Source: a virus. From it: DNA of 36,241 nucleotides. Position numbers and translations under genes: made by a program. Below the pieces are notes generated by a model, which worked only from the letters and a program-made list of their open reading frames with translations, did no database searches and had not been told where the DNA came from. The DNA is taken from positions 1-36,241 of the IMG/VR virus record IMGVR_UViG_3300031251_000066; one strand, given 5' to 3'. This document shows, piece by piece, positions 1-36,241 of the stretch. Positions within the stretch are counted from its first letter, which is position 1, and each line of letters begins with the position of its first letter.

Positions 1-15
1 CTATTAATAACTCAT

Positions 16-402
16 TTAGTCGTTGATTCTAACCCACCCGGCAGGCGTGTACTCACGTTGCCTTTGTAATTCATATATACCTGGTGGAAATAGAATCGGT
101 TCATGCTGGTCCAAACTTCTATGGTGCTCTGATACTGCACCATCTTGCAGGCGCTGGATCAACCCTTTTACCACAATGAATGCCTTCATGAAATCATCGG
201 CATTAGTGTAGTACTCCACTTCGATATTGTCTTTTACTGCATCGAATGTGTGGTGGTGCCCCGTTTCACTGTGGGCAACAATGTGCACTAGTACACCTTC
301 TCGGTCCACTGGATCTTTACGTACCCATCCAGCTGGAATGGAGTCAACTCTGGTGAATCTCAAATCACCTTGAGCACTACTTGGATTTTGATATATCTTC
401 AT
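16..402 (-). CDS. Small partner protein of DUF6745-type gene, function unknown
   Basis: This 128-residue protein has no assigned function. It carries a GDLRFTRVDSIPAG opening, a central histidine-rich segment (AHSETGHHHTF, about residues 43-53) and a C-terminal block with HEPILFPPGIYELQRQREY (about 100-118). From memory, bacteria often carry a small protein of this pattern (GHxH-type motif, then a pro-rich PPG.Y...RQREY segment) next to a DUF6745 gene, and that is the arrangement here: the DUF6745 gene ends 40 nt upstream. The start follows an AGGAG ribosome-binding site about 9 nt upstream. The clustered histidines suggest metal binding, but that is inference. Base composition is clearly richer in G+C than the phage genes to the right, which points to recent acquisition. 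The family resemblance is fairly secure; the function is unknown. Confidence 0.75.
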   Translation of the reverse strand: MKIYQNPSSAQGDLRFTRVDSIPAGWVRKDPVDREGVLVHIVAHSETGHHHTFDAVKDNIEVEYYTNADDFMKAFIVVKGLIQRLQDGAVSEHHRSLDQHEPILFPPGIYELQRQREYTPAGWVRIND

Positions 403-441
403 TCTTTCATTCTCCTAATTTTACTACGTTGTTAAAACACT

Positions 442-1581
442 TTATGTTCTTACTGCTACTTTGAAGTTTTCCCAACCTTCATCAATTCCATATGTCCAAG
501 CATTTGCTTGGAGAGCATATTGCATTTCTGGAGGAACAGGTATTGCAAAGGTTCTACCAGTACCGCAAAGCACTTTGAGAAATCTCTGGTAACCAGAATC
601 TGGTAACTCTGCTTCATATAACTCACCAATTTTTGGGTCTTTATGAGCATCAATCAATACTGCATTAAGCTCCTTGAGTATTTCAACCCAACCAATCAGT
701 TCGCAACCTGCACGACGAACTTCGATATTGTCTGTCCTCAGCACTTCTTGTGCTGAAGGTTTATTTTCAATCCAAGCATTTGGGATGTTCACACCTTTCC
801 AAAATGCTAGACCCCAACCATCCCTCCATTTAATAGCTAATCGCCCAGGTGAATGCAGGCGATTATCATCCAAATCAATGTACTCTGGGGTATCACACAC
901 CATTACAAAGTCTTGGTCTGGATACCACCACCAAGAATTGATTTGGGCCGCTGTATATACCTTGATCTTTTCCTTGATATCATCATCAATGTCAACATCA
1001 CAGATATCAAGGAAGAAGGACATATAGGCAAGATAACCTACCCAAACTCTTCCGCCGTAGTAATTACTAAAGAATTTGGTAAAGTCAATGTTAGACGCAA
1101 TAACTTTTTCAATATCCGCTTCAATATCCGCTTCAGACATTTCTGGCTTTACAGCCATTACGGTTTCTTTTACTGCATCGTACACTAACCCCTTAACAGG
1201 AGATGTTGTTGTTAACTCTCCTATATCATTGAAGAATGTTTGCATTTGTTGAGTGATTCCATCCATAGGGGATTTCTTCATTTCTTCAAATACCTGATGA
1301 TCAACACGATCTACATCGATTGGTGCGTCAAGAGTATTATTTTCACCATCTTCCGGATGGTTAATAATAGCTGCCGCTATTTGTGATGCTAATACTAGCA
1401 CACACGGTGATGATACTTTTATGTAAGGTACCCGTTTTAGCCCCGCGTATGCATAGCATTTTGCTATCGCTTCTTCTGAAGCTTCCCAATTTGCGGGCTC
1501 GCAGCTGAGCCCAATCTTTATCCATTTTTGTACGTGGCCTGGAATTGCCGCTGCTATTTCTGCTCTCATATAGCTATCCAT
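442..1581 (-). CDS. DUF6745-family protein
   Basis: A 379-residue protein that I recognise as a DUF6745-type protein. The N-terminus has the family's pattern IP..V.KWI.IGLS.EPA followed by an alanine/tyrosine-rich AYAGL segment and an SP motif (residues 13-60). The C-terminal half has LHSPGRLAIKWRDGWGLAFW, then an ...EVRR...GW..IL..L segment, a DAHKDP..GELYEAELP segment and a CGTGR.FAIPVPPE motif (about residues 250-360). Length is usual for the family and both ends look intact. The biochemical role is unknown. The first ATG (1581) has no good ribosome-binding site. A second in-frame ATG at 1569 overlaps the stop of the upstream 26-codon ORF (ATGA), so translation is probably coupled to that ORF and 1569 is an alternative start. 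Codon use and G+C differ from the neighbouring phage genes. Confidence 0.8.
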   Translation of the reverse strand: MDSYMRAEIAAAIPGHVQKWIKIGLSCEPANWEASEEAIAKCYAYAGLKRVPYIKVSSPCVLVLASQIAAAIINHPEDGENNTLDAPIDVDRVDHQVFEEMKKSPMDGITQQMQTFFNDIGELTTTSPVKGLVYDAVKETVMAVKPEMSEADIEADIEKVIASNIDFTKFFSNYYGGRVWVGYLAYMSFFLDICDVDIDDDIKEKIKVYTAAQINSWWWYPDQDFVMVCDTPEYIDLDDNRLHSPGRLAIKWRDGWGLAFWKGVNIPNAWIENKPSAQEVLRTDNIEVRRAGCELIGWVEILKELNAVLIDAHKDPKIGELYEAELPDSGYQRFLKVLCGTGRTFAIPVPPEMQYALQANAWTYGIDEGWENFKVAVRT

Positions 1582-1646
1582 TCTTCTACTGAAACTGCTG
1601 GTTCTTCAGAAATATCTTGATCATTTGCAATTGTTTCTTGTGTCAT
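1566..1646 (-). CDS. 26-codon leader ORF, mosaic of two virion genes
   Basis: An ATG at 1646 has a good ribosome-binding site (AGGAAT, 7 nt spacing) and opens a 26-residue ORF whose TGA overlaps an ATG of the DUF6745 gene. The peptide contains NDQDISE, also found in the protein encoded at 15142-16080, and AVSVEEWIA, also found in the protein encoded at 10890-12560. At DNA level, 1603-1625 equals 15575-15597 (23 of 23) and 1571-1599 equals 11159-11187 (29 of 29). It lies about 60 nt downstream of a promoter-like element. Its likely effect is to carry ribosomes to the DUF6745 start. Whether the peptide itself has a role cannot be told. It may be a remnant of the recombination that delivered the cassette, or an assembly artefact. 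Confidence 0.5.
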   Translation of the reverse strand: MTQETIANDQDISEEPAVSVEEWIAI

Positions 1647-1706
1647 TTTTTTATTCCTATTATGAAGTAAGATGAAATTAGTAAAGATATAGATCCTTTA
1701 CCAGTA

Positions 1707-1736
1707 AAATAATATATATATTCAAACAATTAGAAT
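1707..1736 (-). promoter_or_regulatory. Promoter-like element, copy A
   Basis: Minus-strand copy of the ~30-nt element seen six times in the window: ATTCTAA at the 5' end, TTTGAATA in the middle, and a TATATTAT core at 1709-1716. It lies about 60 nt upstream of the 26-codon leader ORF that precedes the DUF6745 cassette. The TATATTAT core resembles the AT-rich early promoter motif I recall for phiKZ (TATATTAC). Activity is inferred from sequence conservation and position only. Confidence 0.55.
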
Positions 1737-1807
1737 TTATATATTTACTTGAGATTGTTATATTTGATAGATAATAACTATTTATATAAGATACCTGTGT
1801 TTAATGT

Positions 1808-2227
1808 TTAATTAAAATTAATGGTATAATTAACATACCCATTTAATACTAGCATATCTACTATACTCTGCTGAGTAGCAGGATCTACATCAGTTAATAT
1901 AATAGTAGCTGTTTGTCTAACTAATCTAGTTAAGGAAACTGGATTTATCCAAGGTATACCGATTTCTATTATTGAATTATCTACTAATTCAATCACTAAA
2001 TAATTATAAGAGGTATAATCATTGATAGTTGGATTACTTGGGGTATTAGGTAAACTAGAATAAATGTTAGCGTGATTTACTGCAGCTTGAGCTGGGTCTC
2101 TTAGAGATTTACCAGATGTAAATCCTAACAGAGTACCATCTACAACATTATTGAGCACAATGCCATAAGTATTAAAACTAATAACATCATTTATAACTAA
2201 TTTATTTACGGTTGTTGTTTCTGCCAT
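1808..2227 (-). CDS. Hypothetical phage protein, 139 aa
   Basis: I do not recognise this protein. It is rich in Thr, Asn, Ile and Val, with alternating hydrophobic stretches typical of beta structure and no charged helical segments, membrane span or signal peptide. The start follows GTGAGAAAATAAA, a modest ribosome-binding site, and lies 1 nt from the stop of the upstream gene (2229-2411), so the two are co-transcribed. It is the last gene of the leftward unit that begins with the PhuZ-like gene. No obvious terminator hairpin follows it, so transcription may run on toward the accessory cassette. Confidence 0.65.
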   Translation of the reverse strand: MAETTTVNKLVINDVISFNTYGIVLNNVVDGTLLGFTSGKSLRDPAQAAVNHANIYSSLPNTPSNPTINDYTSYNYLVIELVDNSIIEIGIPWINPVSLTRLVRQTATIILTDVDPATQQSIVDMLVLNGYVNYTINFN

Positions 2228-2228
2228 T

Positions 2229-2411
2229 TTATTTTCTCACAGGCTTATGTGCCATTAATATATTTAAATCATCAGTATAAGCTTTCAATAATCTTACCTC
2301 ATCATCAGATCTTGCACCATCTGGTGCTTGTCTTTCTATTCTAAAAATTAAAGATTGTAAATTAAGTATTCTCTTCTCCTTTTCACTAGCATTGAGATAT
2401 GATTTGCTCAT
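2229..2411 (-). CDS. Small hypothetical protein, 60 aa
   Basis: The start is set at the ATG at 2411, which follows a strong AAAGGAGAA ribosome-binding site 6-7 nt upstream. A longer reading from 2465 has no such site. The product (MSKSYLNASEKEKRILNL at the N-terminus) is charged and probably helical, with runs of Lys, Glu, Leu and Arg and no membrane segment. Its 5' end overlaps the 3' end of the upstream gene by 26 nt, indicating translation from one message. Function unknown. Confidence 0.65.
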   Translation of the reverse strand: MSKSYLNASEKEKRILNLQSLIFRIERQAPDGARSDDEVRLLKAYTDDLNILMAHKPVRK

Positions 2412-2799
2412 TATTATTTTCTCCTTTATTATAATTGTATTTAACCATGTTAGCTTGTATACCATAGTTAATTAACCTTTTAAAATCTACTACTATCTTT
2501 TCACGTAGATACAATAATATATTAGTAGTAACCAGAGTTAATGTACTATTGTATATTCTTATAAAATTTGATTTAATATCAGATGGTAATAATAACTCAT
2601 CTATAGTTTCTAAAAGAGATGGTAGCAGATTATATCTATGATCTTCTAATATAGACATCACATCATTCATAATGTAGGTTTCAATATCTAGAAACTGTAT
2701 ATCTACATTTGAATATGGCTCTAACTGATTTTTAAAAATATGATATAAATCATAACATGAAAAGATAATAGTATATTCTTCAGGGAATGTATCTACCAT
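2386..2799 (-). CDS. Hypothetical phage protein, 137 aa
   Basis: An unrecognised, probably all-alpha protein rich in Ile, Leu, Asn and Tyr with scattered acidic residues. The ATG at 2799 (MVDTFPEEYT) follows AAGGAG at a rather long 10-nt spacing. An upstream in-frame TTG at 2820 is the only alternative. It overlaps the upstream gene by 20 nt and the downstream gene by 26 nt, so the three form a tight cluster. A YNYNKGENNNE segment at the C-terminus is low-complexity and likely disordered. Confidence 0.6.
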   Translation of the reverse strand: MVDTFPEEYTIIFSCYDLYHIFKNQLEPYSNVDIQFLDIETYIMNDVMSILEDHRYNLLPSLLETIDELLLPSDIKSNFIRIYNSTLTLVTTNILLYLREKIVVDFKRLINYGIQANMVKYNYNKGENNNEQIISQC

Positions 2800-3229
2800 T
2801 GTGAATATGCTCCTTTTCAAAAGTTAATACTCTGAAATCTCCCTCACATTTAAATTCATAATATCCTACTTGTTTATTTAATGTCCATATATCAAAAGTT
2901 TCTGCACCCATAGCTACATTTATCTTATCAGTAAGATATCGATAAGACATCATTTTGTTTATAGCATTTTCTAATGCTATAGCATCTAAGTTAAATTGAA
3001 TAGAAAAGATATAATATGGATTACTGTTTAACAATTGATGATTTCTAATCAATTTATTTATATTACTTTCTATAACTAACCTAGCATCTTCAAATAAAAG
3101 AAATTCTAATCCATGAATCAATTGTTGTTCATCATGTTTAAAATTTTTAGGTAATTCATATAAGATTAAATAAGCATATATTTCTACAGCTATCGATGCT
3201 AAATCAAAAATTATTATTGGTTTATTCAT
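2780..3229 (-). CDS. Hypothetical phage protein, 149 aa
   Basis: An unrecognised protein opening MNKPIIIFDLASIAVEIYAY and continuing with mixed helix and strand segments. I chose the ATG at 3229. The only longer reading begins at a GTG at 3274 inside a terminator-like hairpin (3257-3280), which is an unlikely start. The ribosome-binding site is weak (GGAAA close to the ATG). The coding 3' end overlaps the next gene by 20 nt. It sits directly behind the PhuZ gene, but the hairpin between them suggests much of the PhuZ message stops before it. No catalytic motif is evident. Confidence 0.55.
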   Translation of the reverse strand: MNKPIIIFDLASIAVEIYAYLILYELPKNFKHDEQQLIHGLEFLLFEDARLVIESNINKLIRNHQLLNSNPYYIFSIQFNLDAIALENAINKMMSYRYLTDKINVAMGAETFDIWTLNKQVGYYEFKCEGDFRVLTFEKEHIHNGRYIP

Positions 3230-3256
3230 ATGTTTCCATTTAGCTACTATTAAAGA

Positions 3257-3280
3257 CAGAGAGTGAGGATTCACTCTCTG
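3257..3280 (-). terminator. Hairpin downstream of PhuZ gene
   Basis: Inverted repeat with perfect 10-bp arms (CAGAGAGTGA / TCACTCTCTG) and a GGAT loop, starting 19 nt past the stop of the tubulin-like gene. On the minus strand it is followed by TCTTTAATAG, a short and imperfect U tract, so termination may be partial. Partial termination would let some transcript reach the small genes at 3229-1808. Confidence 0.5.
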
Positions 3281-3298
3281 AATACTAGTTATGTTTAA

Positions 3299-4282
3299 TT
3301 AGAAGATAAAATCATCTCCATCACCAAATGTTTGTATTTGCGTATTTTGAATAGCAGCTTCAGCTTTCTTATATTTATCAATAGCAGCTTGCAGGTTAGT
3401 TATACGATTACCCATAAGTTGATTTGTTATAATAAAGTAAGTAGATGGTGTCTCATGTCTCGTAGCTGTTAAAGCAGCTTCAGGATAATATCCAACACAA
3501 CTATAGGTTTGACCTAAATCAACTATATTATCTTCTTTACTAGTCAATAAACTAGCTACTGAAATAGCAGCTAATTCAATCGGCAACTCACCATCTTTGC
3601 CATTTAAGTGGATTATGATATCTACTATCTGTGGTGCTACTTTACTATTTTTATCATAATTTAACCATTTAAAGATATCTTGACTATCGAGTTCTTCATT
3701 GGTGCCAGAGGCTAACATAGCCAAAGATCGTAAGTCAATGTCAATGTTACGATCTACCTCCTGTCTATTTGTTTCATTATTATTTTCATAAAACAAACCA
3801 GCAATAGGTCTACCTAATTTTTTAGTAGATAGATTTTGTAATGTACCTATTGTATTATAAGCATTGGTAGTTTCTCGTGAGGAAGCTGTAGAAATTACAG
3901 ATAAAATTACTACAGGTTTTCCTCTATTAATTAACTCTTCCACAATCAATGGTCCCAGTACAGAACCTGAACCACCTGATAAACCAAAAATTACTATGTT
4001 AAAATCTGCAGGTGGATGTTTAAGAAATATAGAGTTAATGTGTGGTACTGCTACAGAGTGCGTAAAAGCTCTATCTTTCCCAGAGCCATCTACACCAGGT
4101 ATTAAAAATATATCACCTTTATTTGACTTTGGCTGAATATTACTTTTTGAAGTATCAATCAAAGAATAAACAGTGTCGGGAAAACCAGCTGAATCTGAAG
4201 GTATATCAACATTATTAATTGCATTTACCCCAAGTCCACCACAGCCATAAATTCTTAAGGTAGATTTTGATTTAGTATTCAT
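3299..4282 (-). CDS. phuZ: PhuZ-like tubulin/FtsZ GTPase
   Basis: A 327-residue member of the tubulin/FtsZ superfamily of the kind found in phiKZ-like jumbo phages, where the filaments centre the phage nucleus and carry capsids to it. Visible motifs are the T1 loop GCGGLGVN (residues 13-20), the T4 GTP-binding G-box GLSGGSGSVLG (100-110; FtsZ has GGGTGTG) and a T7-type catalytic loop NIDIDLRSL (179-187), comparable to NxDxxD in FtsZ. The C-terminus ends in an acidic tail (FGDGDDFIF), as expected for PhuZ, whose acidic tail is needed for polymerisation. Length is near that of known PhuZ proteins. It is read leftward, with a promoter-like element about 67 nt upstream of the start and a hairpin just behind the stop. 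Confidence 0.92.
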   Translation of the reverse strand: MNTKSKSTLRIYGCGGLGVNAINNVDIPSDSAGFPDTVYSLIDTSKSNIQPKSNKGDIFLIPGVDGSGKDRAFTHSVAVPHINSIFLKHPPADFNIVIFGLSGGSGSVLGPLIVEELINRGKPVVILSVISTASSRETTNAYNTIGTLQNLSTKKLGRPIAGLFYENNNETNRQEVDRNIDIDLRSLAMLASGTNEELDSQDIFKWLNYDKNSKVAPQIVDIIIHLNGKDGELPIELAAISVASLLTSKEDNIVDLGQTYSCVGYYPEAALTATRHETPSTYFIITNQLMGNRITNLQAAIDKYKKAEAAIQNTQIQTFGDGDDFIF

Positions 4283-4348
4283 CTTTATTTAATCCTATTT
4301 CTAGTTAAGTTGAGAGTAGTGATAGATGCTATTAATATAGCATCTAAG

Positions 4349-4378
4349 ATATAATATATATACCAGAAAATTTCCAAT
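4349..4378 (-). promoter_or_regulatory. Promoter-like element, copy B
   Basis: Minus-strand copy of the six-member element, the most diverged in its 5' half (ATTGGAAATTTTCTGG) but with an intact TATATATATTAT core at 4351-4362. It lies about 67 nt upstream of the PhuZ start codon, the same spacing as copies A, D and F to their genes. Confidence 0.5.
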
Positions 4379-4464
4379 ACCACATAAGATTTCTAGTATA
4401 AGTATTAATATATTTACCATTTTATACCATTATAACGTAGACTTCTAAAAAGGACATTCATCAA

Positions 4465-5208
4465 ATGAATAATATAGAATACATTCTTTCTGTAATAAAA
4501 AGAAAGATACCTTTACCTATCTTAAATATGGCATTCTTACCAACAGATACATTTGGTAGATTAAGACCTAGTTTAAGTCATTGTATTCAAAATACTATTG
4601 TAAATAATTGGGTATTAGCTGATGCTAATATGGTAGCTGGTATTGAAACTATTATAGATATAACAAATTGTCAAATCACTACAGTAAACATGGGTATGAT
4701 TATTCATGTTGGATTAGGACCAACCGCTGGTAAAGTAATTACATCAGTGCTTAGTGTTGGCTATGGTTATAATGCATTAGCTGGTGGACAGCCAGGAATA
4801 GCTTCTGCTTTGACAGAACCTTTACAAACTTCAGATGCTAGAGTACAACTAGTTGGTACTAATATAGTTTATGTAGAAGGTTACACTGGTGTTACATTAA
4901 CTAATATGAGATGTGTATTAGAGAATGATGAAGAGTTTAATAATCTATCACCTAGAGCTATGCCATTTATATCTGAACTATGCACTTTAGCAGCTAAAGC
5001 TTATATTTATAATGAGTTATCTATTAAACTAGCTAATGCTGTAATAGTAAATGGTATAGATACGGGTAAATACGCTGAAATAGTAAATAGCTATTCAGAT
5101 GCAGATCAAATGTATACAGAACAGCGAGATACTAAATTAGCTAAAATAACATTACTATCAGACCCGGTTACTCGTAATAGAATTATAAGAATGACTTGTC
5201 CTTCATAA
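4465..5208 (+). CDS. Hypothetical, possible virion protein, 247 aa
   Basis: A 247-residue protein without a signature I can name. The middle (residues 55-160) is rich in Gly, Thr and Val with alternating hydrophobics, suggesting a beta-sandwich. The C-terminal third is more helical and charged (YSDADQMYTEQRDTKLAK). No signal peptide or membrane span. This composition resembles phage structural proteins, and in phiKZ I recall virion-type genes near the PhuZ gene, but both points are weak. The start follows AAGGAC about 9 nt upstream. The gene is divergent from PhuZ across a 182-nt gap, and its transcript ends at a 34-bp palindrome. Confidence 0.65.
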   Translation: MNNIEYILSVIKRKIPLPILNMAFLPTDTFGRLRPSLSHCIQNTIVNNWVLADANMVAGIETIIDITNCQITTVNMGMIIHVGLGPTAGKVITSVLSVGYGYNALAGGQPGIASALTEPLQTSDARVQLVGTNIVYVEGYTGVTLTNMRCVLENDEEFNNLSPRAMPFISELCTLAAKAYIYNELSIKLANAVIVNGIDTGKYAEIVNSYSDADQMYTEQRDTKLAKITLLSDPVTRNRIIRMTCPS

Positions 5209-5478
5209 AAAAATAAAAAAGAATAATAGCATATAGGTAGAGAGCATATGCTCTCTACCTATATAATTGTGCTTTTTACTTATACTAAAAGTATCCCAAT
5301 CTGCTGGTTTTTTAATAATAGGAATATTATTTTCATCTGCCCAATCCTTTCCTAATAAATCAGCACCTCTAGCCATACCACATATTACTTCTGTTATCTT
5401 AAAGTTAGATAGAGATATAGCCATATCAATATGCTGTCTTGTAGTACCAGCTCTAGAACCAGCAATTATAACTTTCAC
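5203..5478 (-). pseudogene. Truncated DUF2493/YspA-like (SLOG) protein remnant
   Basis: The reading frame opens at a GTG (5478, preceded by TAGGG) and encodes VKVIIAGSRAG, then VICGMARGADLLGKDWADENN and IPIIKKPADWDTF. This is the characteristic GSR...G.A.GAD.LG..WA....I....PADW pattern of DUF2493 (YspA-like, SLOG superfamily, nucleotide-binding Rossmann-like fold). Intact members continue with G..AG..RN..M and a C-terminal helix. Here the family sequence stops after PADWDTF and the frame runs into a palindromic terminator and then the end of the opposite gene. About two thirds of the domain remains, so I read it as a decayed gene. A longer start at 5526 lies inside another palindrome and would add a hydrophobic leader foreign to the family. 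Confidence 0.7.
5231..5264. terminator. 34-bp perfect palindrome, terminator
   Basis: Fully self-complementary, with arms of 17 bp (ATATAGGTAGAGAGCAT and its complement), 23 nt past the stop of the rightward gene at 4465-5208. It can form the same hairpin in both directions. The DUF2493 remnant reads into it from the other side. Confidence 0.75.
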
Positions 5479-5518
5479 AGCTAACCCTATTATGACAAAA
5501 AAATATAATAATAAAAAG

Positions 5519-5552
5519 ATATGCATTGTTAGATTAATCTAACAATGCATAT
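5519..5552. terminator. 34-bp perfect palindrome beside repeat array
   Basis: Self-complementary over 34 bp (left arm ATATGCATTGTTAGATT). It separates the DUF2493 remnant from the 37-bp repeat array. For a leftward transcript started at copy C of the promoter-like element (5948-5977) it would be the first strong hairpin, giving an RNA of about 400 nt. Confidence 0.6.
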
Positions 5553-5591
5553 TGAGGCTCAGGAGGAAGAGCGATTTTTATCTAATATTAA

Positions 5592-5886
5592 GATTCACTA
5601 GTTCTTATTGAAATTATTTCTCCTTTAGATTCACTTATTTATAATGAAAATTATTATCTGCATAGATTCACTAACAAAAAATGGGATTACTATTGCTATT
5701 TGATTCACTAATAAATTTTGGGTTTGATTTTATTTATTGGTTCACTGTTAGATTTTGGGATTACTAGTTTCTTCTGATTCACTAATGAATTATGGTATTA
5801 CTAGTTGTGTTTGATTCACTTCGTTATATTGGGTATAATTACTGACACTGATATTACCGATAATCTTGTTTAATCACTATATAATA
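5592..5886. repeat. Tandem array of degenerate 37-bp repeats
   Basis: Seven units begin with GATTCACT (one GGTTCACT) at 5592, 5628, 5665, 5702, 5739, 5776 and 5813, spaced 36, 37, 37, 37, 37 and 37 bp. A much weaker eighth unit keeps phase at 5850. Units share the opening GATTCACTAAT and a second block near TGGGATTACTA about 10 bp further on; the rest drifts. Because 37 is not a multiple of three and no start codon with a ribosome-binding site is present, this is not a coding repeat. It fills the 488-nt gene-free stretch between 5526 and 6015 together with a palindrome on the left and a promoter-like element on the right. Candidate roles are iteron-like protein binding, an origin or packaging site, or a structured RNA. 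Confidence 0.85.
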
Positions 5887-5924
5887 ATCACTATTAATAT
5901 ATTAATAATTTCTTATTTTATTTG

Positions 5925-5946
5925 CGATTAATCGTATGATATCATA
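5925..5946. promoter_or_regulatory. Two abutting short palindromes at predicted transcript start
   Basis: CGATTAATCG (5925-5934) directly abuts TATGATATCATA (5935-5946), both perfect palindromes. They lie immediately downstream of the TATATTAT core of promoter-like copy C, where a transcript into the repeat array would start. They could be operator half-sites, but AT-rich DNA gives short palindromes by chance. Confidence 0.3.
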
Positions 5947-5947
5947 T

Positions 5948-5977
5948 AAATAATATATACATTCAAATTTTTTGAAT
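5948..5977 (-). promoter_or_regulatory. Promoter-like element, copy C, facing repeat array
   Basis: Minus-strand copy of the six-member element with the perfect inverted repeat ATTCAAA-AAA-TTTGAAT in its 5' half and a TATATTAT core at 5950-5957. Unlike the other copies, no gene start lies 40-70 nt downstream. The only thing it points at is the 37-bp repeat array, then the palindrome at 5519-5552. Confidence 0.5.
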
Positions 5978-6014
5978 CATGATATATTTTATAATCTCTT
6001 TAGGAATACAATAA

Positions 6015-7229
6015 ATGACAGCTCAAAGTGGTATTAATAAGGTTTTTAATAAACATGTTACTCTAAAAATAGATCATGCTTTTGCTCTAAAAGTAGTCAC
6101 ACATGTACATAATTTTACTAGAAAGGATTCAGAGTTCATTGAATTCTTTGGAGGTAACTTAATTGGTGTAAATAAAATTACATGGTCAGCTATAGATTCT
6201 ACAGTATGGATAGAAGATATATTAGAAGTTAGTGATTATGATCTATTATGTTCAGAAATATGGGAGTTACCACATATTAATAAAAACTGGCAAATTGCGT
6301 GTAATCCTATTAATCTATCTTTTCTATGGTTATGTCATCAGGCTCTTGTATCTAATATACTTTCACAAAAAGATAAAGATGCTTTAGCTGCTGCATCATT
6401 AAATATGTTACAATATAGATTTATAACATCTATTCATTCACATAACTTTAGATTTCCAGCTAATATATCTATTGCTTTAGCTGTCTATGAAGGATTAGAT
6501 AATAAATCTCAGTTAAAGAAATATGGTAGTTGGCAAGGCTTAGTGGATGCTAGAACTGAAGATATATTAGGGCATGATAGTTTACATGCTTCTACTATAA
6601 GAACATTAGAGAGTGATAAAGATATCATTAATATGGTAAATGATATATGGAATAGATTAAAGTCTATCTTTAAAATATTAACAGCTGATTTTCATAGAAT
6701 TAAAGATACTAACGCTAGAATTTCATCTACTACTAAATACACTACTGTAGATGGTGAAATGATTCTAAAAGACTCTATTAATAAGTATGCACATATTAAA
6801 TCTTTAATGCATGATATTATTCCAGATAGGAATAGTTTTATAAGAGAAGACTTATTAAATATAATCACACTAACAGTAACTACTGTTTATCCTGAATATC
6901 TAAAAACTACATTAACCTATATATCTGAAAATTATAATGCTAAACATAAATACGTATTCTTTCCAGGATTAATCGATGATATATTAATGTATGCTTTTGA
7001 TATTATTAGACATGAAAAAATAGAACTAGATAATTTACCAGCTATAGCTATTAAAATGCGTGGTATGTTTAGATCTAGTAGGGTAACTGATCCTTTATAT
7101 ATTAGTATTAAACACAGACTAAATATAATTATAGAGGATGCTAATCCTAAAATTAATGAGGCTAATAACAGTAGCACTAAGATAGCAGTAAATCTATATA
7201 TAATATTAAGAGCATTATTAAAGACATAA
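6015..7229 (+). CDS. Hypothetical phage protein, 404 aa
   Basis: A 404-residue protein I cannot assign. The N-terminal third contains FGGNLIGVNKITWSAIDSTVWIEDIL, a segment whose style (KITW...D...W..D.L) I associate with conserved jumbo-phage proteins. The rest is predicted mostly helical, with many Ile, Asn, Leu and Lys residues. There is no signal peptide or membrane span and no recognisable catalytic motif. The start has AGGAA 8 nt upstream. It heads a rightward group of three genes (6015-8144) that ends at the palindrome at 8317-8354, and is followed after 12 nt by a small membrane protein gene. Confidence 0.7.
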   Translation: MTAQSGINKVFNKHVTLKIDHAFALKVVTHVHNFTRKDSEFIEFFGGNLIGVNKITWSAIDSTVWIEDILEVSDYDLLCSEIWELPHINKNWQIACNPINLSFLWLCHQALVSNILSQKDKDALAAASLNMLQYRFITSIHSHNFRFPANISIALAVYEGLDNKSQLKKYGSWQGLVDARTEDILGHDSLHASTIRTLESDKDIINMVNDIWNRLKSIFKILTADFHRIKDTNARISSTTKYTTVDGEMILKDSINKYAHIKSLMHDIIPDRNSFIREDLLNIITLTVTTVYPEYLKTTLTYISENYNAKHKYVFFPGLIDDILMYAFDIIRHEKIELDNLPAIAIKMRGMFRSSRVTDPLYISIKHRLNIIIEDANPKINEANNSSTKIAVNLYIILRALLKT

Positions 7230-7241
7230 CAAGGAGTTTCT

Positions 7242-7412
7242 ATGAGTGATATTAGCAATCTGATATTGTTTATTTTTTGTTTAATAGGAGCAGGTATTTG
7301 GTTTAAGTTATCTATTAAATGGAATTATATTTTCTATTCTACATTAGCCTTTATTATTGCTGAAATATGCTTTGGTATAGGGTTAGGTAAATTAGTTAAA
7401 ATATTATTTTAA
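7242..7412 (+). CDS. Small membrane protein, 56 aa, two spans
   Basis: A 56-residue ORF with a strong AAGGAG ribosome-binding site 6 nt before its ATG, placed 12 nt after the stop of the 404-residue gene. Two hydrophobic segments are separated by KLSIKWN: about residues 7-22 (LILFIFCLIGAGIWF) and 30-50 (IFYSTLAFIIAEICFGIGL). It ends with a short basic stretch (KLVKIL). The topology would put both ends on the same side of the inner membrane. A holin-like or host-membrane role is possible, but nothing in the sequence decides it. Confidence 0.65.
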   Translation: MSDISNLILFIFCLIGAGIWFKLSIKWNYIFYSTLAFIIAEICFGIGLGKLVKILF

Positions 7413-7457
7413 CTTTATAACTTGTTATATGTATTCAATTTATTTTAAAGGTTTATT

Positions 7458-8144
7458 ATGTCTGATCCAGATAATTCAGTTACGTTAGTTATTACATCCT
7501 GTGGTAGATGGGAGTTATTAATAAAAACTATACAAAGTTTTTTAGCTTTTAATACTTATCCTATTACTAAATGCATTGTTATAGATGATAGTGGTTATCA
7601 GCAGAGTATAGAGTTTCTTAGATCTATACTAAGAATGCCTACTCTAATTATACAAAATATAATTAACTTAGGTCAAGTACCATCAGTAGATATAGCATAT
7701 AGTTTAGTTGATACTAAATATATATTCCATTGTGAGGATGATTGGGAATTCTTTGATTATAGTTTTATTGAAGATTCTATGGATATTCTAGAAAAGTATC
7801 CAGAAATATGTCATGTATCTTTAAGAGCACATGATAATAATGGTCATCCACATGAACCAGATTTAATAGATGATAAATTTCATTATCTAGAGTCAGAGTA
7901 TTTAGGTATCTGGAGTGGATTTACTTTTAATCCAGGCTTACGTAGATTATCTGATTATTTAAAGTTTAAACCTTACTATAGATTAAATGAGGTGACTCCA
8001 TATACTAAAAAGGGTGGTATTGCTGAAATGGATATAGCAATTCATTATTTTAAAGCTGGATATAGAGGGGTTATAACTAAGAAAGTAGATGGTTATGTTA
8101 AGCACACTGGAGAAGGAAGACATATACCTGCTAGTTGGGAATAA
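7458..8144 (+). CDS. Family 2-like (GT-A) glycosyltransferase
   Basis: A 228-residue protein with the plan of a GT-A fold glycosyltransferase. It opens with VTLVITSCGRWELLIKTIQS (residues 8-27), the nucleotide-binding first strand and helix, followed by CIVIDDSG (39-46). The acidic metal/nucleotide-sugar motif is in YIFHCEDDWEFF (DxD-like EDD at 93-95). A GGIAEMDIAIHYFKAGYRG segment near the C-terminus matches the region after the acceptor site. It would transfer a sugar from a nucleotide-sugar donor; the acceptor (virion protein, DNA base or host glycan) cannot be read from sequence. Start: ATG with AAGG 7 nt upstream. The gene ends the rightward group before the palindrome at 8317-8354. Confidence 0.82.
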   Translation: MSDPDNSVTLVITSCGRWELLIKTIQSFLAFNTYPITKCIVIDDSGYQQSIEFLRSILRMPTLIIQNIINLGQVPSVDIAYSLVDTKYIFHCEDDWEFFDYSFIEDSMDILEKYPEICHVSLRAHDNNGHPHEPDLIDDKFHYLESEYLGIWSGFTFNPGLRRLSDYLKFKPYYRLNEVTPYTKKGGIAEMDIAIHYFKAGYRGVITKKVDGYVKHTGEGRHIPASWE

Positions 8145-8316
8145 AAAATAATTAGTATAATTATTATATGGTAATATATAGTTGAATAAATGTGGTTTTA
8201 TATGAAGAGACACGTATTAGTACCTATTCTTTAATTTATATATTACTAACTTTCATTGATGGGACTATATCTATTTGTTTAAGTGGGTAAATAGATGAAA
8301 AAAGAACACTGATAGC

Positions 8317-8354
8317 AGACTATATAGATGCACATATGTGCATCTATATAGTCT
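8317..8354. terminator. 38-bp perfect palindrome, bidirectional terminator
   Basis: Fully self-complementary 38 bp (left arm AGACTATATAGATGCACAT). It lies between the convergent glycosyltransferase (ends 8144) and terminase (ends 8377) genes, so it can end both transcripts. The 170 nt before it hold no credible gene. Confidence 0.8.
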
Positions 8355-8376
8355 ATGTCTGTCTTTTTATTCTATT

Positions 8377-10542
8377 TTAGTACATTCTAGAATTACTTAT
8401 AAAACCCAACTTTCTACTATTAATGTTATTAACAGCTCTATGTAAAGAACGTTTAGATACTTTAGCTTCAGAGATTTCATTCATTATACTATCTAGAGTC
8501 ATAGTAATATCACCTAGTTCATTAGCTTCTTTAACTTTATATTCTAATTGTTTTTGCATTCGTAAGCTATCAATCATATTAGGTGCAGATATTAAGTTCT
8601 GTTTTAAGACTTTGATTTCATTATTTAAGTCTAATAAGATTTGTCTAGTTTTTAATTCATCTTCAGTTATAGTGGCTCCATCTGTACTAACTAATGATAA
8701 ACAATCTCTAGGGTTAATACCATAGTGCTGTAAATTAGTAGTGTGTTTAACAAACCAATGTGTTAATAAATAGGCTATCACATGGTCATCATGTCCACCA
8801 GCAATATGATCTACTCTATCATTTTTAATTATTAAACCTTTTAACTCTGAAGATAGAGTCTTATCTTTAATTAAATGCCCTACTGAATTAATAGCATCAT
8901 TTAATACCGTATCATATAAAAATGTTCTATTACTACCATTTGTATGGAAACCAATAGTCTTTTTATATCTATTATAAATAGACTCATCTCTATATTCTAT
9001 AGGTTTACAAATCTCTTTATAAGCATCCTCTTGTACTTTATAATTATCTACTATTGAGTTATACATACGTTTAAAAGGGTCCATTCCTGCTGCTACTAGA
9101 TAAGTAGCAATGACATCTACAATGCTCTGTCCAGATACTTTATTTTCAATGATTAAAGTAGTATTTGTAAACTTAATCATAAACTTAGCTATCCATATAG
9201 CATACTTATGTAAATTAGCTTCCGAAATAGTAGATGTAGCTACTACTGACATATCTCTAATATCTGTTATCACCATTGCATTAGCATCCCTACCAACAGC
9301 TTGACTAGAATCTAACCCTATAACATAATGACCTAATCTAAATCTAGTTTCTAGTTCATGTTCTTCTATATACCATCTAAATATATATTTCTCAACAGAT
9401 ATTGAAGTAAAACATGGGTCTACTTCTGATGCATCTATAATCTCTAATAGTTTAGTTGGGATAGCACTAGATTCTAAACCATTTGTCCACTTATTTAGAT
9501 AGTCTCTTTCTATTTCTTCTTTTGTACGTTTTACTGATGAGATTACTCTACGTAACCATTCATCTGTCCTACCACATTGTCTATGATTAAACACCCCATA
9601 TACTAAACATCTATTTTCTGATGAGTTAGTAATAACAGTTTGCCTAGCATCATATTTATCATCAGAATCATATAACTTTTCATTCCATGCCATACCAGAA
9701 AATATAAAGCTATACATATACTTCCCTTCTTTACTATCAAGTTTACCAGCAGTAGTGGTATATATATTTCCATATAGAGTTCCATTCTTTTCATAGTTTT
9801 CTTTAACAGCATCACCACCTGATGCTAATGCAGCTAATGAGATATGCACATTAGTAATAGCTGGGCCTTCATCAACATGTATATATGGAACAGTCCAACC
9901 ACGACCTACATTGTTAGCGTCATATTCAGCTTTCTGTGGCACTGCAGTTCTAATAATATTTCCTCTAGTTACACAGGTAATAACCTCACCATTATCTGCA
10001 TCTTTTTTAGATACAGGTAATAACCATGCTGGTAATAATTTTGCTGTTTTCTTAATCCTTTCTATATTAATCTTTCTTAAAGCATCATCTTTAGTAAACA
10101 ACAATAAATCTGTACCAAAATAATATAAATAAGTTAACCATAATTCTAAAGCATCACAGGCTACTGATTTACCATTTTGACGAGGCATTATAAGAGCTAT
10201 ATCTATTCCACAAAAAAAACACCATAGCAACATTAGAGTAGGTCTATTGACCCTAAACCTTACTGATAATTTACCATCTGGCACTCGCATTATTTCTCTA
10301 AAAAAATACCATGGATTATTCTGGCACTCTAATGCAATTGCTGTTTTTTGAGCTGTTGTTAAATTAGAGGAATATGGATCTACTCCTTGTAACTCTGGTT
10401 GTAACAATGCTAAATGAAAATAATAGTTATTTATTTTCATATGCTTTAATAAAGCAGCAGCTCTAAGAAATTCTACATTTGTAGTTTTATCATCTATAAT
10501 TGCTGTGTTATGAGTTTTCCAATCATTTAAAAATAAAATCAT
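8377..10542 (-). CDS. terL: Large terminase subunit (packaging ATPase/nuclease)
   Basis: A 721-residue TerL, the motor that drives DNA into the prohead and cuts it. The ATPase domain shows a Walker A motif MPRQNGKS (residues 119-126) and a Walker B motif YIHVDE (220-225). The RNase H-like nuclease domain has its acidic residues in VIGLDSSQAVGRDAN (D411), TLIIENKVSG (E466) and GGHDDH (D585/D586). The C-terminal part (about 625-700) is charged and coiled-coil-like. Length and motif spacing fit phiKZ-type terminases (gp25 in phiKZ, by memory). The frame is continuous, without intron or inserted domain. Start: ATG with GGTAAAGAT upstream. The gene is transcribed leftward, probably from copy D of the promoter-like element, behind a 34-residue membrane protein gene. 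Confidence 0.95.
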   Translation of the reverse strand: MILFLNDWKTHNTAIIDDKTTNVEFLRAAALLKHMKINNYYFHLALLQPELQGVDPYSSNLTTAQKTAIALECQNNPWYFFREIMRVPDGKLSVRFRVNRPTLMLLWCFFCGIDIALIMPRQNGKSVACDALELWLTYLYYFGTDLLLFTKDDALRKINIERIKKTAKLLPAWLLPVSKKDADNGEVITCVTRGNIIRTAVPQKAEYDANNVGRGWTVPYIHVDEGPAITNVHISLAALASGGDAVKENYEKNGTLYGNIYTTTAGKLDSKEGKYMYSFIFSGMAWNEKLYDSDDKYDARQTVITNSSENRCLVYGVFNHRQCGRTDEWLRRVISSVKRTKEEIERDYLNKWTNGLESSAIPTKLLEIIDASEVDPCFTSISVEKYIFRWYIEEHELETRFRLGHYVIGLDSSQAVGRDANAMVITDIRDMSVVATSTISEANLHKYAIWIAKFMIKFTNTTLIIENKVSGQSIVDVIATYLVAAGMDPFKRMYNSIVDNYKVQEDAYKEICKPIEYRDESIYNRYKKTIGFHTNGSNRTFLYDTVLNDAINSVGHLIKDKTLSSELKGLIIKNDRVDHIAGGHDDHVIAYLLTHWFVKHTTNLQHYGINPRDCLSLVSTDGATITEDELKTRQILLDLNNEIKVLKQNLISAPNMIDSLRMQKQLEYKVKEANELGDITMTLDSIMNEISEAKVSKRSLHRAVNNINSRKLGFISNSRMY

Positions 10543-10576
10543 ATCTTTACCAAAAAAAATATAGATGATTAAAAGG

Positions 10577-10601
10577 ATAGGGGGATTAATAATCCCCCTA
10601 T
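10577..10601. terminator. Hairpin, 11-bp stem
   Basis: Inverted repeat with arms ATAGGGGGATT / AATCCCCCTAT and a 3-nt loop, between the 34-residue membrane protein gene and terminase. On the minus strand it would end or attenuate transcripts from promoter-like copy D before terminase. Confidence 0.65.
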
Positions 10602-10608
10602 GTATTTC

Positions 10609-10713
10609 TTACTCAGCTAAGAACAGAACACCACTAATAGTTATTACGACACTAATGGTAAAGTAACACATAGCGATTCCTATTTTTTCAACAATAGTTA
10701 ATTCTTTTACCAT
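10609..10713 (-). CDS. Very small membrane protein, 34 aa
   Basis: The ORF reads MVKELTIVEKIGIAMCYF at its start, followed by a hydrophobic stretch to VLFLAE. A single membrane span covers about residues 12-31. AGGAGA lies 7 nt before the ATG at 10713; an in-frame ATG at 10719 would be too close to it (about 1 nt). It sits about 65 nt downstream of promoter-like copy D, and a hairpin follows the stop. Coding status rests on the good ribosome-binding site, position and clean single-span profile. Function unknown. Confidence 0.55.
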   Translation of the reverse strand: MVKELTIVEKIGIAMCYFTISVVITISGVLFLAE

Positions 10714-10777
10714 TTTCATTCTCCTATTTAAATTAAAAAAGATATTAGAACAATGCAATACTATTCTAATACCATTT

Positions 10778-10807
10778 CTATTATATATATATTCAAAAAA
10801 TTTGAAT
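10778..10807 (-). promoter_or_regulatory. Promoter-like element, copy D
   Basis: Minus-strand copy with the perfect inverted repeat ATTCAAA-TTT-TTTGAAT followed by TATATATATAATAG, a slightly altered core. It is 65 nt upstream of the 34-residue membrane protein gene and upstream of terminase, and just past the palindrome that ends the preceding structural unit. Confidence 0.5.
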
Positions 10808-10843
10808 ATATAGATATACGATTATTATCAAAGATATTAAATA

Positions 10844-10883
10844 ATAGCTATAGTAGTCATCTACAGATGACTACTATAGCTAT
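10844..10883. terminator. Hairpin with 19-bp perfect stem
   Basis: Arms ATAGCTATAGTAGTCATCT and complement with a 2-nt AC loop, starting 7 nt past the stop of the 556-residue structural gene. It separates the leftward structural unit (16080-10890) from the terminase unit. Confidence 0.8.
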
Positions 10884-10889
10884 CTATAC

Positions 10890-12560
10890 TTATGTTAATG
10901 TATTTCTTAAAATCACACCACCAACAGCTAAAGTAGAATATGTAACTGTATCTGTAGAAGGTGTTAAAAAGATAATAGTAATAGTATCAAAATCTGTATA
11001 ATTACCGCCAAAGTCATTAGGTAATAAGATATTCCAATATAGAGCTATTTCTCTAACTGGTGATAATATACCTTTATACTTTAACTGAAAATGAGTTGGT
11101 GTAGGGGGAGCTAAAGAAATAGATTGATCATAGATTGGATGTAATGCACCATATAATCTAGCTATCCATTCTTCTACTGAAACTGCTCCTGATTTAACAC
11201 TCAAAGCTTGTTGTCCTTGAGTTGAATATTCAAAGTAAGCTTGAGCTCCATATATAAAACTATTGTTATTTAAATAGTCTATTAACCAAGGTATTTCTGA
11301 TATAGCACCATAATCAATTGTAAATAGCTGTATAAATGTATATCCAGTATATCCATGTGGTATTATATCTGGCATATAAATAGCTACTCTTAATGTTTGT
11401 GGACCAGCATTAGAACTATAGTCTACAGTACCACCATCTGATAAAGATACAATAAGATTGTTATCTGGTATCTGAATTAAAATAGTATAACTTACATTAG
11501 TTAAGTAATAAGTATTTGTAAATCTTTGTGAATTAGAATTAAAAGTAGGCACTACATATAACTTAAATGAATAATCTAAAACATTATTAACGGTACGTAG
11601 TTTATACTTATGCACTACTGATCTATTTACCATATTAGTTATATTTACAGCAGGTTCAGTAGTATCTGGATAGTATACTAATACTACATCACTAGATTCA
11701 CCAGCTAAAGAAGTATTAAATTTATCTATACCTAATAATTTACATTTGTTAGTACCTACACTAACTTGTAAAGAACTACCATCACTATATAGTAATCTGG
11801 CTTGAAAGTCAGTTCCAGTAATAGGTATATTAGCAGGCACATTAATAGTGTCTAATGTAATAGTATCCAACATATTAGTATCTAATACAATATCTACAAT
11901 AGTAATTGTACTAGACCCTAAGCCTTTAATAGCATTAGAGTTTTTAATAATGAAAGTGTGGGTGCCTGCTGGACCACCAGCTAATGTATAAGTTTCTAAT
12001 GTTACAACATCACCATCTAGTAATGATACATCAGTATTGAATACTGGAGGAGCTTTAATAGCTGGATTATTAGGATCTATAGTAACTAAAGGAATATTTT
12101 CACTAACAAAGTTTCCATTACCATCAAATAATTGAGAGATGACAGTACCAGTGATAGGTGATAAATCGGTACCAGCAAATACTTTAAAATATACTTTTTC
12201 TACACCATAGCATCTATATCTATCATCTATAGTGAGAGTGTGTGGTATCACTGCTGTATTTAAGAAAGCTAATTCTAATACAGTAGGTTGATATAATCCT
12301 AATCTTTGTGATCCACCTAAACCCACTTGTTCAGTAGATAAAACATGAAAATCTACTATTTTTAAAGTAGGTATATAAGTAGGTGCATTTGCAACATCTA
12401 CTACTCTAAATGCTCCTCTATTATAATCTATTATCAAATCATCTATATTAGGTACTACGTTACCATCTGTAGTTTGATTAGGACCAAAATAAATTTCAGA
12501 TATATGCCATGTTCTAAATCCTCTATTAGGATCATATAGTATTGTTACCGGGTTAGTCAT
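10890..12560 (-). CDS. Virion structural protein, 556 aa (phiKZ gp26 position)
   Basis: A 556-residue protein dominated by Thr, Val, Ile, Asn, Gly and Pro with regular hydrophobic alternation, so mostly beta structure, probably several Ig-like or beta-sandwich domains. It has no signal peptide or enzymatic motif. It is first downstream of the 853-residue gene (16 nt gap) and is followed by a strong terminator. By position between terminase and sheath it corresponds to phiKZ gp26, a guess from gene order recalled from memory. Its C-terminal region (AVSVEEWIARLYG) is the source or copy of 29 bp found again at 1571-1599. Virion or tail role inferred from composition and context. Confidence 0.7.
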   Translation of the reverse strand: MTNPVTILYDPNRGFRTWHISEIYFGPNQTTDGNVVPNIDDLIIDYNRGAFRVVDVANAPTYIPTLKIVDFHVLSTEQVGLGGSQRLGLYQPTVLELAFLNTAVIPHTLTIDDRYRCYGVEKVYFKVFAGTDLSPITGTVISQLFDGNGNFVSENIPLVTIDPNNPAIKAPPVFNTDVSLLDGDVVTLETYTLAGGPAGTHTFIIKNSNAIKGLGSSTITIVDIVLDTNMLDTITLDTINVPANIPITGTDFQARLLYSDGSSLQVSVGTNKCKLLGIDKFNTSLAGESSDVVLVYYPDTTEPAVNITNMVNRSVVHKYKLRTVNNVLDYSFKLYVVPTFNSNSQRFTNTYYLTNVSYTILIQIPDNNLIVSLSDGGTVDYSSNAGPQTLRVAIYMPDIIPHGYTGYTFIQLFTIDYGAISEIPWLIDYLNNNSFIYGAQAYFEYSTQGQQALSVKSGAVSVEEWIARLYGALHPIYDQSISLAPPTPTHFQLKYKGILSPVREIALYWNILLPNDFGGNYTDFDTITIIFLTPSTDTVTYSTLAVGGVILRNTLT

Positions 12561-12576
12561 ATTTTAAACTCCATTG

Positions 12577-15138
12577 TTAACCAGATACATGTAAGAATAA
12601 ATGTAAACCTGATACACTACTTTTTAATATTAAATCGTTTACTAAAGATATAAAGTTATATTGAAGAGCTGATACATTAATAACAGTAGTATCCCATCTA
12701 GGTTGAATAGTAGTAAAATTATCATCCATATTTTTCATACATGGATCTACTTTTAATAAGTATAAATAATCTGTAGTTAATGTATATAATTGGTCTTCTG
12801 AATAATGATCTGATAGTATTGGTATGTTACCAGCCACTACTGCGTCTATTATACTATTTAAAAAAGGACTGAATAATACATATTTGTTAGGTATAGCTAT
12901 AACACCAGTTTGAATTGGTAAAGGTATTAATTGTGTAAGATAAGCACTTACTGCAGCATCTTGTATTTTCTCAGCTGCTGCTGTAGGAGTCAATAAATCT
13001 AAATCCTCATCTCTAGAGAATTGAATATTATCAACAATAGCATATGGAGTACCATCTGTAAACACTAACCCATCTACTGGCGCAGATTCATCAATGTAAT
13101 GTTCTTTCTCTATAATTTCAGATTTAGCTATTGCTTTACCATCAATAAAAAATGATTTATTTCTATACATTAATAAATCATAAGTACCATCATTTAATAA
13201 CTTTCCATATTTTACCCAACCCCAAGTATTTTTAGGCACATGTTGTAATGAACTATCTGGTAAACCACCATATATTACTGTCATACTAGTAGGTAATACC
13301 CAGCTACTGGGTTTAGATACTAAATAGATTCTTCCATTATAAACATTATAATCAAGCCCTTCAATTAAATATCTATCATTTACCCATACAAAAAGATGTT
13401 TCATACCTACATCGTTAACCTTTTCTCTACTATTATAGATATCTATACCATTATCAATATCCGAGTTTGATATAGTAATAGTAAAGTTAACTACAGTATT
13501 AGCAGTTCTTATATATTTTTCAAAATTATATAAGGTTTGAGTCCAGATTACCATAGTACCAGTATCACTTTCACCTAATAAATAATCTACTTGATAAATA
13601 GCAGGTGTTAAAACATTTTTAGCATTTAGATAATAACAGAATACACCAAAACCTTGGGTTACTATAGTAGGAGCACCATCATGAATAGCTACCACTACAT
13701 CTAAAGGATCATTAGCATTTAAACCAGGTAGAAAAAACTCATACCCTTGACCACCAGAATATGTGGTATTTGTATATGAACCTTCTGGATATGTAACTTG
13801 AATAATACCAGAACCACCTACACCATAAGTTATTAAAGTGCCACCATGAATATCTGCCATAATTGGTAATTGCCAATCTGTATTATCAGTGGTTTGTTGC
13901 ACTACCTCTACTACTGATATAGCTCCATATCTGCTATATACACCATACATATCTGCGGTATATATATCTTTAGTATTTAAACTAATCCATTTATTATAAT
14001 CACAGGATTCTAGATTATTAGCATTCCAAATTGGTAAATTTGCATTTACACCAGACAAAGCTTGTGCTCTAATAGCTGGTGTTAAATTTAATAAGTCAGG
14101 TATATAATTACTATCTAAGATTAATTCCTTGGTTTGTTTATTGTCTCTACAGATAGCAGTGATAGTAATATTAGTAAGAGACTCTTTTATATCTAGAAAC
14201 TTTTCTAAATCAGATAATCTAGCATCTATTAATCCAGCATCCAATGCCCAATCTTTATAAGTTAACATTCTAATAACAGAAGGGGATAATCTAGGAAAAT
14301 AAATACCAATCACACTAGAATCTGCTCTAGTTCCAGAAATATAAAATTCCATATCATCTACATATATCTCTTTACCTAAATAATCAATAGATATAACAAC
14401 TTTATTATTATTATCTAAAGTAGAAGTATATCCAGTTAAATCATCTAAAGTAAAGTTATAAAGATAATAAATAAATGGGTCATAAATATATTCTAAAATA
14501 TCATTAGTAGTTAAAGTAGAATAAGAAGGTAGTCCAGTTATATATAAACCATTTTTAAATAATATAACATTAGTGGGAGCACTATGACTAATAGTGTCTA
14601 TTTCAGCCATAAATGAATAAAAATTACCTATATTAGATCCATTATAATGGAATGTGCCTGTGTGAATCTTTTGAGTTAAAGTAGGGGTATTACCATTATA
14701 AAAGATATTAGTATAGAATCTAATATAAATATCATCATTAATATTAACTATTGGTAAGTTATTTAAATAGTTAAAAGCTATTATGATGTTTCCATTTCCT
14801 ACAAACTTAATGTAACCACCATCGATAGAAAGAATTCTACCTTTACTAAAACCCAAAATTAAAGTTTGGAAACTATCTGACATAGCTCTTAAACCTTGCC
14901 ACCCAGATGGAGGAGTAGAAAAACCAATTAACACTGGGTTTACATATCCTAATTCTACTACTATATAGCGGTATGTATTATCAGGCATATCTATATTAGC
15001 AAATTTAAAATGTAAAGTGCCAACAATACCTGCTTTTGTTGTTAACTTTGTAGTTTTAAATATTGCATTTCTATCCCCTTGAGGATTTGCCCAAACATTA
15101 GCTAAAGCATATTGCTGCAATATTTGTGATATGTTCAT
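12577..15138 (-). CDS. Virion structural protein, 853 aa (phiKZ gp27 position)
   Basis: An 853-residue beta-rich protein with many Asn, Thr, Tyr and Ile residues. Segments such as YGVGGSGIIQVTYPEG, YTNTTYSGGQGYEF and MKHLFVWVNDRYLIEGLDYNVYNGRIYL look like receptor-binding or baseplate-type beta domains, the last resembling the short beta repeats of phage tail-fibre and baseplate proteins. No signal peptide, membrane span or catalytic motif. It lies between a 312-residue gene (3 nt upstream) and the 556-residue gene, all leftward and clearly one unit. A tail-associated structural role is inferred. Confidence 0.7.
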   Translation of the reverse strand: MNISQILQQYALANVWANPQGDRNAIFKTTKLTTKAGIVGTLHFKFANIDMPDNTYRYIVVELGYVNPVLIGFSTPPSGWQGLRAMSDSFQTLILGFSKGRILSIDGGYIKFVGNGNIIIAFNYLNNLPIVNINDDIYIRFYTNIFYNGNTPTLTQKIHTGTFHYNGSNIGNFYSFMAEIDTISHSAPTNVILFKNGLYITGLPSYSTLTTNDILEYIYDPFIYYLYNFTLDDLTGYTSTLDNNNKVVISIDYLGKEIYVDDMEFYISGTRADSSVIGIYFPRLSPSVIRMLTYKDWALDAGLIDARLSDLEKFLDIKESLTNITITAICRDNKQTKELILDSNYIPDLLNLTPAIRAQALSGVNANLPIWNANNLESCDYNKWISLNTKDIYTADMYGVYSRYGAISVVEVVQQTTDNTDWQLPIMADIHGGTLITYGVGGSGIIQVTYPEGSYTNTTYSGGQGYEFFLPGLNANDPLDVVVAIHDGAPTIVTQGFGVFCYYLNAKNVLTPAIYQVDYLLGESDTGTMVIWTQTLYNFEKYIRTANTVVNFTITISNSDIDNGIDIYNSREKVNDVGMKHLFVWVNDRYLIEGLDYNVYNGRIYLVSKPSSWVLPTSMTVIYGGLPDSSLQHVPKNTWGWVKYGKLLNDGTYDLLMYRNKSFFIDGKAIAKSEIIEKEHYIDESAPVDGLVFTDGTPYAIVDNIQFSRDEDLDLLTPTAAAEKIQDAAVSAYLTQLIPLPIQTGVIAIPNKYVLFSPFLNSIIDAVVAGNIPILSDHYSEDQLYTLTTDYLYLLKVDPCMKNMDDNFTTIQPRWDTTVINVSALQYNFISLVNDLILKSSVSGLHLFLHVSG

Positions 15139-15141
15139 ATG

Positions 15142-16080
15142 TTATTCCACTGGAGATATATCAGCTAAAAATTTATCAAAATTTGTATTATGATTTCTAC
15201 TAACACCTAAAACAGCTTTACCTAGAGTAGTATTGTTTTGTAAACCTTTTTTCATAATACAAGATAGCATAGCTATAAAGGTAGATGGTAATTCTAGACC
15301 TATTGCTGTTACATCAGCTGTATTAGTACCAATATAAGCTCCTCTACACAACGCATTATAAATAATGGATGGTTCTATTGTAGTTTCTTCATTAGTTACA
15401 ATAGATAATACTCTTGCTAACTGATGTATCTTAGGAGATGGATCATTACTATTACCATTTCTAAATAGTTCAATTACTCTAGTTTGATTTAGAGTAAATA
15501 GATCATTAATGATTTGATCAGGAATTCTAATTATTCTAGGTATCTGTTTAAGAATTTGTATTTCTACATCTTCATCTTCAGAAATATCTTGATCATTAAA
15601 TAAACCTAAATAATAAATAGCAGAGATTGCTCTATAATTAGCTATTGTAGCTAAACTAGCGTTTGTACTACGACCCAATCCATAGGAAAACCAAGAAGAA
15701 AATGCATCTATTACAAATTTTTCTTGACTATAGAATAAAGATTTATCACGACTCCATGCTAAGTCTAATTTAGCTCTACGTACCATTAATGCATATTCAT
15801 CAATATTTCTAATACTACCATCTTTACTAATTTGATTTCTTACATCTATATAAGCATGGTCATTATGAATAATAGGATGTAGGAAAGTTGGTATATGTTC
15901 TACGTCACCTATAACAGCAACAACATTACCACTTATTTGTTTAAGATTTTCACTATTTTTATTTATTATTAATAAAGATTCAATAGATCTAGCTATTGAA
16001 TTTACTTTATTTAATTGTCCAATCTGACCTGTAGTTGTATAGGCAGATTGTACATTGTGTTTATTATCAGGAGTGGACAT
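15142..16080 (-). CDS. Virion-associated protein, 312 aa (phiKZ gp28 position)
   Basis: A mainly helical protein I cannot assign. I favour the ATG at 16080 (MSTPDNKHNV), which has GGAAGAAGAG 5 nt upstream; in-frame ATGs at 16116 and 16095 have no ribosome-binding site. The segment FNDQDISEDEDVEI is acidic and shares 23 bp exactly with 1603-1625. It heads the leftward structural unit and is divergent from the sheath gene, so its promoter must lie in 16117-16279. Its place next to the sheath, sheath/tube being phiKZ gp29/gp30 by memory, suggests a virion protein. Confidence 0.6.
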   Translation of the reverse strand: MSTPDNKHNVQSAYTTTGQIGQLNKVNSIARSIESLLIINKNSENLKQISGNVVAVIGDVEHIPTFLHPIIHNDHAYIDVRNQISKDGSIRNIDEYALMVRRAKLDLAWSRDKSLFYSQEKFVIDAFSSWFSYGLGRSTNASLATIANYRAISAIYYLGLFNDQDISEDEDVEIQILKQIPRIIRIPDQIINDLFTLNQTRVIELFRNGNSNDPSPKIHQLARVLSIVTNEETTIEPSIIYNALCRGAYIGTNTADVTAIGLELPSTFIAMLSCIMKKGLQNNTTLGKAVLGVSRNHNTNFDKFLADISPVE

Positions 16081-16116
16081 AAGCTCTTCTTCCATTATAG
16101 TTGGGCAATTAATCAT

Positions 16117-16279
16117 AAGATTAGTTACAGGGGTTATAGCTAATCTTGTGAGTGTATATTAAATATAATATAAAGGTATAATGATTATATTTAAAAAATA
16201 CTAATTACCCTTATAAAAAGCTTAATCATATGTTATACGTAGAACTAAAACCTTTTTTCGAAAAAAGTAAGGAAGACCA
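16117..16279. promoter_or_regulatory. Divergent intergenic region upstream of tail sheath
   Basis: About 160 bp of very AT-rich DNA between the divergent 312-residue gene and the sheath gene. It must hold promoters for both directions, but it lacks a clear copy of the six-member element. A GTATATTAAAT stretch near 16150 is only loosely similar to its core. A 16-bp palindrome CTTTTTTCGAAAAAAG (16252-16267) sits just before the sheath ribosome-binding site (AAGGAAG), so it lies in the 5' leader. Late genes therefore probably use a different promoter class. Confidence 0.4.
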
Positions 16280-18370
16280 ATGGCAACAAATTATATAACT
16301 AATAATGTACCGCAGGCCATTCTTAATGGAATTGATGATAGAAGTATCACTCCATTATTACCGCAAGCGGAAGCAGTACCTATTCATTTACCTTTATTTT
16401 ATATTCAAGCTCCTTGGGGCCCTACTGAAGATATTGTATTATGTGGACCTGGTGACTTACCACGTATATTTGGTGATGCTACAGTTGATATCAGAGGTCC
16501 TTACCTAAACCATGCTACTGTATTAGCTAGACGAATTTTAGCTAAAGGCAACTCTGTATTTATTAAACGTATTGCTAGAGGACTATCAGTAACTACCAAT
16601 GGTGTAACTACAACTACTAATTTACCAGCTAACGCTAGTCTTACACTATTCGTTGAAGTAGATCATACCTCACCTGTATATCCTTTTATTCGGGATGATA
16701 ATGGCGCTGTTGTTACTGATGGTAATGGTGCACCTACTTATGGCACTACTCCAATTACCGGTGGTCGTACTTTAATATTTAGCTGGGTACCAACTGGTTC
16801 ATTGACTGAGCAAGATTTATCAGCACCTATGACGATTACTAATAGTGCTAATTTTACTTACCCACTATTGACAGTAACTGCCCCTTTTGTGGGTGCATTG
16901 GGTAATCAATATGGTATTAAACTTTGGACGGCTAATCAATTATCTTCACGCCCTGGTGACCCAGATATTATTAGTAATCAACAAGCTTTGATCTATAATG
17001 CACAATTGATGTTCCAACCACCAAATACATCTGCAGCTATTGTTAATGATGTACTAGGCGAAAGTAGTATTCAGTTCTGTTTGAAACCAAATGCTTATAA
17101 TTATAAAACTAATGCGGATCTGACTATTCAAAGTTTAGTTACTAATTATAATGATGATGGTATTAGCACTGGTACTTCACCTACATATGGCCCATTAGGG
17201 ACTGTAGAAGTACATGAAGCTAATTTAGAAGCTGTACTAAATATATTACTCAATGCTGAGAATGCTAACCTACCTACTGGTGCGGCACCCATTGAGTCAA
17301 TTTGGCTATTAGATCCATTTACAGCTATTGATTCCTCTGGTATTCCTTTCTATGGTTTCCAAGTATCTGATAGTGGTACTATTCTTAATGAAAGCTTTAC
17401 AGCTTATCTACAAGGTGGTAGTGATGGTGATCTTTCTAATGCTACTTTTGAATCACAAGTAAAATGGGAAATTGATAATAACTATCAGAACCCGGCATAC
17501 CCTTTGTTAGATTCTGCTAAATTCCCATTTAGCGCTATTTATGATACTGGCTTTAGTTTAGATGTAAAGATTAAACTATTTAAATGGATGGCTTTAAGAA
17601 AAGATATACATGTTGCGGTAGGTACTCATATCGTAGGTAGTCCACAATTATCTGTATCTGATGAAATATCAGTAGGTCTCGCCTTAAAATCTGCATTGAG
17701 TTTATACGCTGAGTCTGCATTATGGGGAACACCTGCGTGTAGAGCTGTAATTGTAGGTCAATCCGGTATATTGCTTAATGATGAATTTACTAAACCTGTA
17801 TCTTTGCTATTTGATTTAGCTGATAAACGTGCAAGTTATGCTGGTGCTGGTAATGGTAGTTTGAAACCAGGTTTGAGTTATAACCTTTCTCCATATAACC
17901 AAATTAGCTCAATGAAAAAGATAACTAATACTTATCTTACTAAAATAGCTAAAAATACTATTTGGGGAGAAGGCATTAACTATTGTCAATCATTTGATAT
18001 GCATAGTTATTTCTATCCAGCAATTCAAACTGTGTATGGTATTCAAAACTCTGTTTTGACTAGTGAAGTATTCATGCAAATTTGCTGTGATATTGAAAAA
18101 CAATCTGAAAGGGTTTGGTATGAATTGACAGGTAATGATAAAGATTCACCTGCTGTATTTATTAAAAAGTCTAATGATAGATTAATTGAATTGACAGATG
18201 GTAAATATGATAATAGAGTAAAAATTACTCCTAATACATATTACACTCCAGCTGACTCAGCTAGAGGTTATTCATGGACGCAAGATATTACAGTAGAAGG
18301 TAATGTAATGAAAACAGTTGCTTCTATTAATATCATTGTTAAACGTCAATCACCATCCACAGGAGGCTAA
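16280..18370 (+). CDS. Contractile tail sheath protein
   Basis: A 696-residue sheath protein, almost the length I recall for phiKZ gp29. It polymerises around the tail tube and contracts to drive it through the envelope. The N-terminus has FYIQAPWGPTEDIVLCGPGDLPRIFGDA (residues 41-68) and an RGPYLNHATVLARRILAKGNSVFIKRI segment, both in the style of sheath N-terminal domains. The C-terminal domain includes SSMKKITNTYLTKIAKNTIWG and an FDMHSYFYPAIQTVYG segment. The start has AAGGAAG 7 nt upstream. The gene is followed after 3 nt by the tube gene. Codon choice is visibly less AT-extreme than in the surrounding small genes, fitting high late expression. Confidence 0.9.
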   Translation: MATNYITNNVPQAILNGIDDRSITPLLPQAEAVPIHLPLFYIQAPWGPTEDIVLCGPGDLPRIFGDATVDIRGPYLNHATVLARRILAKGNSVFIKRIARGLSVTTNGVTTTTNLPANASLTLFVEVDHTSPVYPFIRDDNGAVVTDGNGAPTYGTTPITGGRTLIFSWVPTGSLTEQDLSAPMTITNSANFTYPLLTVTAPFVGALGNQYGIKLWTANQLSSRPGDPDIISNQQALIYNAQLMFQPPNTSAAIVNDVLGESSIQFCLKPNAYNYKTNADLTIQSLVTNYNDDGISTGTSPTYGPLGTVEVHEANLEAVLNILLNAENANLPTGAAPIESIWLLDPFTAIDSSGIPFYGFQVSDSGTILNESFTAYLQGGSDGDLSNATFESQVKWEIDNNYQNPAYPLLDSAKFPFSAIYDTGFSLDVKIKLFKWMALRKDIHVAVGTHIVGSPQLSVSDEISVGLALKSALSLYAESALWGTPACRAVIVGQSGILLNDEFTKPVSLLFDLADKRASYAGAGNGSLKPGLSYNLSPYNQISSMKKITNTYLTKIAKNTIWGEGINYCQSFDMHSYFYPAIQTVYGIQNSVLTSEVFMQICCDIEKQSERVWYELTGNDKDSPAVFIKKSNDRLIELTDGKYDNRVKITPNTYYTPADSARGYSWTQDITVEGNVMKTVASINIIVKRQSPSTGG

Positions 18371-18373
18371 GCA

Positions 18374-19222
18374 ATGCCTGTACTTATACCATCAAATGAT
18401 CCATTGCGTACACCTACTCTTGATATTGGAACAGGTGGACAGAATGGTATCTTAACCTCTCCATATCAGTGGACTAGTTCTGCTTTATATGTAAGACAAA
18501 AAATTATGGCAGTATTGATAGATGCTCCGGCTGCCATGGAATTTATGGAAAACCCAGATGCACAATTAGCCGCTTTAAAATCATTAATTGAATTGTTACC
18601 ACAAACAATTGATGGTTTAAACTCCTCTGTTACTTGGGACTATGATGGCCCTGCTGTAGGTAATGCTGGTGAGAAGTTTGAAGCTGTTATTAAAGCTAGT
18701 CGTGCAGCATCAGCTCCTTCTTTTACATGGGCTGATAAATATGGTATGGCTCTAACTAGATACTGGACAGAATATGGCCGTATGTTAATTAGTGACCCTG
18801 ATATGCAAGTACCTGGTATCGTAGCATCTACTAATTATGTTTCTGCTGGTAGCCCACCTATCTTACCAGAAATGCAATCTATGACTGTGTTGTTCTTTGA
18901 ACCAGATGTTACTATGACCAACGTGACAAACGCTTGGTTATGTACCAACATGATGCCTAAATCAGCAGGGGATATTATTGGTAAACGTGAGATTGGTGGT
19001 TCTAATGAAACACCTAATTTTACTATTGAATTTACAGCTCTTACTATTATTGGTAAAGCAGTAAATATCTTAGCTAAAAATTATTTAAGTACTTTGAAAT
19101 TAACAGATTTAAGACCTTTAGAGCTCTATGCTTATACAGATGGAGTTGATCCAACAGTAGCACAAGCAGCTACCGGTTTAGCTGAAGAAATTTCAAATGC
19201 TGTAATGCCTACTGGCGCATAA
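18374..19222 (+). CDS. Tail tube protein
   Basis: A 282-residue protein immediately behind the sheath gene, with a strong AGGAGG ribosome-binding site in the sheath's last codons. The sheath-tube order is the general rule in myophages, and phiKZ has it too (gp29-gp30 by memory). The protein has a mixed alpha/beta pattern. Recognisable stretches are the Gly-rich N-terminus (TPTLDIGTGGQNGI), SSVTWDYDGPAVGNAGEKFEA, and a segment FTIEFTALTIIGKAVNILAKNYL near the C-terminus. It would form the inner tube through which DNA passes. Assignment rests mainly on size and position. A 38-bp palindrome follows the stop. Confidence 0.8.
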   Translation: MPVLIPSNDPLRTPTLDIGTGGQNGILTSPYQWTSSALYVRQKIMAVLIDAPAAMEFMENPDAQLAALKSLIELLPQTIDGLNSSVTWDYDGPAVGNAGEKFEAVIKASRAASAPSFTWADKYGMALTRYWTEYGRMLISDPDMQVPGIVASTNYVSAGSPPILPEMQSMTVLFFEPDVTMTNVTNAWLCTNMMPKSAGDIIGKREIGGSNETPNFTIEFTALTIIGKAVNILAKNYLSTLKLTDLRPLELYAYTDGVDPTVAQAATGLAEEISNAVMPTGA

Positions 19223-19243
19223 AAAGAAATAAAAGATATAATT

Positions 19244-19281
19244 ATAGACTACTATACCACATATGTGGTATAGTAGTCTAT
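19244..19281. terminator. 38-bp perfect palindrome, bidirectional terminator
   Basis: Self-complementary 38 bp (left arm ATAGACTACTATACCACAT) between the rightward tube gene (ends 19222) and the leftward gene ending at 19286. It serves both convergent units. Confidence 0.8.
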
Positions 19282-19285
19282 TCTA

Positions 19286-19612
19286 TTATTTAAAATAAAA
19301 AGTTTTAGTATATTCTGGTGAATTCATAACATCTGATTGTTCTTCACGAAACATATATAATGTAAAAGAATATTTACACACATCCATAATATTGATTACT
19401 GTTGGAGGGTTATTTTCACTATATTCAAAAAATATACTGTTTGTTTTTTGCTGCCAGCCTAAATCTAATAACAATCTACAAAAATGATGATTATTTATAA
19501 ATTGTTTAGCACATTGTTCTGCTTTAATTTCAAATTCATTGAGTGTGGTAGCTATTGTACCAGACATAGTTGGATATGCATTTTTATTATGTAAATTATC
19601 CACCATAAACAT
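19286..19612 (-). CDS. Hypothetical protein, 108 aa
   Basis: Unrecognised soluble protein of mixed secondary structure (EIKAEQCAKQFINNHHFCRLLLDLGW in the middle, three Cys residues in all). The start has AGGGGAA about 6 nt upstream. It is the last of three leftward genes (20001-19286) ending at the 38-bp palindrome shared with the tail tube gene. No motif or membrane span. Confidence 0.6.
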   Translation of the reverse strand: MFMVDNLHNKNAYPTMSGTIATTLNEFEIKAEQCAKQFINNHHFCRLLLDLGWQQKTNSIFFEYSENNPPTVINIMDVCKYSFTLYMFREEQSDVMNSPEYTKTFYFK

Positions 19613-19621
19613 TTTATTCCC

Positions 19622-19855
19622 CTATCTTATCTTTTGTTTTATAGTATTATTCTTTTTCCTATTGAAAATGATTATTTTCATATTAATCTCATTTAATGTG
19701 ATAATTCCAAAGTTGACTTTATTAGTAACCGATCTTTGAATAATAGTGAATAGTGATACTCTTATTGAAGAATTGATTAATCTATCTATTTCATCTATTC
19801 TTAAATAATGATTAAGTTTATATTTTACTGGTTTTATCGTTGTTTTACTTTGCAT
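19622..19855 (-). CDS. Hypothetical basic protein, 77 aa
   Basis: A lysine/arginine/isoleucine-rich small protein ending in KKNNTIKQKIR. Its start (ATG at 19855, AGGAAT upstream) overlaps the end of the 55-residue gene by 22 nt, indicating co-translation. The basic character would suit nucleic-acid binding, but no fold is recognisable. Confidence 0.5.
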   Translation of the reverse strand: MQSKTTIKPVKYKLNHYLRIDEIDRLINSSIRVSLFTIIQRSVTNKVNFGIITLNEINMKIIIFNRKKNNTIKQKIR

Positions 19856-20001
19856 AGAATATTATTCCTAGCAGGATCATTCCCATTTAAATAATGAAAT
19901 AGAGATAACAGTTCTATTATCCTATTAGATATCTTTACTGAACCTGTTATATCCCAAACAATTCGTTGATAGACATGTTCATCGATATTTTTCTTAACCA
20001 T
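19834..20001 (-). CDS. Small hypothetical protein, 55 aa
   Basis: ORF opening MVKKNIDEHVYQRIVWDITG with AAGG 5-6 nt before the ATG at 20001. It ends 22 nt inside the next gene. The product is charged, probably helical, and has no membrane segment. It is the first gene of the three-gene leftward cluster behind the terminator at 20034-20065. I saw no copy of the promoter-like element upstream, so expression may depend on another promoter class or on read-through. Confidence 0.5.
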   Translation of the reverse strand: MVKKNIDEHVYQRIVWDITGSVKISNRIIELLSLFHYLNGNDPARNNILCKVKQR

Positions 20002-20033
20002 AAATACCTTATTAAAAATAAAAATAATAAAGA

Positions 20034-20065
20034 ATAGTAGGGGTGGATTAATCCACCCCTACTAT
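20034..20065. terminator. 32-bp perfect palindrome, terminator
   Basis: Self-complementary 32 bp (left arm ATAGTAGGGGTGGATT), starting 17 nt past the stop of the 129-residue gene at 20083-20472. It is the most G+C-rich stem among the window's palindromes and ends the leftward unit that starts at promoter-like copy E. Confidence 0.8.
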
Positions 20066-20082
20066 AATCACCTGCTTAAATC

Positions 20083-20472
20083 TTAATCTTCATCTTCTTC
20101 ATCTTCAGGATCAGACACATTATGCTGTGCATATAGAGTTTCTGCCCTAGCTAATACATTTTGCATTAGCTCTGATTGCTTATAATCTACCTGAGTCAAC
20201 AATTTCATTGATGGATCAATATAGATAGTACCAGTAGCCTGACCACCCATAGGAATATCATTGATTGATACCCCTACACCAGTACCATTACCAACACCAG
20301 TTTTTTCAGCAAAATCTAGAGCTGCATTAGCAATACTAGATAATTGCTTTTCCCGATATTCATCTACCACTGTAAACAGCTCTTCAGTAACACCTTCTGG
20401 AATATCTTTAAAGAATGCTTCTTTTGATACTGTACCAGTGCCTGTTTTTTCATTGAATTTTACTAATGACAT
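20083..20472 (-). CDS. Hypothetical acidic-tailed phage protein, 129 aa
   Basis: The N-terminal half is helical and charged. The middle carries a Gly-rich stretch (GVGNGTGVGVSINDIPMGGQATG, about residues 58-80) and the C-terminus is strongly acidic (DPEDEEDED). The start ATG has AGGAAG 6-7 nt upstream. The same frame stays open upstream without a stop through the DUF4326-like fragment to 20685, so a longer product from a non-ATG start is formally possible. By position after sheath and tube it may be a virion or assembly factor, but the strand is opposite and this is weak. Confidence 0.65.
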   Translation of the reverse strand: MSLVKFNEKTGTGTVSKEAFFKDIPEGVTEELFTVVDEYREKQLSSIANAALDFAEKTGVGNGTGVGVSINDIPMGGQATGTIYIDPSMKLLTQVDYKQSELMQNVLARAETLYAQHNVSDPEDEEDED

Positions 20473-20685
20473 TTTACTTCCTATTTCTAAGTTTAAATTA
20501 TTTACTACATTACATTTGTTTGATGTGTATTTTTTTATTTGTTCAGCTAGATACTCCTTTATTGTGTCACAATGACATTGTTTTGGATAGCAGAAGCATA
20601 GTAGAGTAATATCTTCTATTTTAGCTATATTAAGAATTCTATCAAGCTCTACTGTACTATCCTCATTACATAGATTGTCATTTTT
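20473..20685 (-). pseudogene. C-terminal fragment of a DUF4326-like protein
   Basis: Seventy-one sense codons without a usable start lie between the stop of the 259-residue gene and the start of the 129-residue gene, all in one frame. The translation contains ELDRILNIAKIEDITLLCFC followed by YPKQCHCDTIKEYLAEQI. The CxC..P..CH.D....L pattern is the C-terminal signature of DUF4326 proteins (LxCWC.P..CHgdvL). The N-terminal half of that domain is missing. I read it as a decayed gene. The alternative is an N-terminal extension of the 129-residue protein from a rare start codon. Confidence 0.6.
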
Positions 20686-21465
20686 TTAATTATCTGTATT
20701 TTCTAACAAGATTTCTAAATCAGAACCTGTATATCTTATTATTTCTTTGTTTTCAGACTCTGCAATGTGTTTCCACAACACTGATCTAAATTTAGAATAA
20801 GGGATATCATAGTATTGTCTATAAAAACTTAAATACCATCGAATAGTGTGTGCTGCTGTATCATTAAACACATGTAAATCCCTATTACTTTTGATTTTAA
20901 CCAACCATTTTTTTAATTCAGTTACTGGTATTACACTTAAGAACTTAGCTGCATCATCAACTAGCTCACGCATTTCTAATTGCATTTTTACAGCAGAAGA
21001 TCCTTTAGGGATTTTAGTAATGAACTTAGGCACATTATGAATATGTAAATGTCCCCATTTATCATCTTTATCTGAACCTAAAATTTCTTTATCTGTAATA
21101 AAGATATCTTTAATTCTAACAAAATCTAAAAATTTTATTATTTTTATAAAAGCCACAAACCATAAAGTATGTGGGATCTCTTCTAATATCTCTCTTTCAT
21201 TACCAAATACTACAGATGTAGGATTGCCTAAAGCATCAATAGATATTAATCCACCATACTTATTAAAGAACTCTCTACACTTAGCGCATTTGTACTCATC
21301 TCTTATTTCATCTGGTAAGCTAGAAATAAAAATATTATATAAGTAGTCAGTTGGTAAATCCGCTATAAAGAGATTTCTTACTGATAAAGTATTTGCTTTA
21401 AAAGTATTTTGAATATATTGTATTAATTCAGCATACTCTTCTTTATCTGATATTTTTGTCGACAT
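20686..21465 (-). CDS. Phage protein with CxxCRxFxxxYGGL motif, 259 aa
   Basis: A 259-residue protein whose most telling segment is YKCAKCREFFNKYGGLISID (about residues 57-76), a pattern I recall from a widespread phage family of unknown function in which a CxxCR.F...GGLV motif follows a helical N-terminus. Those proteins are usually longer, around 400 residues or more as I remember, so this copy may be C-terminally shortened; it ends just before the DUF4326 remnant. The two cysteines could bind metal. The 5' end overlaps the upstream gene by 23 nt. The function is unknown and the family call is tentative. Confidence 0.6.
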   Translation of the reverse strand: MSTKISDKEEYAELIQYIQNTFKANTLSVRNLFIADLPTDYLYNIFISSLPDEIRDEYKCAKCREFFNKYGGLISIDALGNPTSVVFGNEREILEEIPHTLWFVAFIKIIKFLDFVRIKDIFITDKEILGSDKDDKWGHLHIHNVPKFITKIPKGSSAVKMQLEMRELVDDAAKFLSVIPVTELKKWLVKIKSNRDLHVFNDTAAHTIRWYLSFYRQYYDIPYSKFRSVLWKHIAESENKEIIRYTGSDLEILLENTDN

Positions 21466-21841
21466 ATTGATATGCCCCCCAGTATGAGTTATTATTAAAT
21501 TCTAAGCCTTCACTAAGTGCAACGTAATTATCATTTAGAGCTATACTCCCTAAGTTATAAACAATACCATGTTCTGTATAAACAGACATTAGTTCTTTTG
21601 TACCAGATGGGTTTACTAAACCAGAGTAAGTGTTTCTTGTATTTTCTAGAGCTTGTATAAAAGCTACTGCAGCGCTAGTATACTCATCAATTATCACTCG
21701 CTTAGCTAAAATTAACTGAGTATTTATATGCCCAAATACCTCTTTATCCTGAATTGCTCCCGAAGAGATTCCATATTTAATTGATTTACTTAAATCATCA
21801 ATTGAGTAAAATTTACTAGGAGCGTAATAGTCATTACTCAT
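21443..21841 (-). CDS. Hypothetical protein, 132 aa
   Basis: Unrecognised. A helical N-terminal half (SIDDLSKSIKYGISSGAIQD, then a long Ala-rich helix around YTSAAVAFIQALENT) is followed by a more beta-like, Asn/Tyr-rich C-terminus. AAAGGAAG lies 6-7 nt before the ATG. The start overlaps the stop of the 48-residue gene (ATGA) and the 3' end overlaps the 259-residue gene, so all three share one message. Confidence 0.6.
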   Translation of the reverse strand: MSNDYYAPSKFYSIDDLSKSIKYGISSGAIQDKEVFGHINTQLILAKRVIIDEYTSAAVAFIQALENTRNTYSGLVNPSGTKELMSVYTEHGIVYNLGSIALNDNYVALSEGLEFNNNSYWGAYQYVDKNIR

Positions 21842-21984
21842 TGATTTCTTCCTTTATTGAATGTGGTTATAAGTGAGTGTGTTTTATCATACTGTAGTAA
21901 AGTTAATATACAACGGATTAATTCTTCTGCAGTAGCTTGCCCATAAGCATACCTTTCTAACACATTTAATACAAAAATATGCAT
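21838..21984 (-). CDS. Small hypothetical protein, 48 aa
   Basis: ORF opening MHIFVLNVLERYAYGQATAE with AGGAGT 6-7 nt before the ATG and an ATGA overlap with the next gene. The product is helical and amphipathic, without a convincing membrane span. It is the first gene after promoter-like copy E (44 nt), supporting its reality. Confidence 0.55.
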   Translation of the reverse strand: MHIFVLNVLERYAYGQATAEELIRCILTLLQYDKTHSLITTFNKGRNQ

Positions 21985-22027
21985 TTTATTACTCCTATTT
22001 AATTAAATTAATATAATCTAGCCTAAT

Positions 22028-22057
22028 AGATAATATATGTATATAAATTATTTGAAA
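22028..22057 (-). promoter_or_regulatory. Promoter-like element, copy E
   Basis: Minus-strand copy: TTTCAAA, spacer, TTTATATACATATATTAT, with the TATATTAT core at 22030-22037. It is nearly identical to copy F over the 3' half, where both read TTTATATACATATATTAT. It lies between the end of the 104-residue gene and the 48-residue gene it would drive. Confidence 0.55.
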
Positions 22058-22067
22058 TAAAATCTCA

Positions 22068-22382
22068 TTAATTTCTATATTCTAAATCTCTTCTATCAAC
22101 TAAATGTATTTCATATGCATCAAATATCTCTCTACAACTCTTAGTAGTTACATCACCGTATTCAACCCACCCAATAATGTGTGAGTTTATGTATTCTAAA
22201 CCCACTGATATATGTGTAGTTATAATACCAACATAAGGAGCTAAAATCTTTCTAGTTACTCCATTTGCAGGTTTAGCTCTACCAAACATATTTACTTGTA
22301 CTAACTCAATATTCTTTTCTGCTGCTAATTTAATCAATCTATTACTAGGACCTTCAGAGGCTATGTATGCAAACTTATTCAC
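22068..22382 (-). CDS. Hypothetical protein with GTG start, 104 aa
   Basis: Unrecognised soluble protein (alpha/beta pattern: NKFAYIASEGPSNRLIKLAA at the start, then NIELVQVNMFGRAKPANG). The start codon is GTG at 22382, supported by AAGGAAA 6 nt upstream and by the stop of the previous gene 1 nt away. No ATG alternative lies nearby. The opening, a strand then a Gly-containing turn then a helix, could be nucleotide-binding-like but lacks a clear signature. Confidence 0.6.
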   Translation of the reverse strand: MNKFAYIASEGPSNRLIKLAAEKNIELVQVNMFGRAKPANGVTRKILAPYVGIITTHISVGLEYINSHIIGWVEYGDVTTKSCREIFDAYEIHLVDRRDLEYRN

Positions 22383-22383
22383 G

Positions 22384-22680
22384 TTATTTCCTTATTTCTA
22401 AATTTAAAATATAATCTAAATACGTATTTATAAAAATAGTACTAAATAATTTATCAGTATTAAATATAACTACTGATCCATCTTGCATATGAAATATTAT
22501 TTCATAGTTTTCTTTAATTAATTTTATTATACTTTTATTTATTCCTTCTATAGCTAAATGATATTCTTTTAAAATTAAATCAATGAATAAAGGATTCTCT
22601 TTTAATATAATTATCTGACGTAGTTCCTTTAATAGATTAATTCTATTATTTAACTTATATAAATCAGATATTTGTGTCAT
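22384..22680 (-). CDS. Hypothetical protein, 98 aa
   Basis: Unrecognised. Helical N-terminus (KLNNRINLLKELRQIIILK), then a C-terminal segment EIIFHMQDGSVVIFNTDKLF resembling in style the C-terminal beta hairpins of the proteins encoded at 22829-23212 and 23209-23559. The ribosome-binding site is poor; translation is probably coupled to the 47-residue gene ending 2 nt upstream. Confidence 0.55.
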   Translation of the reverse strand: MTQISDLYKLNNRINLLKELRQIIILKENPLFIDLILKEYHLAIEGINKSIIKLIKENYEIIFHMQDGSVVIFNTDKLFSTIFINTYLDYILNLEIRK

Positions 22681-22682
22681 GT

Positions 22683-22826
22683 TTAAAGAGTATTATGAAC
22701 TGTGATATTATCACATTGTTGATATTGGTGCTCACGGCAATACACAGTTAATACTGTTATTATAAAAGTTAATAACAAAACAATTATTATAATAAGATTA
22801 CTTCTATATTGATGTATACTATGCAT
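22683..22826 (-). CDS. Small single-span membrane protein, 47 aa
   Basis: ORF opening MHSIHQYRSN followed by one long hydrophobic span (LIIIIVLLLTFIITVLTVY, residues 11-29) and a polar tail with two cysteines (CREHQYQQCDNITV). AGGAA lies 7 nt before the ATG and overlaps the end of the upstream gene; the next gene starts 2 nt after the stop. The layout (short basic N-terminus, one span, Cys-containing tail outside) fits a type II inner-membrane protein with a periplasmic tail. A role in lysis or superinfection control is possible but unsupported. Confidence 0.6.
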   Translation of the reverse strand: MHSIHQYRSNLIIIIVLLLTFIITVLTVYCREHQYQQCDNITVHNTL

Positions 22827-22828
22827 AT

Positions 22829-23212
22829 TTAATTCCTAGTAATATAAACTGTAATGAGTTGTTCTGGTTTAGAAATGAGTTTATTCATTTGTTGTATTTC
22901 ATCAAATGAACTATCTTTTGTAAAATAATAGATTTCTGTTTGTGTAGCTATTATTACTTTATGATTGTTTTGTTTACTTGGGGTTAATCGTCTAGTCATG
23001 TTAAAGGCAACATCTAAATAAACTATATTTAGATCAGATAACTCTGCTTCACATCCAGTGGTCTTAATGTTATCAATTGTTCTCCTCATATTTCTTAAAT
23101 CTAATAATGACTTAATTAACTGAATATTAATACGATCATAATCAGTTTCATTCTTTTTATTAAATAGATTTAGTAGTTGATCTTTTAACTTTTTTATCTT
23201 TATATCTATCAT
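22829..23212 (-). CDS. Hypothetical protein, 127 aa
   Basis: The ATG at 23212 (MIDIKIKKLK) has AAGG 8-9 nt upstream and overlaps the stop of the preceding gene (ATGA). The N-terminal part is a charged helix. The C-terminal part has KVIIATQTEIYYFTKDSSFD, a beta-strand pattern shared loosely with the neighbouring 98- and 116-residue proteins. The three may be diverged paralogues. Function unknown. Confidence 0.6.
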   Translation of the reverse strand: MIDIKIKKLKDQLLNLFNKKNETDYDRINIQLIKSLLDLRNMRRTIDNIKTTGCEAELSDLNIVYLDVAFNMTRRLTPSKQNNHKVIIATQTEIYYFTKDSSFDEIQQMNKLISKPEQLITVYITRN

Positions 23213-23559
23213 ATACAAACCTTTACAAATTCAGGTTTAAGCAAAAGAACATAGTTAATCTTTTTATATCGTAGTATATTAATTAAGTAATTAGGGTTTA
23301 TACTACTCAATTCCAAAGTAGAATCATTGTTCATAAAAATAAATCTTTCACCTGTAACATCAACTGTTATCATTTTAATTCTAGTTTTTAACAGTTTACA
23401 GAGAAGATCATATACTTCTAAAGCTTGATGGTTTATCTTTTCCATAATAGTTAGATAAGCTTTGGTATTTCTATTTCTAGGTATTAATTCTTTTAACCCA
23501 TTTAATCTATGTAATTTTAATTCTATTATTAGATTATCGGTATTTATATCTATAGCCAT
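23209..23559 (-). CDS. Hypothetical protein, 116 aa
   Basis: The ATG at 23559 (MAIDINTDNL) follows AATAGGAA. The protein has a helical N-terminal half and a C-terminal region with KMITVDVTGERFIFMNNDST. It is the first gene of the leftward unit 66 nt downstream of promoter-like copy F. The helical front, beta-hairpin back layout matches its two neighbours downstream, but no family is recognised. Confidence 0.6.
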   Translation of the reverse strand: MAIDINTDNLIIELKLHRLNGLKELIPRNRNTKAYLTIMEKINHQALEVYDLLCKLLKTRIKMITVDVTGERFIFMNNDSTLELSSINPNYLINILRYKKINYVLLLKPEFVKVCI

Positions 23560-23630
23560 TATCAATTCCTATTGATTAATATTATCAGAATATAATATTT
23601 AATAGTAATAATAGATTATATTGATCTATT

Positions 23631-23660
23631 AAATAATATATGTATATAAATAATTAGAAT
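23631..23660 (-). promoter_or_regulatory. Promoter-like element, copy F
   Basis: Minus-strand copy: ATTCTAA, spacer TTA, TTTATATACATATATTAT, with the core at 23633-23640, followed by TTAATAG. It is 66-70 nt upstream of the 116-residue gene start and directly beside the 38-bp palindrome that ends the protease unit. Confidence 0.55.
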
Positions 23661-23665
23661 AGAGC

Positions 23666-23703
23666 ATAGTAGACTAGTGTGCTGCAGCACACTAGTCTAC
23701 TAT
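23666..23703. terminator. 38-bp perfect palindrome, terminator
   Basis: Self-complementary 38 bp (left arm ATAGTAGACTAGTGTGCTG). It overlaps the TAG stop of the 144-residue gene at 23700, so the hairpin forms right at the end of the coding sequence. Confidence 0.8.
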
Positions 23704-24134
23704 AATAGGTTTATTACTGATACTTTCTTTTTAGCATAAATTATTTTTACACCTAATTTATCTAATTTTAATAATGGATCTTTTATATATTCAGTTTTAA
23801 TAGGTATAACCGGTTTAGTAGATATATATTCATAATCAGTTAATCTATCATCTGTATGAAAATTAGTACCTTTACAAGTATGTACATATCCACCTATACT
23901 ATAAATATGATCAAATATACCAGCATGTTTTTCTCTAATAAAAGGTTTACCATCACTAGTACCGGTAATTATTTCTGTATCATCCCATCTCTGAACACAA
24001 GCAATAGCAAACCATAAATCTCCAGCAAATACTACTTCTTTACCAGCTAATAAACTAGATGTATATGGTAATAACTTTAAATATCTTTTAGGAGATCCAT
24101 GATAAACTAATTTTGGCACTATTATTTTATTCAT
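23700..24134 (-). CDS. Hypothetical, possible ADP-ribosyltransferase-like fold, 144 aa
   Basis: The N-terminal half reads LVYHGSPKRYLKLLP (residues 9-23), then a VVFAGDLWFAIACVQRWDD segment (34-52). This YHGSP...L.P.....VFA....A....W layout recalls small phage and bacterial proteins with an ADP-ribosyltransferase/RNA 2'-phosphotransferase-like core, where HGS/HGT is the first NAD-contact motif. I see no confident catalytic glutamate motif. The start overlaps the stop of the prohead protease gene (ATGA), so the two are translationally coupled. That link to a capsid gene is unusual for a toxin-type enzyme and may instead point to a virion role. Confidence 0.55.
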   Translation of the reverse strand: MNKIIVPKLVYHGSPKRYLKLLPYTSSLLAGKEVVFAGDLWFAIACVQRWDDTEIITGTSDGKPFIREKHAGIFDHIYSIGGYVHTCKGTNFHTDDRLTDYEYISTKPVIPIKTEYIKDPLLKLDKLGVKIIYAKKKVSVINLL

Positions 24135-24883
24135 TGCCAGTCAATGGCTGATACTTTAATTACTTGTACCTTTTCCCAACCTAATGCGGATCTTACCATA
24201 GTAAGTGCGCTATAGTCATTTTCTAAGCCAATATGATTAGATGATTCAATTACTCTATTTAAATCAGCTTCGGTAAAGATTAAATTATCTTGAATTTCTT
24301 CTAAACCAACACTATTGTATTGGGTAGCATTCTTAATACCGGGTTCATTGACATAATCCCAGGTTAACGCATCTAATATAATTTTATTCTTTCTACCATT
24401 CATTACTTTAGTATCAGTCAATGATCTAACACTAAAAGCTACATTCTCATCTGGGTTTTTAAAATGATTATCTAGAGTTTGTTCATATGGACCAGTTGGT
24501 TTTACCTCTCCTACTACCAATACGATTTTACTACCTCTTTCATCTACGCCATCTTGTAGAGTTATAGATTTAAAATGATGAGATACACTCTTTTCATCTA
24601 TTCTAATCAATCTACGAATAGCATCTTCTAAACTTAATCCTGCTACTCTAGGATGTCCATATTCCCCTCTTAAAAATCCAGTATCTAATCTACGTCTAAC
24701 TATACCACCAGAATCAAACATTTTTCTAACAGATGGTAATAATGGATAATACTCACCAACACTATTATAAGTATCAAATGCACCAACTACCACTTTCCTA
24801 TATCCACCACTATCTGGTGCTAATTTATCAATTGCGTTTACACCTGGCATTGCAATGCATGCATATTTGGCTATGACTGCCAT
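24131..24883 (-). CDS. Prohead maturation protease (T4 gp21/phiKZ gp175-like)
   Basis: A 250-residue serine protease of the phage prohead type, which cleaves scaffold and capsid proteins during head maturation. The catalytic His lies in RGEYGHP (His77), matching the G.LGHP-type motif of T4 gp21 relatives. The catalytic Ser is in NVAFSVRSL (Ser151), matching their VS.R..G-type strand. Between them are the expected helix and the beta segment SKIVLVVGEVKPTGPY. The start ATG has AGGAG 8 nt upstream. The next gene overlaps by 4 nt. A palindrome upstream (24941-24976) separates it from the 248-residue gene, so it has its own promoter, but no copy of the six-member element is present, consistent with a late promoter class. 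Confidence 0.85.
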   Translation of the reverse strand: MAVIAKYACIAMPGVNAIDKLAPDSGGYRKVVVGAFDTYNSVGEYYPLLPSVRKMFDSGGIVRRRLDTGFLRGEYGHPRVAGLSLEDAIRRLIRIDEKSVSHHFKSITLQDGVDERGSKIVLVVGEVKPTGPYEQTLDNHFKNPDENVAFSVRSLTDTKVMNGRKNKIILDALTWDYVNEPGIKNATQYNSVGLEEIQDNLIFTEADLNRVIESSNHIGLENDYSALTMVRSALGWEKVQVIKVSAIDWQ

Positions 24884-24940
24884 ATAGTACTCCTAATAAA
24901 AATATCATTTATGCTCTATATGATATTTAATAAGTAGCAT

Positions 24941-24976
24941 AGAGTATATAGATAGGATATCCTATCTATATACTCT
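24941..24976. terminator. 36-bp perfect palindrome, terminator
   Basis: Self-complementary 36 bp (left arm AGAGTATATAGATAGGAT), starting 5 nt past the stop of the 248-residue gene and 58 nt before the protease start. It separates two leftward units on the same strand. Confidence 0.75.
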
Positions 24977-24981
24977 GTATT

Positions 24982-25728
24982 TTAAATCAAAGATATCAAT
25001 TCTTTAGTTTCACTATATAACTCTTTTGCTTTAGCAAAAGAATCTGGTTGCCAATGGGCTGCTTTTAGAATTCGTTTTTCAACTTTATCTATAAATTTCT
25101 CTTTACCAGGTTGAAATGATTCAGCTAATCTTTCAATTAGTTTCAATTGATTTTTCAATAAATCACATACTAAGAACTTTTCTTTATCATCTTGAATAGT
25201 TCTACCAATCTTAATAAGAGTAAAAGCATGATTAGATACTTTCCCTTTACCAATTTTTAAAGTTTTTTCAAAGATAGCTTTATCAGCAATATCAAATTCT
25301 TCAGGTAATAAAGAATGAATAGCAATTCTTAATTTAATTTCGCATGTAACATATGCTTTATGTGATCTTGGTGTATAATCTAAAGCATCTACACAATTAG
25401 AAGGATTTTGATATTCTTCATCTTTCTCTTTAAATAAAGCAAGTAAAGACAATAATTCATATCTTAGATAACCGAGTCTATTAATATCTTTATATAGTTT
25501 ACTATCTTTTAAAGATTTATCATCAGGAACACAACAAGCTTGATAAGCAGAAGTAACTAGATCCATAGGCACTTCATTGCCCTTTTGTAATTTATTATTA
25601 AGATCATCAGCTACTGCTGGAATAGATCCACCTTGTTTACGTATAGTAGCTAAAGCTGTATCTAATTTCCAAATGGCTACTAGAATATCTGGGTTAGGAG
25701 TAGTGATTAAAGTTTCTGTATTTGTCAT
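24982..25728 (-). CDS. Hypothetical helical protein, 248 aa
   Basis: A mostly helical protein rich in Lys, Leu, Glu and Asp, with no signal peptide, membrane span or enzymatic motif. It has four cysteines without metal-site spacing. It stands alone between two palindromic terminators, 25818-25857 upstream and 24941-24976 downstream, so it is its own transcription unit. The start (ATG at 25728) has only a weak GGATC site. A scaffold or internal head protein would fit the charged, helical composition and the neighbouring protease; this is a guess. Confidence 0.6.
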   Translation of the reverse strand: MTNTETLITTPNPDILVAIWKLDTALATIRKQGGSIPAVADDLNNKLQKGNEVPMDLVTSAYQACCVPDDKSLKDSKLYKDINRLGYLRYELLSLLALFKEKDEEYQNPSNCVDALDYTPRSHKAYVTCEIKLRIAIHSLLPEEFDIADKAIFEKTLKIGKGKVSNHAFTLIKIGRTIQDDKEKFLVCDLLKNQLKLIERLAESFQPGKEKFIDKVEKRILKAAHWQPDSFAKAKELYSETKELISLI

Positions 25729-25817
25729 CGTTATGATCCGTGTATCTATGAAATAATGGTAAGGGGAATTTTACAACATATTATTAGTTAATATTAGTGA
25801 AAAAATAAACATAATAA

Positions 25818-25857
25818 ATAATAGAGATAATGAGAATATTCTCATTATCTCTATTAT
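25818..25857. terminator. 40-bp perfect palindrome, terminator
   Basis: The longest self-complementary stretch in the window (left arm ATAATAGAGATAATGAGAAT), 3 nt past the stop of the 90-residue membrane protein gene. It ends the leftward unit 28515-25860. Confidence 0.8.
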
Positions 25858-25859
25858 AG

Positions 25860-26132
25860 TTAATTACCTTGTGGTTCTGCACTATCTTTTAATTTAATAG
25901 ATCCAGCTATAGATGCCATTAATAAACTCCATCCTGTAGAGAATTGAATAATATCAAATGACCCAGTATGTATAACAATAAACCCTTGAAATACTAAAGT
26001 AGCAATAGCCCCTATCGCACCAAGTACCCGACTTATACAAGTAGTTTGATTATCAGATACTGTAAGCATTGATTTTAATGGATGTACTTTTGTTTGTACT
26101 ACTAAATTATCTTGTTCTTCTTGTTCACTCAT
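25860..26132 (-). CDS. Small membrane protein, 90 aa, holin-like layout
   Basis: A polar N-terminus of about 35 residues (EQEEQDNLVVQTKVHPLKS) is followed by two hydrophobic segments, about residues 36-55 (VLGAIGAIATLVFQGFIVIH) and 64-80 (FSTGWSLLMASIAGSIKL), and a short charged tail. Size and the two-span layout would suit a class II holin, which permeabilises the inner membrane at lysis, but no lysin gene is adjacent and many phage membrane proteins look alike. It is the last gene of the leftward unit, 49 nt after the 241-residue gene. AGGAG precedes the ATG. Confidence 0.6.
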   Translation of the reverse strand: MSEQEEQDNLVVQTKVHPLKSMLTVSDNQTTCISRVLGAIGAIATLVFQGFIVIHTGSFDIIQFSTGWSLLMASIAGSIKLKDSAEPQGN

Positions 26133-26181
26133 AGATATCTCCTATATATAAAAAGTTAAATAATATACATAGGATGATTAT

Positions 26182-26907
26182 TTATTTACGTAATAACTCT
26201 TCTAAAGAACTAGATTCTGTACTGGGATTTACTAACGCAGAGGTTATTGCTTCACTATGATAATTACCTAATAATTTACTAGTAGTATTAACAACTTGTA
26301 AACTAACAGACATTAATGGAATGAAACTAGGTTTATGAGTTAACTTAGCAACTGACTTTAATTGATTATCATGTCTAAAAAATTTAGTTTTATTAGATTT
26401 TTGTCTAGCCATACTAGATGCTATTAATTCTAATAATGCAGAGTCAGTATGTAGATCCGCATTAGCATGTTCTTTAGCTGTATCAAAAATAAAACCTAAA
26501 TCTTCTTGATTAAAATACCAAGGTACCTTTCCCTTTGAGATAATATCAACATAAACACGATAAACTAGAGTTCCTGTCTTTACTAAATTTAGATTTTTAA
26601 TAACAGCATCACCTTTATTAAAAGAAAACTCTAAATATTTTAGTCCTTGGATTTCTACTGTATTACTTCCACTAGGCTCGATTTGCATTAAAGCGCATGC
26701 TCTACTAACCCCATAGTATTTATCCTCTACCACAATGCCATATGTGGCTAGAATATATGTTTCTTCAGCTATATTACCTAATTCTGCACCAATGTAATGT
26801 TCAGGGATATATATCTTACATGGATGTATAGCAATTAAAGAATTATTAATTTCTTTTAAAGCTTCTTTTACTTTTACAGGGTCTCTAATTAAATGTGATA
26901 TATCCAT
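26182..26907 (-). CDS. Hypothetical, probable virion protein, 241 aa
   Basis: Unrecognised. The N-terminal half has alternating strands (IHPCKIYIPEHYIGAELG, then VEIQGLKYLEFSFNKGDAVI), the middle is charged, and the C-terminus is helical. The start is 6 nt after the stop of the 457-residue gene. By gene order between the protease and RNA polymerase beta it corresponds to the phiKZ gp175-gp178 interval, where virion proteins lie by memory. Confidence 0.6.
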   Translation of the reverse strand: MDISHLIRDPVKVKEALKEINNSLIAIHPCKIYIPEHYIGAELGNIAEETYILATYGIVVEDKYYGVSRACALMQIEPSGSNTVEIQGLKYLEFSFNKGDAVIKNLNLVKTGTLVYRVYVDIISKGKVPWYFNQEDLGFIFDTAKEHANADLHTDSALLELIASSMARQKSNKTKFFRHDNQLKSVAKLTHKPSFIPLMSVSLQVVNTTSKLLGNYHSEAITSALVNPSTESSSLEELLRK

Positions 26908-26913
26908 AGTTTT

Positions 26914-28287
26914 TTAGTTAGTAATTACTACTTGATTTTTTAACCATCTTGCTACTAAACGGATAGTAGCAATATAGATTGCATAATCTAAATCTGGTTT
27001 TTCCAATTCTTCTAAAACATTATCTATCTCTAATAGAATATCTTTAACATCATGACCATCAGTTAAAGTTCTACTAACAACTTTAATTACATAAGAAATT
27101 AAGTATTTAGACCCATGGTATTCATGTTCTAAAGCAGCTGCTAATTTAGCATGTAAAGCTATTTTATCAACATTTTCCATACGTCTAATAATATCTGTCA
27201 TATAGTCAGCTGTAAATCTACGAGCTAAATTAATATCTTCTACAATACTTAGAGTTTTTAATTGATTTAATCTACTTTGATATTCATCTCTATATCTTTC
27301 TGGATTATTTATCAAAGTATTATTTAAATCATTAGTAAAAGCATTTCCATTTAATGCTAAATAACCTAAAGCTGCTTCTGGGCTACCACCTTTAGTTTGA
27401 ATCCAGTTACGATAATTAACTCCATATACATATAGAGTATTTCTATCAGCATAATCTGAAATTAAATTACCTCTAGCAATAATATCACCATTTTTTATTA
27501 CTTTATCAAATAATGCTGTATCCCTATATATTCTACCACCAGCAGATGCTAATATTTTAGCTACTACAGCAGTATTAGTAGCGCTACTCATTAATGTAGT
27601 AGCTTTATCTGTTTTTTGTGTATAAATTCCATGTAAGAATAAAAATATAGTTACAACCTTACGTAGTGGTAATGCAGCAATATCTATTTCATACCAATTA
27701 AAATCTAATTCAGATATAGGTGAAGTAATATAAAGAGATACTTTATTATCTAAAGTGGCACTACCTGTTTTAATTAAAATATTTAACTCTTCAGTAGATA
27801 AATCTTTAATGAAATTATTAAATACTTCATAAGTATTTTTAAATACAGAAGATGGTGTTGTTTTATAAGGTTCTATTAATTCAATAAACATATTGTCAGC
27901 TAATACGGCTGGTAGTTCAATTTGTTTAATATTACCTAATAGACCTACACTACTTAAAGCTTTCTCTTTACGTTCTTCTTCTACACCAGCCACAATAGCT
28001 CTACAGTGTGGGTTTACTACATTTTTTGCTGTATCTAAAATATTAGCTAATACATTTGAAATTTTATGAGCTGTATAATTTTCTACCTCAGTATGTGTTC
28101 CTGTAGTAGATCCAGCAACCTCTGATTGCCTTTGTAATTCATCAATACCACCAACTTCATTAAAACTAGATAGTGTAGTAATGATATTACCTAAAGGAGA
28201 TCCAGGAACTACTGATAATCTTTTATTAGTATAATTAAGAGTATCAGCTATATGAATAGATTGTTCGATTGTTGATCTTTTTAACAT
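26914..28287 (-). CDS. Hypothetical, probable virion protein, 457 aa
   Basis: A 457-residue, mostly helical protein with no enzymatic motif, signal peptide or membrane span. Long Ala/Leu/Lys-rich helices alternate with Asn-rich turns, and stretches such as EEERKEKALSSVGLLGNIKQ are strongly charged. It follows the 71-residue gene by 12 nt and precedes the 241-residue gene by 6 nt in one leftward unit next to the RNA polymerase locus. The ATG has AGGGG and TAGGA upstream. Given the neighbourhood (prohead protease on one side, virion RNA polymerase-type genes on the other) an internal head protein is likely, but only by context. Confidence 0.6.
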   Translation of the reverse strand: MLKRSTIEQSIHIADTLNYTNKRLSVVPGSPLGNIITTLSSFNEVGGIDELQRQSEVAGSTTGTHTEVENYTAHKISNVLANILDTAKNVVNPHCRAIVAGVEEERKEKALSSVGLLGNIKQIELPAVLADNMFIELIEPYKTTPSSVFKNTYEVFNNFIKDLSTEELNILIKTGSATLDNKVSLYITSPISELDFNWYEIDIAALPLRKVVTIFLFLHGIYTQKTDKATTLMSSATNTAVVAKILASAGGRIYRDTALFDKVIKNGDIIARGNLISDYADRNTLYVYGVNYRNWIQTKGGSPEAALGYLALNGNAFTNDLNNTLINNPERYRDEYQSRLNQLKTLSIVEDINLARRFTADYMTDIIRRMENVDKIALHAKLAAALEHEYHGSKYLISYVIKVVSRTLTDGHDVKDILLEIDNVLEELEKPDLDYAIYIATIRLVARWLKNQVVITN

Positions 28288-28299
28288 TCCTAGCCCCTA

Positions 28300-28515
28300 T
28301 TATAGTTGCAACTCGCCAATAATAGCGGTTGTAATTAATTCACTTAAATCTTCTGTATTAGGCACTGACACTTTTGATGTATCAATTAAATCTTTTAAAA
28401 TTGATACACCTAGTGATACTGCACAAGCAGATATTTTGCCTGTTAGTATTTCTTTTTTTGATTGTGCAGGTCCAACCGGCGTTACTTCTGATATACTATT
28501 TTCTGATATTGACAT
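28300..28515 (-). CDS. Small hypothetical protein, 71 aa
   Basis: I place the start at the ATG at 28515 (MSISENSISEVTPVG), which follows GAGGATAG; the ATG at 28527 would include that site in its own coding sequence. The product is Ser/Ile/Leu-rich with one moderately hydrophobic helix around ISACAVSLGVSILKDLI. It starts the leftward unit just past the hairpin that ends the RNA polymerase beta gene. Confidence 0.55.
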   Translation of the reverse strand: MSISENSISEVTPVGPAQSKKEILTGKISACAVSLGVSILKDLIDTSKVSVPNTEDLSELITTAIIGELQL

Positions 28516-28539
28516 ATCTATCCTCATTATAGAAAGTTA

Positions 28540-28563
28540 CTAGGATAAGAAATCTTATCCTAG
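28540..28563. terminator. Hairpin, 11-bp stem, after RNA polymerase beta gene
   Basis: Arms CTAGGATAAGA / TCTTATCCTAG with a 2-nt AA loop, 7 nt past the stop of the beta-like gene. It divides the RNA polymerase unit from the 28515-25860 unit. Confidence 0.7.
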
Positions 28564-28569
28564 ATATAT

Positions 28570-31500
28570 TTACTGTTTAAAACCCAATCCCATTTGCTTA
28601 CTCAATTCTATCATAACAGAATTCATTAAGCCAGCTACTTCAGGTGAACCCACGATACGATCAGATACAGATTGATATCCAAAGAAAGCATCTATCTCAT
28701 TACCATCTTCACTAGTTATTATATTAGTAGATACAGAACTACAGGTAGCTTTTAGTGCATTACCAAATACTACTTTATCTCCATTTCCCATAGAGATCTC
28801 ACCATCTATATAGATTTTTATTCCAACTTGTTTCTCTACTAATTTTTTACCAGCTACTCGTATTGTTTCATCTACCTTACCAGTTTTAGCCTCACCATTA
28901 TCTAATAGTTTAGCTCGTTTAGCTCTATTAGAGTCATACTTCTCTACTATTTTCTGTAAAGACACATGCATATCTTCAATCTTTCCATAATAGAATACTT
29001 CTATACGTGAAACAGTTCCATATACTTTTGCTTTAGGATTATTAGCTGCAATTTTATGCAGAGCTTTAATAGCCTCAGCATCTTTTGAATCCAACATATC
29101 ACTAATATGACTCTCTAGGGTACATAAGATAGTTTCAGGTTCTACTTTTTCACCAACAGTAACTAAGTTATGAATAATAGTATCAAAGTTTAACACTAAC
29201 CCATGTGCTGTTGTTCCAGGTGTAACTAACTTATCTGCTAATTTACTAGATATGGTACAACCATCTTCTAGAGTATCAGAATTATCTAATAGAGCTACTC
29301 TAGCAACTACTCCAGCTTTATATACTACATTAGCTGGATTTAATAATGATCTTTCAAAGAATCCACTATTATAGATTATTACATCACCTTTACTAACCTT
29401 TTGATTTTCTTTTAAATCAGTAATTCTAGTATGTGGTATTACAGTCCCAGCAACAGTACCATGTTTTATACCTAATTCATAAGACTTAGAGTAGTAATTT
29501 AAATCATGTTCCGTATATGTTCTTAGAGATTCAATGCGTTTAATGTCATCAGGTGATAATTGATAGTGTTTAGGATCACGGCCATTTTTGTCATAGAGTT
29601 TTGGATCATTTGTATGAGATAATGATTCAATCTCTAAAGTAATAATACCTTTAGGGGCATATTGTAATCTATCTGCACCCATTGAATGTCCTAACCATAC
29701 TGTGGCATCACCTCTGGGAGAAGTATAAGCTAATCCCCTATCAAATTCAACTGCATAACCTTTAGCTTCCAATAACTTTTTAATTTCATTATAAAATTTA
29801 TCAGCCATTGGTTTAATTGTTTTATCAGTAATGTATTTTTCATTACCTTTTATAATTACTGCAATTGGTTTACTAGTTGGTTTATAATATTCTACTGTCA
29901 AGATATCTGGTTTAACTACTTTTACTATTCCATCTTCATCTGCTGTTACTACAAATAAATTATCCACTCTATTACCAATTACTTCTTCATAACCAGTTCT
30001 ATAAGGTAATGAAGTATATCCATCACAAGCTACTGTATGGCTGTTCTGGATCTGTGTAAAATTGATACGTTTGCCATCATCATGCGTAATGGCAGGGGCC
30101 AATAGAGCAGAAGTACTAATTACATTAGTTGCACCATGTTTTGTTTCATCATATTTTTCAGTAGTACCACGCAATGAAGTTATATTAGGATCAGCAGAGA
30201 AGTAAGCTCTTATACCTACTTTAGCTGAGTCTGGAGTAGCTTCAGATACAGTACCTAAGTCATGTTCACTAAAACCCCTTGTATCTTTTGTCATAGTAAC
30301 TGAAGATCTACCACCTGCACCTGAGTGAGTAAATGCTTCATGTTCTTTTAAGTTATGAATTGGATTACTTTCCTCTACTATAGATACTGTAGGGTCTTGT
30401 AATATATCTAAATATACAGCATTTGGATTTATAGTAACCCCAACATTAGATAAAGCACCAGATGATCTATGAGCACGCATAGCTGTAATTAACTGATGAT
30501 ACATCATACCACACAATCTTTCATAACCTTTATATCTAGTGCTGTTTAAATCAGGCACATAATCATTAGTTAATAGACTAGTAGCCTTTACTAATAAGTT
30601 TGGTAAGTTTGTAGGTTCACCCATCTCTTGTAATAAACCCAAGGTAATAGGTTCTATATACATATCCCACATTAACTTTAATTCACGTAAGTGATATACA
30701 GTTAAGTCTATATTACTAAGTATTGAAGAGTATGAAGGTTGTCTATTAAAATCACTACCTTTATATCTAGTTATATCATTCTTAATAGCAGAAAATCCAC
30801 CTACTAATAATCTATTCTTTAAATTAGTAATATCTACTACATAAACAATATCTTTAAATCTAATTTTATATTCATTAGAATTATAAGGTAATCTAGTATT
30901 TGTAGGAGATAAAGTAAAAGGAATATTTAATTTCTTTAACGCTTCATCTAATCCAAATATATAAGTAAATGCTAAAATAACTGGCATACGTTTATTCAAT
31001 ATACTAAACTCAGCATACTCTACAGGGCCACCTGTAGTAAATGGATCTATTATATATTGAATTGTATTTAGTTCTTGTAAAGGTTTATCTTCATTGCCAT
31101 TAGGGGCCGCCGCTAATACTAAATAAATAATACCAGACATATCCATACCTAAAGGTATATTGGTTTTGATATCTCTACCACATGGTGTTAATTCAAAATG
31201 TTCTATTTTTTTAATTTCAGCTTTAGTATAATTATCTTTGATTTTATTATACTTAAAGTCTAAGTATAATAAATCATTATTATTAAAACTAGAAACAGAT
31301 TCACTAATAGCAGTATATGCTCTCGGTACTTTTTTATCATTTATTTTATTAATACCATAAACTAGTTCTTTTACTGAATTATCTTCTGGATTATTATATC
31401 TAGAAATAATTTCTTTTAGTATCCACTTAGAAAAGTTATTAGCAGAACTATCGTTCCTAGATACAAATATCTTACCATAATAACTAGTGAGAGATACCAT

Positions 31501-32916
31501 ATCAGGTTTTATTTTAACAATGGGAAGATCACCAACCTGCTTGTCCATTCTGTACAATACCCCTCCAGCCAAAAATGTACCATCTGGGTTTATTACAGGA
31601 ATAGTAAAATGAATAGTAGAAGCAGCGCCATTAATTGGTTGTACTTGTATACTATAGACATTAGCTTTAGTAGCTGCTGTATTTTTTTGTTTAATTTTAA
31701 TATCTTTTACAATAACACCAGCAGGGTGTAACATTAATACAGTTTGTATAATATCTTTAGGCAATACTTCTGTTATATACTTTCTATCTAATTCCTGTAT
31801 AGCGGAATATAACATAGTCTCATCATGAATAGAATCTGCCTTTTTAATAACCTGCACTTTATCTAACTTTAAATTATCTGGAGTTACTACCATTTTATCT
31901 AAAGTTACTCCAGAACCATGAGGGTCTTGGATAGTTTTATATTTTTGTGATAACTTTAATAACCCTTTCTGTTCAGCTTCTGATAAATACCCTAAACTAC
32001 CATGTTCTTTAATCAATTTAGTGATAGCAGTGTTATCTACTGGTTCATTTACTTGTTCTACAGTTTCTGCTTCTAGTTTATTTGAATCAATAGGATTTCT
32101 CAGTGCTATTAATTTATCTAGAAAAGTATATAGAGTATTACCAGCGGATGCATGGTTTTCTGTAGCTAAATTAATTAGTTCTTGTAATTGTATAATTACC
32201 ATTATACCAGATTCCATAAATACTAAATTAGTATTTTCTAGAGCTTGTTCAGATAATAAAAGATCAGGCGATTCTACATCAGTACTAATGATTCTCCATA
32301 ACTCTAATATATTTAAAGTATCAGAAGTATGAAAGTCTGAAATGCCAGATGATTTAAAGTTAGCAGCATATTTAATTAGATCTGCTTTAGTGGGTAATAC
32401 TTGTGGCATCTTATAACAAATAAATTGCTCTCTACGACCATCTATTTGGTTTACCATATCCCACATCGTAGCTCTAATATTAAACCATTCTTGATACACT
32501 ACTAAAGTATTGCTAGTATATTTATTTAACTTAGGCAATATGCTATAGTTAATAATAATAGGATCTTTATTATTACTTAAAGCTCTATCTAGATTAGTAA
32601 CTGGTTTAATATTTAAATGAGACTTTTGATATTTTCTCATATAAGCAGTAACATCCACGTTAGTAGACGAAACTGTACCTAATACATGTTTTAAATCTAC
32701 AACATGATAAATATATGCTTGATCTGGAATATTTCTAAGTAAAGGATGAGCACTATCTATTCCTAGAGCTTGTTCAGAATCGGCTATAAAATGAATAGTG
32801 CTATTATAGGGTAATGAAAACTCACTAGGTTTTATATATTTAGGGTTACTACCAATTTTAGTAATAGGTCTAGTTAAGAACTTAGTATTAAAATTGGTAA
32901 GGTTTAATAAGGTCAT
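28570..32916 (-). CDS. Phage multisubunit RNA polymerase, beta-like subunit
   Basis: A 1448-residue protein whose C-terminal part aligns with the catalytic region of bacterial RNA polymerase beta. GNGDKVVFGNALKA (about 1377-1390) corresponds to the GDKMAGRHGNKGV block that contacts the nascent RNA and substrate, and the following EIDAFFGYQSVSDRIVGSPE matches the DIVLNPLGVPSRMNIGQ segment. Upstream, NVVYKAGVVARVALLDNSDT and LEDGCTISSKLADKLVT match the beta double-psi region. The chain ends 50 residues later, so the beta clamp connector and C-terminus are absent or encoded elsewhere, as expected for phiKZ-like split polymerases. From gene order it is the counterpart of phiKZ gp178, a virion RNA polymerase subunit injected with the DNA to transcribe early genes. 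The region is one continuous frame, without intron. Confidence 0.88.
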   Translation of the reverse strand: MTLLNLTNFNTKFLTRPITKIGSNPKYIKPSEFSLPYNSTIHFIADSEQALGIDSAHPLLRNIPDQAYIYHVVDLKHVLGTVSSTNVDVTAYMRKYQKSHLNIKPVTNLDRALSNNKDPIIINYSILPKLNKYTSNTLVVYQEWFNIRATMWDMVNQIDGRREQFICYKMPQVLPTKADLIKYAANFKSSGISDFHTSDTLNILELWRIISTDVESPDLLLSEQALENTNLVFMESGIMVIIQLQELINLATENHASAGNTLYTFLDKLIALRNPIDSNKLEAETVEQVNEPVDNTAITKLIKEHGSLGYLSEAEQKGLLKLSQKYKTIQDPHGSGVTLDKMVVTPDNLKLDKVQVIKKADSIHDETMLYSAIQELDRKYITEVLPKDIIQTVLMLHPAGVIVKDIKIKQKNTAATKANVYSIQVQPINGAASTIHFTIPVINPDGTFLAGGVLYRMDKQVGDLPIVKIKPDMVSLTSYYGKIFVSRNDSSANNFSKWILKEIISRYNNPEDNSVKELVYGINKINDKKVPRAYTAISESVSSFNNNDLLYLDFKYNKIKDNYTKAEIKKIEHFELTPCGRDIKTNIPLGMDMSGIIYLVLAAAPNGNEDKPLQELNTIQYIIDPFTTGGPVEYAEFSILNKRMPVILAFTYIFGLDEALKKLNIPFTLSPTNTRLPYNSNEYKIRFKDIVYVVDITNLKNRLLVGGFSAIKNDITRYKGSDFNRQPSYSSILSNIDLTVYHLRELKLMWDMYIEPITLGLLQEMGEPTNLPNLLVKATSLLTNDYVPDLNSTRYKGYERLCGMMYHQLITAMRAHRSSGALSNVGVTINPNAVYLDILQDPTVSIVEESNPIHNLKEHEAFTHSGAGGRSSVTMTKDTRGFSEHDLGTVSEATPDSAKVGIRAYFSADPNITSLRGTTEKYDETKHGATNVISTSALLAPAITHDDGKRINFTQIQNSHTVACDGYTSLPYRTGYEEVIGNRVDNLFVVTADEDGIVKVVKPDILTVEYYKPTSKPIAVIIKGNEKYITDKTIKPMADKFYNEIKKLLEAKGYAVEFDRGLAYTSPRGDATVWLGHSMGADRLQYAPKGIITLEIESLSHTNDPKLYDKNGRDPKHYQLSPDDIKRIESLRTYTEHDLNYYSKSYELGIKHGTVAGTVIPHTRITDLKENQKVSKGDVIIYNSGFFERSLLNPANVVYKAGVVARVALLDNSDTLEDGCTISSKLADKLVTPGTTAHGLVLNFDTIIHNLVTVGEKVEPETILCTLESHISDMLDSKDAEAIKALHKIAANNPKAKVYGTVSRIEVFYYGKIEDMHVSLQKIVEKYDSNRAKRAKLLDNGEAKTGKVDETIRVAGKKLVEKQVGIKIYIDGEISMGNGDKVVFGNALKATCSSVSTNIITSEDGNEIDAFFGYQSVSDRIVGSPEVAGLMNSVMIELSKQMGLGFKQ

Positions 32917-32933
32917 ATTTGCGTACCATCCTA

Positions 32934-33356
32934 TTAATTGTTTTGTTTAGTAATTAGAAAAGCATATCTTAATACAGTTATACCATCTCTACTGGGATGT
33001 GGATCATGTAATAGTTTATTATCTTTATATAAGACGGCATGATGAATATTTCCATTAAACCTAGGAGAAGGACCTCCTACTATAAATACACCATCAACAC
33101 CAGAACTCAAGGTTAATAAATCTGCCCATTCTCTTAAATCATTTTCTAATCCTTTAAAATAATAACTACCATCTAAATTATATCCAGCTTTATATATAAA
33201 TTTAGAAAATTCAGAAGCCCAATTATTTCCAAAATAACAAAAGTTAGGTATTTCTTTAATATCTATATCTAAGATACTAGCTAAACAAGCACTGAGGCAA
33301 TTACCTTTAATATTATTTTCTGGATCTGAGAATTCAGTTTGATCATAAAACTTCAT
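32934..33356 (-). CDS. Papain-fold cysteine peptidase-like protein, 140 aa
   Basis: The N-terminal NNIKGNCLSACLASILDIDI (Cys20 as nucleophile) and the C-terminal NIHHAVLYKDNKLLHDPHPS (His106, Asp118) form the C...H...D layout of papain-like peptidases. In phages this type of small protein shows a GDC..AC.ASIL.....PHF start and a HAV....g..vHDPHPS end. It would be a protease or peptidase-like hydrolase; the substrate is unknown. The gene sits between the beta' and beta genes, 4 nt after the beta' stop and 17 nt before the beta start. AAGGAA before its ATG overlaps the beta' stop, so expression is coupled to the polymerase genes. A role in processing the virion polymerase or head proteins is speculative. 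Confidence 0.7.
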   Translation of the reverse strand: MKFYDQTEFSDPENNIKGNCLSACLASILDIDIKEIPNFCYFGNNWASEFSKFIYKAGYNLDGSYYFKGLENDLREWADLLTLSSGVDGVFIVGGPSPRFNGNIHHAVLYKDNKLLHDPHPSRDGITVLRYAFLITKQNN

Positions 33357-33360
33357 AGAT

Positions 33361-33534
33361 TTATTCCTTTTCTAATAACCCTCTAGTCATTGAGTATAGT
33401 ACTAACGCTGCAATGTGATTATTACAACCATATTTTAAAACACCACCTATATCAGTATAGGCGCCTTTTGAATTTATATAATCTTTCGCTTCTTGAACAG
33501 CTTCTTCAGAAGTTACTATATTAAATGATACTTT
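33361..33534 (-). CDS. RNA polymerase beta'-like subunit, exon 2
   Basis: No start codon. The 57 codons plus stop read KVSFNIVTSEEAVQEAKDYI at the beginning and MTRGLLEKE at the end. Joined to exon 1 they give DNDGD-KVSFNIVTSEEAVQEAK, which aligns without a gap to [24 protein letters not shown] of bacterial beta'. Reading upstream beyond 33534 in this frame stays open only for a dozen codons that do not fit the family, then hits a stop, as expected for intron sequence. The beta' chain ends 57 residues past the catalytic motif, so the rest of beta' must be a separate gene, as in phiKZ-like phages. The cysteine peptidase-like gene follows after 4 nt. Confidence 0.85.
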   Translation of the reverse strand, partial: KVSFNIVTSEEAVQEAKDYINSKGAYTDIGGVLKYGCNNHIAALVLYSMTRGLLEKE

Positions 33535-33909
33535 CGATAGGTGTTCAACAGTAGTCGTTAATTACTGCCAGCGGCATTACCCGCATCTCTATATCTCTAT
33601 AGATGTCCAGATCATGTCTTTATCCATTAATATAACTCTATTATATCAATTAGGATACTTCCCATTTCTTCCCACTTGGGTTCTACTCGGTGGATAGCCG
33701 ATGATCGTTGAACTTTACCCATGTCAGATAATTATCTGATTTAGAGCCTTAGCTGCATAGTTGTCTCTATTCAATATTTTTCAAACCATCATATCTAATA
33801 ACTTTACTCTTTCGAGGATATTGTGGTATATTGACCTAACAAGGGTTTCTAGCAATTAAAGAAGAATCTACTTAGATATTACTATCTAGTAGGACTATTG
33901 TTATACCTA

Positions 33910-35310
33910 TTATTTATATTTGAAATGCCAATCAGATTGAATCATGATTCCATGTAAACATCTTTTAATTGCTTTTCTATTAACTTTAGTTAATTTCTCA
34001 GCAATTCTAATTGAATCACATTCATATTCATTTCCATTTTTATTAATAGCCAAAATGCACTTTGGTCTATTAATAGCCTCACTAAAATTAGTGCTCCATT
34101 TTTTATTTGTTTTATATCTGTACGCATATCCATTTGTTACAAATGTCTCACCATTAAATATGGTATGTTTTATTGTGTTTAGTTTTACATCAAGATACTT
34201 ACTAGCTTCAAACATACTGTTAAAGTTATATATCTTATTAGTAGATATCTCATATGCCTGTATAGGTTTCTTTGATACTTCATACGCTGGAATATCTTCA
34301 TATGTTAATTTTAAATTATTCCTACGGGCATATGAATCTAATATACTTCTTTTTTTAACAATTGTGTTTTTAAATCCAAAATGTTTAGCTACCTCAGGCA
34401 TACCATTAAAATATAATGAATTATTATCTTTATCTGTTACTGTAATTTTTAATCTAACATTTCGTTGAAGTCCAGTGTGTTTTGCATCAGGCCATAAAGT
34501 ATCATCATCTAATAGTTTAATTTGATACTTTGCATTTATAAGTCTATAAGTATTTAATCTAATAAAATCTTTATATGATTTATTAGATACTTTCATAAAC
34601 TCACATGCTTCTCTTAAACTACAAAATGTAGTAACTTCATTTGTTTCTACATTACGTATTTTACATGGGGTATTATCACTACGTAGCCCATTATCATAAG
34701 CATGATCCATATTTCCTTTATGATCAGTCCACTCTAAGTTACTACAGTGTGGGTTATGCTTATTACTATCTTTATGATTCACTAGGTAGTATTTTAAATG
34801 ATCTGGATTTTTTACCCACGCTAAGGCCACTAATCTGTGTAATAATAAATTTTTATATATACCTTTATCAGCTGCATATAACTTAATAGTAATATATCTA
34901 TTTGTTTCTTTGATGGATGGTACTAATACATTACATTCAGTATCAAAAACTTCACCACTTTGTGAAATAGCATAACGGGTATACTCCGGAATAATTCTAA
35001 AACCAGGTTTATACTCAAGCGGTCTACCATAAAACAACATGGTTTTATTTACTGAGTTAGAATAAATCCATTTATAAATATCTACAAAATAAATATTAAA
35101 CAAATCTTTTGCTTTAAGATCTACTTCAAAATGAGTAATTAATCTTAACCATTCTATTGTTACTGTTCTTTCTCTACCATACATTTCTAACGAAATGGCT
35201 GGTTCATTATTTAAAGATGTCAGCGTGCACGCTGACCCATCTTTCCTACGTACTTCTCCATTAATTGACATTTCATATAAATTGTTAGTCTTTGGTACTA
35301 TTTTAAACAT
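33910..35310 (-). CDS. Intron-encoded HNH homing endonuclease
   Basis: A 466-residue protein. An HNH domain spans about residues 155-210: LLLHRLVALAW (His158), NHKDSNKHNP (His179, Asp181, Asn186), NLEW (191-194) and NMDHAYDNG, the layout of HNH_3/I-HmuI-type enzymes. Before it, FRIIPEYTRYAISQSGEVFD (104-123) is NUMOD4-like. After it, CSLREACEFMKVSN, and PIQAYEISTNKIYNFNSMFE with EASKYLDVK (about 350-380), are NUMOD1-like DNA-binding helices, which are repeated. It would cut intronless copies of the beta' gene at the catalytic-motif codons so that repair copies the intron across. The start has AGGAA 7 nt upstream, partly buried in a hairpin. The ORF is intact. Confidence 0.92.
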   Translation of the reverse strand: MFKIVPKTNNLYEMSINGEVRRKDGSACTLTSLNNEPAISLEMYGRERTVTIEWLRLITHFEVDLKAKDLFNIYFVDIYKWIYSNSVNKTMLFYGRPLEYKPGFRIIPEYTRYAISQSGEVFDTECNVLVPSIKETNRYITIKLYAADKGIYKNLLLHRLVALAWVKNPDHLKYYLVNHKDSNKHNPHCSNLEWTDHKGNMDHAYDNGLRSDNTPCKIRNVETNEVTTFCSLREACEFMKVSNKSYKDFIRLNTYRLINAKYQIKLLDDDTLWPDAKHTGLQRNVRLKITVTDKDNNSLYFNGMPEVAKHFGFKNTIVKKRSILDSYARRNNLKLTYEDIPAYEVSKKPIQAYEISTNKIYNFNSMFEASKYLDVKLNTIKHTIFNGETFVTNGYAYRYKTNKKWSTNFSEAINRPKCILAINKNGNEYECDSIRIAEKLTKVNRKAIKRCLHGIMIQSDWHFKYK

Positions 35311-35319
35311 TGTATTATT

Positions 35320-35346
35320 CCTGTTATATTAGTTACATATAACAGG
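35320..35346 (-). promoter_or_regulatory. Hairpin masking endonuclease ribosome-binding site
   Basis: Arms CCTGTTATA / TATAACAGG with a 9-nt loop lie within the intron's 5' end. The AGG of the AGGAA ribosome-binding site for the HNH gene forms the last base pairs of the right arm. In the unspliced RNA this would limit endonuclease translation. T4 td is known to hide the I-TevI ribosome-binding site in a similar way, relieved by a late transcript starting inside the intron. The hairpin may also be intron P2. Confidence 0.65.
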
Positions 35347-35396
35347 CAATACAGATAAAATAATACATAAATACTGTAAGAATAACATATGTGTTT

Positions 35397-36241
35397 ATCT
35401 CCATCGTTATCAGCTCCCAAGCCATTATAGTGACTTGTATGCACTTGGAGTGATTCAAAAAATGGCTCACCAGTAATAGGCATATTAATAGCTTTATTTT
35501 CATTTTCTACTGGTTTCCACATTGAGTCTAATCTTTGTAAAGACTGAGATCTAGTTGTAGTTTTTAATACTATAAATGAAGGGTAAATACTACCCATAGT
35601 AAGAATTGGGTATCTGGTTACATAAGCTGCTACTTTCTTACTAGTTAAGTATGTAGATATGTAAAACATTTCAGTCCATGTAATTGGATGCACATTACTT
35701 CTACTTTTATCTCTAGGTAATTCATCTATATCATAAAAGACTTTAAAGTAATGATCATCTCTATATATTAGTGCAGCATACTCACCATCTATTAGAATTG
35801 GTTTATGTCTAGCATCTAATTTCTCATAACCATTTATTAAGTCTTCAATACCACTATCAGTACCCCATTTTTCTTTAATAAAACTAGATGGTGAGATTGT
35901 TTTTGCTTTTAGAGTTTTCTTATCTATCACTACAATATCATTGGGTAGGTTTTCTATAATGTTCATCATAGGTCCAGTTTTAACATTGTAAATAGATAAT
36001 GCACCTGTACCTTTTAAATATTGATGTAAACCACATGCAGAATCATTTATAGTAATGGCTTCTTCTGAACCTAATACTTTAGGTGCTGGGTCCATAGCAG
36101 TAATTACATTCCTAGTTCCACCATGTATATTTCTAGCTCCCCACTTAGATAATAAAAATCCTTTTTTACCAGTTAAGATAGATTCTATGTGTGTGTATAT
36201 CTCATTAAAGGCATTTTGTAGAGTCCATCGACTAGTGTCAT
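35397..36241 (-). CDS. RNA polymerase beta'-like subunit, exon 1 (partial at window edge)
   Basis: The frame is open from the right edge of the window to the intron, so the N-terminus lies beyond 36241. GKKGFLLSKWGARNIHGGTR and NVITAMDPAPKVLGSEEAIT match the GKRVDYSGRSVITVGP.L.L.QCGLP block of bacterial beta', and ITINDSACGLHQYLKG continues it. NGLGADNDGD matches the absolutely conserved NADFDGD, whose three Asp residues hold the catalytic Mg ions. Without splicing, translation would continue KHICYSYSIYVLF for about 32 hydrophobic residues and stop at 35298, an inactive product. With the beta-like gene and the peptidase-like gene it forms one leftward unit, corresponding to phiKZ gp180-gp178 by remembered gene order, hence probably the virion RNA polymerase. 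Confidence 0.88.

Follow-up and report, generated by a model that had tools for sequence, protein, structure and literature searches.

Putative virion RNA polymerase promoters in a phiKZ-like phage, one of them at the head of a TIGR-like array

The minus strand of a 36,241-nt viral contig (IMG/VR record IMGVR_UViG_3300031251_000066, hereafter the window) carries six copies of an intergenic element of about 30 nt, which raises the question of which polymerase reads it and what is transcribed from it. Our analysis of the DNA indicates that the copies very probably serve a phiKZ-like, nucleus-forming phage as early promoters for its virion RNA polymerase (vRNAP), and that the third of them would drive a TIGR-like array; as promoters, the six are unexceptional and fall in an established class. 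All copies reported by the initial annotation lie where it had placed them:

1707 to 1736, minus strand: predicted early promoter, copy 1, ATTCTAATTGTTTGAATATATATATTAT-TTTACT-G, predicted +1 at 1702; downstream, a 26-aa ORF (1566-1646), then the DUF6745 gene (442-1581).
4349 to 4378, minus strand: copy 2, with the weakest upstream part, ATTGGAAATTTTCTGGTATATATATTAT-ATCTTA-G, predicted +1 at 4344; downstream, the PhuZ tubulin gene (3299-4282).
5948 to 5977, minus strand: copy 3, with a perfect inverted repeat, ATTCAAAAAATTTGAATGTATATATTAT-TTATAT-G, predicted +1 at 5943; downstream, a noncoding TIGR-like array.
10778 to 10807, minus strand: copy 4, with a perfect inverted repeat, ATTCAAATTTTTTGAATATATATATAAT-AGAAAT-G, predicted +1 at 10773; downstream, a 34-aa ORF (10609-10713).
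22028 to 22057, minus strand: copy 5, TTTCAAATAATTTATATACATATATTAT-CTATTA-G, predicted +1 at 22023; downstream, a small-gene operon (21838-21984 and onward).
23631 to 23660, minus strand: copy 6, ATTCTAATTATTTATATACATATATTAT-TTAATA-G, predicted +1 at 23626; downstream, a small-gene operon (23209-23565 down to 22068).

When both strands of the window were searched with the pattern ATTCNAANNNTTTNNATANATATATTAT, allowing up to 3 mismatches, exactly these six copies were retrieved (0, 3, 1, 1, 1 and 0 mismatches in order, copy 2 being the weakest and missing a good upstream box), as compared with a mean of 0.13 and a maximum of 1 in 100 dinucleotide shuffles. An independent 37-nt matrix, built from seven sites taken only from the 88-kb contig IMGVR_UViG_3300031251_000005 (the sister contig, which is likely from the same genome), ranks the six copies 1 to 6 in the window, with scores of 38.2 to 17.2 against 14.6 for the next site and a top score of 16.7 in 20 shuffled windows. 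De novo expectation maximization (EM) on the window and the sister contig pooled returns the same motif. No copy lies within a credible gene, and the matrix scan finds no further copy before the sheath, protease, head or polymerase genes, as the initial annotation had observed. The sites keep to one strand throughout (6/6 in the window, 12/12 in the sister contig and 23/23 in phiKZ). Bidirectional promoters at the two palindromic copies were also considered and are not supported: read on the plus strand, these copies score weakly, the full matrix giving 17.1 at 10811 and the sister-contig matrix 10.2 at 5981.

The core of the element, TATATTAT or TATATAAT, is followed in 6/6 copies by a G located exactly 6 nt after its 8 nt, a feature that had been overlooked and whose occurrence at that spacing in all six copies has a chance of ~2e-5 from base composition; the core-N6-G arrangement is likewise found at 9/12 sites of the sister contig. 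With this G as the putative start, the transcripts of the five copies with genes would begin 56, 62, 60, 39 and 67 nt from their start codons, and three leaders fold into hairpins starting at the predicted +1, among them the following two:

4325 to 4344, minus strand: hairpin at the 5' end of the putative early transcript of PhuZ, GATGCTAT-ATTA-ATAGCATC, beginning at +1 (z = -4.1).
10741 to 10773, minus strand: 5'-terminal hairpin of the copy-4 transcript, beginning at +1 (z = -5.7); this leader recurs at five places in the sister contig.

The vRNAP early promoters of phiKZ-related phages have been defined by a conserved AT-rich core of ~10 nt centred near -10, TATATTA(T/C) (PMC7598289), and the window copies have both this core and the start G 6 nt downstream of it. 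The AR9 early consensus obtained by dRNA-seq is AAATATATATTAT-(6N)-G, with one near-consensus AR9 site being silent (PMC5312081); a core-N6-G regular expression gives 33 matches in AR9 and 43 in phiR1-37, versus 2-3 for the reversed pattern.

The upstream part of the element had been described as an inverted repeat, ATTCAAA/TTTGAAT, perfect in two copies (5948-5977 and 10778-10807), which holds, and as something unfamiliar, which does not, because the early promoters of phiKZ contain GTATTCAAA-N4-TTTAAA with almost identical spacing, in the layout GTATTCAAA...TTTAAA...TATATTAC. On this sequence comparison it reads as two AT-rich half-sites, at ~-34 and ~-24, and as no separate new element: ATT lies at -34 in the phiKZ and the window promoters alike, TTT differs by one base in position, and a box stands at exactly -34 in 11/16 sites here and 10/19 in phiKZ, compared with 0-2 at nearby offsets. 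The early element of phiKZ has been termed 'well-conserved extended' (PMC4666361). The -34 half-site is also enriched in Vibrio sm033, phiR1-37 and AR9, and is probably present in LucasX too; as EM returned terminators on phiKZ and sm033 and ribosome-binding sites on LucasX and on G004, another phiKZ-like contig, these genomes were examined by targeted searches for the core.

The phage also encodes a multisubunit virion RNA polymerase that could serve as the reader, two of whose subunits fall in the window with no element in front of them:

28570 to 32916, minus strand: vRNAP subunit, homologue of phiKZ gp178.
35298 to 36239, minus strand: vRNAP subunit, homologue of phiKZ gp180, cut by the window end.

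The proposal that the copies form a single temporal class, of the early type known from phiKZ, is upheld by the match of core and G spacing to the AR9 consensus and by the structural genes, which have no element. Other readers of the same DNA may nevertheless be imagined. An AT-rich, -10-like core (TATATT/TATTAT) would suit a host sigma-70-type polymerase, and a perfect palindrome in two copies would suit a dimeric repressor or another host or phage regulator that recognises ATTCAAA/TTTGAAT; yet the palindrome is imperfect in 4/6 copies whereas the -34 half-site, the core and the +1 G persist, the bipartite layout recurs in phiKZ and its relatives, and phiKZ infection is resistant to rifampicin (PMC4666361), so that we regard such sites as very unlikely. 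That the copies are middle or late promoters read by a non-virion RNA polymerase is, in our estimation, slightly less probable still, for although PhuZ and the small-gene operons could be middle genes, the phiKZ late promoters consist only of TATG at +1 and the middle ones of a weak -24 motif (PMC7598289), the element spares the structural genes of the window, and core-N6-G is the rule of the vRNAP.

As to the genes behind the promoters, the initial annotation assigned five copies to a cassette, PhuZ, two small-gene operons and the terminase operon. These assignments stand with the exception of the last, since copy 4 is separated from the terminase gene by the 34-aa ORF and by one further feature, and the 'terminase operon' probably does not form an early unit:

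10578 to 10600, minus strand: terminator-like hairpin, located after the 34-aa ORF and before the terminase gene.

Single-sequence queries with TerL and PhuZ found no relatives in viral contigs. The copy without a near gene had been passed over, and it is copy 3 that appears to start the most interesting transcript, a noncoding unit of ~420 nt in which a dual-repeat array with a 36/37-nt period and 9-nt spacers runs through 6-7 units:

5600 to 5820, minus strand: TIGR-like dual-repeat array of six contiguous units (period 37, 37, 37, 37, 37, 36), each with edge AGTGAAYCW (9), spacer A (9), a AGTAATCCCA-like loop (10; 9 in unit 6) and spacer B (9).
5563 to 5599, minus strand: degenerate seventh unit, AGTGAATCTTAATATTAGATAAAAATCG...
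5508 to 5552, minus strand: terminator-like hairpin closing the array transcript, TATGCATTGTTAGATTAATCTAACAATGCATA then TCTTTTTATT.

TIGR, an RNA-guided system, has as yet no known role or natural targets (PMC12045711); its arrays alternate repeats of 8-12 nt with spacers of ~9 nt over 5-15 units, as is the case here (five units of 9/9/10/9 and one of 9/9/9/9). Seven AGTGAAYC in a chain at 36-37 nt are never approached by 2000 shuffles, which do not exceed 1, and mean identity is 0.91 in the edge and 0.68 in the loop but 0.38/0.50 in the spacers, against 0.33 for random sequence. Past the last unit, a 15-bp hairpin with a T-rich tail on the same strand has the form of a rho-independent terminator. 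In TIGR arrays, box D (UG) and box C (CCA) belong to both repeats. Here the edge contains UG and CCA/UCA; the loop has CCA in units 1-4 and no UG, and the loop of two TasA-linked arrays (L105 and L107) is likewise mostly without UG. HMM and phmmer searches at full sensitivity detected no tas (Nop-domain) gene anywhere in the window or in the sister contig, and membership in TIGR is therefore provisional; we call the array TIGR-like for this reason, and it lies 5.6 kb from one end of the window in an incomplete genome. Rfam gave no match in the window, and candidate spacer targets in the window and sister contig (A with reverse-complemented B behind it, at gaps of 0-2) were no better than those of permuted pairings.

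The repeats match those of TasA-linked arrays (edge AGTGAACCA, loop AGTAATCC). A pattern scan of 2.9 million viral contigs for the edge repeat at 37-nt spacing gave 9 loci, of which 8 are TIGR-like arrays and 6 adjoin TasA genes; the other match, L106, is a plain tandem repeat. G004, which has TerL and vRNAP homologues, holds a TasA-TIGR operon behind the same promoter type, and a search of 50,697 isolate-phage records gave no match to its type of TasA. A phiKZ-like terminase occurs in 0/22 larger TasA contigs and the vRNAP family in 0/9, so that TIGR seems uncommon among phages of this kind. The TasA contigs are fragments, in which such absences are weak evidence.

Two further explanations of the repeats deserve consideration. 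DNA iterons of an origin or partition site near PhuZ would account for a period of 37 bp, which is 3.5 helical turns, and for intergenic repeats 1.3 kb from PhuZ with no tas gene nearby, but hardly for the alternation of two repeats around variable 9-nt spacers, for a promoter before and a terminator-like hairpin after them on the same strand, or for their resemblance to TasA-linked arrays; of 80 TasA loci sampled through the protein, 73 have arrays of 35-38 nt. We consider iterons improbable. That the repeats form no working guide array but a decoy, an anti-TIGR RNA or a remnant in decay is a somewhat more serious although still doubtful alternative, to which the lack of tas in 36 kb and in the 88 kb of the sister contig and the degeneracy of the last units lend weight, whereas six well-kept units, an intact early promoter and the terminator-like hairpin speak against it; the genome, moreover, is incomplete, and Tas may therefore lie elsewhere.

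The motif, its strand and spacing, the anatomy of the array, the terminator-like hairpins and the relatives are direct observations; from them we infer that the vRNAP uses the promoters, that it does so early and from the stated start sites, that the array is processed and that Tas is encoded in trans, as follows. A multisubunit RNA polymerase carried inside the virion and injected together with the phage DNA would contact the AT-rich half-sites ATTCnAA at -34 and TTTgAA near -24, about one helical turn apart, melt the core from -14 to -7 and start at the G six bases past it. Five promoters would yield mRNAs for PhuZ, the DUF6745 cassette and small proteins, and the remaining one, copy 3, a noncoding RNA closed by the terminator-like hairpin and cut into guides of ~36 nt for a Tas protein with a Nop domain, itself encoded elsewhere. 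Nucleus-forming phages may transcribe TIGR guide arrays with the injected polymerase and so set up RNA-guided DNA binding within minutes of the onset of infection, before or during genome enclosure, the array in the present case lying apart from its tas gene; this is a proposal for and against which we see equal grounds. These results present the vRNAP promoter as bipartite, with a -34 half-site common to phages from phiKZ to AR9 that offers a concrete target for how a polymerase without known sigma factor finds promoters, and copy 3 links TIGR with the polymerase that phiKZ-like phages inject; if this is true, the time of TIGR action would be fixed at minutes after injection and its function would become testable in a phage-host pair.

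Compared with the TIGR-TasA arrays of Faure et al. 2025 (PMC12045711), the window array shares the 36/37-nt units ordered as edge, 9-nt spacer, loop and 9-nt spacer, the end terminator and the repeat letters of TasA-linked arrays, but has no adjoining tas gene and lacks in its loop repeat the box D UG known from TasR arrays; it also resides in a phiKZ-like phage behind a vRNAP-type promoter, whereas 'jumbo' and 'phiKZ' are absent from the main text of that paper. The early promoters of AR9 and phiR1-37 (ATATATTAT-N6-G) are identical to those of the window in core and start-site spacing, while their upstream half-site is weaker, reading GTATTAA in phiR1-37 and being shifted upstream by one base in AR9, and both are uracil-DNA phages. 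In phiKZ, where a TIGR-like array was looked for and not found, the core ends in AC (TATATTAC) instead of AT, the TTT half-site is one base nearer the core, and TTTGAG/TTTAAG variants also occur; its early promoters otherwise resemble those described here in having ATTCAAA at -34, a TTT half-site near -23, a TATATT core at -14, a G six nt past the core and a single strand, and one of them likewise lies upstream of the cluster that holds PhuZ.

The window, which is the complete IMG/VR record (36,241 bases, 30% GC), represents part of the genome of a phiKZ-like phage. Its genes include two for multisubunit RNA polymerase subunits that match phiKZ gp178 and gp180, and since the latter are annotated as structural head proteins, the matches identify the subunits as those of the virion RNA polymerase (vRNAP). 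An HNH endonuclease ORF (33910-35310, minus strand) lies between the two vRNAP genes at the position of phiKZ gp179 and is probably a homing element or intron. Further genes are the following:

3299-4282, PhuZ
8377-10542, large terminase (closest to Vibrio phage sm033, 43%)
16280-18370, sheath
24131-24883, head protease

All six copies of the promoter-like element proposed in the initial annotation were found on the minus strand (copies 1 to 6: 1707-1736, 4349-4378, 5948-5977, 10778-10807, 22028-22057 and 23631-23660), all are intergenic, and a search of both strands with a 28-nt pattern and at most three mismatches returned these six only, against an average of 0.13 matches in shuffled windows. 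In every copy six bases separate the 8-nt AT-rich core from a G. On the minus strand of the window, TATATTAT-N6-G matches exactly at six places, namely five copies and one intragenic site (4462-4476); the plus strand has no match. The core of copy 4 is TATATAAT and hence escapes the pattern. Core and spacing are identical to those of the early promoters of AR9, whose measured consensus is AAATATATATTAT-(6N)-G with the G as start (PMC5312081). The phiKZ core, TATATTAC, keeps the same six-base gap to G; AR9 and phiR1-37 contain 33 and 43 matches, respectively, to the regular expression used on the window for core and G. According to a review, the early operons of every RNAP-encoding jumbo phage are preceded by an AT-rich motif of this kind, with its centre near -10 (PMC7598289).

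Searched for the pattern, 2.9 million viral contigs yielded a single further one, the 88-kb IMGVR_UViG_3300031251_000005, with twelve sites, all on the same strand. A matrix built from seven of these twelve scores the window copies at 38.2, 35.0, 27.8, 27.6, 20.3 and 17.2, the next-best window site at 14.6 and the best site in 20 shuffled windows at 16.7; de novo search of both contigs recovers the same motif. The two have no long coding DNA in common, and the second contains phiKZ genes absent from the window; both probably belong to one genome, or to two closely related ones. They also share a promoter-leader-start module of about 100 bp, with a conserved 5'-terminal hairpin, that precedes different genes and whose leader is absent from every other viral contig scanned:

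window 10698-10815, module copy
sister contig 23414, 24428, 36657, 62731 and 64256 (loci L011-L015), module copies with 81-91% identity to that of the window

The upstream inverted repeat, for which the initial annotation gave no precedent, has one in phiKZ, as GTATTCAAA-N4-TTTAAA-N3-TATATTAC. When noncoding sites are picked by core alone, [AT]TTnnAA lies precisely at -34 in 11 of the 16 sites here and in 10 of the 19 from phiKZ, as compared with 0-2 occurrences at each other offset within eight bases. In Vibrio sm033 TTTGA spans -34 to -30, phiR1-37 has TTAA as its upstream box, that of AR9 sits one base further upstream, and the layout fits at two sites of LucasX. Given this recurrence, and a second half-site about ten bases after the first, the palindrome, perfect in only two copies, consists of two half-sites on one helix face. 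We infer that these are contacted by vRNAP or by a co-injected factor; we know of no factor injected with vRNAP that touches such half-sites.

Predicted starts lie 39-67 nt ahead of start codons for five copies, and the genes behind them are, much as had been proposed, the DUF6745 cassette, PhuZ, a 34-aa ORF and two small-gene operons whose products have no known function; phiKZ likewise has an early-type site (29412) ahead of its PhuZ-holding cluster. The "terminase operon" assigned to copy 4 is doubtful: a strong hairpin separates the 34-aa ORF from the terminase, which is thus probably outside the copy-4 early unit. Leader hairpins begin at the predicted +1 of copies 1, 2 and 4 (z of -4.1 and -5.7 for copies 2 and 4, only -1.7 for copy 1). 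This agreement favours the predicted starts, and the hairpins may shield the 5' ends of early transcripts:

1680-1702, minus strand, +1 hairpin of copy 1
4325-4344, minus strand, +1 hairpin of copy 2
10741-10773, minus strand, +1 hairpin of copy 4

The cassette under copy 1 (1-1600; DUF6745 gene 442-1581 and ORF 16-402) has about 40-45% GC versus 30% for the genome and was likely acquired recently. At the start of its transcript, a 26-aa ORF (1566-1646, minus strand) is identical over 29 nt to 11159-11187 and over 23 nt to 15575-15597, both within other phage genes, and could be a true mosaic or an assembly artefact.

Copy 3, which has no nearby gene, is predicted to drive a transcript of about 420 nt with +1 at 5943, ending in a terminator-like 15-bp hairpin and T-rich tail (5508-5552):

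5508-5943, minus strand, predicted noncoding early unit with an array of 36/37-nt units, six of them well kept and the seventh degenerate

AGTGAAYC occurs seven times in it at spacings of 37, 37, 37, 37, 37 and 36, a period that is no multiple of three; the longest such chain in 2,000 shuffles was one. The units divide into an edge repeat (9 nt), a spacer (9), a loop repeat (10) and a spacer (9). Mean pairwise identity falls from 0.91 in the edge and 0.68 in the loop to 0.38 and 0.50 in the two spacers (random, 0.33). We class the array as TIGR-like (TIGR being a dual-repeat guide-RNA array type) and not as a proven TIGR locus because no tas gene was found in the window or sister contig; spacer targets sought in both were not found either. 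Immediately past the terminator lies a YspA/cpYpsA-related SLOG-domain gene (5203-5481, minus strand), which could be transcribed by run-through from copy 3.

Scanning for three edge repeats at 37-nt spacing gave nine loci, eight of them TIGR-like arrays; the ninth was rejected as a plain tandem repeat. A gene for a protein like TasA, the Nop-domain partner, adjoins six of the eight, and several of these genes weakly match the IS110 Transposase_20 domain. A protein-first search found arrays of 35-38-nt period at 73 of 80 TasA loci. Another long TIGR-like array, in IMGVR_UViG_3300027881_000940 (L102), has no recognisable Tas within the 14 kb examined. Among the array loci, L101 lies in the 84-kb contig IMGVR_UViG_3300020152_000021, which carries phiKZ-like terminase and vRNAP genes and five copies of CATATATATTA, all on the same strand; one of these copies, with a -34 box, stands immediately ahead of TasA and array (67690 onward). 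With the window array behind copy 3, the sequences thus place a TIGR-type array under a predicted vRNAP-type promoter in two phiKZ-like phages. The anatomy of the window array is that of published TIGR arrays, in which repeats of 8-12 nt alternate, the spacers are 9 nt long, the units number 5-15 and a terminator follows (PMC12045711).

Follow-up and report, generated by a model that had tools for sequence, protein, structure and literature searches.

Positions 5591-5858 of a 36,241-base virus record from IMG/VR (30% G+C; analysed over its whole length and called the window below) hold a noncoding array of seven repeat units with a period of 36-37 bp, and the question that we consider here is what such an array is for. 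The window carries genes for PhuZ tubulin (3299-4282, minus strand), the terminase large subunit, a tail sheath, a phiKZ gp28-like protein, a head protease and a multi-subunit RNA polymerase, and comes from a divergent phiKZ-like jumbo phage, of whose genome it is a fragment. No relative turned up in DNA searches, and its proteins are ~30% identical to those of named phages. The array is flanked by a YspA/SLOG gene (5203-5481, minus) and a phrog_2921 core gene (6015-7229, plus). The initial annotation offered two readings of the repeats, namely a noncoding transcript of ~400 nt, or an iteron array acting as an origin, a packaging site or a TubZ-type centromere.

The seven degenerate units described there are borne out by the positions of the repeated words, by TRF and by self-matching against shuffled sequences. 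Copies of the word GATTCACT begin at 5592, 5628, 5665, 5702, 5776 and 5813, and a variant start word, GGTTCACT, lies at 5739, giving start-to-start spacings of 36, 37, 37, 37, 37 and 37; a degenerate eighth start, TGATATTACC, keeps the register at 5850. TRF gives a period of 37 bp (also 74 bp), and the self-match at a lag of 37 is 0.576, compared with a maximum of 0.489 across all lags in 5000 Markov shuffles. The 36-37-bp period is far beyond chance, and the second conserved block, TGGGATTACTA, is real as well. No ORF of at least 60 aa runs across the array, in agreement with the claim that it holds no gene; since 37 is not a multiple of 3 and there is no such ORF, the array is not coding, and a protein-coding repeat was rejected.

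On the minus strand, each unit follows the formula edge WAGTGAATCW, 8 variable nucleotides, loop TAGTAATCCCA, 8 variable nucleotides; in all seven units the edge is 10 nt, the loop 11 nt (10 nt in one unit) and each spacer 8 nt. Two conserved words that alternate with two variable stretches fit the description of a TIGR (tandem interspaced guide RNA) array. TIGR arrays are the guide-RNA part of the TIGR-Tas systems, which perform RNA-guided DNA binding, and are defined by two distinct repeats of 8-12 nt alternating with spacers of ~8-9 nt in a unit of ~36 nt, usually with 5-15 units (Faure et al. 2025, PMC12045711). In the published arrays, the edge and loop repeats have box C/box D ends in common, and the last edge is truncated on its 3' side and precedes a terminator (PMC12045711). 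The features of the window locus, in the order of the proposed transcription, are as follows.

5947-5966, minus strand: promoter-like element GAATGTATATATTATTTA facing the array, an exact match to a shared AT-rich element; putative promoter
5822-5858, minus strand: tigRNA unit 1, with truncated or degenerate edge GGTAATATCA, spacer A GTGTCAGT, loop AATTATACCCA and spacer B ATATAACG; in register, 37 nt before unit 2
5785-5821, minus strand: tigRNA unit 2, AAGTGAATCA - AACACAAC - TAGTAATACCA - TAATTCAT; the best six-unit chain of the external TIGR profile begins here (5821, minus)
5748-5784, minus strand: tigRNA unit 3, TAGTGAATCA - GAAGAAAC - TAGTAATCCCA - AAATCTAA; from the parse and the external profile chain
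5711-5747, minus strand: tigRNA unit 4, CAGTGAACCA - ATAAATAA - AATCAAACCCA - AAATTTAT; from the parse and the external profile chain
5674-5710, minus strand: tigRNA unit 5, TAGTGAATCA - AATAGCAA - TAGTAATCCCA - TTTTTTGT; from the parse and the external profile chain
5637-5673, minus strand: tigRNA unit 6, with a diverged loop, TAGTGAATCT - ATGCAGAT - AATAATTTTCA - TTATAAAT; from the parse and the external profile chain
5601-5636, minus strand: tigRNA unit 7, 36 nt with a 10-nt loop, AAGTGAATCT - AAAGGAGA - AATAATTTCA - ATAAGAAC; from the parse and the external profile chain
5591-5600, minus strand: terminal edge repeat TAGTGAATCT, closing the array; from the parse, a 3'-truncated array end being known from the published systems
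5519-5552, minus strand: perfect 34-bp palindrome (arms 17 bp, loop 0) followed by a T-rich stretch; putative array terminator

The array thus parsed has the dual-repeat layout of TIGR arrays, with conserved repeats and variable spacers. Pairwise identity between units is 0.85 for edges and 0.66 for loops, and 0.33 and 0.44 for spacers A and B, for which base composition predicts 0.36 and 0.39; the spacer columns therefore vary as composition predicts, and about 16 of the 37 unit positions vary freely. Most edges and loops start with (W)AGT and end with (C/T)CA, the exceptions being three edges that end in TCT, not TCA, and the loops of units 1, 4, 6 and 7, which start with AAT. Good repeats are kept in five of the seven units, and units 1, 6 and 7 are diverged. 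When the spacers were compared with the window itself, the best targets had 14 of 16 matches, the same as for shuffled spacers, and none was above chance.

This pattern of variation bears on whether the locus encodes another kind of repeat-based noncoding RNA, such as the RNA of a type III toxin-antitoxin system (ToxI, with 36-nt tandem repeats) or a CRISPR-like array. The period is similar, and the locus appears to have a promoter and a terminator of its own, as such an RNA would. However, most of the unit in ToxI and in CRISPR-like arrays is taken up by a long conserved repeat: in ToxI, which has a ToxN gene downstream, this is the whole unit of ~36 nt, against 16 freely varying columns of 37 here, and in CRISPR arrays repeats of 25-36 nt are separated by unique spacers of similar length, whereas the window repeats are 10-11 nt long and alternate. 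In addition, an Rfam scan of the array gave nothing meaningful at either the gathering threshold or a permissive E-value, and no Cas-like protein was present among the window proteins scanned. We consider either identity extremely unlikely.

The assignment to TIGR can be examined from outside the window. IMG/VR was scanned for three GATTCACT words 35-39 bp apart. Many of the matches lie in open frames, as protein repeats, and were not considered further; the scan also gave noncoding arrays with the two-block layout of the window, TGATTCACTT-N-TTGGGTAACTT-N with a period of 36. A narrow pattern, AGTAATCCCA-N-AGTGAATC, matched two contigs, neither with an array. Three distinct systems among the arrays (L022/L030, L006/L017 and L031) lie directly downstream of a gene of 313-321 aa on the same strand. 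The L022 product is 52.5% identical to a protein of Salicola phage CGphi29 and matches the solved TasH structure (21kl) at E 7e-104, and the L031 gene matches a Tas profile at 7.7e-132. CGphi29 is the source of the characterised TasH, SpTasH (PMC12045711), and its array behind tasH reads AAGCGAGCCA-N8-AAGACAACCA-N8. A scan for Tas relatives gave 57 loci, nearly all with such an array. Among cluster A mycobacteriophages, annotated transposase/HTH proteins (for example, MH479919 gene 72, H128) match the Nop-like part of TasH at ~27% identity and may be TasA proteins.

In the Tas-linked loci, pairs of the edge word AGYGARYCA 36 bp apart occur 192 times on the Tas strand (27 loci) and never on the other. 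In the window, the edge word is on the minus strand, and the array is parsed on that strand. The repeat words are homologous to those of the Tas-linked arrays on the same strand and in the same register. For a quantitative comparison, a unit model and position frequencies were built from 51 units, all from Tas-linked arrays and none from the window. The four best matches of the blind unit model in the window all fall inside the array, on the minus strand and in register; each is weak (best E 0.055), since the loop of the window array is longer by one base and its units are rich in A and T. With the same frequencies, a six-unit chain scores +44.8 bits at 5821 on the minus strand, compared with a mean of -65.6 and a maximum of -31.4 in 200 shuffled windows, -67 for the window without the array, -58 to -77 for relatives without arrays and +64 to +157 for known TIGR arrays. 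When the order of the array columns was shuffled, the observed score was reached in 1 of 5000 trials.

Compared with the SpTIGR-TasH system of CGphi29 (PMC12045711; TasH structures 21kl and 9w04), the window array has the same 10-nt edge (AAGCGAGCCA there, WAGTGAATCW here), 8-nt spacers, a loop ending in CCA, the same polarity on the transcribed strand and a 3' truncated edge followed by a terminator. It differs in its loop of 11 nt and period of 37 (36 in CGphi29), in reading TAGTGAATC/TAGTAATCCCA where CGphi29 reads AAGCGAGCC/AAGACAACC, and in having no adjoining tasH. Of the three IMG/VR systems, L022 and L006 have an edge word identical to that of the window, AGTGAATCA, and the loops resemble its own (AGTTACCCA / AGAAACCCA); unlike the window, the three systems have the array directly behind tasH, and their contigs, judged on the sequence available, are not from jumbo phages. 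By descent and layout, then, the feature is almost certainly a dual-repeat TIGR array. The statement in the initial annotation that no description of the array was known holds for this copy and fails for the kind: the array, whose loop is slightly longer and which stands apart from any tas gene, belongs to a kind that is already published (PMC12045711).

The same comparison bears on the case for an iteron-type DNA element, in which the repeats would be bound by a protein that initiates replication, by one that packages the DNA or, in a centromere, by a TubR-like adaptor of the tubulin encoded nearby. In TubZRC centromeres, TubR binds iterons that lie beside tubZ and tubR. As in these and other iteron centromeres, tandem repeats stand near a tubulin-like gene; they are direct repeats ~3.5 helical turns apart beside the PhuZ gene, and neither strand folds into an RNA more stable than its shuffles (z -0.76 and +1.10). 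Unlike such elements, the array consists of two alternating words with unconstrained 8-nt spacers between them, exactly as in TIGR guide arrays, which leaves the iteron and centromere readings unsupported; moreover, its words and register match those of Tas-linked RNA arrays, and like arrays stand beside tas genes. PHROG and Pfam scans of nearly all other window genes gave no TubR-like match. A scan for the phrog_2921 neighbour gave 62 jumbo-phage loci, and the two nearest relatives (L131 and L118; 46% and 42% identity) have no array at the syntenic PhuZ locus and no unit-model matches elsewhere on their contigs; the syntenic locus of L004 has no array either. The search at the same place in related jumbo phages that the initial annotation proposed was negative in all three. 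An iteron element is, in our judgement, very improbable.

The flanks of the TIGR array suggest how it would be expressed. The promoter-like element that the initial annotation saw facing the array is present, with its core TATATATTATTTA at 5947-5959 on the minus strand. If one mismatch is allowed, it occurs at six sites, all on the minus strand and five of them intergenic, though only 11% of the window is intergenic; in an AT-rich sequence such as this window, the short word itself is no more frequent than expected. At the other end, the palindrome at 5519-5552, also noted earlier, is perfect, and the 14 nt past it contain 10 T residues on the minus exit and 2 on the plus exit. The window has 8 loop-free palindromes with arms of at least 12 bp, compared with 0 in 10 shuffles. 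The seven others are likewise perfect, with arms of 16-20 bp (5231-5264, 8317-8354, 19244-19281, 20034-20065, 23666-23703, 24941-24976 and 25818-25857); they sit at or beside the 3' ends of genes and look like the standard terminators of this phage. For this reason, the palindrome at 5519-5552 is taken as the putative terminator of the array transcript, so that the terminal edge (5591-5600) is followed by a palindrome with a T-rich tail on the minus strand, as at the 3' end of TIGR arrays. Array strand, promoter and terminator all agree, and a leftward transcript of ~400 nt is very probable from these sequence features. The transcript alternative of the initial annotation therefore gains support from strand, terminator and homology. 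Directly behind the palindrome and on the same strand is the small YspA/SLOG-family protein gene (5203-5481), which has no promoter-like element of its own and could be expressed by read-through from the array promoter.

In published systems, a tas gene lies beside the array (PMC12045711). The window, in contrast, has no Nop-domain Tas gene next to its array, and four profile and sequence searches detected none in the 36,241-bp fragment. Two proteins were rejected as candidates: the phrog_2921 neighbour is unrelated to Tas by profile comparison, and the HNH protein at 33910-35310, considered as a TasH, is a NUMOD homing endonuclease. The latter, together with a 553-bp noncoding stretch, adjoins an RNA polymerase beta fragment, and the region 33357-36095 is probably an intron or another homing element; no Rfam intron matched it at the gathering threshold. 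Given that no Tas gene adjoins it, only the array can be assigned, and we call the feature a TIGR array whose effector is unlinked or not yet sampled, not a complete TIGR-Tas system. Since the fragment covers little of a jumbo genome, the missing gene is uninformative about the whole phage; related jumbo contigs are mostly far longer, up to 323 kb.

Complete systems are present in other jumbo contigs. A Tas-like protein of 421 aa is encoded on four of 36 IMG/VR contigs searched (G016, G024, G034 and G038; phiKZ-like, 224-315 kb). Immediately upstream of its gene, and on the strand of that gene, each has a TIGR array of ~20-50 units; PhuZ is present in both of the two that were tested. The loci are G016:C1:153000-159500 (L190), G024:C1:129000-137000 (L191), G034 (L196) and G038 (L195). 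By sequence, the G024 protein matches TasR (9mty) and TasH, and no nuclease domain was detected in it; the top 11 matches of its predicted fold (mean pLDDT 71.7, from an alignment with two named-phage rows left out) are structures of TasH and TasR. From its sequence and modelled fold we call this protein TasA-like. The Tas genes of G024, G034 and G038 are 90-92% identical in DNA, and their aligned arrays are 77-79% identical, with indels of up to about two units. The repeats in these contigs, edge AGTGNATCA and loop AGTCACCCA, are close to those of the window, and their spacers are ~8-9 nt. The differences are that their arrays have 20-50 units and the 421-aa Tas directly downstream, whereas the window has seven units between the YspA/SLOG gene and the phrog_2921 core gene. 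In 14 named phiKZ-like genomes, no Tas was found, and the unit model gave no matches except one in phage Goslar (204020), which does not belong to a periodic array and is attributed to chance. A tblastn search with the jumbo TasA-like protein against 50,697 phage records gave nothing.

A Tas protein is rather likely to be encoded elsewhere in this phage. Two other readings were considered. In one, the array is standalone or decaying: the phage has no Tas, and the RNA is either useless or served by the Tas of the host or of a co-infecting phage. This would suit the absence of Tas from the fragment, and the divergence of units 1, 6 and 7 makes partial decay of the array possible. There are also other array contigs on which no Tas was detected by TasH and TasA profiles, in particular G003 (L014; 165 kb, >40 edges), G002 (L012; 75 kb) and G004 (L027; 44 kb), whose TIGR arrays possibly represent a further effector class or trans-acting arrays. 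However, the fragment is small beside the genomes of its relatives (200-320 kb), five of the seven units have good repeats, the putative promoter and terminator are intact, and four other phiKZ-like jumbo contigs do encode Tas; an orphan array is thus unlikely here. The other reading, which we regard as quite improbable, is a free-standing array whose guides load a distant or a competitor's Tas. The RNA would work in trans; if another jumbo phage co-infected the cell, for instance, it could serve as a decoy, occupying that phage's Tas or redirecting it. Solitary CRISPR repeats that act as RNA anti-CRISPRs provide a model for such a decoy, and the Tas-less arrays of G003, G002 and G004 would then belong to the same class.

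Our overall reading is that of a TIGR array of a tubulin-encoding phiKZ-like jumbo phage, with a leftward transcript of ~400 nt and seven guides, to which we assign a probability of about 0.9. The mechanism that we propose follows the published systems, in which one tigRNA is bound per Tas dimer and its two spacers pair with opposite DNA strands (PMC12045711). A phage promoter near 5950 would drive a leftward transcript of ~400 nt that ends at the palindrome at 5519-5552 and carries the seven units, in each of which the edge repeat and the loop repeat (11 nt) are followed by spacers A and B, respectively (8 nt each). By analogy, a Nop-domain Tas protein would bind the array repeats, cutting within the edges would release tigRNAs of ~36-37 nt, and each of these would recognise a single 16-bp DNA target, A plus the reverse complement of B, with its two spacers paired to opposite strands. 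The array may serve in regulation, or in competition against other phages or plasmids.

The description of TIGR-Tas systems dates from 2025 and rests mostly on metagenomic fragments (PMC12045711). Among the papers that our literature search listed, none reported them in jumbo phages, the group to which the window belongs. TIGR guide arrays are now placed inside phiKZ-like jumbo phages, and in four other contigs the array is accompanied by a TasA-like protein. A search that starts from the protein misses arrays of this kind, which can lie at a distance from tas genes. The phiKZ-like phages have cultivable relatives. Their replication takes place inside a protein nucleus, which protects the phage DNA against DNA-targeting defences; for an RNA-guided DNA binder in such a phage, the possible sites of action would be that nucleus, the host chromosome or competing phages.
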